Assembly (NCBI GenBank): GCA_017506865.1
Contig: JAFCMP010000223.1
Span: 186,001 to 250,000, forward strand
Reading direction: 5' to 3'
Length of the DNA stretch: 64,000 nt
Source of the DNA: Tribonema minus
Lineage: Eukaryota > Sar > Xanthophyceae > Tribonematales > Tribonemataceae
Shown here: piece by piece, positions 1 to 64,000 of the stretch
How the letters are laid out: each line of letters begins with the position of its first letter
How positions within the stretch are numbered: the stretch's first letter is position 1
Notes under the pieces: generated by a model
Databases searched by the model: none
Told to the model about the DNA's origin: nothing
The model's input: the letters and a program-made list of their open reading frames with translations, nothing else
Made by a program: the position numbers and the translations under genes

Positions 1-3000
1 CAAACGGCGCTCACTGCGCCCTTCACGCTTGAGCTCTCTCTGCTCTGCTGCTTGTGTTTGGTCGTCATTGCTCAGCTGGCTGCCGACCTATCTGCATGAA
101 GTTAATGGTGTGGACCTTGGAGGGGGGATGGGTCTGCTGACCTCTCTGCCCTACATATTACAGGTTAGCGATTCAGCAAATGTGGCGGACTGCACAGACA
201 TGTACACATTCTCATGCACTGCAGTTGCTGTTTGGGTCGGCTGAGCAACCATGTATGGCAAGCAGTTGTGCCTCCCTCTTCAGGATAAGGATGCCTTGCA
301 GGCGGTCGGCAGTGCATTGCGCAGGTTCCTTGGAAACAGTTTGTTTGAGCGGCACGCCACTTAGTATGTGATACTTGGAGTACTTCAGTCATCCTACAGG
401 CACTTCAGTCATGCTACAGGCATCCTTCTACTTGATTCCGTTCAATTTTCTGGAGAAAAGGGAATGCCAGCTAATAAGGAATCCACAATGCTCGTCACAC
501 TGAACACCCTGGCCAGTTCCCCTGCGTCAAATTGGCAACTTTCATTAGTCACATGCAATGACAGATGCAGTTACACTCTCCACATTTCCATTAGCTCTCA
601 TGGTTGCTTCATGTGTTGAGCTCACATACCTAACCCTAATCCTACATAAAAAACGGGCATCATGTTATTAAATAACGACCGACATCTTGATAACAATACA
701 TGAGCTGCGTTGTCACAGTGATGCCAGCATTGCATGACTATACCAACATACTCTCTTACAGGCAGCTGTGTGCATTGGCACAAGTTTTCTACTTCGAAGC
801 ATATAGCTTATAAGCAATCGTACAGTGAAGTAACGACACAGCAATGTGTTGTCACAATGCAGGCTGCCAGCGTGGGCTCCTTTTTGTCAAGTTGAGCATA
901 GCCACTGTGACTGTAGTGTGGGCGTGTTTGTACCCTGTTGTGCACTGCAATGAGTTGTGGACTGCCCATAGTGGTGCGCCTATGCACCTGCGCGACCGTG
1001 ACCTCAAGCGTCAGCACCAGGGGCGGGGGTTGCGGTCAAGGTCAGGATGGGGGAAGGGCACCAGCCTCTTGTGCTGACGTGCTGACGCAATAAGCAACGC
1101 TCCTTCACGCAGTTGCAACCACCCTACGCTGCTGATGCCGCCACGCTGAACGCCAGACACACATACCCTGTTGCCCATAGCTCGCAAGCATCGGCACTTT
1201 TCTATGCGCGCAGTGTATAATGGAGTGAACTCGCAGCACCCTGGGAGCATTAACGTTTTGCCAATCGCATTCCGCTCATGTGCAGGCAGTTGTGGGCGTT
1301 GGTGCAGGCGCTCTGGCTGACGAGCTAGTGGTCCGGCAGTGGCCAATCAGAACGATTCGACAGTGGCTGCAGGGCGTGGGTATGGTAGGGCCTGCCATTG
1401 CACTGGTCCTAGCAGCACAGCAGTCACACGGGGGGTCTCCCTACTACTCGTGAGTCATGCACTTGTGACGCCATCGCTCATGAGTCAACCACTCGTGATT
1501 CAGTCACTCGTGAGTCAATCAATGGTGACTTGAAGTAGTTTGCCATTGCACTGGTCCTGGCATAGCACATGGGGGGTCTCGTTACCACGCATGTGTCAAG
1601 TGTTTGCTGTGGTGTTGAGGGCCGATTAATATAGGTATGATATTCGAGGGTATGGGTAGGTATGAGTACAGGCATACCCATAATGTGTGCTACCCTCTCA
1701 ATGTTCTGCAAGACTCCAGATTGGGTCCTTGCCATGAATTACCTTCAATAGTTATGGCTGAGGTTTTCCCGCCTGAAACCCAAGTTCACTTTCTGGTTTG
1801 GCTTGTGGTTGTGGAGGGTCCTGTACTTATGGACCTCGCTGATCAAAAGCACTGGCGATGAAGCTGCAGGCCCGTCTGCATGTAAATTCTGGAATGGAGC
1901 ACATTGGCCTGTTTGCTGCACCTTGGGGTTGAACCAGTGGCAGTTTGATTCTTAAGTGTTCATACAGTTACCTATGTTCCATCACAAGTGTGTATGACAG
2001 CTGTAAACCCTACATACCCTACGCACCCTTACACTAACCCTGACCGTAGGTCGGATGCTCAACAGGCGCACCTCTTGTCGCCGCCCATCGCATTACCCGC
2101 GGCGCATCGCAACAAATGAAGCGCCGCGCCATTGCCCTTCACTTCTGCTGGCATCATTTGCGGAGCTCCACGGTCACACAACAATCACGATGTGACTCAC
2201 CGCTGCATTGTGCAAGTTGATGCCGCCCACCTGTGCCCTGGAAGTGAATTGCTGGCCCAGGCTCTGATCCCTGAGCACTGACTTTGCAGTTCCGGACACG
2301 CTACATACCTACGCTGTTTGGCCACAATAACTAAGCACTGCCACCAACCTGTTGATGCCGCAGGGGTGCGCTGCTGGCCTTGGGCTCCGCTCTGTCAGCG
2401 CTGACACTTGGCGGCGTATCTGTGAGCCACCTGGACATCGCGCCCTCTCGAGCGGGGCTTATTTTTGGCGCAGGTGAGAGACTACAGTGTATTGAAGTAT
2501 TGCTGCACGCATTGTCAGCTCATGTGTCATATCGGGTGCAGGAGTGTATGTAGGCACAGACGCAGCATTGAACAAGTACATGCAGATAGAGTGTGCAGTC
2601 AACAACTTTTGTGTTTTGTTTCAGAAGGGATTTCCTGCACAAGGTTGTACTATGCCAGAAATTGCAGAGAATCTCTTCAAGGGCGTTGATAAGCACATGT
2701 ACGTGATTGAGGTCGCCTGATGCGCAGAACTTGGTTGTGACCAAATGCGGGAGGAGACGCGTATTTTGGAGTACTGTTTTATAATGTAATTCACTTCAAG
2801 CACAGACAGGGAGCAACAGCCAAAAAGTCATCAGCCGACAACTTGCACATAAGCCTAGATCTACCAGCAAGCTCATTGCTGCACTTGGTGACCATTTTTT
2901 GAGATGAGCTGCTGACCACACACGGTTTCGCTAGCACAAGGAAAACCTAATGATGGGGTGCTTGCTGGTGATTCCGAAAAGTGAGTGGGGCTGCATTCTA

Positions 3001-3592
3001 AAATCCATTCGAGCTGCTGCTCAGTAAGAGCTGGGCCGGACACTGCTCAGAACAATCTCAGTGCATCTCCTCAGAGATAGCCAGCACAGAGGCTCATGTT
3101 TGGCAGCCGCTCATTGTTGGCATGCGTTTCTGGCCCAGAGTGGGGGCTTCTTACCCTGATTCTGACATTCATCTCAACTCTCAGTTCAAAAGGGTAGAGC
3201 CGGAACTTCACAAAGTATCTTGACACATGATGCCCAGATCAAAACGTCGGCACTTCAACTGTAACATCCAAATGACCGTCATCATCATACAAACACTCCA
3301 ACTTGAATTTAATGTTCAACTCGGCTTTGTTGCCCTACCCCGCTTTCGGTGTGTTCCAGGTAACACCGCTGGTACGCTGGCGGGCCTGGTGGCAGTGCCC
3401 CTCAGTGGCTGGCTCGTAGACACCTTTCACAACTGGGACCTGGTCTTGTACATGTTTTCGCTTAGCTATGTGATTGGGGCAGTAGCGTGGGTTGCATGGG
3501 TGGGGGGGGAGGAAATTGAGTACCCCCCGCAAATAGGGGCAGGGGTCAAAGGGTCGTTCGCAGAGCATAATGCTCGCAACACAGACTTATAG
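1..3592 (+). CDS. SLC17/PHT4-type anion transporter, 3' part (partial)
   Basis: This is the C-terminal half of a major facilitator superfamily transporter of the SLC17 (sodium-phosphate/PHT4/vesicular anion) group; the 5' part lies outside the window. I read four phase-compatible exons: about 55-163, 1286-1449, 2364-2473 and 3360-3592. Exon 1 reads SWLPTYLHE then a hydrophobic LLTSLPYILQ. Exon 2 begins AVVGVGAGALADEL and has an IRTIRQW segment, as in the family's loop between helices. Exon 3 contains VSHLDIAPSRAGLIFG and exon 4 NTAGTLAGLVAVPLSGWLVD, matching the family block HLDIAP-(X)-AGxxxG-xNTxGTLAG across the splice junction. The protein would sit in a membrane (plasma, plastid or vesicle membrane cannot be told) and move an organic or inorganic anion. 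The substrate is not predictable here. The exact start of exon 1 is uncertain. The stop is TAG at 3590-3592. Confidence 0.85.
1388..1585 (+). repeat. Tandem copies of transporter exon 2 end and its 5' splice site
   Basis: The last coding part of exon 2 (TGCCATTGCACTGGTCCT near 1393, then GGGGGTCTC) recurs about 150 bp downstream in the intron (TGCCATTGCACTGGTCCT near 1541, then GGGGGTCTC). The donor itself, ACTCGTGAGTCA near 1446, recurs in variants near 1475, 1490 and 1505. Only the first donor keeps the reading frame into exon 3. Confidence 0.75.
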
Positions 3593-4139
3593 CTGATAAA
3601 ATTATGTGTCGGGGCTCAAGGTCATAACTTTGTCCCGTGACACATGGTGAATGTTACAAAGTGTTTCTGAACAACAGATTGATAACATTCTATGATTGGG
3701 GGGGGACAGCTGTGTTCCGGTGGGCGCATTGCAGACACAGCGTGATGGGCTTGTAAGGATGACACCAACACATTCGTGCCAATTGGTAACACAGGGGGTC
3801 ATCAAGCAAGGGGCCACCGATGCGCATTTTGCTCTCCAGAAAATGTACGTCAAGGCGTATCATGTGTACACTTGCAATAATTATTGTCATGGTCTGGGGT
3901 TTCACTGTTTGCACATGCGCTGCAACTCCACGCCATATCACTGTGAGCAGGCAGCACCTCCTGCTAGTTTGAGCATATGATGGCATAGGGCATGCATGAT
4001 GTCTGGACACTTGTTGAGCTTCCGCCATTACATTGAGCTATGTGCCCAGACCGCGCACGACCTGACTGCGCACGACATGCGCTGTCTGGCCCGGGGGCCA
4101 CCATGGACATCGCCATACTGTAGCATGAAGTATTTGTGG
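3593..4139. other. Intergenic spacer, nothing recognised
   Basis: Between the transporter stop and the first dispersed repeat I see no exon with protein-family similarity on either strand and no RNA gene. Confidence 0.5.
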
Positions 4140-4365
4140 CATGGGGCGGAGGAAGGGGCGGCGCGCAGCACACTGTCATGGTGACCTTGTGCTACTAGTC
4201 ATGGCGCTCAACTTTGTACACAAAATACCTCGTGTACTTTTTAATCAAGTCTCGCTCAGGGCACAAAAGCCCAGATGAATGGTACCTAAGCTTGCTGTAC
4301 GGCCCGGGAATGTACATGTCATGTGACAGTACCTTGTGTACTTCTGCTTGAGGAGCGAAAAGCCT
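4140..4365 (-). repeat. Dispersed hairpin-containing module, copy 1
   Basis: A module that recurs near 11140-11260, 51520-51600 and 58200-58330. It combines a GCGGCGCGC segment, a GTACA...GAGCGC segment and a CTCAAGCGGAAGT-like hairpin arm (here in the diverged form CTTCTGCTTGAGGAGCGAAA on the plus strand near 4341). Every clear copy sits next to a LINE 3' end, so it may be the preferred landing site or a flanking repeat copied together with it. Confidence 0.6.
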
Positions 4366-4835
4366 ATCCTGCACCATGTCTTGCACCATGGTGCATCCGT
4401 ATGCACTTGTGTGTGTCCTGCCTGCTAGGAGCATACACAGCACACACCATCATAAGCCATCTGCTGACGGGACGCAGACGGGGCCTCCCGCTGCCGCTGC
4501 CCCCGGCCTCACTTGAGTTACTTGTGCTCCACCACGAGACTGGCGCGCAGCGAAGTAGGAGATGGCCAGCTGCGACAACCGCATCTGCGGTGCAGTACAA
4601 AGTGCAGCCCTCAGGCTGATCCTACTAGTTCAATTGCCGCTGTCCCCTGAAGCACGTGCCGCTTCAGCCGGCTCGAACTCACACGCGCCGCATACTTCTC
4701 CGCCATGTCATGGACCAGCGCGCCCGCTTCGACGCAAACAGTATCACAGGAACCAAATGACGCTGTGGCAAGGGTATAGCAATTTCCATCGAAATGGTGT
4801 GAACAGTGGCTCCTCTTGGCTAGTTGACGCGGCAA
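4238..4835 (-). mobile_element. 5'-truncated LINE 3' fragment (endonuclease C-terminal region)
   Basis: On the minus strand the segment from 4835 downward reads HFDGNCYTLATASFG, the counterpart of HYDQNCYKLATLAIGSFG in the element at 11326-13965, followed by a helical region like that element's C-terminus. The frame is broken once near 4610. The 3' end has the family's terminal region (CTCGCTCAGGGC, then AAGCCCAGATGA on the plus strand) and stops at an A-tract next to GTAC at 4234-4237. The rest of the element is missing. It abuts the plus-strand element that starts near 4840, so two insertions meet head to head here. Confidence 0.7.
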
Positions 4836-4839
4836 ACAT

Positions 4840-7800
4840 CATGATGGAGCCGCCGCATTCGAAGCTGCCCACGCCATCGTCATGGCACACTGGACTCCAC
4901 GCAACTGACGCCTCATGCGCGGCAGGCGGTGCACAATGGTCATCGCACGGTTCAGCAGGAAAGAGTGCTCCGGCAACACCAGGTCCATGCGCAGCAGCTC
5001 CGCCCCCGGCTGAGGCAAGTGTTCGCAACGGCTTCTCCGCGCCGCGGCCCTCTCAGGCATAGGACAGAAGCGGCGTCCGATCGCCTGCTCCAGTGTCTGG
5101 CGCAGACTCCTCGGGTCCACAGCGGCACGGAGTGTCAAGGGCAAAATATCGGGGCTGTTGGCCTCCATGTCGCAGTTTGGCGTAGGATACCGGTCTGGCG
5201 TCGAGCATGTGGCAGCGCGCGCGCGCGTGTGGCACGAGCTGTATGGCACCACAATCCAGCTGGACTGTGAGAACGCATTTGACAGTGTGGATCGCGCCGC
5301 CATTGTGCGGGGGCTTATGCTCTTCTGTCCGGAGCTGCTCCCGCACTTTGAGTCCGTATACTGTGGTGACACTGCCCCAGAGATGCGAGTGGAGGTGAAC
5401 GGTGAAGCTCGCATTATCTGCTCCCACCTAGGGTGCCAGCAAGGGGACCCTTTAGGGCCGCTGTACTTTGCAGTGGCAGCGGCCTTCCTACTCTTCTACC
5501 CTGATGGAGTGAATGCGACGCCCGGCAGTATGCCGGCCTACGGCCACAGCACAGCGGAACCGCCAGCCCCGCACTGCGCTTTCCTGGATGACCTCAACGT
5601 GCTGCAAGCTGCCTATTTCGACGATGCAGCGGCCGCTGGGGTGGCAGAGGTGATCCGCCGGCTTGCGGCAGGGGGCCTACGCGTTCGACCAGACAAGTCG
5701 CTGGCCATCGCCATGCGCGGTACAGTGTTTAATGAAGCGGCCAGAGCACGCCTGCACGCCCTTGACATACCGTTTGTGGACGCCACCGTGCCAGAATCCA
5801 GTCAGGGCTTTAAGTCGGTCGGGGTACCGGTAGGGCACCCAGCCTATGTGCATGCTGCCATGAGCAAGCATCTTGTTGACGCAGGGACATGGCGATGTCG
5901 TGGCAGCTAGCTGGAATGGCGCAGCATCACCTACAGGCAGCACAGTTCATTCTGCGCAGGTCACTGATGAAGCGCATGGGCTTCTTAGCTCGGGTCGTTG
6001 ACACGGCTTTGAGTGAGCATGGTTGCACGCGTTTGACGGGTTCTGTGCATGGACGCTCGAACGCATGCTGCACCTGCACGGCTGCGCTACCGCGGCAGCC
6101 ATGAAGTCACACCTGCTGGCGGCCTGCACTGCTGGTGACAATGAGGAAGCCAGCAGTGGCAGCGTGCTGGTATTGCCGCGCTTGGGCCTGCCAGAACTCA
6201 CGGACATCGCAGTGCCACTGCGGGCATCACGGTTGCCGGAGCGACGAGGCGGTCTGGCCTGCCGCTTTTGGGGCTACTGGCACCAGCCGCATACACGGCC
6301 CAGGCATGCACAACACTGCGGCCGGCAATAAATTATGCCACTGTGGCAGCAGGGGCCCTGAGGCTCGGCACTGACGAACACGGCGCAGTCACCTGGTTCG
6401 CGCAGCACTCATGCGCAATACGCGAGGACCAGGGACTGCCGCCAATCATCGAGGCCGTGCGACGCTCTACGCGAGCGCTGACAGCTGATGGCGGCGAAAA
6501 ATCACGCACAGCTGTGGCCGAGCAGCTCCCAGCATCGTTGCTATGGTGGGCAGCAGATACGACGGCCGCAGCGTCGACACTCCCACTGCGGTGCAAGCGA
6601 TCTACGCCGCAACTGCCGTCACGGAGACGGTGACCACTGAGCCAGCCCCACACACCCACGGCATTGTGCCTGGCGCCGAGGCGGCCGCTGCGGCGGCAAC
6701 CGTACCTGGCCCTCAAGCCGCTGCCGCGGCTGCCTCTTCCACGCCCGCTAAAACACAAACTAGCGCGGAAGAAAGCAGCTGCAGCGGCGGGCAGGAGGAC
6801 GACGACGACGACTGGGAGGCCTATGCTGACGAGATCTCAGACTGCAGGAAGGTAGTGCCTCGCCGCCAGCGCGGTCACTTCACACACGGACTACAGGCCG
6901 GCCTTTCAAATGTTATTCGACGCCAATACGAGGATTGCCTGGTGGAGGACCTAGAGGCTGCCTCGGCTGGTGCCGTGGGCAAGCCGACGCAGGCTGCACT
7001 TATTGGTGACTCGCGCGACACCAGCCGCCGCCGCCAACAGGCTAGCGCGCGGGTCCTGGCGCAGCTGCGCAGTCAGCGTGCGTCCAGGGCAATGGCGTGG
7101 CTGAGCGTGCCACCCGCTGCCAATGACCGCCCGGGTGCGGCGCCCATGTCCAGTATGCCAGCAGCCACGATGATTTTGGTTGCGATCTTTATAGACGGGT
7201 GGGGCATACAGGGCGAGGTGTGCCCATGGCGGTGCAGTGACGTGAGCCCCACCTCCACGCATGCGATCAGCTGCCCCAGCCAGCACATACGGGGGCACAA
7301 CGCGACACACACTGCCCAAAAGCGGTGCCTGCAGCGCATCTTGAGGCAGCACCATGTCTCTATTGTCCGCAATGAGGACGCTAGCGTCTTCAAGGTACCG
7401 GGGTATCGGGCGGACACAGTCATTGACCCAGGGTGTATGCACTTTAGCAGTGCATACCGTAACAAGGGAATAGTGCTAGACACAAGTGTGCGCGCGCCCA
7501 CAGCGAGGTCGTACCTGACAGGCAAAACAAATGCCTCGAACACGGACTGCTATGCTGCTGGGGTGGGGGAGGACGCGAAGGTCAAGCACCACACCGGCAC
7601 CTTGACGTCATCTTGGGCTTTTGTGCCATTCGTGCAGGAGTCGACGATCGTACGGACGGCTGGGCAAGCAGACAAGCCTTTTTGTTAACTTAAAGGAGTT
7701 GGCAATGCACTCAGCACTGTGCTCAGGGGGGGGGAAGGCAGATGTGTTACGCAAGGCCGGGTTAGCTAAGCGTCAGATCCACATTGAGCTGAGCATATCG

Positions 7801-7908
7801 CTGGCGCGGGGGTTGGCGGAGCGCGTCATGGCGTACACACGTGGAGCGCGAATGCTGGGCTGTGTTGCGGCGCCGGTATCCAAGCTCCTAGGGCACAGCG
7901 CAGACTAG
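4840..7908 (+). mobile_element. Decayed non-LTR retrotransposon with RT and restriction-like endonuclease
   Basis: A LINE-type element whose single long reading frame is broken by stops and frameshifts. Segments in order: MRSSSAPG near 4990 (RT domain 0, followed by a stop and a deletion); GQKRRPIACSSVWRR near 5060 (RT domain 2); QLDCENAFDSVDRAAI near 5256 (domain A with catalytic Asp); CQQGDPLGPLYFA near 5437 (domain B); FLDDLN near 5582 (domain C, catalytic DD pair in place of the common YADD/FADD); then a thumb region and QQARLP-like RLPERRGGL. The frame shifts near 5890, 6020, 6260 and 6550. The downstream part carries an acidic linker, then a zinc-binding CPWRC...THAISC arrangement near 7220-7280 and YRADTVI / VLDTSV near 7404-7490. 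These fit a CCHC finger plus PD-(D/E)XK endonuclease, as in the R2/NeSL-type lineages. The last open stretch ends with TAG at 7906-7908. No poly-A tail or target duplication was identified. Not functional as read. Confidence 0.85.
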
Positions 7909-8039
7909 GCTGCTGCGTTGATGCAAGCTTTTCGATTGCATAGGCAACCCGGCGTCCCTTGGGCCTTTATAAATACAAGTCCATACGTACCACTAGGGAA
8001 AGGCACCCGGGAGCACAACTACCGTTGAGAGTGTTCAAG

Positions 8040-8360
8040 CTGTCACCAAAGCTATCCTCAGTTGCACCAATGCTGTTGGAGTCTGCGCATGCCAGCCCTG
8101 AGGGCAGGCAGTGCGACACCTGCCAATATCATGAATGGTAAGATCATCATCAATGATTGAGGTCTATGCAGTTGGCATAATATGACGGCCACTGCGATAT
8201 GACTGGAGAGCGTACTGCCTGCCTGTGATTTCATGTCATGTGCCAGCTGTGGCAGTGCCAAGGCATGGCAAATGAAGGTGCGGCTGAAGACAAACCACTG
8301 GCAATGCTTCAGTGATCTGCAGCCACTGCATGCTCGGCACACCACGTGCTTTGTACATAT
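8040..8360 (-). repeat. Copy of a PPR-SMR gene intron segment
   Basis: This stretch, beginning GTTGCACCAATGCTGTTGGA, closely resembles 22077-22350 (intron 2 of the minus-strand PPR-SMR copy) and, inverted, 55700-55950 of the plus-strand copy. No coding exon accompanies it, so it is a loose fragment of that locus or a repeat that lives in that intron. Confidence 0.7.
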
Positions 8361-9324
8361 TTGCTTTTAATGCTAGAGTACCGGCTGCTCCGCAGACCGA
8401 CATCCTGCTACTAGTAGCATGCTCCATTGCGGCGGCCTCCGCAGCTTAGGCCCCTACGTCCCGAGCTGCTTTGGATGTACGATTGCCAGCCTATAACGCA
8501 CTACTCAGTCTGCTGAGTATCTTGCCCTCCACAACGCTCGTAACGCTTGTCGACACCTAAATGCTGACAACATCAACACTTGCTGTACAAGATGTGACCT
8601 TGCAGATGAAGAATCAGCGTGCTACTTCAAGTTGTGTGCTGCTGGCAGCACGTTGTTTGTCATCACCACCCTGCTCATGCGTACATGCAACTGCTCACTA
8701 CACGTACTGATATATAGCGCTCACGCTTGGCATGAACATGAACAGGCATGCATGTGCTAGTGCACCATGGTGAAAGGCCAGGCGCACTCTTTTCTTCCCA
8801 AACACCTTTTGCGTTAGGATTTTTCAAGACAGCATCATAACTGCTCAGCAATGATGCGTACTTAAAAGTAGTTGAACCGGTGCAACAGGATGACGTGCCA
8901 TCTCTGATCATGCTGCAGCAGTGCAAGCTTGCAATGCTCCTCATACTTTTTTTTGCAAATGCCAGTAGTAGCCTTAAGTTAAAGTACTGGTTCTTGTCTA
9001 AGACTGGTGCACATGTGCTTCATGACAGCTCGGCAACTGCAAACATCAGCGACAGTTCCGGATGCGCATGCTCCGCTGGTCTCTTGGGTAATTGCGATAG
9101 GACTGGTGTGACACTCAGATGGACAGATGCTCATAGTTGGTGACAAAATGCAGCATGATGGGTCTGACGAGTCAAATGCAAGGCAACATTACCTCCTCAC
9201 AGACAAATTTCAAGCACTGTTCGTGAAGCCATCATGCAGGTTCAGGCACATGCATTTCATGATTGCCATTGCAATATGTAGCGCGGTTAGCAGTTGTGTG
9301 GATGCTGCACATGCACAGCTGGTG
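8361..9324. other. Spacer, nothing recognised
   Basis: No protein-family match or RNA gene could be supported. The ACTTCAA motif occurs near 8625. Confidence 0.45.
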
Positions 9325-9591
9325 TCATTGAGCTGAATCGGATGGCGAAGGGCTGCTCACACTCAGTTTTACCGGCGGCACATAAAGTACGCCTTGTTCA
9401 CCTTTGGGATGCAAGCGAGGTATGCCCTGAGACCTAAGGGTGTCACAGACTGCCCGTTGTAGCTGGCCATCACCTTGCCCTGTGATGATGTACAGTGGGG
9501 CTTGGCGCCTGATGGCACAGTCTTGCCTCAGCCGCAACTCATGTCGTATTGCAGCTTGACCTGTCGCTGCATTTAGCCCGTGAAGGTCCAC
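9325..9591 (-). pseudogene. Isolated Smr-domain exon, third PPR-SMR copy
   Basis: After a TTGTCAG acceptor at 9592 the minus strand reads VDLHGLNAATGQAAIRHEL, then LYIITGQGDG, and stops at 9325 (89 codons). These are the DLHGL and TGxG motifs of a small MutS-related (Smr) domain, an RNA/DNA-binding or nuclease fold found at the C-terminus of organellar PPR-SMR proteins. It is more divergent than the exons at 20467-20694 and 57319-57546 and has a longer Ser/Pro C-terminus. No PPR exons could be found upstream (9600-11300), and the only related sequence nearby (8040-8360) lies on the wrong side for a colinear gene. I therefore treat it as a remnant, though a diverged exon of a working gene cannot be excluded. 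Confidence 0.65.
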
Positions 9592-10329
9592 CTGACAACA
9601 CAGACCAGACGGTGACGCTTTCAGCAAAACTCCTGTGTGAGTACAGCATTGAATTTTCAAGGCATTGAGCGAGAGCCTGTTTTTTGACACGAGCACGGGC
9701 ATGCAGCCAAATCAAGGCTGCACAAAATTCTGATATGAGCCAAGGTTATTTATATGTAGTAGCAGACAGCCCTTGAACTTAACGGGTGCAAGCGCGCCTG
9801 CAATGAAACAAGTGACCTTCATGCTTGAATAAATAGAGGCAGGAGTGCCAATGATGCAAATAAGTGATACCATGTCACGCAGTGGATGGTAAAAAAAGCG
9901 CAAGGCAGGCATGCTAGCACCTGGCTTTTTCCAGAAAAAAACAAATCCAGAAGTCATGCAGAGCGACTTTAATCACTTAGAGTAGCTGGTGAAGAGAGAT
10001 TGAGCAGCATAGGCCTGTGATAACACATTATGACATGGCAGAAAGAAAGTTGAAGTAGTGGTTGCAGGAGATACTACATGTTTTGCAGTACCTCTGTCGC
10101 ATCCAAACATCTGATTTCATGCATGAAATTCTTGACATTGTCAAGTGACGAGGCTGAATGCATTGGCCATGTGCATTTGTCACAGCGGTCATCACAGAAA
10201 GTGTACGATGCAATCATTGACGCTCATGATGATACTGGAAAATTCCATCTCTTCTGCCCGTAAGAGCAAGGATGGCAAGAACACCTCTGTCGTACTGCAG
10301 TTCCGACGCAAGTCAACATGCACTGTCAG
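9592..10329. other. Spacer, no gene supported
   Basis: AT-richer sequence with TTGAAGT near 10050. A short open segment near 10260-10355 followed by GTGAGC could be an exon, but no family resemblance supports it. Confidence 0.4.
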
Positions 10330-10940
10330 AGAGGTTTGCGGCGTACCCAGGTGAGCACTGACAACTGACAAATGTTCATGTCATATTCTACCCTAGGCTG
10401 TTGGTACTCACTATGATTCCCTTTGCCGGCACCTTGCCAGCGGTAGGTTTGATGACGGTGCTTCGCCACGGCTTGTAAAGATTGATTGTCCCCGATAGGT
10501 TGTGTCTGCTTCTGAAGATGCGTACGGCTTGGGGGGAGTCCCGAGGTTTGCTCTAAGTTTGCGGCCTGCCACTGCCTTTGTGCGGGTTCTACCAACATGC
10601 AGGGGGAGTATCTGGCAAAGGTGGCTTAAAGTTTGTGGGTAGTATTTGGGCCATGCTTGGCCTTGATTTGGAGCATGTGGTCACTAGCACGCGCAGTGGG
10701 CCTGAATGTATGGTGGATCCTCTGGCACAAGGGGTTGTACCTGGTATGATAGTAGGGGCCAATGAGACTTCTCTGAGGTGTGGCTGATGCTTAGCATAGT
10801 TGAAGTATCTGCTGTGCGATTGTGCTCTAATCCTTCCTTGCTTGACCAAAACAAGCAACGCTTGGACTTGTGTCTGCTGTGGTGCTCCCAAACTTGAACC
10901 TTCATGGCCACATGAACCATCAGCCTTCAAGTTGTGCCAC
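10330..10940 (-). repeat. Dispersed repeat, inverted partial copy
   Basis: Read on the minus strand this contains CCAAGCATGGCCCAAATAC and a GGCAGGCCGCAAACTTAGAG segment. The corresponding plus-strand sequences lie near 51660-51830 and 58930-59110. It is the third, inverted and shorter member of the repeat pair described at 51560-53290 and 58730-60660. Confidence 0.7.
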
Positions 10941-11139
10941 AGAGAGGGTTTTGTTGATCAGGTATCTCAGTAGTGTGGTGGCAACATTGCAACACAGTCA
11001 GACAGCATCAATTTGAAGGTTCAGCGTGAGCGACATATGTACAAACTGTGCACGCTGGGTGCTGCGAGGACCAGCTTGGGAGCTCCACATTGTGGCATCA
11101 AGTGAACATGTTAGTGGCATGAAGCGGTTTCAGAGGAAT

Positions 11140-11260
11140 TCTTAAGGGGCGGCGCGCTGCGCATGGCGGTCTCGTGCTAGTCACAGCACCCATGAGCGCT
11201 GAACACTGTACACATTATACTGTAATTAGTAACACTTCCGCTTGAGAGGCAGAAACCTAA
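11140..11260 (-). repeat. Dispersed hairpin-containing module, copy 2
   Basis: Carries GGCGGCGCGC near 11150, GAGCGCTGAACACTGTACAC near 11194 and the arm CTTCCGCTTGAGAGGCAGAA at 11235-11254. It is adjacent to the 3' end of the LINE at 11326-13965. Confidence 0.65.
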
Positions 11261-11312
11261 TGGAAAAAAAAAAAATGGTGACTCGTGTACACATGTGCTG
11301 AGACACATTGTA

Positions 11313-11325
11313 CTTGCATGTACTT
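11313..11325 (+). repeat. Target-site duplication, 3' side of LINE
   Basis: CTTGCATGTACTT here is identical to 13966-13978 on the other side of the element. The final TT may belong to the A-tail on the element's strand, so the duplication is 11-13 bp. It contains GTAC. Confidence 0.85.
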
Positions 11326-13965
11326 TTTATTAATTCTCGCTCAGGGCGCGAAAAAGCCCAGATGATTGGCATCTAGCTGTAAGGAATCTACATGTCGTAT
11401 GACAGTCTGAAAGTGTCGCAACGACAACCACTCAAACGCCGCCGCCGCCAAATGGCATCTCGGGGTCCTCCCCTACGTCCTCCTCCATGTGCCCCCCCCC
11501 CCTGGATTCTGCCATGTGTGTCATGACACGGCCAGAGTACGCCATGTGGAGCGCTGCCGACAGTGCCGAGCGTAAGCGCGCCAGGGCGATGCCCTTGAGA
11601 GCTTTAGGGCGCGCTCCTCCGGGCACTGACATCCTGCTGGCATACTCCGTCGCCACAGCCTCCAGCAGCTTCCGCCCCTGCTCCCCGATGCTGCCAAATG
11701 ACCCTATCGCCAAAGTGGCAAGTTTGTAGCAATTCTGATCATAATGACCAGAATAGTGGGTGGTCTTGGCGGCCTCTTGGTCGCGGCAGCATCGCTCGGG
11801 GTCTGCTGCAGTCTTCGCCGCCCGCGACGCCACCTGTGCCTCGAAGCAGGTAACGTCCACCATGAGCGGTAGGTGGCGTGTCGGGTCGTCGTAGCCGGTC
11901 ACCGGGAAGGCGTCGGCAGGCAGCACGATGTCCATCCTGCGACTCCCCGGCGGCCCGGCGGACCCCAGAAACGGCGTGTAGTCCTCGTCCACCAGTTCCG
12001 TTTTGAGGTATTGCCGCAGGATGCGCTGCGTGGCCCTCTTGACGCTATTGTGGACAATGGTGTCGTGCGCCTTGACGCGTGGCGCTTGACACAGCCGTGC
12101 ATGCAGAGTGCCGCCCGGGCGACTTCCCGCACAGCTTGCAGCCTGCCGTCTGCTCCTCTACTCCGATGGCGCGTTTGACGGCCAGCTGCCAGGATAGGCC
12201 ATCGAACGAAGCCGTTGTGGAGTACATGGGCTCGTTGAGGAATGCCATGCCGGTCGAGTGCATGTGGCGCTGCGACCGGAATCGAGCAAGTGCTTGCGTG
12301 CGTTGCGTGCCCTGCGGCAGCTGTTGCAGGTCCGCCTCCACCTTATCTGCAAGCTCGGTAGCGACGGCATCTGCAAGCGCACTCTGATTGGGGCGCTTCA
12401 GGCTACACTGCAACTGCAGAGCACTGGCGTCAAGTACGCAAGCAGCATCTGCACCAGTGCCACCACCTGCTGTCGGCCGCAGCGGCGGCTGCTGCGTATG
12501 TGGTTGCTGCTGCAGTGGCGTTAGCGCTGGTGGCAGTATATGTTCCAGCGTGTCACCTGTTGCTGCACGTAGAGATGTGGCAGCTGTGGCGATCGTCCGC
12601 ATGAGGGGCAGGCGCGCCACCTCTGCTGCTGCTGCGCCTTGTAGCATTGCTGGTGTGGAACGCGCAGCGCCTGCATTGACGGCTGCCGCTGCTGCGTGCG
12701 CTGGTGCTGCAGCTGCGCCGCCTGCCGTTGCTGCTGCTGCCAGTGGTGTTGCTGCTGCCGCAGGTGTTGGTGCAGCACCTGCCGCATTGGCCGCTGCCAC
12801 CGCCATTGCCGCTGTCGCAGCCGGCACGGTTGCGGCGCCGCCTGCCGACGCTGCTCCTGTTGCAGGTGCTGCAGCAGCCCTTAGGCTAGTAGGGCCTGTA
12901 GCAGCTGTGTTGCCTATGCCCGCAGCCGCTGCTGTTGATGCTGCAGTTAGTGATGCCGCCGAGGCCATTTGAGGTGCAACATGTGCTGCCGCTGCTGCAG
13001 CAGCCTCTGATGCTGGAGCAGCTGCTGCTGCCGCCGCTGCTGCTGCCGCCGGAGTAGTTGCGCCGTGCGCCGCCGCTGCTGCTGCTGCCGCTGGTGCCGC
13101 CTGTGCTGCCGCCGCGGCCCCTGATCCAGCGGCAGCTGCGTCGTGTGTTGCCGGAATGGCTGCGCCATAAGCGCGGCCAGCCGCTGATGCAGTTGCCGCT
13201 GCCGGAGCGGTCGCGCCTCCACTGGCAACCGCCGCTGCCGCTGTAACAGTTGCCGCTGCTGATGCTGCTGGTGCTGGTGCTGCTGCCGCTGCTGCCGGTG
13301 CCGCTTGTGTTGCCGCATCCTCAGCAGCGTTGTCTGCAGCCGCTTGAGGAGCCGCCTGCTGCAGCACCACCGCCCATCCAGAGAGTGCTGGTTGCAGCGC
13401 TTGCAACGTGCCCGCCACATCGCAGCATCAGCGATGTCGCAGGCGCTGGTAGTGCCAAGGCCGCCATGCCGTGTTGGGAGTCGCGCTTGCTGTAAGGCTG
13501 GGCCGTGCGCTGCCAGATGGAAGTGGGCCCCACTTTGCTCAAACTGGCGCCAGGTCTGGCCTGGTGGCTGCAGGCCCATTGAGTGCTCAAGCACCCACTG
13601 CGTGACCCGATCTTACTCCTTGGCGGCTGGCGCTGTCTGCGTAGTGGGAATGGTGCGCAGGCAGTACGTCATGCGAGGCACCACGCAGTAGCGCAGTAAC
13701 CTGAACATAGCCCTCGGAGATGTCAGGCGCGCGCATCGCTCTGCAAATCGAGCCCCTGCCCCGCCTGCACCCGCTTCCCTGCGCAGCCATGCGTCCACAA
13801 AGCTGCTGTGGCCCACCGGCACCCCCAGCAACACAGCTCCACGGTTCTGATTTTCATCCGTATCCCCCACTAGCTGAACGCCCAGCTGCTGCAGCAGTTG
13901 CCGCTCGTGGTCTGTCACCACATGCCCCCTGCCAGGCAGCGCGCGTGACTTGGTGAGGTTTAGCT
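11326..13965 (-). mobile_element. 5'-truncated non-LTR retrotransposon with CCHC finger and restriction-like endonuclease
   Basis: Element of about 2.64 kb, minus strand, bounded by an exact target-site duplication. It starts inside the RT thumb (LNLTKSRALPGRG near 13955, then GVPVGHSSFVDAWLR and MFRLLRYCVVPRMTYCL), so the catalytic RT domains are absent. Then come QQARLPTRHGGLG near 13490, a long Ala-rich linker (about 13400-12480), a CKLCGKSPGRHSAC finger near 12130 (C-x2-C-x6-H-x3-C) and an endonuclease region with RRMDIVLP near 11940 and LMVDVTC near 11855 (candidate PD-(D/E)XK acidic residues). It ends with HYDQNCYKLATLAIGSFG and a C-terminal helical part, stop at 11432. A TAA at 13613-13615 and frameshifts near 13410 and 12090 show it is dead. 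The 3' UTR ends TTAATAAAAA. Family: RLE-bearing LINEs (R2/CRE/NeSL/Utopia-like); the clade is not resolved here. Confidence 0.88.
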
Positions 13966-13978
13966 CTTGCATGTACTT
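13966..13978 (+). repeat. Target-site duplication, 5' side of LINE
   Basis: CTTGCATGTACTT, identical to 11313-11325. On the minus strand the element begins right after AAGTACATGCAAG. Confidence 0.85.
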
Positions 13979-14588
13979 GCATTTACTTCCGCTTGAGGGG
14001 TGGCAGACGCTATTGAACATGCAGGATGTTGTGAAGCTCTTATGCAGTGCGTGTGCTCGCAGCGCAAGGTGCCAGTGGTCTCATGCTTTGTGCAGCCTTC
14101 AATATTACAAAAGGTTATCTCATACCTGTGATACATGAGTACACGCAAGAGTGCATCGCCGTGTGTTTTGCACGGCGGCGGTCCAAGCGCATGATATAGG
14201 CACTGGACAAATGAAGCGCTTGCTTTTTTTGCACGCAATTACGCACCACCACCATCGGATGTATTATACATGCATATCATTGAGCAATTGTTCAACAGCA
14301 TGCGTTTGTCAGAATACATTGTCAAAACAGATATGTCAGTACAAGCGGCAGAGGCGCGAATGCACACTGGACATCAATTACCAGTCAGTCACCGTGTCCG
14401 TGTCATGTAGATCATGTAGACAAAGAATTTAGGATTGCTGTACACCAAGAATTGTTCCCGTGAACAGAACATTTCAGGCCACAGTTGGTGGGAATGCTTG
14501 ATTTAAATTGTTGACTTTATACTTCGGAGCATATACCTGTATATACTTCAAAACATCGATGTATGTACCCTGCGAAGACAATGCACGG

Positions 14589-17500
14589 TCAGAGCCCGCC
14601 TCTGCTGGAGCCCCGCCCCTCCCACCTCAGCCCCCTTGGCGTCGGCCTGTCGAGATCGCGATCCAGCAGCAGCAGCCGCAGCCGTGAAATCTCTTCCTGT
14701 GCCGCCTTTGCATTTTCCACCATCTGCTCCTCTAGCACAGATATGCGCTCGTCCCGCGCACGCAGGCTGGCCTTGAGTTCAACCACCTCTTCCGCCAGCC
14801 ACTTGAAGTTGCACGTGAAGTGACGGCAGCATTCCCCTTCGATTGCGCTTCTTTCTCCCTCCCCTCAGAGTCCTCCGCCCACCAGCGCTGCGACTCGGGG
14901 GGCGTGGGGTCCCTGCCTCCCCCTCCGTAACTGCCGTAACTGCCACCCCTGTAACTGTCAACATCCGGGCGCGGCGACGCGCGCAGCAGAGACTCCAGCT
15001 TGGCGATGACGCACTCCTACGTGACCACGGTGGAGCGGTAGGCCTCCAGCTTGCTGCGCAGGCCCTGCTGGCGCATGATGTAGGCGGCCTGCTGCTGCTG
15101 CGCCTTGAGCAGCGTCTTCAGCTCGTCTTGCAGCTCCACACCGCCGTGCCGGCCCTGCGGGGCGGCAGTTCCAAGCAGGCGAGTGTGGGAGCAGTGCTCA
15201 GTGGAATGGCCATTTGCAGGCACATACGTCAGCATGATTTTTTAGGATGAATGGATACATACATACGTACACATGCCGTACTGCTGCTGCGCCTGCACAG
15301 CGCTTGGCGCTTGCCATGCAGCAACATGCTGCGGTGCCGGCCCTGCAGCGGCAGTTTCGCACGAGCATTGAGGTACCAACGCTGCAGTGCTCAGTAGCAA
15401 GGTCACATCAACGCTTAGCAGCGGCGCCTTGAGCGTGTTCTGCAGGCTGGCAGCAACGGTGTCGAGCATTGACAGAGCAGTGCTCAGTTCAGCGAGGCAG
15501 CAACGCTCGTCGGCCGGCTCAGGTTTGACAGCTGGCGCATTTTTGCAGAGAACATGGCTTCGCAGCAGCAGTTTTGAGCATGAAGGGAGCAGTGCGCAGC
15601 GCGGCGGTCCCGTCCAATGGTGGCGCACTACTGTACCCATAGACAGCTTGACCCCGCAGTTGCATTTGCAAGCAAGGATGGTGAGCCAGCAATGGGTGAG
15701 CACTGCAGATGCACTTTTGTTGCACTGCAGGTGGGCCAATGGTTCTTGTGAAGATACTTGTGGTCATATCATTGAGTCGTGCCAAGCTGTGGATGACCAT
15801 GCAGCTGCTGCCGTTGTGCCGCAATGTACAACATGCCGAGCTCGTGTTGGCAGTGCCGCACCGCCGTGCCTCACTTAGCAGCAGCCGCAATTGCGGCGCA
15901 CTGCAGAATTCGTATATATATTACAACAGTCTTTCAGGCTATTGCTAGTCATCAGGTATAGACTGCACACATGTGCACTTGTGCAGTACGCCTTCACAGT
16001 TGGGTTAGGGTTAGCGCAGCCCTAAGGGGCTCAGCATGTGCCGCAGCACACGCGTACATATGTGGCGATGCCATGCTTCACAGAGTTGCGACCGCTTGCG
16101 AACCAAGCAAGTTTCTCGAGAGCGGCATGATGGCGCACGCAAGAAATCAAGCTGGGGGTTTGGGTAGGGCAGGTTACACAATGGGTGTGCGGGGTCCCAG
16201 TTGCTGGCAGATATTCGTAGGCCGCAGTTCACCCACCGGACGTGCACTCTATGTGTACCCCATATGTACTCTACAACTGCTTATCATCTGACTGCTGCCC
16301 TGTGCTGCGCGCAGCCGCCGAATGAGCTCCAGCCTGCAGCTATCTAGCAAGTCTAGCCGATCTTCTCGGTCACGCAGCAGGGCCTCTAGTTAGTGGCAGC
16401 GCTTAGCCAGGAGCTTCATGCGGCCGTAAGCTGGCTGCGCTACTTGCAGCGCCAGGTCTGTTAGGACTTGAACTTGCTGGTGCGGGCGTGACGTGACCTG
16501 TTAGGGTTGAAGTTAGGGTTGGAGTCAGGGTTATGCGTTGGTTAGGGCAGGCACACTACTGGTTACGAGTATCCGCTGCAGTAAGGTTTTGCAGTACTGG
16601 GCAAGAAACAGAACCACAGAGCCATGCGGTTGCATCACTGCACTAAAATCTCGGACCAACGGAAACGCCAACTGCATACTTCTGTAATGTAGCCATTGTG
16701 TGCCCTCCCAGGCTATGGAGCGTGCATACACTTCGGCGTGTTGTTTGTTCATACATGATAATCGGTACATACTATCAGTTCACCCAAAAAATCACTATTT
16801 GCAATGTATGACGCATACAATTGGTGAGAAACTCTTGCTGTCTTTCCTAGAGTCACATGTGACATGTGACTACATTGCCAGCTGAACCAGTCAGAGCACA
16901 GAGAGTGCAGGCGCGCATATGTAACTGGCATCGTTGCTGATGCAACTTCTCCGCGTGCATAAATGGGCAACATGGGGACTCGGAGTCTAAATTCTTTGAG
17001 CGAGTACATCACAGGTGGCAAGGGACCCAGCCCCGGCCGTTGTCTAAGATGCCATGTGTACCTAGTGCCTACTGATATCTGTGCAATTGGAGGATCACAG
17101 ACATGGACAGCAATCAGCATTTGCCGGCCGGCATGAAACCCATGTGGCCTTCGCTGCTGCTGAACACAGTAGCTGCAGAACATAGGACATCGTGATGTCA
17201 CCATCAAAAGAGACCAAGCTATTGGCTGCAAACTCTCAGCTTCACATAGTAGTGGAAAATGTTGGATATCATCAAAGTTTCAAGGCCAGGAAGTATATCT
17301 TGGTGTCTGTACCTGGTGCTGCCCCCATGTTTCAGTAGTAGCTGCAGACCCAAGTAGCGCGTGGACCAGCCTGGTGGCAGCTCGTCCTCCCTTGCGGTGC
17401 TCTTGTGTAACCGACGTAACTGTCGGTGGGCGCCATCACGCTCAGCCTCGGCTTGCGTCAGCTGCCGTTTGAGCTTGCTCAGCTCGGGTGCCAGATCACT

Positions 17501-19383
17501 TGCCACCTGATTAGGGTTGAAATAAGGGTTTGGGGGCAGCATCAGAGCCCCGGCAACAACAAAGAGTGTTGCGGTGTGGAAACTTGCATTGCAGCCTGTG
17601 CACATTGAATGCAGAGTGGTACGCATAATGGTAGGCATGTAGTAGCCGCTATACTAGGCACTGCGCGTTGAAGGCGCCCAAGGCAGCATGTATGCCCCTG
17701 CGTGTACCGTATGTATATGCTGCGGTAAGCGTCATTGCGGAGCATCTCTGGCTTGATATATGCCTTCAAGCCTCAAGGCAGACCACATGTCATCGGCGGC
17801 GCTTGTTGACATGCGAACTAGTACCAACAAATGTGCCGTCCCAAATGTATTGTTTGTTTACTGTCAAGCGTCAGCGAGCCTGAGGACTGCATACAAGCTG
17901 AACTCGCACATGAATGGCGCAATGCAGGTCACAGGGCTAGGGTTAGGGTGGTAGTTGCAGTGCACGCGATGCCACATTTTCAAAGCACAATTCACAGTGA
18001 ATGCAGTTTGCGCGTTCTATCACGTCACAGTTGAAGATGCGGAGCCAAGGCACATATGTAGGGATCTCACTCACCCCATGCGCCCCCGCCTCTCGCTTCT
18101 CCAGCATCGCCTGCAGCTGCTTGAGGCCCCTCCCCAGCTCCTCTAGCCGCTGAGACCCCTGCTTCTCCAATGGACGAAAACCGGGTCTTGCTGATCGTTG
18201 CTGCAGTGGTCTTGTCTCTGGGCTCGTCTCCTTGTTTCGGTAGGGCCCATCTGCTGTAGCGGTCGCTGCCTCATAGGCTGAGGCCTCTGTGGTGCCACTG
18301 GGGGGGAAAAGTGCAACCAGTCAAGGAAATGGCATTGATGCATATGTCAAGAATGTTGACATGTCAAGAACTTGCTGAACGAACGCATTCTTATTATTAT
18401 TGAAGCTCCACCACCGTGACGATAGCATCATGATTGATGGCAGGGTCCATGCGTCAGGGTCACAACGATGTGCAGGTGCTGTGAAGGTCAGCGTTGCTGC
18501 TCTCGTGTAACGTGGCTGGCGGTGCCATGCAGACATCCCCGGTGTCAAGTACAGCACTTAAAGTTGCACGTAGTGATCACCTTTTGCTGTCACCTCTGGC
18601 GCGTCCCACTCCCCCGCTGCCGCCCCCTCCCCCCCCCCCTCCCAGTACTGCCCCTCACCATACCCCTCAGGCTCTTGCTGCTCCTGCTGCTGCGCCGCTG
18701 CCCCCTTGTGCCCCAGTCGCGACGCCGCCAGCATCGCTGCCGCAATCCCTGCCCTCAAGTCCGGGCGCTGCTGCGACTCGCGTGGCGCATGTGGCAACAG
18801 CCTGGGACTCTGTCTCGGACTCTACCTCGGACTCTGCCTGCCAGTGGGACTCTGCCTCGGACTCTGTGATGGGCTGTTGTTTGCCGACGCCACCTTGCGC
18901 ACGCTGTTGCCGCCGCTGCCGTTGCCGCCGCTGATGCGGCCGCTGCCTGCGGGACTGCGCGAGAGCTGCAGCAGCGGCGGCTGCGGCGATGACAAAAGCG
19001 GCGGCGGCCCTATCACCTTCATAGTGACGCGGTACTCGCCAGCGTCCTCCACGTGTGCGCCCATGGCTGCAGCGGCGTGAAAAGCGTGCTGCTCAGGGCA
19101 AACTGGCCCTCCGGCCGGTGGGGCAGGTGCAGCAGGGCGTAGCCGAGGTAGGCCGCATGCGCCGCCGCCGCCGCTGCAGCAGCTGTCTTGCGCAGCGCCG
19201 CGTAACCGAAGAACGTGTACAGCAGCACCACCGTGACCGCAGACTCCACGCCGGCGCCGTCCACAACCTCATACAGCGACTCCGCGTAAGCGTCGACGGT
19301 GACATGAGGCACGACTTGACCTGCGCGCTGAGCGCGAAGCGCGTGGTTTCAGGCCACGCTAGGCTGATTTGCACAATGATCAC
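14589..19383 (-). pseudogene. C2/coiled-coil gene, inverted dead copy
   Basis: Inverted copy of the plus-strand gene at 44784-50476, exons and introns included, extending through both genes' 3' flanks. Similarity stops near 19362, equivalent to 45893, so exon 1 and the first 170 or so codons of exon 2 are missing. Lesions relative to the intact copy: a 1-nt loss near 19300 (MSAVDAY frame), an insertion near 19065 (between LFTPL and the EYRVTMK block), a 1-nt loss near 17383 (after KSTARE), a TAA at 16390-16392 and a TAG at 15017-15019. The final coiled-coil exon (VELKASLRARDERISVLEEQ near 14780) is still nearly identical, so the duplication is fairly recent. An intron-derived stretch at 16749-17231 stays open for 160 codons in both copies but shows no protein-like composition. 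Confidence 0.85.
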
Positions 19384-20466
19384 TCTTGCAGGTGATCCGG
19401 TGGCGGGGCGTCTCCTTGGTGGCCAGCGGGCCTCCTGTTGGCCGGAAGGCCCCTTGTTTCTTGAAGTGCTTCTGCATGCGTATGCGCATATATGCAGGAG
19501 CCTCCCTCAGCCTTTTTTGCTTGTGCATGGTGTAGTCGGCCTGGCTGCTGCAGACAAACTGTTTCAGTATACTGATTCGAGTACGTTGCGCGCAGAACCG
19601 CAACAGCCGACTCGGAGTTGCCAAGGCAATCACTGACCTGTACACATACTGGTTTCTGCTGCATCTCCACATGGCCTGACAATCACAGCTTTCATTCCAC
19701 AGAGCCTGACTAGTGTTGCTTTAAGTTACACAAATTGATTGAATGTGGGCTGGGTTCGGCTGCTGCCACCAAAGATGGCACCCTACGCTGGTTGCTCTAC
19801 CAGCAGTCACCAGTTCTAACCCCCATTGTTGCTTGCCAACCAGATACTTCCATATGAACATGGCCATGTCACATGTGTGACACAGTGTAGGGTGACACGT
19901 AGGTGCTGCAGCAATCTACTATCCTCAGCTGATAATTTGCGGTACAGTGATCATGTATGCCATGTCATGCACACTTAAATGAAAAATGCGTCAAATAGTT
20001 GCAGAATACAGTTTGCTACTGCAGCTCCAGGGGCCTGATTTTCAGGCATGAACAGCATGCTTATTTTTAATATTATGATAGCTATACTTGCCTGACAGTG
20101 CACATGTGTATTTGGTCAGAGCACATGCAGCAATCAGCGGGGCACAGTGAGCGCACAGTGGTTTTTTTGTTCACATGCTCAATCATTATGGTTATTTGCT
20201 GAAGGCATCAACATATTTGTAGCATGTGCACGTGGTGAATGGTAAGCAATGCTCGCAGCAGAACTTGATTCTAATTCAGCAGAATATGGTGACTCCCCAC
20301 TGGCAATGCGCCAAGCGCACCCCTGCAGCTGCAACGTGATGATGTCATGTTGGCCATCAGATTATGATGTCGTGGTGCACCATGGTCATCACATCAGTGG
20401 AATGCTGGGACAATTAACAGCAATTACAACACATACTTGTATGATATACAGTAAATCTCATGGCTA

Positions 20467-23400
20467 TTAGAAGGCACAACAGATTATGCCGGGCTGTGCT
20501 GCGTGCAAGTCGTGCTTGATGACCTGGGACTTGAGAGTGTCAGAGGCAGCAGCTATCAAAAAGCCTCCACCCCGGCCTGTGATGATGTACAACGGCTTTC
20601 CACATCTCAGACTGCCGGCAGCCTTTCGCCGCACCCGCAGCTCATGCCGAATGGCAGCCTGGCTTGTAGCGCCATTCAGACCATGTAGATCCATCTGCAA
20701 CACAAGGGGCAAGAAGCACATGCTGTTTTGTTGAGATGTATCCAGCCAAAGAAGAATTGACATGCATTACAAGAGTGTTCAGGAGCTGTGCAAGGGTGCC
20801 ATGTGTCTAAACACCATTGCCTGCTGCATCAAGGTATCATATGATGATCATCATGGTAAAATGCAGCAGGAGTCACTTCCGCGCTGACAGGGATCAACAA
20901 GCCTTCGGGTTCTTCTGGGACCAATCAATTATGCACAATATCCATGTGTAACAACATAGTAAAGGCTATGGACATCTGGACTTTAGACGCCCCACCACCG
21001 AATTTAGGATGGTGTCACGCGGGCCCAAAGTCCGGGATCTGTTCTGAAATCACATGCACTTGATCTACGCACCACCTCGTGTAAGAGTTGTAGATGCTAT
21101 TTCAGATGATGTGTAAAATCACTAAAGTAGTAAGTTTAGCGGTGCAGTTGTGGTATCTCGTGACCTACTCGTCAATTGATGCGCTTCTTCAAATTGCCAA
21201 GTCTGGCTTACTTTGAAGTATGCGTGTGTTTAATTGGCACACAAGTTGAATATGTACCCTTCAAAACAGCCTTGGAACGCCACATTGCAGTTTGCTGCCA
21301 TGTTCTTTGAGGTATTCATATACATGCAAATGCCAGGCAAGCGGCTTGTGCTAGTAGGAAGGAATCGGCCATGTTAGCAATCAGCTTCATGTGTACATGC
21401 CTGGCTGACACATAGAAGTATGCTACACTTAGCAGCTGTGAGTGAACAGGGCATCTGCCTTCTGTCTGTGAACTGGCAGAATTACCATCGTTGGCAGTGT
21501 GCGCCCAGGTGGTCAACTTGATTGAATGCAACGCATGTTGCATTGACCGCATGTTGCATTGACCACCTGGGCGCACAGCAGGTGCTACAAGATGTATCTC
21601 AAGTTGCCAATGGGTTGTCTCCTGCATGTATTGCACTCACCACAGAACCCAAGGGCATAGTATTGCCAGCGGAGTCTTTGATGGAACGGCTTCGCTCTGG
21701 CCTGTACGGACTGATGGCCTTTGACGACAGAGCATCGCAGTACAGCAGGTCCACCTTCTTGATGTCACCAAGCTCATCTCCTGCATGAATTATGGATCTC
21801 CATGTGCCAAGGATCGGTTCCACCCCAGCAGCACGCATCCTGCCGATGACACGCTCAGCCTCATCCAGGCGTTTGTTGTTAATGTACGCCTGCATGAGGC
21901 TGACCATGCAAGGGGGGCGCACAAGCAGCAAAGCAGGACGCATCGTGCTCAGTACAGTCCTGAAGTCAGCACAGGCCCTGATAAGGGTTGCAGGACCACT
22001 ATTGAGGTGAAAAGTAATAGAGGTAGCCGTGGTTTAGCACAACTGAAATGTGCCTGTCACCAGACCTAGACTCAGTTGCACCGATGCTGTTGGAGTTTGA
22101 ACGCTAGTCCGGAGGGCAGGCAGTGTGGTGCTTTTCAATATTGTGCATGACGTTGTCATGATTAAAGTCCATGCAGCTGACATGACGGCCACTGCACTGA
22201 CTGGAGAGTGTACCGACTGCCTGTGATTTCATGGTATGCACCAGCTGTTGCAGTGTCAAGGCACGGCATGAAGGTGTAGCTGCAGGCAAGCAATGCTTCA
22301 GTAATCGGCAGGCACTGCAATGGCATGCTAGGCAAACCACGCGTTTTGTAGCACAAGTCCATCAGTATATTCATTTGTACGTACCTAGTGAACATGATGG
22401 CATCCGGCTTGACAGCAGCAGACCGGATCCTCTCCGCAAGCACTCCCTCCACTTTGTCCGGCTGCTTTGCCGTTGCATAGCAGGTGATCAGTGCGTTGTA
22501 GGTCTTGACGTCGGGGGCCAGCTGGCGATCACGCATCTCACTCCAGATGCCCTCAGCAATGCTTACCTCCCCCGCTTTCCCAGCATTATCCAGCAGAGTG
22601 GTCATGATGACAAGATTGGGCTGTACTCCGCCAGTTGCGCACATCTCCCGATAACATGCCATCATCTCGGCTAACTGGCCCGCCCTGCCGATGGCATGCA
22701 AAAGCGCACCCCAGCTCTGTAAATCCGGCCGGATCCCCTGCAGCACCAGATGCGCCAGTCATAAAGCACGTGGCTTACTGCGGTGATAGATGCTGCTGAT
22801 TGACATGAATATAGCATGGTAATGTGAGCAAGTAGCAAAATCACAGATGGCTGCGAACTTCAAGGTCAAGTGTGTGCCACAGTGTGTGGTAAACGCTCAT
22901 ATACAAAAACAAATATCGCTGCAAGCAACATCCTGAGATTCCTGTCACTGGGGCATCAGTAACAATCGCATGCGCAAGTCTGTGTGCCACCGCAATGTTT
23001 GAGAACCTCTGTAGGGCTTGTAGACATCATCACATCCAGCTTTTCAACAGTGTGACATCAGCTTCCATCTACACCATTGCGTCATGGTGAACATGAAAGA
23101 ACAACCACCCCCAGTTTGAGAATGCCATCAAACACAACGCATGTGCCTAAGCTTTGCAGCACTTGCGTCCACGTGAAGACCCTGGGCGGCAGGACAACCT
23201 TTAAGGCACTGCCGCAGTGCCAGCAGCAGATTGGATGCCCACTATTCTTCAGAGGCCTGCAGTACTGCTGCATGCACACAACGATCTGGTTTCATGATAA
23301 TCACCTCATGCTGCATCATCCGAAAGATGGTGATGGCGCTGATCCCGTTGCGCTCCGCCACACACACCATGATTGCAGCGGTGAAATGCCGAATGTTCGG

Positions 23401-24231
23401 CACAGGACCTGCATCCTTCATGAGTTGCAGCAGCTCCAACGCCCGCTTGCTGCCGCCTCTGCTATCGCCAGCGTGAGTCGATGCACTGTTGCGGACACAC
23501 TGTTGAATGAGTGTGAGATAGGTGCGCCCATCGGGGCTGACTCTGTGATTCCTCATGTTATCGATGAGCTGCACTGCGTCATTGAGCCGCCCTGCCTTAC
23601 CGCATGCGACTAGCACAGCACCGCATGCGACCTGTGTCCAGCGAAACCCATCCTGCTCCATCCTGTGCAGCAACTTCAGGGCGTTAACAGACATGGTTGC
23701 GTGCGCCAAATGGCTGGTTCGTAATCGCCAGCGGTCACTGAATTCAAGGCCCGCAAGCGGTTCAGTGCCTCTATCGCGTGATGGGGCTGCTCATTAACCG
23801 CCAAGGCCTCGAGAAGCGCCCTCGATTCCACAGCGGTGGGCTCCTCGATGCTCTTGAAGAATTTGAGAGCCTCCTTCCATTTTTTTGGTCTGCTTAGAGC
23901 GCGTACTACAGGCCGATAAGCTTGGTGGCTTGCCTCCACGTGAAGTGTGCTGCTGCCTCGTTGTAAAGTTGCTGACGATGCCGTGCAGGACATTAAGGTG
24001 ATGGCGGTGCGAGTACAATGGCTCTCGTGCTGCACGCCCCGGATCACGAGCATCTCCGCTGAAGGTGTGCTTCACAAAGGCCCATGCTGGAGGAACGGCA
24101 ACTTGCGCTCGTACGCCACTGCCGAGACATCTGGCTAGGTGGTGGCCAGGGCCCAAAAGCTTGGCGCGAAGCATATGTGCTCTTGAGCTGCCTTTTAATC
24201 GCGCCCTTCTCTCTTTGCTGCGGCACTTCAA
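20467..24231 (-). CDS. PPR-SMR protein, possibly frameshifted
   Basis: Pentatricopeptide-repeat protein with a C-terminal Smr domain, a class that binds organellar RNA and acts in chloroplast or mitochondrial RNA processing. Exons on the minus strand: exon 1 about 24231-23305, exon 2 22737-22385, exon 3 21977-21641, exon 4 20694-20467; exons 2-4 join in phase. PPR-like units include WKEALKFFKSIE near 23870, GKAGRLNDAVQLIDNM near 23600, LAPDVKTYNALITCYATAKQ near 22510 and RLDEAERVIGRMRAAGVEP near 21870. Exon 4 has MDLHGLNGATSQ and YIITGRGGG. Exon 1 needs a 1-nt frame change near 23710 (between DYEPAI and AHATMSVNALKLL), and its N-terminus shifts by 5 nt relative to the other copy near 23930. 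So either the copy is dying or the read has an indel. No transit peptide or ATG could be fixed. Confidence 0.7.
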
Positions 24232-24310
24232 ACATGAAGTTGCGGCACTTCAAACATGAAGTTCCGTGAGTTGCGGCACTTTCAAACATGAAGTTCCGTG
24301 AGAAAGGACA
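24231..24310 (+). repeat. Three tandem copies of an ACTTCAAACATGAAGT palindrome
   Basis: GCGGCACTTCAAACATGAAGT occurs at about 24220, 24242 and 24274 (the last with an extra T), with ACTTCA and TGAAGT forming 6-bp arms around a 4-base loop. A related single copy lies near 53345. The array sits immediately upstream of the minus-strand PPR-SMR exon 1, where a promoter would be. Confidence 0.7.
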
Positions 24311-25375
24311 AGGCGCAGGCGCGGCGCCGGGCCGGGCCGGACAAAGTAGGTTGGATATCACCACCTATGCCTGATGTCGAATCATCCAAGGCTCAAGGAT
24401 AAGTGCCGCAGAAGCGCGCTGTTATACTAGACTATGTTTACATACACACTCAGTTAGGCTAGGGTCACTTGTTCAAGTGGCTCACAGACTACATATTGCT
24501 AGGGTCACTGATTCAAGTTGGGGTCACTGGTTCAAGTGGCTCACAGACCATGATTTAAAGTTTTCGCCATCTGCAGTTGTCACAAGCCAATGGCATGTGC
24601 CAACTAAGTGTCGTTGCTCACACATTGCATTTGCCTCTGCTCTACAGCTGTCTACTCTGGTGATTGCAAGAGCAACATGCGCTGCATGGCTGGTGTTGTT
24701 GGTTTGCCTGTGCTGCACTAGATACAACTCTGTGAATGCCAACAGCTATCTTGTCTTTTTTATTCAGCACACTCGGGCCACTGCCGAATACGGTTGTCGC
24801 GCGTTACCAATACCATCCAGCATCATCAATGATATCAAAATTTTACACCGGGACACCCTGGACTGTCAGCAAATTCAGGAAATACTCGTCACATCTTCCC
24901 TGCTTAAAACACCATTACAGTTGCAACGTGGCTGATACACAGAGGCGACAATTGTGTACATGGGCTCGAGGATGCACTGTATTGCGCAGGCACCTTGCAG
25001 CTGTACTAATGGAATTGTGAAGCCACTCAGGCTGATGCTCTGCATTGTCCTGCAGGTGAGGCTGCACGCTGCAGAGGGGACAGCTATAGCGTTATAGGCA
25101 CCCCAGCTCAAAGCGTAGACCGATCAGCGCACCAATGGCTGTTGCATCTCCCCTCTGTGCCTGACGGCTGCTTCCTGTTGCAGCTGGCCTAGCCCAGCCC
25201 TACTTCAAGTTGGAGTTATGTAGGCCCTGAGGAGTGCTGATGGCAACGCTTGTGTGTACACGACGACACAAGTGATGCGCATGCTCCGAGTTAGGGCCCG
25301 GCAAAGAGATGGCTGCTGCAGGACAGTTTGAAGTTGTAGTATGCCCGACACTGTCGCTGAAGCCTCCTCAGTGCA
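24311..25375. other. Intergenic spacer between NEK and PPR-SMR genes
   Basis: Downstream of the NEK stop and upstream of the PPR-SMR copy. The segment AGGGTCACT-(N)-TTCAAGT-GGCTCACAGAC is repeated near 24462, 24500 and 24525. No coding exon or RNA gene is supported. Confidence 0.5.
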
Positions 25376-28300
25376 CTAGTGCAGCTCCGACGGCTGATAC
25401 GAGTTCTCAATGAAGATCAGCTGGTCCAGCAGCGTGTAATAGTGCAGCTTGCTGGGGCCCAGAATCTCCGTCAGCCCCGCCACCCCCCTCCCCTCCCCCA
25501 GGCTACTCTCCCCGTAACTCTCCTCCCCCTCTATGTCAGGCTCCTCCATGTCCTTCAAGTAACGGTACGCGCGCTCAAAAACGACTGGCCCCAACCCCTC
25601 CAGGCACCGCTCGCGCAGCACCCGGATCCTGTCCCCCAGCCTGCCCGTGTGAGAGGGCCCCCCCTTGCTGCTGGCGGTGGAGTCCGTGGAAAATGTGGTG
25701 CCAGACGCGGCTTGTGAAAATGCATCGATATTGGGATGTGAGGGGGAAACCCCCGTCGGTCGTTTCGGTCGCAGCGGACCCCACCCGCCCCGTGCAGAGG
25801 ACGGGGGGGACTCTGCTTGTTGCCGAGCACTGCCCTTTGCCCCCGTATAGTACTGAGCGCTGCTGCTGCTGCTGCTGCTCTGCGGCTGGTGCTGGGGCGG
25901 CTTCGCGGGCGCGACGTGCTTGCTCTCCGCCTTGCGGTGCTGCGACGCCCTGCGCAGCTCGCCATATGACTCTGACTCGCAATACGACTCATTGTTGTCA
26001 ACGCTCAGCCCCTTGGCCTCGCTCACCAGCGCGCTCTCCTGGCAGTAGCGCGGCGGTGGCGGCGACGGCGGCGCCCCCGCCCTAGCACCACGGCCATGAC
26101 TGCTGCTGCTGCCGCCGCCGCCGTGGCTGCTGCTGCTGGCGCTGACGCGGTGAGCACTGCCATCAACACCCCAGCTGGGGCGACCGGCAGCGGCGCGCGC
26201 GTCGGCACTCCTGGCGCTGAGCTTGGCGTCAAGTTCTCCATTAACTTCATCATCAGCGTCCTCGGAGGTGAAGTCCTCGTCGTCCAGGTAGTCCTCTTCT
26301 TCTGAGCCCTCCTCGGCAACGTCGGGTGGCACGGCAACGGCTGGGTTCGGCGCGACTGTGTTGGGGCGGGGGGGTAGCACGGTGCAGTGGGGGCGTTAAT
26401 TAGTGATATCCTCAGTGCTGAGCCTTACCCACACACCATCCTGATTGGCAAATACGCGCTAGGTTCAAGTCTCACCTTCACTTACGCTTGTTGTCGCGCT
26501 TGGAAGCAAGTAGTATGAGTGCAGGTGGCACAATTCACCACTTGTGCATTGCACGGGGGGGGGGGGGGGGGATACTGGCTCCTTGCAGGCATCGCTCAGG
26601 CGAACAATGGTGGACGCAAGCAGAGCGTGATGCAATCGAGAAAGGTATTGAACTGTTGGTGACGCTGACTTGGGCTTGGCAAGTCCTTTTCCTGGACATG
26701 AAGCAGTAGCGATGCCAGGCGTGACGCGCATCATGGCATTTGCCATCTACGCATTACAGTGCTTACTGCAAGCGCTTGAGGTGATTGCCAAGTAGCTTGA
26801 GTTGATGCAGGCTTTGCGTAAGGCTGTACTGCTAGCAGAGCACTTCATGAACACATGCATTAATTAGGTTCGGATGAAGTTGCTATTGGTTTATGGTAGC
26901 TGCATTGATTGCATTCAGGTGTCAGTACAACAATCTTCCCAAGTCCTGCGGACCAACAGCACAAGGATAGATGAGTTCTGTGCCCATTACACTTGCATTT
27001 TGATCAACTTTGCCCCAGCACCTTACCTGCCCTGGCACCCCCTTGACACACGCGCTTGGTCACTTGCAGCGTCGCCCTCAGCTGATCGCAACGCATGGTG
27101 GACAGCTTCAACTCTGTCATGAGTTCTTCCTCCCGCTTGTGCAGGTCCTCGTCACCTGAGAGACGAAATAGGAAGGTGAATGTGGTTTAGAGTAAAGTGG
27201 CCAAGAAAGAGGGGGAGCGTGCCACAACATCACGATACTATCTGCATGGCAGATCTTGCCTCCTGTGTCTTCCACAAAGTCAGCCTCGTCAACAAATGAT
27301 ACCCATGACGCTTTTGGAACAACACACTTGCAGGTATTCACATCCAGATGCATACGCAATGCCAAGAACACCGTCGCCACACACATGTTCGCAATGCTTC
27401 ATAGTACATTCAACTATTGTCACACACATTCACCATGCCTTACAACAACGAACATCGAATCACCTTCATCGCGCGCACTATCGCCCGGCTGTGCCCACAC
27501 GCGCGCGCTGTTGCCGCCGCCGCCGCCGCCGTCATCGCTGTCGCTGCTGCTGGCATTCTCGGTCCCATCCTCCGTCTCTGTGGCACTGTAGATGGAGCGG
27601 GGGGACAACACGCCAGCATCGGACTGCGAGCGTGGCGCCAGCAGCTCTTCTTCGTCGTCGTCGTCGTCGTTGTTGATGTTGTGCATGCGGGAGACTGAGG
27701 GGGGGGGGGGAGAGAATCACACAAAAGATGGTGTTTAGAAGTGGTCAGGGCAGCACTTGCGCACGTCCTGCTCTTTTTCTTTTTTCTGCCTGCGTGAGCT
27801 GGAGGTGTGAGGATGTTTCAAGCTGCTGCCGCAGTTCTACAGCAGTGTGCTAAATTGCAAGCAAGGTATCCGCAGCTTACTTGCCCAAATTACAACACCC
27901 CCCCCTGGCATTGTGCTGTCATTATGCAAAGTACCAGCTGTGTGACGACAACACGATCAGGACTGATGACACTTCCTGCTTAGATGGCCGGCTGTTGTAG
28001 CGATTGCTGAAAATACACCAAGAATATGTTTGTGCTGAGAAGTACGCGCGGCGCTAGCATCAAAACATACGCGCGGCGCTAGCAGGCCCTTCTTTCTGCC
28101 AACACACTGAGTGCATGTGGTCATGGCGTGTGGAACCAGAACATCCTTTGAAGTACTCAGGAATGACAGCCTAATACTTCTATGTGTTATCACAGCAGCC
28201 ACCTTGCTCTGCACTTGATGACGAACGTCAACAGACGCGCAGACTACAACAAAGTGAGTGACTCTGAACCCGAATGTCTGCCTGACCAGTCGCTAGCGCC

Positions 28301-28589
28301 AATGCTGACTGTCAGCACTATTTCACCAGAAGTTTACCGCTCGAGCTTGCAACTTGCAAGTATGATGGCAGCAGCTCATTTCCTGCTTTCGGTGCTCTTC
28401 CTCCTTGTTCCAGTAGGAACCACTGCCATGTAGCAATGAGTGCATGATGCAACTAAATATCATTTGCATCTCATCAATCACTATGTTTTGCTTACCTCCG
28501 TGTGATGCAACCACACAGTATGTTTTGCTTACCTCCGTGTGATGCAACCACCCGGTGTTGCTGCGCCTGCAACTGCTGCTGCTGCTGCC

Positions 28590-28621
<32 letters not shown>

Positions 28622-31600
28622 TGTGCCGCTGCTATGCCCGCCAACCTCAGTGGGGGCACGATTGCTGGCACCTGCGGAGAAAGCAAAAATGCCGCGCATG
28701 TGTTGTTTGTTGTGTGCACAAATACTCCAGCACAATGACCATATTGTTTTGGGAATGGATACCTCTAGGTGAAGTATGAGCGGGTTCAGCCTGCAACCAG
28801 ATTCATCTCCACATGAGCGATCAAGTCTGAAATGAAGTTGATTTTCTCTTTGTCACGTGTCCTGCAGTTCTGCTACAAGCTCGCGCTGCTTCAACGAAGG
28901 CACACCACAAAACACAAAGACCGACTGCGGGTCACAGCCACTTGACCTCACGCTGGGTTTTGGCAGGCGAGAAGGAGGGTGATGCAGCGTTGCTCAGCAC
29001 AAGCCTGCAGCAGCGCTCGACGCGCAACTTGTCTGCAGTGGCATCACCAGCAGCACTGGAACCCAAACACGCACATTTACCAGAAAATCACTCATGCAAA
29101 TGCAGGCCATGCACACATACACACAGGCAGGCCTTGAATCCATCCTTGGAGTACCTTCTTGACCGGGGAGCAGACTGCGGCCGCGGCATCAGCAGCTGTA
29201 GGGGTAGGTATTCTGCGCCCATTTGCCAGTACCCCCTCGCTTGGTGCTACTGCAGGGGGCACGCTGATCTGGCGCAGGCGGCGGCCATCAGCGCTGCTGC
29301 TGATCTGTTGAACGTCATTGATGCAGATTCGGGGGGGGGGGGGGGGGGTCAAACGTGTGGTCAACTGGTGGTGAATGTGTAGCTAAGGAACAGGGATTTC
29401 TAGCCAGCTGCTGAGCAGGGGTGGGTCAGACGTGTGTTTAACTGGCCAAGTTGTAGCCAAGGAGTAAGGATGATTTGTAGCCGGTTGGCCTGGCGTCACT
29501 GAGTCTACAATGATGTAGTGCGAGTTGTGAACATCAGCACTTGTGCCGTTCGGTGTCTCAAGAGCACATGGCATCCTGTTGCAGGCGTTACAAACACTAC
29601 AAGAACTTCAAATTCTCTGTGGCGCATGTTCATGGGTGAAAATATGCAGCGCACAGCGGTAGCAGGAGGATGTGTGCACTGTCACATGATTGTGCAGCAT
29701 CCGCAAATTGTCAAAGCTCAACATACTAGGTAACAACGTTCAACCTTGGCACCACCCTCATGTGAGGTTTAGAAATTACAGGTACAAAGTGCTCTATGTT
29801 TGGCTCTGCAAAAGCTTGTGACAACTGCCGACACGTTCACCACACATTCGTATGTGTGCATGAAATGTGTCAAACATGTATGCCATGCATCACAGCGACT
29901 TCAAGTTGCCGAATTGACGTTGTAACCACCTGATGTGCAAGAAACATGCACCAGACACAGCGCCATTGCTGGGCCTCTGCGACCCCCACCCCCGCACACA
30001 CAACCCCCCATCTGAGCTCTGTGTGCCAGTGTCCACCGTGCATGGCACATCCCATCAAACACACCAGCAGCAGCACAGCAGCAGCAGCGCGCAACCTTTC
30101 GCGAGTCACTCACATCCTGCGGCGGCAGCGCTCGTGCATCCTGTAACTGCCGCTTGCGCGCCGACGATGCCACCTCACTGGCGGCCGGTGACCCGTACGC
30201 CGCGCGCGCGCTGCCCCTGTCCTGAGCGCTGCTGCCGCCGCTGCTGCCGCCGCTGCTGCCCTCCATCACGCTGCTGCTGCTGCTGCTGCTGCGCCGGTGC
30301 AGCGGCCTCTGCTGCTCGCCACCGCCGCCGCCGCCGCCGCCGCTACTGCGCGCTGCTGCTGGGACGCCCGCCGCTGACCGCGGCTGCTGCGGCGGCGGCG
30401 GCGGCGGCTGCAATGCTGCTGCTGCTGCTGCGGCGGCGGCGGCAGCAGCAGCGCGCTCGGCGTCGCGGGTTCTGCGCACTGCCAGCACCCTCTCGCGCTC
30501 CGCAAGCTTTCGGTCGAGCTCGAGCTTGTCCTGCACAAGTTGAAGTTTGGCGTCGTGCTCGGCCTGGCGGCGGCGTTGACGCTCCGCTGCTCGCCGCTGG
30601 GCCGCTGCCTGTGAGAAGGTATGGGGTGGTGCACATGTGAGCATGATTCTTGCTACATATAGCTCCGAAAACCTGCTGGAGGCTCAATGGCTGAGCTGTG
30701 CAACGAGTACCACACGAGCAAGCCTTGTTAGAGTGGGCAGCACAGCACTCTGGCACACCCGCTAAGCGGCCTCTCTTGGCGCCTATATGTATGAAGATAA
30801 GACGACGTGTACTCCGTCTGGCGCGATCCAACGCACTGCACGCAAAACATCTGTGTGCAGCTCAGTAGTCGAGCGTCAGGCAGCTGGTCGCGCGCCTGCG
30901 TCCATGCATTTGGCTGTTGCATGGCACGCAACTGCAGCTCAGGGACCAGTACAGATTTGGCGTTGGAGCCATGAGCGACACTCTGCGCAATCATATGGGC
31001 ACTGGCTTCCAGCGTTGCCCCTGCTCAGCACTGCCAGCATCAGCGCTCAACACATTGCGATGCTGACACGACAAACTTTGCAACATCGTGCATGCTGTTG
31101 AACATCACCAGAGTGAGGGTCTTGGGCTTGAGTTAGGTTCACCAATAGACAATGCCCCAGTGGTACGAAGTACAAGTGCACATCTCTGATGCAAGCGGTG
31201 ACGCGCATAATCGAATTCAGAAGCGGCAACAAGCGTCTCCTCAACAGCCATCTGTACATTCATCACACACCTCAGACATCACCACATGTCTTCAAGCTTC
31301 TCCCTTCATCTGAACACCACCACACAAAGACTTGTACAGGGACGTGTGTGATGACTCACACAATGACTTGCCTCATGACATTGACTCAAAACTTGACTCA
31401 TGCCATGACTCGGCCCACCTGCGCAGCCGCCTCTGCCTCCGCCACCGCCGCCGCCGCCGCCGCTGCTGCCGCCGCCGCCGCTGCCGCGCCCTCCCTGCCT
31501 CCCCCGTGCCTGGAGTCACGCACCGACTGGGGCCTCGATGATGATACCGAGGAAGAATCCCTTCTTAACAAAGGGGGGGTGCCAGCTGCAGCGCCTGCAT

Positions 31601-34600
31601 TTTCCCAAGGGGGGCAGGTGTGCAAGTGCAGCCGTAGTTAGGGTGAAGGGGTTGAGTAGGGGTAGGGTTTCAGTGGTCTAAATTGAACCTGCGAAACCCT
31701 AACCCTAACCCTAACCCTAACCCTAACCCTAACCCTAACCCTAAATCACAAGGGGTGGGCCATGACACATCAGTGATGATGCCAAACTGCAGGGTTCCAT
31801 GAGTGTGTGTTGATGCAAGTACTAGAATTTGAGGTTGAATAGAGCACTGCCGTTCTGCTCTAACCGCCATGAGTGCACAGGGCTGCAGCCCACCAAGAGC
31901 TGCCACTTGCAAAACTTCAACAATGCAAATCCAGGGGATTTTGTCATCAAGTGACGCTCCCTCATGCACTTCACCCTCACCCGCCCATGCTCCGCAAAGC
32001 CCGCCGCACCCACTGCGCATCGCCAACCAGCAACCACCAACACACCAATCATCCACCCCCCAGCAACCCCTGCAACCGTACATACCTGACTCACGCCGCA
32101 CCACCGCAACAGGGCGCTGCACCCCCAACCCCCCTCCCCCTCGCTCCCCCCCCCTGTTCCCCTTGGCGGCATCAAGTGCCGCCTGCCGCTGTGCCAGGCG
32201 CTGCTCCCGCTCCGAGCGCAGGCGCGCCAGCGCTGCCTCCACGGCGCGCTTCCTGTCCTCCTCGCGGTGCAGCGCGCTGGCCTGCTCGCGCGCCGCGCGC
32301 CCCGCCTCTGCGATGTGTATATATATATAGGGTTGCACAGAACCGTATTTGTGTAAGCAATTACCGTTTGAAGCACGACGTACTTGAGAACATGCCATAG
32401 TTGAGGCTTGCGCGCCACGCGCCCCGCGTCTGCGGTGCATGTAGGGTTGTATAGAACCGTCCTTGTGTGAGCAGATATGTCATGTTCAAGAACGACGTGT
32501 TTCAGGCTCACGCGCCGCACGCCCCGCGTGTGCGCGGTTTGCCGATGTGCAGCGGAAACGGAGTACGCTGAGCCATCAAACCGAGGTGCTGCACATGTGC
32601 TACATGCGCTATGACGAACAGTGTTTTTTGCGCCTCAAGCACAAGCAGATGAAGTGCAGTACTTCTAAGGAGCAGTTGTTGTGCTGAACACTGGTGCCAC
32701 TGCTGAGTGCTGCCCTGCGTGCGCCGCACAGCCGGCATCTGGGCAGCAGCGATACTACCGCAAACGCAATGGCATCAGGGGAGCGCCATGCACAGCGAGA
32801 CATGTTTGATGCCATGCTGAGCGCTGCTGCCACCGCGAGTGCTGCCTCCACGGCGCGCGTCTCGTCCTCATTGCGTTGCAGTGTGTGCTGTCCTGTTTGC
32901 GCAGGAAAGAGACCCTTACTGCGAGATAATTTCCGTCCAATGTGTCTCTTTGAGCAGCAGCGCTCAGGATGGGGAGCTGTGCAGTGTAATGTGCTGCGCA
33001 GCTCACCCACAGCCTCTTTAGGCCTGTACTCTGCTTCATGTTGGGGCAGGTAGATGCACACTGATGACTGGCCAACCGGGGATGAAAATGATGCCAACAG
33101 CCAACTGCAACCTAAAAATCACACGTGGCAACCACATGCACTTCTATTTTTGCATGAGCTCCATCGCCAGCGTTTGATGTGGTGGCGCTGCAGAAGCAAC
33201 CACATGCGCTGCATGCAGATGCACTCATACACTGCGCAGCCAGCATTGTTTTCTGTCTGTCATGACCTTGACCATGTCTCTTGCTACATAAGTAAGCTTG
33301 TCAACACCGCATGCGCATGCTTGCTGTTCCTTCTGTGATGCGCGCTCGCCATGCAGCGTCGCCTACTGCCTACATACACAATCACACTCAACATCAACTT
33401 GACCTTCAAACTCACCTGCGCCATCCTGAGCCGCCGCCGCGGCAGATGCGGCAGCGCTCGGCACCTGCAGCGCGCGCGCCACCACAGACTGCAGCCCCAG
33501 CTCCTCCATCTGCTCCTGCAGGGCCTGCATGTCGCGGTTTCTGCTGAGCACTGCCCCGCTGCCAGTGCTGCTCCTGCTGCTTCTGCCGCCGCCACCGCCG
33601 CCGGCTAGGTTCACCGCCGCCGCCTTGACGACCATGGTGCCCTGCGATGTGTACAGGGCAGTGGGTGCACATGCTGTGACTTGTGGCCTTTGTGTCGATG
33701 ACAGAAGTGCTGCTGTTTTTCTGTCATGGCTCAAGTTGCAGGCAGCGGCGCTGAGGGCTCAAATGCATGTTGAACAACGCACCGCCGACCATACTGACCT
33801 CGCATTGTGCAGGCACACATGTACTTAGAAGTATTTCACCTGAGATGCTTGAAGCATACGGTTGAAGTAGCGGTCGCCTACATACCTCGCCGATCTGGCT
33901 CTGCTCGCGCGACATGATGTCCGCCAGAAAGTTGTGTATGTGTCGCTTGATGAAGCCGTGCCGCAGGATCTGGTCCATGTCGGGTCGCGCCGCGGGCGAC
34001 GTCGCCAGCATGCTCGCTATGAGATCGCGCAAGTGGGGGGAGTACTTGGGGTTGATAGGGGGGTACTTGCCCCTGACAATCTTGCTCGCGAGGCCGTTGA
34101 GGCTGTTGGAGTCAAAGGCGTGGTTGAGCGTTGTCATCTCGTACAGCACGCAGCCCAGCGCCCACACGTCGGACTTGTGGTTGTACGGCTCGTTCTTGAA
34201 GATCTCGGGGGACATGTAGTAGGGGGTTCCGATGCACGTGCTCGCGAAGTCCATGGTGCCATTGAGCACCTTGCTGATGCCCAGGTCCCCCAGCACCACC
34301 CTGCCGTTGCCCAGCAGGAACACGTTCTGCGTCTTGAGGTCGCGGTGCAGTATGCGGTGGCTGTGCATGTAGTGCAGCCCCAGCGACATCTGCACGAAGA
34401 AGTGCAGGATTTTGCTTTCGCTGAACAGCCTCCGCCTGGCTCCCTTGATCTGCTCGCACAGGTCCCCTCCGTCGCAGTATTCCATGGCGATGCACAGGCA
34501 GTCCTTGCGCGGAGTGAGAAAGCTCTCTCTGTAGCCGACGATGTTGGGGTGGTGAAGCCGTTTCAGCAGTTCCACCTCCATCCTGCATGCCTCCCTCTCC

Positions 34601-34728
34601 TTGCGAGGTATGTTTTTGATCTTGATGACCTTCATGCACAGCAGCTTGCGCTCCTCTCTGTGGCGCATGAGGTACACCTTGCCGAACGAACCCTCGCCCA
34701 GCAACTTTATACGCTCGTAGTGCTCCAT
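25376..34728 (-). CDS. NIMA-related (NEK) protein kinase, ten exons
   Basis: Ser/Thr kinase of the NEK family (cell-cycle, centrosome and cilium control). Exons on the minus strand: 34728-33886, 33641-33416, 32307-32086, 31594-31419, 30608-30114, 29304-29155, 28671-28533, 27694-27464, 27155-27027, 26355-25376. All junctions agree in phase and give 3591 nt (1196 residues). The kinase domain fills exon 1: GEGSFG at residues 11-16, Lys33, HRDLKTQN at 128-135, DLG at 148-150 and SPE at 173-175, all intact. The tail has a charged helical stretch (exon 3, ALHREEDRKRAVEAALARL), a second one in exon 5 (QRRAAERQRRRQAEHDAKLQ), a Gln run in exon 7, an Asp/Glu run in exon 8 and Ser/Gly/Ala runs. The C-terminus (LRERCLEGLG, FERAYRYLKD, then LGPSKLHYYTLLDQLIFIEN) is the block that follows low-complexity tails in other algal and animal NEKs, which ties the last exon to the kinase. 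Exon 6 is the least certain. The subfamily (NEK1/5/11-like) is not settled. Confidence 0.88.
28482..28552 (-). repeat. 37-bp tandem duplication of NEK exon 7 end and donor
   Basis: TTTTGCTTACCTCCGTGTGA occurs at 28486 and again 37 bp later at 28523. On the coding strand both copies read a short exon end followed by GTAAGC. Either donor could be used; the upstream one (exon end 28533) keeps the frame into exon 8. Confidence 0.85.
31696..31745 (+). repeat. Interstitial telomere-type repeat (CCCTAA)n
   Basis: About eight uninterrupted CCCTAA units inside NEK intron 3; on the gene's own strand this reads TTAGGG. Partial units (GTTAGGGT, GGGGTAGGGTTT) lie just before it at 31638-31670. Confidence 0.95.
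32287..32540 (-). repeat. Tandem copies of the NEK exon 3 acceptor region
   Basis: The start of exon 3 with its 3' splice site (GCGCGCCCCGCCTCTGCG on the plus strand near 32296) recurs near 32416 (GCGCCCCGCGTCTGCG) and near 32518 (ACGCCCCGCGTGTGCG). The intervening TAGGGTTG-(N)-AGAACCGT-(N)-TTGTGT is also repeated. Unit length is 121 then 100 bp. Only the innermost copy continues into the open exon. Confidence 0.8.
32760..32900 (-). repeat. Decayed copy of NEK exon 3 in intron 2
   Basis: GCTGCCTCCACGGCGCGC near 32844 and the surrounding GCGCTGCTGCC and GTCCTCATTGCG segments match exon 3 (GCTGCCTCCACGGCGCGC near 32234). The minus strand reads RAVEAALAVAAAL against RAVEAALARLRSE in the real exon. 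A leftover exon duplication; whether it is ever spliced in is unknown. Confidence 0.7.
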
Positions 34729-35061
34729 GTTGCTTGCTGCTGCCTGGCGGATGCCGCTGCCTGCTGCGGTGTGGCTGTGATCAGCAGGTCTACCAAGGGC
34801 GCCGTCTCGTTGGTGTCACAACCGCTCCACCACTGCGAGCAGCGTGACTGCCTGTCCCCACTACCACTGCTGTGCTCAGTGATTGTCTAACGGGCCGAGC
34901 AGCGTGTCAATGCAACGCATCGCACGCACTGGCTTCCGCACAGCGAAAACTGATTGGGCAGTTACATTCCGTCAAAATCCGTTACATGTTGAACTTTGTG
35001 GGGGGGCACTGTGCCTTCTTCAGCAGCAGCCTGTGCAATCTGAAACACAACGCCTGTGTAC
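34729..35061. other. Upstream region of the NEK gene
   Basis: No coding exon recognised. It should hold the NEK promoter and 5' UTR on the minus strand. Confidence 0.4.
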
Positions 35062-35102
35062 TTCCGTCTAGAGAGACCTCCTTCTGGTCTCCCTAGACGG
35101 AA
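35062..35102. other. 17-bp inverted repeat with 7-base loop
   Basis: The arms 35062-35078 (TTCCGTCTAGAGAGACC) and 35086-35102 (GGTCTCCCTAGACGGAA) pair over 17 positions with one mismatch. That mismatch would be a G-U wobble in RNA made from the minus strand. It lies between the SPIRAL1-like and NEK genes with no T-tract, so it is not a simple bacterial-type terminator. Confidence 0.9.
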
Positions 35103-35768
35103 CTGTTGTGCCAGCAAATCGTGTTCCAGGTCACATCCAACAAGAACGTCCGCTTCAAAAGAGCAGAGGGGGCTTGTCATGCATTGTGTTGCGCAAATGG
35201 CAAGGCAGGCACGGACAACAGCAGCATGCATAGCACACCTGCGAGTGCATGCCGTACTTATCTTGCAGCATCATCTCACAGGCATCACCAGGCGTTCAGT
35301 GATTCAGGCAAAGCATCCCCTGCCTGAATGACGGCACGCTCAATGGTGAATCACAACGGCCGAAGGTATCATACTGCCATGCAGAAATGTACTTCAAGTA
35401 TCAGAAAAGCAGCTGAGGCTGGTGTGAGTTTTCATTCATGTGGTGTGTGTGATGCTATGGCACCATGGCTCACCAGCTCAGAGTCACTCAAGCAACGCAC
35501 TATCTCTGTACGACACTTTAGCCATAGTCATCCCGATGTCAGACACTTGAGTCTGCGGTCAGTCCAACATGCTGTGCTCATGGTGTGCAACGCTTGTATC
35601 ATATGTAAAAATTGCCATTGGGCTGCACCTGATGGGCGCACCCAGCAACGCTCAGCCACGCTTTACTTGACATGCCTGGGTGTGCTGACAGGCATGAACG
35701 CCCCCAGCTTCCTGCACTACGGCAACGCCCCCCCGCTTCGCCCGTGAAACGCTGACATCTGTAAGCCT
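35103..35768. other. Intergenic spacer, nothing recognised
   Basis: Downstream of the SPIRAL1-like gene on the minus strand. TACTTCAAGTA occurs at 35390-35400. No gene supported. Confidence 0.45.
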
Positions 35769-36072
35769 CTACCCCAGGCTGAATGAGGAGTGCCCTCCAG
35801 GGGGTGCCAGTACCCTGCTGGTGGGCCGATCTGTGATGAAATTGCCACAATTCTGATTGGCACCATCCGCAAACACATTTGCCGACACGTGACCTCCCCC
35901 ACCGAATCGGCCGCCAAACCCCTGCTGCTGCCCATATGGCGCAACAGAGTCACCACTGCCCCTGATGCCACCCCCATAGCTGGCTCTCTGAGGCATGCCG
36001 CCTGACGCACTTGAAGTTCTCCTGGCTGCGCCGTACTCCGAGGCAGAGGTTGTATACGCGCTGCCGCCGTAT

Positions 36073-36109
<37 letters not shown>

Positions 36110-36668
36110 TGCCGCCGCCGTCGCCACCGCCGCCAGATAAGTGAGCTTGGCTGTCTGTGTAGCCGCTGCTGTTGGCGTTGCGACCGCCATATCGCGCTCC
36201 CCCGCCGTACCCCCCTCCCTGCCCGCGGTGGTCGAGCGGCGGCGCGCTCGACACCTCTCCCCTGTTCCTCCTGTAGAACGCGTCTGATGGTGAGCACGCG
36301 TTGGCGCCGCCCCAGCTAAGAAGTGACCCCATCGACGACGCTCCTCCGCCGCAGCTGCGCCCCCTGCCCTTCTCTGGCGTGGCTGCATCGCTGAAGTGCT
36401 GGGGTTGCATGTAACAGGGTGCGGGAGCGAAGCCGTGGGCTGGCGCAAGGTTGTCGAGCTGACTAGGACCTGCTTTGGGTGGTGGCCGCGCCATCGATCT
36501 GGCACCAGCACCTGCAAACCCTCTGCTGCTGGCCGAAGCTCTTAATCCGTGCTCCAGTGACCTCGACTCCACTCCGTGGGCTAGAAAATCAGAGGAGGTG
36601 TCGGCGGGCCGGAACTGGCCACGACGGTGATGCGTCGGTTGCTGCTGCTGCTGCCATGTCTGACTCAT
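35769..36668 (-). CDS. SPIRAL1/HN1-like microtubule-associated protein
   Basis: Single-exon open frame of 299 residues from ATG at 36668 to the stop at 35769. The N-terminus is Gln/Ser-rich (MSQTWQQQQQ) and the middle carries Gly-rich stretches, the longest around residues 175-200. The diagnostic part is the C-terminus: NQNCGNFITDRPTSRV followed by LAPPGGHSSFSLG at the very end. This is the TDRPxxxVxxxPGGxSSxxL signature shared by plant SPIRAL1 proteins and the animal Jupiter/HN1 family. In plants these bind microtubules and help orient cortical arrays. The usual N-terminal repeat of the signature is absent and the protein is about twice or more the length of plant SPIRAL1, so it is a one-signature, expanded form. 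Microtubule binding is inferred from the family only. Confidence 0.8.
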
Positions 36669-37373
36669 TCTCTATGACAGCGCGTCTTGTTGAAAGCCGC
36701 CGTTCCGTGCGACCTCGTGTGGTGGTTTGCTAGTGGGGCACTTCAGTTCAGTTGTTGAATCTTGCCGTTATTTTGACGTTACACATTTGGAAACCGTTTT
36801 AACGTGCGTGTCACTGTGTGCGCCGCATGTGTCCGTGTTTGTGCACTTGGCAGTGCAAGCTGGCACTGTCATGTCAGCCAGTGCTGTCTTTGTTACATTG
36901 TGACAAATCAGCTGCATGCATGCGCCATCTGCCACAGGACTCATTCATGCATGCTGACAGTAGTCACTTCTACACACGCAGGACACACGCAGGCTGTCGG
37001 CTTGACACGAGTTAGCCACGTTTATGCTTGCTGAAATCTTGCTCATGTGGAGACACCCAGAAAGACGCTGAAAGCACAACGACATACAGGCAACTGCACT
37101 TGGTCAAGTTCAGGAGTGCATGTCACGGCTGCAAGCACATAAAAATGGTCCCTGCCCCCTGCTGCTCAACTACGCTACCATGCCATCAAAGCAAGCGCAC
37201 TTTATGCGCAATAATATGCCACCCTTCATTCAGCATCGTGATGCACACGACCACAAGGTTTGGCTCATTTCGCACGGCGGCACAGGCGGCACAGCAGTGG
37301 CATTGTCGGCACGGCGACATGGCCGAGAACAGGGTGTAATCATATGTATTTACAAGGAAGAGACATGACGACT
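36669..37373. other. Intergenic spacer; ARFRP1 3' end signal
   Basis: The minus strand just past the ARFRP1 stop contains TTGTAAAT near 37352, matching the TGTAA poly(A) signal used by many green algae. No other feature seen. Confidence 0.45.
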
Positions 37374-40300
37374 CTAAGTCATGCCTTGTGTCTTTTCGCG
37401 TGCTTTTGCTATTAACCACGAGATCCCCTCGTTGACTCCTTCTCTGCGCAACAGCAGAAACAACACCAAGGAGATCGCAAACAATAGAGGCATGAGACAC
37501 GCAAAACCTAACCGTCACCAGTCATCGCTCATCACTCATTACGCATTCATTACTTGGCCGACGACGTGAAGCTTATACTGCACACTTGCCCAATGACAAC
37601 GAAAACAGGCCCTAGATGAGCAGGGCGGCACTTGCAATACTGCAAGCTCTATACGACAGCTTCTTCACCCCCAACACATGACGTCATCATGGGTTACAGA
37701 AGTGATCAATGCAGGCGCCTGATCTTCGACGGCCACAGTGCATGTATGCATGTACCTCCTGTGCTCACTCTGCCAGGCGCGTGCACAGACTTCAACACAT
37801 GTGCGGTTGTAATTTGACCGACATGCGCCGCCCTGAGCCCCAGCACGCCGCTCATTTGGGGTCTTCACGGGTTGTGTTTCAGATCAAAGCAGCGAGCTCT
37901 ATTCTTCACGTCAGATGCTTTCCCATGCCAAACTTCAACTAGTCAGCTGATGCTCAACGTCAGTGGGACCACCACCTGACGTACTGCGCTGAAATATGGT
38001 GCTTTGCATTCATGAGTACATGTATACTTTGTAGATGCTGCCCCTCTGCCAACTCTGCTCATATATAGTACTCCTGACCTTAACTTAAAATACTGTTTAG
38101 TCAGCCTGACTAAGAGTGATTCCGACCTGACAAGTTGCATGAACGATTAATTGAAGTCATCCTGACATCTGAGTCAGTTATTGTGACTCGACGCCTCGCG
38201 CCGAGAACGACTCACCCTGACAGCGTGTGCGGGGAACAGCACGCCCACGACTTTGTGCTGTACGAGAGGAAATGGCTTGCTGCTGCTGCCCGGGTGCAGA
38301 TCATAATTTGTGGTGACCCATACAGGGTGATGTAGCGAGCACCACTTCAAGTAACAGTTGACGTTATGGTCACCCCGACAGCGTGCTGACACGCCCGTCA
38401 CCATACGCTCAACAAAGCAAAGGACCCTGATGCTGCTACACTCCGATGCAAAGCACAACTCAAAGTTACCCGGTAGAACAGTTGAAGTAAAGTTAACCGA
38501 CGACACTCACCCACAGGGCGTTGATGGCGCGTGCAAGCGTGACGGCACGTCGGTGTCCTGGTGCCCTACAAAGGAAAGTGCCCTGGAATGTGATGCTGCC
38601 ACCCCCCACTACAAGAGCATCACTCGAAAGATGCGCAGCAAGGATACAGTTGAAGTACAAGTTGAAGTCGCACTCACCCCGACAGTGCGCTAACAGCGTG
38701 AACGCCATCGTTTGGCAAGCGCGTAAACTTACGCTCTACAAAGGAAAGGGGCCTGAAGTTATGACGCTGCTACCCTCCAATGCAAGATCATCACTTGAGG
38801 TTACCAGGCAGGGACAGGACAGTTGAAGTACAAGTTGAAGTCGCACTCACCCCGACAGCGCGCTGACGGCGTGCACGCGGAACGGCACGCCCATCACCTT
38901 GTGCGCGTCGAACTGCGCCGCAATGTCCCCGCCGCTGCACGCGCCCGCCACGTCCTGCTTGTTGGCCAGCAGCAGCAGCGGCAGCGCGTGCAGCTCCGCC
39001 TGCTCGCGCACGGCGTGGAAGGCGAGCTGCGCCTCCTCAAAGCGTGCGGCGTCGGCGCTGTCCATGACGCATATGAGCGCGTGCGCGTCTGCGTAGTAGC
39101 GCTCCCACAGCGCGCGCAGGCGCACCTGCCCGCCCACGTCCCAGAAGGTAACGCTCACGCCGCCAATGTCCATCTTCGCGACTGCACGCGTGTTTAGCGG
39201 TGGGGGGGGGGGGGGCATTGATGAAGTCACGGGAGGTACGTGAAGTGCGTGATGGGTGAGGGGCGCAGCAGTGGCGCTGGAAAACTTCACCGCAGTGTCA
39301 AGGAGGGCGCTGGTTTCCTACAAAGATCTTACAGAAGGCAGGGTCCATCTTCGCGACTGCGCGCGAGTCAGGGGGGGGGCATGGAAAGAAGTGGGGGGTG
39401 ACGGCGAAGTTGCTCATGGTCTATGACATACTTGCAACTTCATGTATGTATGGCTAGAAGGCAAACCCTCAGCTAACTGCAACTTTTGCCAAGGGCAGGC
39501 CATGCCTACTCGGAGTGCTGGCATGGTGATCAGACTGTTGCGTTTCTCAGAGCATCCTAGTTCGAGATATGTCAACAGCTGAGGGCCATGTATCAGTTGC
39601 TGCGCAGTGGCAGGCTGTTGCAAGGGCAACAAGGCAACCAACTTCAACTTGTACTGACCACTGTCCTTGTTGTGGTGAAGGCAACAGCGACAAAGCGGGT
39701 CAGTTTAATGTTGAACTTGCCACTTCTTAGGCCGCCAGCATGCTATACAGCACTCCAAAGCCCAACTCCAAGCACGGCGTTCACGGCCGTGCCTATGCTT
39801 ATAGTTGTTTGTATAGCAAATGTACTGCTTTGACTACATCCGCTGCATGCAGAATGGACTGTACAGCTAGAGGTGCTGCCGCATGGCCTGGTGTTAACAT
39901 GACGTTCTCCTCAGCTGTGCTCATTTTGAAGTTTGTAGGTTACATGGACTAATGCATGCACGACCTATATTAGTGCGCCGCAGAGCGCTCACGAAATGCA
40001 GACACATATTTGCGGTGTACATGTGAACTCAAGCTGCGCAATGTACGATTATTTTTAGCAAGCCAAAGGCGCGCTTTGTCATGCAACTGACTATCGATGT
40101 CAGTCAGATTCTGGGTGTTCAGTCAACGCAGACGCCAACGAATGGTATTCTTATCACTAGTGCTGCTGAGAGTTGTGGAATTGATTGCAACGCACAATGT
40201 TGGTGCTCACTGGCATGCTTCAAGACAATGTTTTGCCGATCAGTTCGGCAAGTGATGGCACTCTTCAATTACTTGAAGTACAACTTTTTGCATGGCATGC

Positions 40301-40535
40301 TGTTTACATCACCTCTCGGAAGCAAGTCGCTTCAAGCAAAAAAACATGGTGGCAGTCCCAACTCACCATTCAAGCCGATGGTGGGGGGTATCTTAGCTGG
40401 GGGTATGCCCGGCACCTTTTTGAATATCCCCTTCATCTGCTCCAGCAGCGTTGTCTTTCCCGCATCATCTAGGCCCAGTATCAGCACGTTGACTTGTGTC
40501 TTGCTAGTGAGGTACCGCCACAGTCCCGCCAGCAA
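37374..40535 (-). CDS. ARFRP1: ARFRP1-type Arf-like small GTPase, three exons
   Basis: Small GTPase of the Arf-related protein 1 group (Golgi/trans-Golgi membrane traffic, upstream of ARL1 in animals and yeast). Exons on the minus strand: 40535-40367, 39181-38851 and 37443-37374; phases agree and give 189 residues. Motifs: GLDDAGKTT (P-loop) at residues 20-28, switch I around PPTIGLN, WDVGGQ (switch II/G3), NKQD (G4) and SAL (G5). The short last exon reads EGVNEGISWLIAKA, the usual C-terminal helix. As in ARFRP1 and unlike true Arfs there is no N-terminal Gly for myristoylation (start MLAGLWRYL), and the insert between P-loop and switch I is longer than in Arf1. The second intron holds an array of decayed exon-end copies. 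A TTGTAA signal follows the stop by about 20 nt. The ARFRP1 assignment over other ARLs is fairly secure from the whole-length resemblance. Confidence 0.9.
38200..38900 (-). repeat. Tandem array of ARFRP1 exon 2 end plus donor
   Basis: The functional exon end and donor (plus strand CTCACCCCGACAGCGCGCTG at 38846) is followed within the intron by decayed copies at about 38673, 38506, 38371 and 38211 (ACTCACCCTGACAGCGTG). Most copies are accompanied by GTTGAAGT or ACTTCAAGT. Spacings are roughly 173, 167, 137 and 158 bp. Confidence 0.85.
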
Positions 40536-41646
40536 AGAGAACTGCGAGCGCGCAGCGATGGTGCAAGAATGATAACTGCAAGTGTGACGGCGAAGCCTGG
40601 TGCGGGAAGTACGAGTGAAGGCCGTTCAAGACTGGCAGTGCATATGTGTACCAAGAGCAGCTGCTCCTGCATGAAAGTCTGTCTATGCATGCATGTACCC
40701 CATATGAGATGACACATATTACATATGATTGCAGTCATAGCACACCAGTTTGTAGAAGCTGGTGAGGCATGTATGGCTAAAGTGTAACTGCCACGGCCTG
40801 CGAGAGGCTGCACGCTGATGCGCATATCCTCTAGTGTAGTTGCAGGCCCGCTCAGCGTGAAACTATCATCCTGCCGGTCGCGCCACTGCTGCTGATTGTC
40901 TGACGGTAGTGATTGTAAGGTGATGTGTGCCCAGCAACGCACGCTTATTGATGCATCTACGCACTCAACTCACAAGCTGTTGGCGTGCGACCAGTGCACC
41001 CACCCTGCTCTGCTGCTGAGTTTCTGGCATGACTACGGCCAGGAGCTTGTGGTCCTGAGCTCTCATCCGGTACCACTATGAAACGTTGGTCACAATGACA
41101 ACATTGATCAACGCGTTCGTGTTTGGCAAACAGTTCGCCCACTGCTAATATGTAATTGCCAGCTACTAGGCAGCCACACTGCTGCATCAACGCTACGCCA
41201 CGCTTGCGATTGGCATTGGCGGCGCGCTGGACTCACACTCTGCACCACTGTGCCCACTGCTGTTACATACACGAGTGTATGAATACATGAGACATGCACC
41301 CATTGCAGGCAATGCGAATTACGCCTTTGGCTGGCTAATAAGGATACAATGTCAGCACACATTGAAATGGTGAGCCAAACTCAGTTGAAGAAGCAAGGCA
41401 GACTGTGCTTGGAATGAGCTAAGATGTGAAGCTCATTGTGCGAAACAGCAGATGTGCCAAATGTTCGACATCAACGGCAAGTGCATACAGGTCACGGTGG
41501 CCTCTGCAGCGAGGAACCTGAACAGATGTTCGTTTTTCTAGTTTTGGAAAAACATTCAAGTGTTGAAACACCGTAGTCTCAACATGATCTGGTCATACGC
41601 CTGACCCGCAAACAATTGAACAGAGTACGGTGGCTCTGACAGTCAG
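40536..41646. other. Intergenic region upstream of ARFRP1
   Basis: No coding exon or RNA gene could be recognised. It would include the ARFRP1 promoter on the minus strand. Confidence 0.4.
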
Positions 41647-41765
41647 TCAATGACGAGACAGGATGAATCCAGGGGGTGAAAGTTGCCTGTTCAACTCATC
41701 TTCCACTAAAGAATGAGACATGTTGTCCATAGCAGGCTTGCAGCATTCGTCAAGCATACACTCAC

Positions 41766-41904
41766 CATCGATCGTGCAAGGAATCAGTGCAAGCCACGCA
41801 TCGCCAGCGCGTGCGGCCTCATCCCCTCCCAGATCCAAGAAATAGCCAGATCCAACGCGTTTGGATTTTCCGTCCAGCAGCAGGGCAAACCGACCGTACA
41901 CCAC
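41766..41904 (-). other. Possible orphan exon
   Basis: The minus strand reads VYGRFALLLDGKSKRVGSG then YFLDLGGDEAARAGDAWLAL and ends at a good donor (GATG then GTGAGTG at 41765). Composition is protein-like, but no ATG or acceptor in front and no downstream exon could be linked. It could be part of an unrecognised minus-strand gene between ARFRP1 and the FYV7-like gene. Confidence 0.25.
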
Positions 41905-42130
41905 GAGGTTAAATCAGAGAAGCCAAGTCACCGCCAGATCAGCAGGACGACCGGCAGCAGCAGGACCGGCCACGACGTGCCAAGCCAAGCGTGCGATTTT
42001 GCGAAAGCACTAATAGAGCAACTCTGAATGCCAGAACAACGGCAGTGCCCAACACTTTTTTTTATGGCTGATGGTTTTGAAGCCATTCACAACCTCATCG
42101 GACTCCACACTCTGCACAAAGCCATGTGAC

Positions 42131-42919
42131 ATGGCGAAGCCTGGTATGGGAAAGCCGCGGCGCCCCCTGCCTGGATCACTCACCCTGGAGCGCTTTGCGG
42201 GGGGCAAGGATGGCAGCTCCATCGCTTTCAAGAAGAAAAAGCAAGGTGACCAGACCTGTCTAATGCATGATGCCCGTTGTCATGTGCTGCAGCAGCCACC
42301 GAGATGATAGATACACTTCTTTCCCCATATGATCGACCATGAACATAACCGAAAGAGCCGGCCCCGTTCAAGCCAAGGGTGTCCGGTTGAGTTTGATCGA
42401 TGGCTGCCGATCATCACCGATAATTTATGGCTGCCGTGCACAAGAGCCCATCGCTGACTATGCCGTGGCCTTCCCCTCGCTCCCTCCTTGTCTCGTCCAG
42501 CCTTTAAGCGCAAGCTCGTGCACAAGGCCCAGCTCAAGAAGGAGTATGCCAAGGTCCTCAAGCGGGAAGGCATGGCTCCCCTCGATCCGCCGTCACAGCA
42601 GCAGCGCCGCCAACCTGAAGCTCCTGCTGCCGAAGCTGATTCGGAGGCCAAACCAACGCCCGGTGAGCCTGCAGAGCGAAGGAAACGCAGTGCGAGGCCC
42701 GACCCCTTCAGAGCCGCAAAAGCCAAGGCCACGCAGCGGGCCGAGGAGATCGAGCAGCGCAAGCAGCAGAAGGCACAGGTGGAGTCGGCGAAGCAGCAGC
42801 GGGAGAGCGAGCGGCGCAAGCGGCACGCATTGCTCAGCGCAAAGACCAAGACTGGACAGCCCGTGATGAAGAATAAGATCTTTGACATGCTCGCCAAGAT
42901 CCAAGCTGATGCTGCGTAG
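42131..42919 (+). CDS. FYV7/CCDC59-like rRNA-processing protein
   Basis: Two exons, 42131-42245 and 42501-42919, joining in phase to give 177 residues. The start MAKPGMGKPRRP is the only in-frame ATG choice near the exon start. The protein is small, basic and helical: KKKKQ at the exon 1 end, KRKLVHKAQLKKEYAKVLK at the exon 2 start, a charged Glu/Arg/Lys middle, and at the C-terminus KTKTGQPVMKNKIFDMLAKI. The last block resembles the KTxxGQPxMxxxxxxLLxKI ending of yeast Fyv7 and animal CCDC59/TAP26, nucleolar factors of small-subunit rRNA processing. Function is inferred from that short signature plus overall composition. TTGTAAGT about 70 nt after the stop is a plausible green-algal poly(A) signal. 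Confidence 0.72.
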
Positions 42920-43701
42920 TGACTTGGCTGCGCACGTTGCTGCAGCTAGCCAGCAACTGCAGCGGGTGGCCAGGTAGTCTCTGCCACTGTTGTAAGTAGA
43001 CAGGTTGTGTATATAGCATCCGCAGATTGTCCACAGACGTGGCAGAGCAGTTGCACGTCCCCACCCATAAATCAATGTTGTGACGTTCTGGATGCCTAGT
43101 GTTTCAGTGTCACTGTTTCTGCTGGCTGTTGGTTGCATCATGTCTTTCGCTGTTTTGCCCAGCACATCAAAATGATATGGCGCGCAGAATTGGCGTTGTT
43201 TTGCTTGCAATAAAATTTTGGACTGCTTTTGCGATGCATGTCATGTTTAGCTTCAGCACCACTTTATAAATACCTTCACCTATGTCATTTTGAAATGACC
43301 TTCCCATCATGGCATTGAGCAATATGGAGTGCACATGGGTAGGTCTTGAACCTGCAATGCTCGCACGTCACTCCGAATTATGGTGCATGACATGTCACAG
43401 TGCAATGACAACAAAGCTGTGAGCGCGGTCTTCATCGAATTCAGTGCCAGGCTTGTGTCAGAGCCAATCTGCCACAGGTGAGTTATCTGATACTTCGAAG
43501 TAGTAGTTTGCTTTTGTTGTGGTTCGGCAAAGGTGTCAGCAATGCGCACTGCCTATTTGCAGTTTACGTGGTGTTGCGTTGCCATGCGTAATATGTGATC
43601 ACTTCTGGGGATATTGTGAACTTTTCTCCGTAGTCAAATGAACGCAATAATCGGATATGGGCGCGGTACACAAGTGATCGTACTTTTATTGGTTAATTTG
43701 T
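42920..43701. other. 3' flank of the FYV7-like gene and spacer
   Basis: Contains TGTAA near 42991 and TACTTCGAAGTA at 43491-43502. No further gene. Confidence 0.45.
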
Positions 43702-43712
43702 GTACACCTGAG
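43702..43712 (+). repeat. Target-site duplication, 5' side
   Basis: GTACACCTGAG, repeated exactly at 44166-44176 after the A-tract of the LINE fragment. Confidence 0.9.
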
Positions 43713-44168
43713 CAGGATGTCAGTGCCCGGAGGAGCGCGCCCTAAAGCTCTCAAGGGCATCGCCCTGGCGCGCTTACGCTCGGCACTGTCGGCAGCGCTC
43801 CACATGGCGTACTCTGGCCGTGTCATGACACACATGGCAGAATCCAGGGGGGGGGGCACATGGAGGAGGACGTAGGGGAGGACCCCGAGATGCCATTTGG
43901 CGGCGGCGGCGTTTGAGTGGTTGTCGTTGCGACACTTTCAGACTGTCATACGACATGTAGATTCCTTACAGCTAGATGCCAATCATCTGGGCTTTTTCGC
44001 GCCCTGAGCGAGAATTAATAAAAAGTAGAGATGCCATTTGGCGGCGGCGGCGTTTGAGTGGTTGTCGTTGCGACACTTTCAGACTGTCATACGACATGTA
44101 GATTCCTTACAGCTAGATGCCAATCATCTGGGCTTTTTCGCGCCCTGAGCGAGAATTAATAAAAAGTA
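43713..44168 (+). mobile_element. 5'-truncated LINE 3' fragment with duplicated 3' end
   Basis: Same family as the element at 11326-13965, opposite strand. It begins in the C-terminal coding part (GGARPKALKGIALARLRSAL) and runs through its stop (TTTGGCGGCGGCGGCGTTTGA) and 3' UTR to TTAATAAAAA. The last 141 bp (43887-44027) is repeated immediately at 44028-44168, so the copy ends with two full 3' termini. Flanked by an exact 11-bp target-site duplication. Nearly identical to the full element, hence recent. Confidence 0.9.
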
Positions 44169-44176
44169 CACCTGAG
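44166..44176 (+). repeat. Target-site duplication, 3' side
   Basis: GTACACCTGAG directly after the second A-tract, identical to 43702-43712. Confidence 0.9.
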
Positions 44177-44783
44177 TAGGCAGGCAGTTTGTCCTGATGG
44201 CAAAGAAAATCAGTGAGAACACCAACTGCTAGGGTATGTTTGACTCGCCTGATGCATGCGTTATATGAACACTAAGGATGACACACGAATAAACTCTGGC
44301 TTTGTCTGCAATAGCCAGACCGCGTTTGAAAACACCTCAGGCTTTGATGGCAAATGAAATCACATACTTGATGCTGTGCAGGCCGGGCCGATTTGAATGC
44401 ACTGCAGTACTGCATCCGCGGTGGCAAACACATGAGACGTGTAACGAATTCGTACACATGCGCCACATGTCCCCTGAATTGCACTTAAGAGCGGCATATG
44501 GTGGTTGCAAAGTGCCTGCGGCTGAAGTCACGCTGTCAGTAGGGTTAGGTCTTCAGGTGACTAAAAAAAGGCGACTCTCTAGGGCTGTGTGGAGATTTAA
44601 TGTAGGATTATATTCCCTTTAACAGCCGAGAACGGTCCCGAGAAAATGAAACCGCCGCACATTCCAATGTCATGCTCTGCATGCCTGTTATGGTCAAGCA
44701 TGTGGGCCACGGCGACATATAATGGCTGCAGCAGCCAATAGGTCCAATCTAACAGACCAGCAAGCAATCATCATCCAGTGGCC
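44177..44783. other. Spacer upstream of the C2/coiled-coil gene
   Basis: No exon seen. It should hold the promoter of the plus-strand gene that starts at 44784. Confidence 0.4.
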
Positions 44784-47700
44784 ATGAGTGGCGAGCCCAG
44801 CTTATGCGTGCACGTGAGAAGCGCGCGGTCGTTGCCCACGAGCACGATCGGACGGTCTGCGAAATGGGTGGTCGCAGGCAGCATAAGGGAGGCAGATTCT
44901 CCGGCTTCGTTGCTGGGCGGGACCACGGATGCCAAACGGGTTGTAACAGGAATCGCAGGAGCACAAGGATGGAATGATATCCTTCAGGTGAGCACTTGCC
45001 TTACGTGCGGCATGGGTGGTAAATGGAAAGACAGTGGACGACAACTCTTGTCGGATGATTTGGTCACGAGCGGCGCTTTCCAACATATCCATGCAGAATG
45101 CTCGATGACATTCCCTGACGTCGCCAAGTTGGTGTGAATTTCTTCGGCGCACATGCACGCAGCGAGCAGCAGCATGAAGTGCCATGTACTTTATATGCAA
45201 TTGAAGTAGTACCGAGTGCAAAGGTGTGTGTGGGCCAAAACGTCACCACAGGCTGGTTATTCAAAGCTGACATGCAAGTGGATTTTAATCCTGGCTCATG
45301 CCACGTGAACACACAGGCAACACTTCTCCCACTTGAACACACTTATGATGCCCCCTCCCCACATGACACCAGGTACCGGCGGACAGTATGCACCAGATGC
45401 AGGACCCCCGCCTGTTCCTGAGCATCATCAACCAGAACAACAACTCAGTGCTCAGCAGCGCCGCTCTCTCCCTACTTGAACTCGTGCCCTGGCACAGCTA
45501 CAACCTCACCATCTCACTGCCGCGCGCAGTGCAGCTAGACCTGACAGTCTGTCTAGAGTCCCAGCCCCCCGACATCAAGGTCCAGCACGCCATCATCGTC
45601 AGCAACGCCGCGCTGACGGTGCCTGCTACATGGCTGCACAACGCAACGGAAGTGCTCAGCGTGGCACGCCTCATCACGCGCGACAAATCCGCCGTCAGCA
45701 GGGTGCTCATGGGGCTCTCCACAGATCCCCCGCACCCCCTGCCCCCCACCCCCTGCACCTGCGAGCCGCGCGACGGCGCCAAAGACCTCATTGACGCGTA
45801 CATTGCTCAGCAGAGCCCCAAGCAGTCAGGTCGGAACGCATCGCCCGCTCAGCGCCCGTCGCTGCGGCGCCCCGTCGCGGCGACGGCGGTTTCGTGGCCC
45901 GAAACCACGCGCTTCGCGCTTGGCGCGCAGGTCAAGTCGCGCCTCATGTCCGCCGTCGACGCTTACCCGGAGACACTTTATGAGTTTGCGGATGGTGCTG
46001 GTGTGGAGTCTGCGGCAGTGCTGCTGTACACGTTCTTCGGCTACGCGGCGCTGCGCAAGACGGCGGCGGCGGCGGCGCATGTGGCCTACCTCGGCTATGC
46101 CCTGCTGCACCTGCCGCACCGGCCGGAGGGCCAGTTCACCCTGAGCAGCACGCTCTTCACGCCGCTGGGCGCGCAAGTGGAGGGCGCTGGCGAGTACCGC
46201 GTCACCATGAAGGTTTTCGGGCCGCCGCCGCCGTCGCCGCCGCCGCAGCCGCCGCTGCTGCAGCTCTCGCGCAGTCCAGCAGGCAGCGGCCGCATAAGCG
46301 GCGGCGGCGGCGACAACAGCGCGCGCAAGCTGGCGTCGGCAAACAACAGCCCATCACAGAGTCCGAGGCAGAGTCCAAGGCAGAGTCCAAGACAGAGTCC
46401 GAGGCAGAGTCCCAGGCTGTCGCCACACGCGCCACGGGAGTCGCAGCAGCGCCCGGACTTGAGGGCAGGTATTGCTGCAGCGATTCTGGCGGCGTCGCGA
46501 CTGGGGCACAAGGGGGCAGTGGCGCAGCAGCAGGAGCAGCAGGAAGGGGATGTTGAGGGGCAGAACTGGGAGGGGGGGGGGGAGGGGGGGGCGGCGGCAG
46601 AGTGGGACGCGCCAGAGGTGACAGCAGAAGGTGATCATCACGTGAAACTTGAAGTCACTGTGCTGTATTTGAGATCAGGGATGCCTGCAAGGCACCGCCA
46701 GCCACGTTACACGAGAGCAGCAACGCTGACATTCACAGCACCTGCACATCGTTGTGACCCTGACGCATGGACCCTGCCATCAATCATGATGCTATCGTCA
46801 CGGTGGTGGACTTTCAATAATAATAAGAATGCGTTCGTTCAGCAAGTTCTTGACATGTCAACATTCTTGACATATGCATCAATGCCATTTCCTTGACTGG
46901 TTGCACATTTCCCCCTACTGGCACCACAGAGGCCTCAGCCTATGAGGCAGCGACCGCTACAGCAGATGGGCCCTACCGAAACGAGGAGACGAGTCCAGAG
47001 ACAAGACCACTGCAGCAGCGATCAGCAAGACCCAAGTCGCGCCCATTGGAAAAGCAGGGGTCTCAGAGGCTAGAGGAGCTGGGAAAGGGCCTCAAGCAGC
47101 TACAGGCAATGCTGGAGAAACGAGAGGCAGGGGTGCATGGGGTGAGTGAGATGCCTATGCGCCTGTGACTCTCCATCTTCCAATGTGACGTGCTTGGACG
47201 CCCAAGCTGCACTCAGTGAGAGTTGTGTTTTGACAACGTGGCATCGCGTGCACGCATTACCCATATACTAACCTACGATTTGCAGTGTGCCATTCATGTG
47301 CAATGTTAGCTGTTTGCAGTCCCCGCTACGGGCTACAAAAGCAAACCGACAACACTGGAGGCCACGCTTACAAGTAGACGGATTTGCATCGAAAAGCGCT
47401 GTCGATGACATCTGGTCTTCTTGGAGGCCTGTAGGCATGGACTGACCCTGCTACCACCTCAAGCCAAAGAAACTCCGCAGTGGTGCTTACCACAGCAGAT
47501 ACACACTGTAAGCGCACGGCGTATACATATTACAATGCCTTGTGCGTGCTCAATGCTCAGTGCTCAGCACAAAGGCTGTTGCCGATACATCCCGAAGCAA
47601 CCTTTACGCATGCCACTTTTTGCATCCAATGCGCATAGACGGAAGTGCAATTTCGCACACAGCAACACTCATTCTGCTGTTGTCTGGGCTCTGACGCTGC

Positions 47701-50476
47701 CCCAAACCCTAACCCCAACCCTAATCAGGTGGGAAGTGACCTGGCGCCTGAGCTGAGCAAGCTAAAACGGCAGCTGACGCAAGCCGAGGCTGAGCGTGAT
47801 GGCGCCCACCGACAGTTACGTCGGTTACACAAGAGCACCGCCAGGGAGGAGAGAGCTGCCACCAGGCTGGTCCACGCGCTACTTGGGTCTGCAGCTACTA
47901 CTGAAACATGGGGGCAGCAGCAGGTACAGACACCAAGATATACTTCCTGGCCTTGAAACTTTGATGATATCCAACATTTTCCACTACTATGTGAAGCTGA
48001 GAGTTTGCAGCCAATAGCTTGGTCTCTTTTGATGGTGACATCACGATGTCCTATGTTCTGCAGCTACTGTGTTCAGCAGCAGCGAAGGCCACATGGGTTT
48101 CATGCCGGCCGGCAAATGCTGATTGCTGTCCATGTCTGTGATCCTCCAATTGCACAGATATCAGTAGGCACTAGGTACACATGGCATCTTAGACAACGGC
48201 CGGGGCTGGGTCCCTTGCCACCTGTGATGTACTCGCTCAAAGAATTTAGACTCCGAGTCCCCATGTTGCCCATTTATGCACGCGGAGAAGTTGCATCAGC
48301 AACGATGCCAGTTACATATGCGCGCCTGCACTCTCTGTGCTCTGACTGGTTCAGCTGGCAATGTAGTCACATGTCACATGTGACTCTAGGAAAGACAGCA
48401 AGAGTTTCTCACCAATTGTATGCGTCATACATTGCAAATAGTGATTTTTTGGGTGAACTGATAGTATGTACCGATTATCATGTATGAACAAACAACACGC
48501 CGAAGTGTATGCACGCTCTATAGCCTGGGAGGGCACACAATGGCTACATTACAGAAGTATGCAGTTGGCGTTTCCGTTGGTCCGAGATTTTAGTGCCGTG
48601 ATGCAACTGCGTGGCTTGTACTCTGTTTCTCGCCAAGTACTGCAAAAGCCTCACTGCAGTGCCTACTTGTGACCAGTTTTGCAACACTGCCCTAACCCAA
48701 CGCAAAACCCTACCTCAAATCCTAACTTCAACCCTAGCAGGTCACAACACGCCCGCACCAGCAAGTTCAAGTCCCAACAGACCTGGCACTGCAAGTAGCG
48801 CAGCCAGCTTACGGCCGCATGAAGCTCCTGGCTAAGCGCTGCCGCCAACTAGAGGCCCTGCTGCGTGACCGAGAAGATCGGCTAGACTTGCTAGAGAGCT
48901 GCAGGCTGGAGCTCATTCGGCGACTACGCGCAGCACAGGGCAGTAGCCAGGTGACAAGCACTCTGGAAGTACACCTGCAGTACACAGGGAGTACGCATCT
49001 GGCGGTGAACTGCGCCCCCGAAGTGACACTGTCTGGTCTGCCAGCAACAGGGACGCCGTACACCCATTGCGCAACTTGCCCCTACCCAAACCCCCACATT
49101 GATTACTTGCATGCGCCGTCATGCCGCACCCGATATACTTGCTTGGTCTGCAGGTGGTCGCAACTCTGTGATGCATGGCATCAGCACCGGCTCACATGTG
49201 TGCACCGGCACAGGATGGGCTTCTGAAGTCTAAGGCCTGGGGCTAGGGCAATGCTAACCCTGACCCAACTGTGAAGGCGTACTGCACAAGTGCACGCACA
49301 CATGTGTACTTAGTCTATACCTGATGACTAGCAGTAGCCTGAGGCACTGTTGCGCATCCTCCAGTGCACCACTATTGCGGCTGCTGCTAAGTGGGGCACG
49401 GCGATGCGGCACTGCCAACACGAGCCTGGTGTGTTGTACGTTGCGGCACAACGGCAGCAGCTGCATGGTCATCAACAGCATGGCAAGACTCAGTCATATG
49501 ACCACAAGTATCGTCAACCAGTGGCCCACTTGCAGCGGTGCCACACTGCACCAGCAACGCTCAGCCATTGCTGGCTCACCATCCTTGCTTGAAAGTGCAA
49601 CGGCGCGGTCACGGTGTCTACGGTTACAGTAGTGTGCCACCATTGGACGGGACCGCCGCGCTGCGCACTGCTCCCTCCATGTTCAACACCGCTGCTGCGA
49701 AGCCACGTTCTCTGCAGTCATGCGCCAGCTGTCACATCTGAGCCGGCGACAAGCATTGCTCCCCCGCTGAACTGAGCACTGCTCTGTCAATGCTCACACC
49801 ATCGCCGCCAGGCTGCAGTACGAGCTTAAAGGCGCCGCTGCTGAGCGTTGATGTGATGAGCCACTGAGCACTGCTCCCTGCTTGCTTGCTTGTAACTGCC
49901 GCCCCGCAGGGCCGGCACGGCGGCGTGGAGCTGCAAGACGAGCTGAAGACGCTGCGCGCGGCGCAGCAGCAGCAGGCCGCCTACATCATGCGCCAGCAGG
50001 GCCTGCGCAGCAAGCTGGAGGCCTACCGCTCCACCGTGGTCACGCAAGAGCGCGTCATTGCCAAGCTGGAGTCGCTGCTGCGCGCGTCGCCGCGCCCGGA
50101 TGTTGACAGTTACAGGGGTGGCGGTTACGGCAATTATGGTGGGGGAGGCAGGGACCCCACGCCCCCCGAGTCGCAGCGCTGGTGGGCGGGGGACTCAGAG
50201 GGGAGGGAGAAAGAAGCGCGATCGAAGGCGAATGCTGCCGCCACTTCAAGTGCAACTTCAAGTGGCTGGACGGAAGAGGTGGTTGAGCTCAAGGCCAGCC
50301 TGCGCGCGCGGGACGAGCGCATATCTGTGCTCGAGGAGCAGATGGTGGAGAATGCCAAGGCGGCACAGGAAGAAATATCCCGGCTGCGGCTGTTGCTGCT
50401 GGATTGCGATCTCGATAGGCCCACGCCGAGGGGGGCGCGGTGGGAGGGAAGGGGCTCCAGCAGGGGCGGGCGTTGA
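44784..50476 (+). CDS. C2-domain/coiled-coil protein, CCDC33-like, intact copy
   Basis: Six exons with agreeing phases: 44784-44987, 45373-46630, 46930-47141, 47729-47923, 48741-48950 and 49910-50476, 2646 nt, 881 residues, from ATG 44784. Exon 1 and the start of exon 2 read like an N-terminal C2 domain (SLCVHVRSARSLP, GWNDILQ, then DPRLFLSIINQNN). A second globular part follows (VLLYTFFGYAALRKT, YALLHLPHRPEGQFTLSS, EYRVTMKVFG), then a Ser-Pro-Arg-Gln repeat around residues 395-418. Exons 3-6 are coiled coil: QRLEELGKGLKQLQAMLEKR, LSKLKRQLTQAEAERDGAHR, KRCRQLEALLRDREDRLDLL, RSKLEAYRSTVVTQERVIAK and ERISVLEEQMVENAK. C2 plus long coiled coil is the layout of CCDC33 and related ciliary/centrosomal proteins; that assignment is tentative. 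A dead inverted copy lies at 14589-19383. Donor choices at 44987 and 46630 were picked by phase. Confidence 0.78.
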
Positions 50477-51102
50477 GCGCGCATTGTCTTTACAGGGTAC
50501 ATGTATCGATACTTGAAAGTACATACATGTACACCAGTAATGATTCCGCGTGAGCAGAACATTGCAGGCCACAGCTGGTGGGTATGCTTAGTGTGTCGAC
50601 TATATACTTCGAAGCGCGATCGCAGATTCCTTGTCTTAGACTACATGACACGGGCGCGGTGACTGACTGGTAATTGAGGTCCAGTGTGCATTCGAGCCTC
50701 TGCTGCTTGTACTGACATATCTGTTGTCAGATTTGACAATGTATTTGCTGATGCAAACGCATGCTGTTGAGGATTGCTCATTGATGTACAGGTACATCCA
50801 ATGGTAGTGGTGTGTAATCGCGTGCACAATCCGCAAGCGCTTCATGTGTCTGTCGCCTAAAATCATGCGCACGGACCACCGCCGCGCAAAACACACAGCG
50901 ATGCACTTTTGCCTGTACTCATGTATTGCGTGTACTACATAGTATAAGATTCACTTGTGTATATTATTGAAGGCTGTCCAAAGCACGAGACCACTGGCAC
51001 CTTTCGCTGCGAGCACACGCACTGCACAAGAGCTTCACAACATCCTGCATATTCCATAGCGGCTGCCGCCCCTCTTAAGCGGAAGAAAATGTAACTACAT
51101 GC
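50477..51102. other. 3' flank shared with the inverted copy
   Basis: No gene. The stretch 50640-51100 matches 13980-14440 in inverse orientation (for example GAGACCACTGGCACCTT near 50978 and CTTCACAACATCCTGCAT near 51033), continuing the segmental duplication beyond the gene. Confidence 0.7.
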
Positions 51103-51475
51103 AAGTACAGCTGCTGGAGGCTGTGGCGACGGAGTATGCCAGCAGGATGTCAGGGCCCAGAGGAGCGCGCCCTAAAGCTCTTAAGGGCGTTGCCCTGGCG
51201 CGCTTACGCTCGGCACTGTCGGCAGCGCTCCACATGGCGTACTCTGGCCGTGTCATGACACACATGGCAGAACCCGGGGGGGGGGGGCACATGGAGGAGG
51301 GCGTATATGGGAGGATCCCGAAATGCCATTTGGCGGTTGCGGCGTTTGAGTGGTTGTCGTTGAGACACATTCAGACTGTCACACGACATGTAGATTCCGT
51401 ATAGCAAGCTTTAAGTTCAATGCCATTCATCGGGGCTTTTTCGCGCCCTGAGCGAGAATTAATAAAAAAGTACAA
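51103..51475 (+). mobile_element. LINE 3' fragment at the site equivalent to the larger LINE
   Basis: Begins GCTGGAGGCTGTGGCGACGG inside the endonuclease C-terminal region and ends TTAATAAAAAAGTACA. Both flanks match those of the element at 11326-13965 (CTCTTAAGCGGAAG before; ATCTCAGCACATGTGTACAC after), so it is probably the same insertion, copied with the surrounding block and then internally deleted. A clean target duplication is no longer visible beyond AAGTACA. Confidence 0.8.
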
Positions 51476-51519
51476 CGTATCTCAGCACATGTGTACACGA
51501 GTTGCATCTTTTGCTTCTT

Positions 51520-51600
51520 TATAGGGTTTCCGCCTCTCAAGCGGAAGTAACTCAAGTTCAATTTGTAAAGTGTCGAGTCCACAAGTACAGTGTGGAGCGC
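51520..51600 (+). repeat. Dispersed hairpin-containing module, copy 3
   Basis: TTCCGCCTCTCAAGCGGAA at 51528-51546 is a perfect 6-bp stem with a 7-base loop; GTACAGTGTGGAGCGCTCAT follows at about 51584. Confidence 0.7.
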
Positions 51601-53290
51601 TCATGAGTGAGCCTGAGACGATACACCATATAGGCCCACTGCGCCTGCTCTAAGTGACCACATGCCTCCAAATAAACGCCAATCATGGCCCAAATTCTAC
51701 CCAAAAACACAGCAGCACTGCCACATATTCCCTCTGCATGTTGGCACAACCCGCACAAAGGCAGTGGTAGGCCGCAAACTTGGAGCAAACCGCGGGAACC
51801 CCCCAAGCCGTGGGCAGCTTCAGAAGCAGACACTACCTCGTGCCCGGCACCAGGAAGTCACTGTGTCAAGCCCCGCTGGATGCAGGCCCAATGCCCCATT
51901 AATCGCAATGAAAGTGCGCCCCAATAACCTTGGTAGCAGACACATCAAAAGTGTCGAACAATATCCTCAAACCCCTGACACACAAAGATGTGCACGCGCC
52001 AAAAAGCACAAAGTGCTGAATATGCCGATCTGGGCTAGACCAACTCTCCCTCCCCAGCACTAACCGCGGGATGCCAGCTTCCTGAGTGTAATGGCCGCAT
52101 CATAAACCCTTAAAGCGGGCGCAGCTCTCAAACAATATTGCGCCGCCTTCTTCTTGAGTGCCCCGCTACTGTTGCCGCCGCAGCCTCCCCCCGGGCCGCC
52201 TAGAAGTGCGCCATCGCGGCTGCGCCCCAACGTCGCATGTCACGGCACCCATCAGAGTGCGCTGCCAATGCCATGATCTGCTGTTACGTACGCCCTGCTA
52301 CTGCCGTGCCCATCTAAAGCTGATGTCCCGCGTGGGCTGCTGCCACTGCTGGTGCTGCTGCTGCTGCTGCCGCACGTGCATCGCCACAGCCGCTAGCAGC
52401 GTTCCTGGCAGTGCCCCCCCTGCCCGTCCGCACGACGCCTCCTGCCTTCCCTACGGTTGCACACATCGCCTCCGTCAACGCTGCGTCCACACAGGCTCCC
52501 ACTTGCATGCGACTCTGCATGTACTCTGCATGTTTCCGCCGCCGCTGCTACACTCGCTGCAACCCCTGCGGTTGATCGCCCCGTCTCCTCTGCCCACAGT
52601 CACCAAAACAGCTCTGCATGTCGGAGCTGCAGCAGCCACCGCCCTCAGTGTTCCCCCTGCAGTTGCGCGCTGCCTCCGCCGCCGCAGTGCTCACTCAGGC
52701 TGTCACCCCCAGCGCTGTGTTGCAATTGCACCCGCTCCAGCGCGCGCCTGTACAGCGGTGCGCTAGCACTGCCGCGCACCGCGCCGTCGCAACACCAGCG
52801 CCAGCCTATCCCTAGCTGCCGCCAGCGCCGCCAATGATACCGCCAGGGTGTGCTGCTAGTACCTTGCTGCTGCGCGTATCCGCGTACCATAGCGCAGCCC
52901 TTCACCTTTGTATACAACATGCGCTGCATGCCTGCCTGAAGCTGCGCCACCATGACCGGACACTGAATGGTCAACATAAATGCTGCCGCTGCCACAGCTG
53001 AGCTGGCTGGCATTAGCCGCTGGTGTAGCGCGTAAGGTATCGGCTGCAGCTGCGCGCTGCAGCATGTGAGCCCCTTCCCCACAGCACCCCCCCATGTACC
53101 TAGTACACTCTGACAACAGTTGCTGCACCGGCAATGTCCTCACCGCAAGCGAGTTCTCCCGCGCCACAGCGTTCCTTGCGATGCTGGCGTGTGGATTAAA
53201 CCCCCCCTTTCATCCCTTCACTCCTCCTCTGCCGCGCGCCCGAGTTGAAAGTTACGGGCGGTTGCTGGGAGGGCAACGGCAGTAGAAACG
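51600..53290 (+). repeat. Roughly 1.8-kb repeat, copy 1
   Basis: Direct, diverged copy of 58860-60660. Shared landmarks in the same order: CCAAATAAACGCCAATCATG (51667; 58938), a GGGCCGCCTAG-(N)-AGTGCG segment (52194; 59434), GTTTCCGCCGCCGCTGCTAC-like (52530; 59764) and a CGGCAATGTCC-like segment near 53128. A shorter inverted copy is at 10330-10940. Pro/Ala-rich open stretches exist in both copies but are not conserved in length and contain frameshifts between copies, so I do not call a gene. An old mobile element or the remains of a duplicated gene are both possible. Confidence 0.65.
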
Positions 53291-53544
53291 AGCGACGCTA
53301 CTGCTGAGTCTGTGCCCGTGGGTAGGAGGAGAGTTCTTATGTACTTCATGTTTGAAGTTTTCAGTGTTGAGAAAAAGATTGTTTTGCACGAAGTGAGGTG
53401 GCAGGCTGCCCCTGGAATACGTATTCGCATATGCTCCGCGCCAAGCTCTTAGTCCCTGGCCGCTACCTCGCCAGATGTCTCGGCACTGGCAGTGGCGTAC
53501 CGACGGAAGTTGCCCTTCGTTCAACGCAGACAGCATGAGCCTTT

Positions 53545-56500
53545 GTGAAGTACAGCTTTAGCAGAGATGCTCGTGACCCTGGAGCAGCAGGACGAGAGCC
53601 GCCGTACTGGCACCGCCATCACCTAACTGTCCTGCAGCGAGCCTCGTACGAGCACGGCATCGTCAGCAACTTTACAACGCGACAGCAGCACACTTCACGT
53701 GGAGGCAAGCGTCCATCAACATCACCGGCCAGTAGAATACGCGCTCTAGGCAGACAAAAAAGATGGCAGGATGCTCTTCAACTTTTCAAGAGCATTGAGG
53801 ACCCCACCACTCCGCTTTCCGAGTGTTCGAGAGTATTGAGGACCCCACCACTCCGGAAGTGAGGGCGCTTCTCGCCGCCATGGCCTACAATCATCAGCCC
53901 CAGCACGCCATGACTGCACTGAGACAATTGCAGGGTTCAGGAGCCGTGGCCTTCCATGACTATCAGCTCGCCATTCATGCGTATGCAAAGGAGCTACCCT
54001 TTGAAGCCTTGGAGCTGCTGCACGAGACGGAGCGGGAGGGGCTTGCCTGGACTCATCGCGCATGCAGCACTACGCTGCAAGCGTTCGGCAAAGCGGGGCG
54101 GCTCAATGCCGCGCTGCAGCTGATTGGCGAGATGGAGCAACGAGGCATCAGTCCAGACCATATAGATTATCTCACGCTCACCGGGGCATGCGCCCGCGGC
54201 AACACTCGCGGCAACAACGTGATTCGCGCTGGCGACAGGGGCGGCAGCGAGCAGGTCTTAGAAATTCTGCGACGTATGCAAGACAAGGGTCCTGTGCCTG
54301 ACATTCGGCATTACAGTGCTGCAATGAAGGTTTGCATGACGGAGGGAAACTCAGCCAAGGCTGTCAACATATTTCGGAGTATGCGGGATCAGGTAATTGT
54401 GATGTAAAAAAGAAACAAAAAACATTTAGCTATAGATTTTTTTGGGCGTTAGGTTAGGTTGGGGGTAAGAGTTAGGGTGTCAATCACCGCATCTTTGGGT
54501 TTGAGGGGTGCTTTCTTGCATGTCTGCGACAATATTGTAGACGGGATGTGTTGCACAACCGTTGTGCATGAAAAGTGACTTTTCATGTTGAATTCAAGTC
54601 CATCAAGCAATACACACAGTCACAGTGGTGGCACCAAGACTGTTACATGCAATTGGTACTCATGTCCTGTGACTGAAACCATTAATGTGCAGGGACTCTG
54701 AGCGCAGTTTGCATGTGTTGTGGACATACTGTACTGCATTTGGTGCTGCCTATAGGTAAACACTTGACGTTTGCAGCCGATGTTGATTTCTGCTTCGACC
54801 TGTTCACTATGCCACGCCAGAACTATGCCATGCCAGATGCGGTGCTGTGTTTTGCACCTAGCATGTCATGCGTGGTGTGCTTCAATGGGTCATGAGTGTT
54901 CTGATCGACGCGCCATTCTGCATCGTGCTGCAGGGTATCAAACCGGATGTGCGGAGCTGGAATGTGCTGTTGAATGCCATTGGCAGAACGGGTCAGGTGG
55001 CCGGTATGATGGCATGGTACGGGGAGATGTGTTGAACAGGAGAACAGCCAACTGTTTACACCATGACCATTCTGCTGGATAATGCTGGGAAAGCGGGGGA
55101 GCTGGGCATCGCTGAGGGCATCTGGAGTGAGATGCTTGAGCACCAGCTGGCTCCCGATGTCAAGACCTACAACGCACTGATCATGTGCTACACAACAGCA
55201 AAGCAGCCGGACAAGGCGGAGGAAGTGCTTGCGGAGATGATCCAGTCTGCTGCTGTCAAGCCGGATGCCATCATGTTCACTAGGTGCGTACAAATGAATA
55301 TACTGATGGATTTGTGCCACAAAACGCGTGGTTCAAAGTTTGCCTAGCATGCCATTGCAGTGCCTGCCGATCACTGAAGCGTTGGTTGTCTTGTTGTGAG
55401 GCGACCCTAGGTAGAGCCGTTGTTGAAGTGGGGTTGTGTAACCGCCGGTACACGACATGCCTTTTGTGCTATATATAAGATACCCAGCACCATGACTTCC
55501 TGACAGGACTTCTCTCCACTGCCTTTGGCCGCTGGCTATGCTCTCATTTGATATGGGTTTACACACAGCACATGGGCATGTGGAACTGAGGTCTCAGGAG
55601 TCGCAAGGTGTGTAGTTCCAAGCTGTAGTCAGTAGTTCATAAACACAGCAGTGAGGCAACTCCTGCTTAATATCGCGATCCCGGCAGGACACGTGCATGG
55701 CACAAGTGTCGACAACACCTGGACGCACAGTCTGCAGCTACACCTTTATGCCGTGCCTTGACACTGCAACAGCTCAAGCTGGTGCACACCATGAAATCAC
55801 AGGCAGTCAGTACGCTCTCCAGTCAGTGCAGTGGACGCGTCATGTCAGCTGCATGGACCTTAATCATGACAATGTCACGCACAATATTGAAAAGCACCAC
55901 ACCGCCCTCCCTCCGGGCTAGCATTCAAACTCTAACAGCATTGGTGCAACTGAGTCTAGGTTTGGTGACAGGCACATTTTAGTTGTGCCAAACCACAGCT
56001 AGCTCTGTCATATGATTACTTTCAATGTCAATAGTGCTATTGGAACCCTTATCAGGGCCTGTGCTGACTTCAGGACTGTACTAAGCACGATGCGCCCTGC
56101 TTTGCTGCTTGTGCACCCCCCTCGCATGATCAGCGTCATGCAGGCATACATCAATGCCGAACGCCTGGATGATGCAGAGGGTGTCATCAGCAGGATGCGT
56201 GCTGCTGGGGCAGAGCCGATCTTGAGCACATGGACAGCCCTCATTATTGCAGCAGATGCTGTTGGAAATATCAAGAAGGCGGACCTGCTGTACTGCGATG
56301 CTCTGTCGTCAAAGGCAATCAACCCTTGCAGGCCAGAGCGAAGCCATTCCATCAGAGACTCCGCTGGCAATACTCTGCCCGTGGGTACTGTGGTGAGTGC
56401 AGTAGGTCCATGCAGGAGACAACTAAGCTTGAGATACATTATGTAGCACCTGCTGGCTTCCAAGCATGGTACTTCTGCCATGGCAATTCACAGGCAGTAA

Positions 56501-57546
56501 GCACCCATCTGTATCGGATTCACTTGCAGCTGCTAGGTGTTACAGTATCATGACATTGTCAGCCAGGCATGTACACATCAAGCTGAATCACTGACATGAC
56601 CTGGCCGATTTCTTGATTGGTGAACCGTAGATTCTGAAGTCTCGTGCCTGGCACTTGCATATAGTCATATACTTCGAAGTATGTGTCATAGTTCAAAGTA
56701 CATGGCAGCAATTTGAAACTGCTGTGTGGCGTTTCAGAGCCATTTTGATGGCGATGCATTTTTTATGTGGGCCAATTAAATAATTCCAAGTACATGCCTC
56801 AAATTATGCCAGACTTGGCGACTGGCAGAAGCGCTTCAACCGACGAGTAGGTCATGAGGTCCCACAACTGTTCTGAGTTAGCTGAAATTGCACACATTTA
56901 TCTGAAACCCAATTTTGTCACCAGTTGGTGGACAGATGATGTGCATGCGATCAGATTCAGAACCCAGATATTGGCCTGTCTGTCAACCGTAGTAAATTCA
57001 TCAGAGTTGGGTTGTCTAAAGTGCATTTGTCCATTTACCTTCTACACGTGGATCATTGCGCACCATTGTGGGGTTCCAGAAGTCCCTCCTTGATCCCTGT
57101 CAGCGCTTTACGTGGATTCTGTGTTCATCGTCACCATCTGCTGAATGTCACCATCATGATGATCAATGACATACAGCTGATGCAGCGGGCAATGGGTTTC
57201 GACACGTGGCACTCTTGCGACAGCTCCTGTACATGTTCGTGTCGCATGTCACTCTTTTCTGTGGCTGAATAAATGTTGACTTTACAGCACGTGGTTGTGG
57301 TTGCCCCTTCTGCCTCAGATTGATCTACATAGGCTGAACCGAGCCACAGGCCAGGCTGCCGTTCGGCATGAGCTGCGGGTGCGGCAAAAGGCTGCCGGCA
57401 GTCTGAGACGCGGAAAGCCGCTGTACATCATTACAGGCCAGGGTGAAGGCCTTTTACTAGCTGCTGTATCTGACACGCTCAAGTCCCAGGGCATCCGGCA
57501 CGTCTCGCACGCAGCACAGCCCGGCATCATCTATTGTACCTTTTGA
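53545..57546 (+). pseudogene. PPR-SMR gene, damaged copy
   Basis: Paralogue of the minus-strand gene at 20467-24231. Exons: about 53545-54392, 54934-55283, 56056-56392 and 57319-57546; junction phases match those of the other copy. PPR units include GKAGRLNAALQLIGEMEQRG near 54095, LAPDVKTYNALIMCYTTAKQ near 55150 and RLDDAEGVISRMRAAGAEP near 56160. The Smr exon has IDLHRLNRATGQ (Arg where the family has Gly in DLHGL) and YIITGQGEG. Two lesions: a 41-bp tandem duplication in exon 1 (ATTGAGGACCCCACCACTCC at 53794 and 53835) that shifts the frame, and an in-frame TGA in exon 2 (GEMC then stop, 55034-55036). Both PPR-SMR copies therefore look impaired as read, though in different places. Confidence 0.75.
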
Positions 57547-58215
57547 AAGCCATGTTGTTTGTTGTACAAGTATGTGTTGTCAATGCTGTTAATTGTGCTA
57601 GCATGCCACTGATGGGATGACCAACATGATGACATCATGATGATCATGATTGGATGGCCAACACGTCATCATCACATTGCAGGCGTGCAGGGGTGCGGAT
57701 GGCTCTACCAGTGGCAAGTCACGGCTGTCTGCTGCATCAGAATCAAGTGTTTCTGCGAGCGTCCAATTTGCTCACTGTTGCCACCGTGACATACATGTAT
57801 GCTAATTACGTGTATGCCTCCAGCCAATGGCCATTGAGCAGGTTAATGGATTTCTTTGCGCCCCGCTGATTGCTGCTTCTGCTTGACCATGGTGCACTGG
57901 CAGCATGCCTGTGCACTCTCAGGCAAGTGTAGCATATGCGTATGCATACTCAGTCTGTTCATGCCTGCCAATTAGACAGCTAGTGCAGCAAAGTGTAATG
58001 TGCATAACCATGGCATTACGTTGACCTGAACCGCATCATGGACACGGATCACCCCCGTGCAAAACACACGACCATGCACACCTAAGTGTTTACTCACGTG
58101 TTGCATATATGTATGTAGAGCGAATGAGAACAGCTTGCGCTGTGAGCCTCTGAGCATACGCACAGCGTATACTTACAAGCGCTGCATTACATACTGCATA
58201 TTTTATAGCCTAAGG
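57547..58215. other. Spacer with partial copy of the duplicated 3' flank
   Basis: No gene. 58060-58215 is a diverged relative of 50880-51060 (CACGACCATGCACACC, CGCTGTGAGC, TACTGCATATTTTATAG). Confidence 0.5.
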
Positions 58216-58335
58216 GTTTCCGTCCCTCAAGTGGGAGAAACACAGCACATGCGAGTACACAACGTGTACAGTGTTGAGCGCTGTGATTTTCTCGAGGCCA
58301 CCATGCAAGCACGCCGCCCCTTACTCCCTCCCATG
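58216..58335 (+). repeat. Dispersed hairpin-containing module, copy 4
   Basis: GTTTCCGTCCCTCAAGTGGG then AGAAAC forms a hairpin (GTTTC/GAAAC plus TCCC/GGGA). It is followed by GTACAGTGTTGAGCGCTGTG and ACGCCGCCCCTTA, as in copy 2 read in reverse. Confidence 0.7.
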
Positions 58336-58486
58336 CCGCAAGAACTTGATGCCACGATGTGGCGTCCGGACGCCTTCGAGCTGGCCCTGGCAGCACAGAG
58401 CGTGCACAGACTGTAAATGTCGCTCATGCTGAACCTTCTATGCTGTTCGACTACGTTGCAGTGTTGCCACCACACTATTATAGTAC

Positions 58487-58632
58487 TTTTTATTAATTCT
58501 CGCTCAGGGCGCGAAAAAGCCCAGATGATTGGCATCTAGCTGTAAGGAATCTACATGTCGTATGACAGTCTGAAAGTGTCGCAACGACAACCACTCAAAC
58601 GTCGCCGCCGCCAAATGGCATCTCGGGGTCCT
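58487..58632 (-). mobile_element. Short LINE 3' fragment
   Basis: 146 bp, almost identical to the 3' end of the element at 11326-13965, from AGGACCCCGAGATGCC to the A-tract, joined to GTAC at 58483-58486. No target duplication could be found. Confidence 0.88.
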
Positions 58633-58729
58633 ATCATAAAACTAGTCTGAGATGATCAACTAATTCGCCTTCACTGTGGCACTGCGCGGCACAAGGTTGA
58701 TGTTCATGTTGCCATCAAAGATTAAGTGT

Positions 58730-60660
58730 GCCATGGTTATGTAGTCGTTGTGTAAAGCAAGATGTGATTAGAGCACACACTGTCATTTTGCTAAGCAGAC
58801 ACTTCAACTATGCTGAGCATCAGCCATGCCCCACAAAATTTTTAAGTCCCCTTTCCCCCGTAGCTGTAGCCTCATCTCGATCTCCAAATATATCACAAGG
58901 CCCGCTCTGCCTGCTCTACTTGAGTGACCACATATGCCTCCAAATAAACGCCAATCATGGCCCAAATACCACCCACAAAGCCACCACTGCCACATGACCC
59001 CTGGGGCCCCTGCATATTGGTACAGCCCACACAAAGGCAGTGGTAGGTCGCAGTGGCAGGCCGCAAACTTCAAGTTGGAGCAAACATCAGGACTCCCCCC
59101 AAGCCATGCGCATCTTCTGAATCAGAAGCAGACACCACCTTGTGCCCGGCACCAGAAATTGTCAAGCCCATGGGCAGCTGCCAGTGGAAGCAGACCCAAC
59201 TTCTCACCAAGCGCACTGAAAGTACGCCCCAAATACCTTAGTAACTGCAGACACATCAAACGTGTTAAATGATGCTTCATTAAACCCAGACACACAAAGG
59301 TGCACACTGACTGCGGGAAGTCCAGCTTGTCGAGCGCAAGGCCCACATCATGAACCTGTTGGCGGTCGCAGCTCACAAACGACATTGCGTCCCCTTTTTC
59401 GTAGAGTGCCCTGCTACTCCTGCCGCCGCCGGGCCGCCTAGCAGTGCGCAGCCGCCGCTGCGCCCTACGCCGAATGTCACGGTGCCAATCAGAGTGCGCT
59501 GTCAATGCCGCACTCTGCCGCTCAGCCCTGTTACTGCCGTGCCCACCAACATCTGTTGTCCCGTGCGGGCTGCTGCTGCTGCTACTGCTGCTGCTGCTGA
59601 GGCCGCACGCCTGTCGCCCCAGCCGCCTGCAAGCGTTCATGCCCCCCTTGCGATTGCGTATGCTGCATGCCATGTGCCCCCCTTAAGATTGCACATATCG
59701 ACTCCGCCAACGCTGCGCCCACAGCCCCCGGGCCCCCAGATGCATGTGCCTGTGCATGCCATTGTTTCCGGCGCCGCTGCTACACTCGCTGCCGCCCTTG
59801 CGGTTGATCTCCCGTCTGAGACACCTCAGCTCACCAACACTGTGGCAGCTCTGCATGTTGGCCCTGCTGCCGCCGCCCTCGGTGTTCCCCCTGCAGTCGC
59901 ACGCTGCCTCCACTGCCACCGCGCTCACTGTCCCCCCCAGCGCTGTTGCAAGCATCCGCTCCAACGCGCGCCTGTACTTGCGGTGTGCTACTGAGCACTG
60001 CCGTGCACCACGCCGTCGCGATGCCAGTACCAGCCTATCCCTAACTGCCGCCAGTGCCACCGTTATTACCGCCAGAGAGTGCTGCTAGCACCTTACCGGA
60101 GCAGCCGTTCACCATTGCATGCAATGTGCGCTGCTTGTCCGTCCTGTAGCTGCACCGCCACTACCGGGCACCGAATGGGCAACACATAGATGCTGCTGCT
60201 GCCACAGCTGAGCTAGTCGCTGTTGTAGCACTTACTTTCGCGAAGGTGGTCTGCAGCTCGCTGAAGCATGAGGGGCCCCTTGGCCACAGCACCCCTCCCC
60301 CATGCACCTGTTACACTCTGACAGCCGTTGCTGCACAGGCAATGTCCCATCGCAAGTAAGCACTCCGCGCACCACAGCGTTCCTTGCGATCCTGGCGCTG
60401 CAGACGGCCGAAGCCCGATGCTCACTTTGTTGAAGTGTGACAAAATCAAGTTGAGCCCCATTGAGGCAGGCAGTGAGGAGGGTGCAGCTCGAATGTAGGC
60501 GAAAATGTCCAGGCAGCTGGCACTGGTACCACCTGGGGGAACCCCAGTCTCTCCAATGGTGCGCTGCCTGTTGCTGTCTGCTCCTACCTTCGCTGCCTCC
60601 TGCCGCCTGCCTCGCCCAACTTCAAACCCAAGGGCGGTTGGCCGACGGCGTCGGAGGTAG
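58730..60660 (+). repeat. Roughly 1.8-kb repeat, copy 2
   Basis: Second copy of the repeat at 51600-53290 in the same orientation, with the PPR-SMR copy lying between them. It includes a (CTG)n/(CAG)n-type run near 59570-59600. The longest open stretch (59350-59994, Pro/Ala/Cys-rich) is not conserved with the other copy. Confidence 0.65.
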
Positions 60661-60715
60661 GAACAAGCAATTGCCTTTATGTACCGAGTCTGAGGTATGC
60701 GTGCTGCTTTTGAAG

Positions 60716-61348
60716 TAGGGCCTGGCACAAAACGTGCAAGACATTTTCGAGGAAATTAGGCGACCTTTTGATGGCAATCAGGATAAAAAGGATTTGCTCA
60801 CAACTCACTGCAATCGACTTGAAAATCGTAATTCAGGTGTGCATGCAGACTGGCTGGCCACTACGCCTTCGTTTCTGTGCTTTTCATGGCCCTTACCTCC
60901 AAGGGAGCGCCATTAATGAACTTCAACATGTCAACTTGAAGTAGGTTTTTGAGCAATCGGAGCAATCAGTGCGCGCTGTCGGGCAGCAGCTGCAGCAGCA
61001 ACTGCTGCTGCCGCACTTCTGCTGTGTATATGCGCGTGTGTGCCGTTTTCATCGAATAATGTCAAAGCAATTGTGGTCTCGCACAGCTGTGAACTGTGTC
61101 GCGCGATGCGATGTGCAGCAAATATGCTCTAAATGGCCATTGATCTGCGCTGAAGTCCGTGGGACACCTACTGTGGCACTGGCCAATTGTGCTACGACGC
61201 CATTCGTGGCCAGCAGCACCTCCTGAAGGGTGTTTTAGTGCCAAACAAAATCAGGATAAAGAGGATAGAAACCAGGAAATAGGCTGATTCTGGGCAGGAG
61301 AAAAATCAGGAAATGGGCTCGGGAAAAAGACGTTTTGTGCCAGGCCCT
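60716..61348. mobile_element. MITE-like DNA element with 20-bp terminal inverted repeats
   Basis: TAGGGCCTGGCACAAAACGT at 60716-60735 is the exact inverse of 61329-61348. The element is 633 bp with no transposase frame. Subterminal AATCAGGATAAAAAGGAT (60776) and AATCAGGATAAAGAGGAT (61248) repeat in direct orientation. The outermost TA may be the target duplication, as for mariner-type elements; that superfamily call is a guess. Confidence 0.85.
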
Positions 61349-62095
61349 ATCTTGAAGGCGAATTTTTTATGTAGCAGGGCAGAGAATTAAATGAATTTAA
61401 TTCATGGCCGATAGAAAAAGGAGAAAAAAGGGAAGGAAGAGGGGAGGGAAAGGGGGAAGAAAAAGGCTGGGGGGCGATATCATGCATGCACGTGTGAGTG
61501 TGCCAGGGACTGAGTACACCACTCTGTACTTCCATCACAGGTGAAATTTCCTGTTTGGTGGTACAAGAAAATGTGATGTTTCATGATTGGGGTACAGACT
61601 GTTGCACGACTCCTTTTGATACATTGGGCAAGCTGACAATGCAAACCCAGCATTGATATGACAAAGTTGTCATATGTGTGCATTTGGTACAGTATAGAGC
61701 AGCTGCTAGCACTATCTCACGGCATGCTGGTACGTGTACGACTACAATGTCATGGCAACATACAAAGTGGAATGCTCATGCAAGGCATTCACGAAAACCA
61801 AGATCGACACAAGCAGTGACGCTTTTGAAGCAGCTGTGCACATATGATTGATCACACGCACGGCAGCATACGGCACCAGCACGCAAAACACAGGCCTCCG
61901 AGCCTCCGCAGTTGCACATGGCATTAAGTCAGAGTCCAAACAGGAGTATGATACATGGCTATCTTATTCTATGCTGGCATGCATGGGTGCCGCCTTCCAG
62001 TCTTGTCTTCTGCCTTTTCTGGCTGTGCTCAGTTAGGGACTGAGCAATGTGGGCATGAACATATGGGGAAGACTCTCCGCTTTGAACGCATGACT
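61349..62095. other. Spacer, nothing recognised
   Basis: Purine-rich stretch at 61410-61470 (GGAAGGAAGAGGGGAGGG). No gene or RNA supported. Confidence 0.45.
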
Positions 62096-62470
62096 TTATC
62101 GGCTTCCGCACGCCACTGATCGCGAGGGACAGGACAGCTCTGCACATTGGAGACGTGGCCTTGAGAACGTGCAGTGTGTAAGCTGCCATAATGGCCAAGC
62201 CTGCACAGGTGCACCACAGCTCTGGCAGACATTGGCGGATCTGCTGGGCTTAGTCTGGCTGTACATTGCGCTGCCTCCAGGCCCAGGCATAGGGTTGCAC
62301 AAGCGGAACGCGATTGGCGTGAGCCCAAACTGAGGGTTGGCATGCTGAAGCAGTGCAGCTGCACTTGCCTGTGCCATTGGCGGCACAAACGTTCGGACAG
62401 GTTGCTCACTTGGAAGAGGTATAGGAAGGGCAGCAGCAGTATACCCTGATCGGTGCACTGCGCCTGCCGG

Positions 62471-62674
62471 GTCCTCCACCACCACTGCCTCTACGGCTGG
62501 CGCTGGCGCTGCTGCTCATACTGGCGGCGCCGCTGTTGCAGCCGCCGCTAACTGCTGCGCCGCCACTGCCGCTGCTGCCACTGCTGTCAGCGCCGCCGCA
62601 GCGGCTGCTGCTAACAGTGCCGCCAGCGCCGCCGCCGCCGCCGCCGCCGCCGCTGCTGTCACTGCCGCCATTGC

Positions 62675-62705
<31 letters not shown>

Positions 62706-63125
62706 AGCCACACTGCCACCACAGCTGCCGCCAGCTCCACTGCTGCCACGAGCGCCACTGCTGCTGCAGGCGCCAGTATTGCCGCCGCTAGCGTCAAGTG
62801 CGGCCCCCGCGCCTGCGCTGCTACCACCACCACCGCCTGCAGCCAGGGGGTTTATAAGCGTGGACAACACTGGAGGGAACGTAACGCTACCACCAGCTGC
62901 TAGCATGCATACTGCGGACGGGTCCTCCACCACCACTGCCTCTACGGCTGGCGCTGGCGCTGCTGCTCATACTGGCGGCGCCGCTGTTGCAGCCGCCGCT
63001 GGCTGCTGCGCCGCCACTGCCGCTGCTGCCACTGCTGTCAGCGCCGCCGCAGCGGCTGCTGCTAACAGTGCCGCCAGCGCCGCCGCCGCCGCCGCCGCCG
63101 CCGCTGCTGTCACTGCCGCCATTGC

Positions 63126-63156
<31 letters not shown>

Positions 63157-63372
63157 AGCCACACTGCCACCACAGCTGCCGCCAGCTCCACTGCTGCCAC
63201 GAGCGCCACTGCTGCTGCAGGCGCCAGTATTGCCGCCGCTAGCGTCAAGTGCGGCTCCCGCGCCTGCGCTGCTACCACCACCACCGCCTGCAGCCAGGGG
63301 GTTTATAAGCGTGGACAACACTGGAGGGAACGTAATGCTACCACCAGCTGCTAGCATGCATACTGCGGAGGC
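62471..63372. repeat. 451-bp direct tandem duplication
   Basis: GTCCTCCACCACCACTGCCT occurs at 62471 and 62922, and the two units are nearly identical over their full length (GTAACGCTACC near 62881 against GTAATGCTACC near 63332). Each unit is largely GCC/CTG-type triplet sequence. Confidence 0.95.
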
Positions 63373-63386
63373 AGCTGCAGCAGCAG

Positions 63387-63500
63387 ATGGTGGAGAATCG
63401 TCCTAGGAGCTGTAGCGGCTCACTGTTGCGCATGCTGGTTCACATGGTGGAGAATTGTCCTAGGAGCTGTAGCGGCTCACTGTTGCGCATGCTGGTTCGC
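63387..63500. repeat. 57-bp direct tandem duplication
   Basis: ATGGTGGAGAATCGTCCTAG at 63387 and ATGGTGGAGAATTGTCCTAG at 63444. 19 codons long, in frame on the minus strand. Confidence 0.95.
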
Positions 63501-64000
63501 AACTGCCTAAGAAGCGGCCAGTGCTTTTCCGCAGTTCTCCACATGTTGTCATCGGCCTGGGAGACCCGCCAGTACTCTCGCAGATCTGCAGCATGTTTGC
63601 GCAGCACTGGTGTCCGCCCCCCGTCAACCTCCAGCATACCCCCACGTGCAGCAGTTTCTGTCGCCTCTACGTCCTTGTTCCATGCTGTAGCCCAAGCCTC
63701 AAAGTCCAGCACCTGCTTCTGCCGCCTGAGCCACTTGCCTGGCACAGAGCAAGCAGCAGACCGATTGGCAACAAGTGTGCAGGGGATTTGCAAGTGCAAA
63801 TGCCACCCAGATACGACTGATAGCTCAGCATTTATATGGCGCCTGAACGGACAGTCGCATTTCCATTGCAAGTCAACTCTTGAAAAAACAGAAACATTCA
63901 AAAGTGATAAATAATGCAAATTTTGCGGTCAGCAGAAACATTCAAAAGTAGAGTCACATAACGAATAAAAAAACAACGCGTTGCTTCGTTAGTTATTCGG

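Follow-up and report, generated by a model that had tools for sequence, protein, structure and literature searches.

In the 64-kb stretch of Tribonema minus DNA analysed here (the window), pieces of exon-intron junctions recur within the neighbouring introns of several genes. T. minus is a yellow-green alga and belongs to the stramenopiles. The initial annotation of the window described four such direct repeats, all of which were found where it had placed them, and took them for a possible general route of intron lengthening or a back-up for splice sites. The window was analysed together with 193 kb in 21 loci (L002-L022) of the 158-Mb T. minus assembly. We regard it as probable, at roughly 60%, that introns of T. 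minus were lengthened by recurrent local tandem duplication, with units tending to straddle exon-intron edges.

The first repeat lies on the plus strand in a gene for a putative MFS transporter. Its exon at 1286-1449 has the donor after position 1449 and a frame that runs on into the exon at 2364; a match to MFS_1 (PF07690) in the downstream exon ORF at 3224-3592 scores below the cut-off of Pfam. The unit formed by the exon end and the donor (1393-1457) aligns as a direct repeat with an intronic copy at 1541-1598 (75% identity over 65 columns, spacing 148 bp), which has lost the donor GT. The repeat scan also detected a 15-bp minisatellite of about five copies (1446-1529) sitting on this donor.

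The NEK gene on the minus strand matches the annotated T. minus protein P0121. Exon 3 (32086-32307), a gene-finder exon whose residues AGRAAREQ... are present in P0121, has its acceptor at 32307/32308. The repeat at the start of this exon comprises three copies: the original acceptor unit at 32284-32315, a second copy at 32406-32437 (88% identity, spacing 122 bp) and a third at 32506-32537 (81%, spacing a further 100 bp). A larger duplication, additional to those initially annotated, carries 67 bp of the exon 3 interior (32225-32291) into intron 2 (32834-32902), 609 bp away, with 78% identity over 69 columns. At the supposed end of exon 7, a 37-bp tandem pair with a donor-like GTAAGC site (28479-28515 and 28516-28552, minus strand, 95% identity) is real; its status as an exon edge is putative and finds no support in P0121.

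ARFRP1 also lies on the minus strand. Exon 1 (40367-40541) and exon 2 (38851-39181, containing the Arf domain, donor at 38851/38850) are backed by both the gene finder and the transcript-derived protein P0001 (EukProt, Trinity name; 192 aa, 99% identical), while the last exon (37377-37443, EGVNEGISWLIAKAREKTQGMT) rests on P0001, the gene finder having missed it. Five copies of the exon 2 end with its donor lie within 38217-38904, spaced about 173, 167, 137 and 169 bp apart. Copy 1 (38819-38904) is the exonic original. Alignment places copy 2 at 38646-38705 (93% identity) and copy 3 at 38460-38549 (limits approximate), both of which keep GTGAGT, copy 4 at 38343-38390 with the donor decayed to GTGACC, and copy 5 at 38217-38258 (81%), followed by GTGAGT. 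The acceptor of exon 2 has also been copied, an addition to the repeats initially annotated: the unit at 39168-39193 matches an intronic copy at 39343-39368 in 24 of 26 positions, at a spacing of 175 bp. This acceptor pair is absent from the array counts given below, probably owing to the low-complexity filter.

Across the window and another 17 loci of 10 kb, 335 repeat diagonals scored at least 20, satellites and coding repeats among them, compared to 0 in the chance control, a single locally matched Markov shuffle. Exons were assigned with a simple gene-finding HMM, which predicted 185 exons across 18 loci (L004-L021) and the window. It replaced a less strict, self-trained model, which over-called micro-exons (1,088 exons) and was dropped. 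Loci L002 and L003 (G + C fractions of 0.715 and 0.672) were excluded as atypical from the gene models and from all derived counts. The HMM recovered NEK exons 1-3, ARFRP1 exons 1-2 and the kinesin exons, the latter having served in part to train it. Two of the three transporter exons and the last ARFRP1 exon escaped it, and it fused neighbouring genes and sometimes labelled edge copies as exons. Outside the kinesin set, the exons rest on this HMM and are subject to all three kinds of error.

Among 229 exon edges with a coding score of at least 8, 29 lie inside a direct repeat with the partner copy on the intron side (donors 15/113, acceptors 14/116), some of them being repeats of coding exons on the minus strand of L011 or part of a mobile element at 43887. 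Random points in intron interiors fall into repeats with a downstream copy in 61 of 1,132 cases and with an upstream copy in 66 of 1,132. Repeat coverage falls from 0.21 at donors and 0.18 at acceptors to 0.10-0.16 in the zone 60-300 bp inside the intron, and to 0.05-0.07 between 500 and 800 bp.

One explanation for these values is that duplication strikes present-day introns uniformly and neutrally, and that the excess at edges reflects better detection, since an exonic copy is conserved and thus easier to find. The modest coverage ratio is in line with it, junctions exceeding the zone at 60-300 bp only about 1.6-fold, as is a count of repeat sub-families in 65 introns, in which 16 of 49 families touch an edge compared to 14.9 expected, i.e. 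no excess. This count was superseded because, in our judgement, it split single arrays and scored the parts as interior families of their own; two families that it classed as 'interior' fall inside the ARFRP1 array. When overlapping repeats were merged into arrays, 29 of 35 touched an exon edge compared to 11.8 expected (70 introns, each with two confident flanks), a result that depends on the merging rule, as overlap merging can favour edges. Two of the 35 arrays are pieces of a dispersed element, one scored as edge (window, 43887-44168) and one as interior (L005). By origin, the edge was touched by 17 of 18 arrays in the kinesin loci (6.6 expected), by 8 of 12 in arbitrarily placed 10-kb loci (4.4 expected) and by 4 of 5 in the window (0.8 expected), the last figure being biased by the original finding. 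For the initially annotated genes together with PPIL1, which were picked for having repeats, the values are 5 of 6 and 1.4.

The strictest set consists of four kinesin genes chosen from 132 profile matches for their exon density, with the sequence unseen, and with predicted exons lacking a profile match removed (two each in L019 and L022, one in L021). In their 15 introns, 16 of 17 arrays contact an exon edge compared to 5.1 expected under uniform placement; the formal P of about 1e-9 ignores dependence within a gene. An array covers 16 of the 30 edges, and four of the 15 introns are without one. The suggestion that intron lengthening follows a general route is thereby supported within the sample. 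Tandem repeats overlapping junctions no more often than other intronic positions would have spoken against it, and the sub-family count (16/49 vs 14.9) gave just that picture; at the level of arrays the overlap is more frequent, because 16 of 17 kinesin arrays contact an edge.

Simulations also bear on the uniform explanation. With duplications placed uniformly, the mutation rate of exons set to 0.3 of that of introns and the same pipeline applied, the fraction of arrays at an edge was 0.23-0.26, and at fixed ages it was 0.26-0.45, compared to 0.83-0.94 observed. We therefore consider uniform duplication with biased detection improbable.

An excess at edges could also be a fossil of former intron size. 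If ancestral introns measured about 60-200 bp, duplications of 100-300 bp would mostly have overlapped an edge, and burst-like growth would leave anchored arrays without any hotspot. Simulated growth from introns of 60-200 bp gave edge fractions of 0.88-1.00, resembling those observed, so once-short introns could yield the anchoring. In such simulations, however, arrays fill most of the intron, whereas the kinesin arrays total 6,717 bp (about 5,980 bp without exonic overhangs) in 16,092 bp of intron, i.e. about 37%. Several introns also have separate donor and acceptor arrays with nothing repeated detected between them. Furthermore, the median exon overhang is 43.5 bp, while simulation gave 92-111 bp for growth and 63-84 bp for uniform placement; the observed overhangs are shorter than the uniform ones (KS test, p of about 0.012, with one of 16 points left out). 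Growth from short introns is thus unlikely as the main cause, though not negligible. The candidates that may underlie the preference for edges are a mutational hotspot, this growth from once-short introns and selection against long exon copies. A tentative reading, which we hold at less than even odds, is that exon-intron junctions are mutational hotspots for tandem duplication of roughly nucleosome-sized units, with introns extending outward from the splice sites and the placement of breaks linked to splicing or chromatin.

The composition of the copies is informative about their origin. Units are mostly about 85-280 bp long, of which 16-94 bp are exon in the kinesin set and the remainder is intron. 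The intronic copies there carry conserved kinesin coding sequence, e.g. MNERSSRSHSCFSVKLAQKT and HIPYRDSTLTRLLQ, and copying therefore ran from exon to intron. Nearest-neighbour spacings fall at 100-179 bp in 80 of 193 cases and at 220-339 bp in 40 of 193; this distribution is at most suggestive of nucleosome-sized units. The units are also local in the two cases searched: a search of the 158-Mb assembly, which passes over simple repeats and very common words, gave no match to the units of ARFRP1 and L016 beyond their own locus. This locality argues against dispersed repeats or a mobile element inserting at exon edges, as does the difference between the aligned edge units of different genes. 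One 141-bp pair in the window (43887-44168) does belong to such an element, but as a general explanation insertion is scarcely credible.

The copies themselves appear to decay near-neutrally. In 65 aligned pairs, compared with the window left out, the exon side shows about 0.85 identity, the donor about 0.86 and the intron side about 0.75. Broken down by codon position, the differences are 14.0/8.4/23.5% in donor units and 16.5/10.2/19.8% in acceptor units. Both the identity profile and the codon-position count leave out the minus-strand edges of L011, which are repeated coding exons. From their sequence, the copies look neutral, the profile being that expected for a neutral copy compared with a constrained original.

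The retained splice dinucleotides could nevertheless be read as signs that the copies are maintained for a role as back-up or decoy splice sites, or as mini-exons. Of 28 donor copies (31 rows minus three self-matches), 25 retain GT and the other three have GC; of 29 acceptor copies, 26 retain AG, and identity at the acceptor core reaches 0.92-0.93 (14-16 pairs). This retention (51/57) shows no clear excess over the neutral expectation of about 47/57, derived from divergence at second codon positions, and copies within one array are not independent in this count. Within the copies, the donor is no better conserved than the exonic part. In addition, P0001 joins SALSG straight to EGVNEG, which means that the outermost junctions of ARFRP1 are used and no copy is included. 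Likewise, the annotated PPIL1 protein P0241 corresponds to splicing from the proximal donor to the last acceptor and includes no copy; the intron between them holds two additional copies of the donor and two of the acceptor. Since the copies look neutral, the back-up role proposed in the initial annotation is unsupported, and we regard it as very improbable.

Local tandem duplication at edges would then proceed as follows. A short unit spanning an exon-intron edge would be duplicated in tandem into the adjoining intron. The protein would remain unchanged because the outermost junction (the proximal donor or the distal acceptor) still works, so that the inner copy would turn into intron and decay about neutrally. 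While decaying, it may multiply again and give rise to an array. The duplication itself probably arises by end-joining of DNA breaks after fill-in synthesis, followed by unequal exchange. The preference for edges would stem from the sites at which duplications start or from the removal of long exon copies, and not from any advantage that the copies confer.

A further candidate cause, the noncoding motif TTGAAGT/ACTTCAA, was rejected; it is over-represented (183 occurrences compared to about 28 expected) and is not clearly concentrated around splice sites.

Arrays of five or more copies, as in ARFRP1 and L016, resemble minisatellites expanded by unequal exchange. For minisatellites, one would not expect almost all arrays to take in the edge of a coding exon. 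The sampled arrays of T. minus differ in this respect, as most of them touch an exon edge.

A second known process is the Rogers model, in which introns are gained by tandem duplication, with cases described in parts of the reports on potato RdRp (PMC4974935) and Drosophila (PMC2891723); Rogers 1989, Hellsten 2011 and Gao & Lynch 2009 are referred to as cited in PMC4974935, PMC2891723 and PMC8355091. According to the relevant passages, the potato RdRp duplication crosses an intron-exon boundary and one copy becomes intron (PMC4974935), while the Drosophila case concerns duplication of a coding exon (PMC2891723). As far as these accounts go, the likeness to T. minus is that a part of a gene carrying splice signals is duplicated locally in tandem. 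Events under the Rogers model create a new intron, whereas in T. minus existing introns are lengthened; moreover, the copied junctions are unused in ARFRP1 and PPIL1, and many edges in several genes are affected.

Fill-in by CST-Pol alpha-primase followed by NHEJ is reported, in the passages concerned, as a source of small tandem duplications (PMC8355091). Judged by those passages, T. minus shares the small head-to-tail arrangement, and copies with units of tens to hundreds of bp, a feature of duplication by end-joining, are found here. The edge units of T. minus are too diverged to give exact breakpoints or microhomology, and the same passages of PMC8355091 are silent on splice junctions.

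Among the matches listed in a search of the literature on duplication, splice sites and intron length, with most subscription journals outside its range, no paper presented edge-anchored arrays as a general pattern. To the extent of the sources seen, duplications over exon-intron borders are known as single cases.

To our knowledge, the lengthening of introns without transposons is poorly documented. In T. minus, diverged copies of coding exon ends within introns mark the steps of lengthening, and the direction, rate and placement of intron growth can therefore be read from one genome. If the preference for edges is mutational, splicing or the chromatin of exons would be linked to DNA breakage.

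In the intronic units of ARFRP1, which carry copies of the end of exon 2, a pyrimidine tract with TAG is located upstream of the exon-end copy (38563-38580 and 38733-38750, minus strand). Because of this arrangement, the intronic copies look like small pseudo-exons.

In noncoding DNA of the sampled loci, the word TTGAAGT/ACTTCAA was counted 183 times, compared to about 28 occurrences expected under a Markov-2 model (about 6.6-fold). Several repeat units contain this word, e.g. those of ARFRP1. TTAGGG words are also strongly over-represented in noncoding DNA, and an interstitial AACCCT array (TTAGGG-type telomere) was found within NEK (31695-31744) and elsewhere.

The perfect 141-bp tandem pair at 43887-44168 is part of a dispersed element, which was also observed at 11321-11461, 51320-51468 and 58484-58624 of the window and at 7980-8251 of the sampled locus L005. 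Separate from this element, an open reading frame at 5014-5910 matches reverse transcriptase (PF00078).

NEK and ARFRP1 are flanked by two large inverted duplications, 13966-19358 (-) versus 45893-51105 (+) and 20251-24177 (-) versus 53428-57760 (+). These contain PPR-repeat genes, and identity across the blocks ranges from 66 to 85%, with the longest block of 4.2 kb at 85%.

The G + C content of the sampled loci L002 (C1:50001-60000) and L003 (C10:50001-60000) is 0.715 and 0.672, compared to 0.49-0.61 for the other 15 ten-kb loci. Both possibly represent another kind of sequence than the remaining loci.

An alanine-rich open reading frame harbours a 451-bp tandem duplication with 99% identity (62468-63369), and repeats overlap predicted exons at L006:4303-4962 and L008:764-1309. 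The spacings of the latter repeats, such as 126/129/258/387 and 150/324/474, are all divisible by three, indicating that in-frame duplications may survive within exons.
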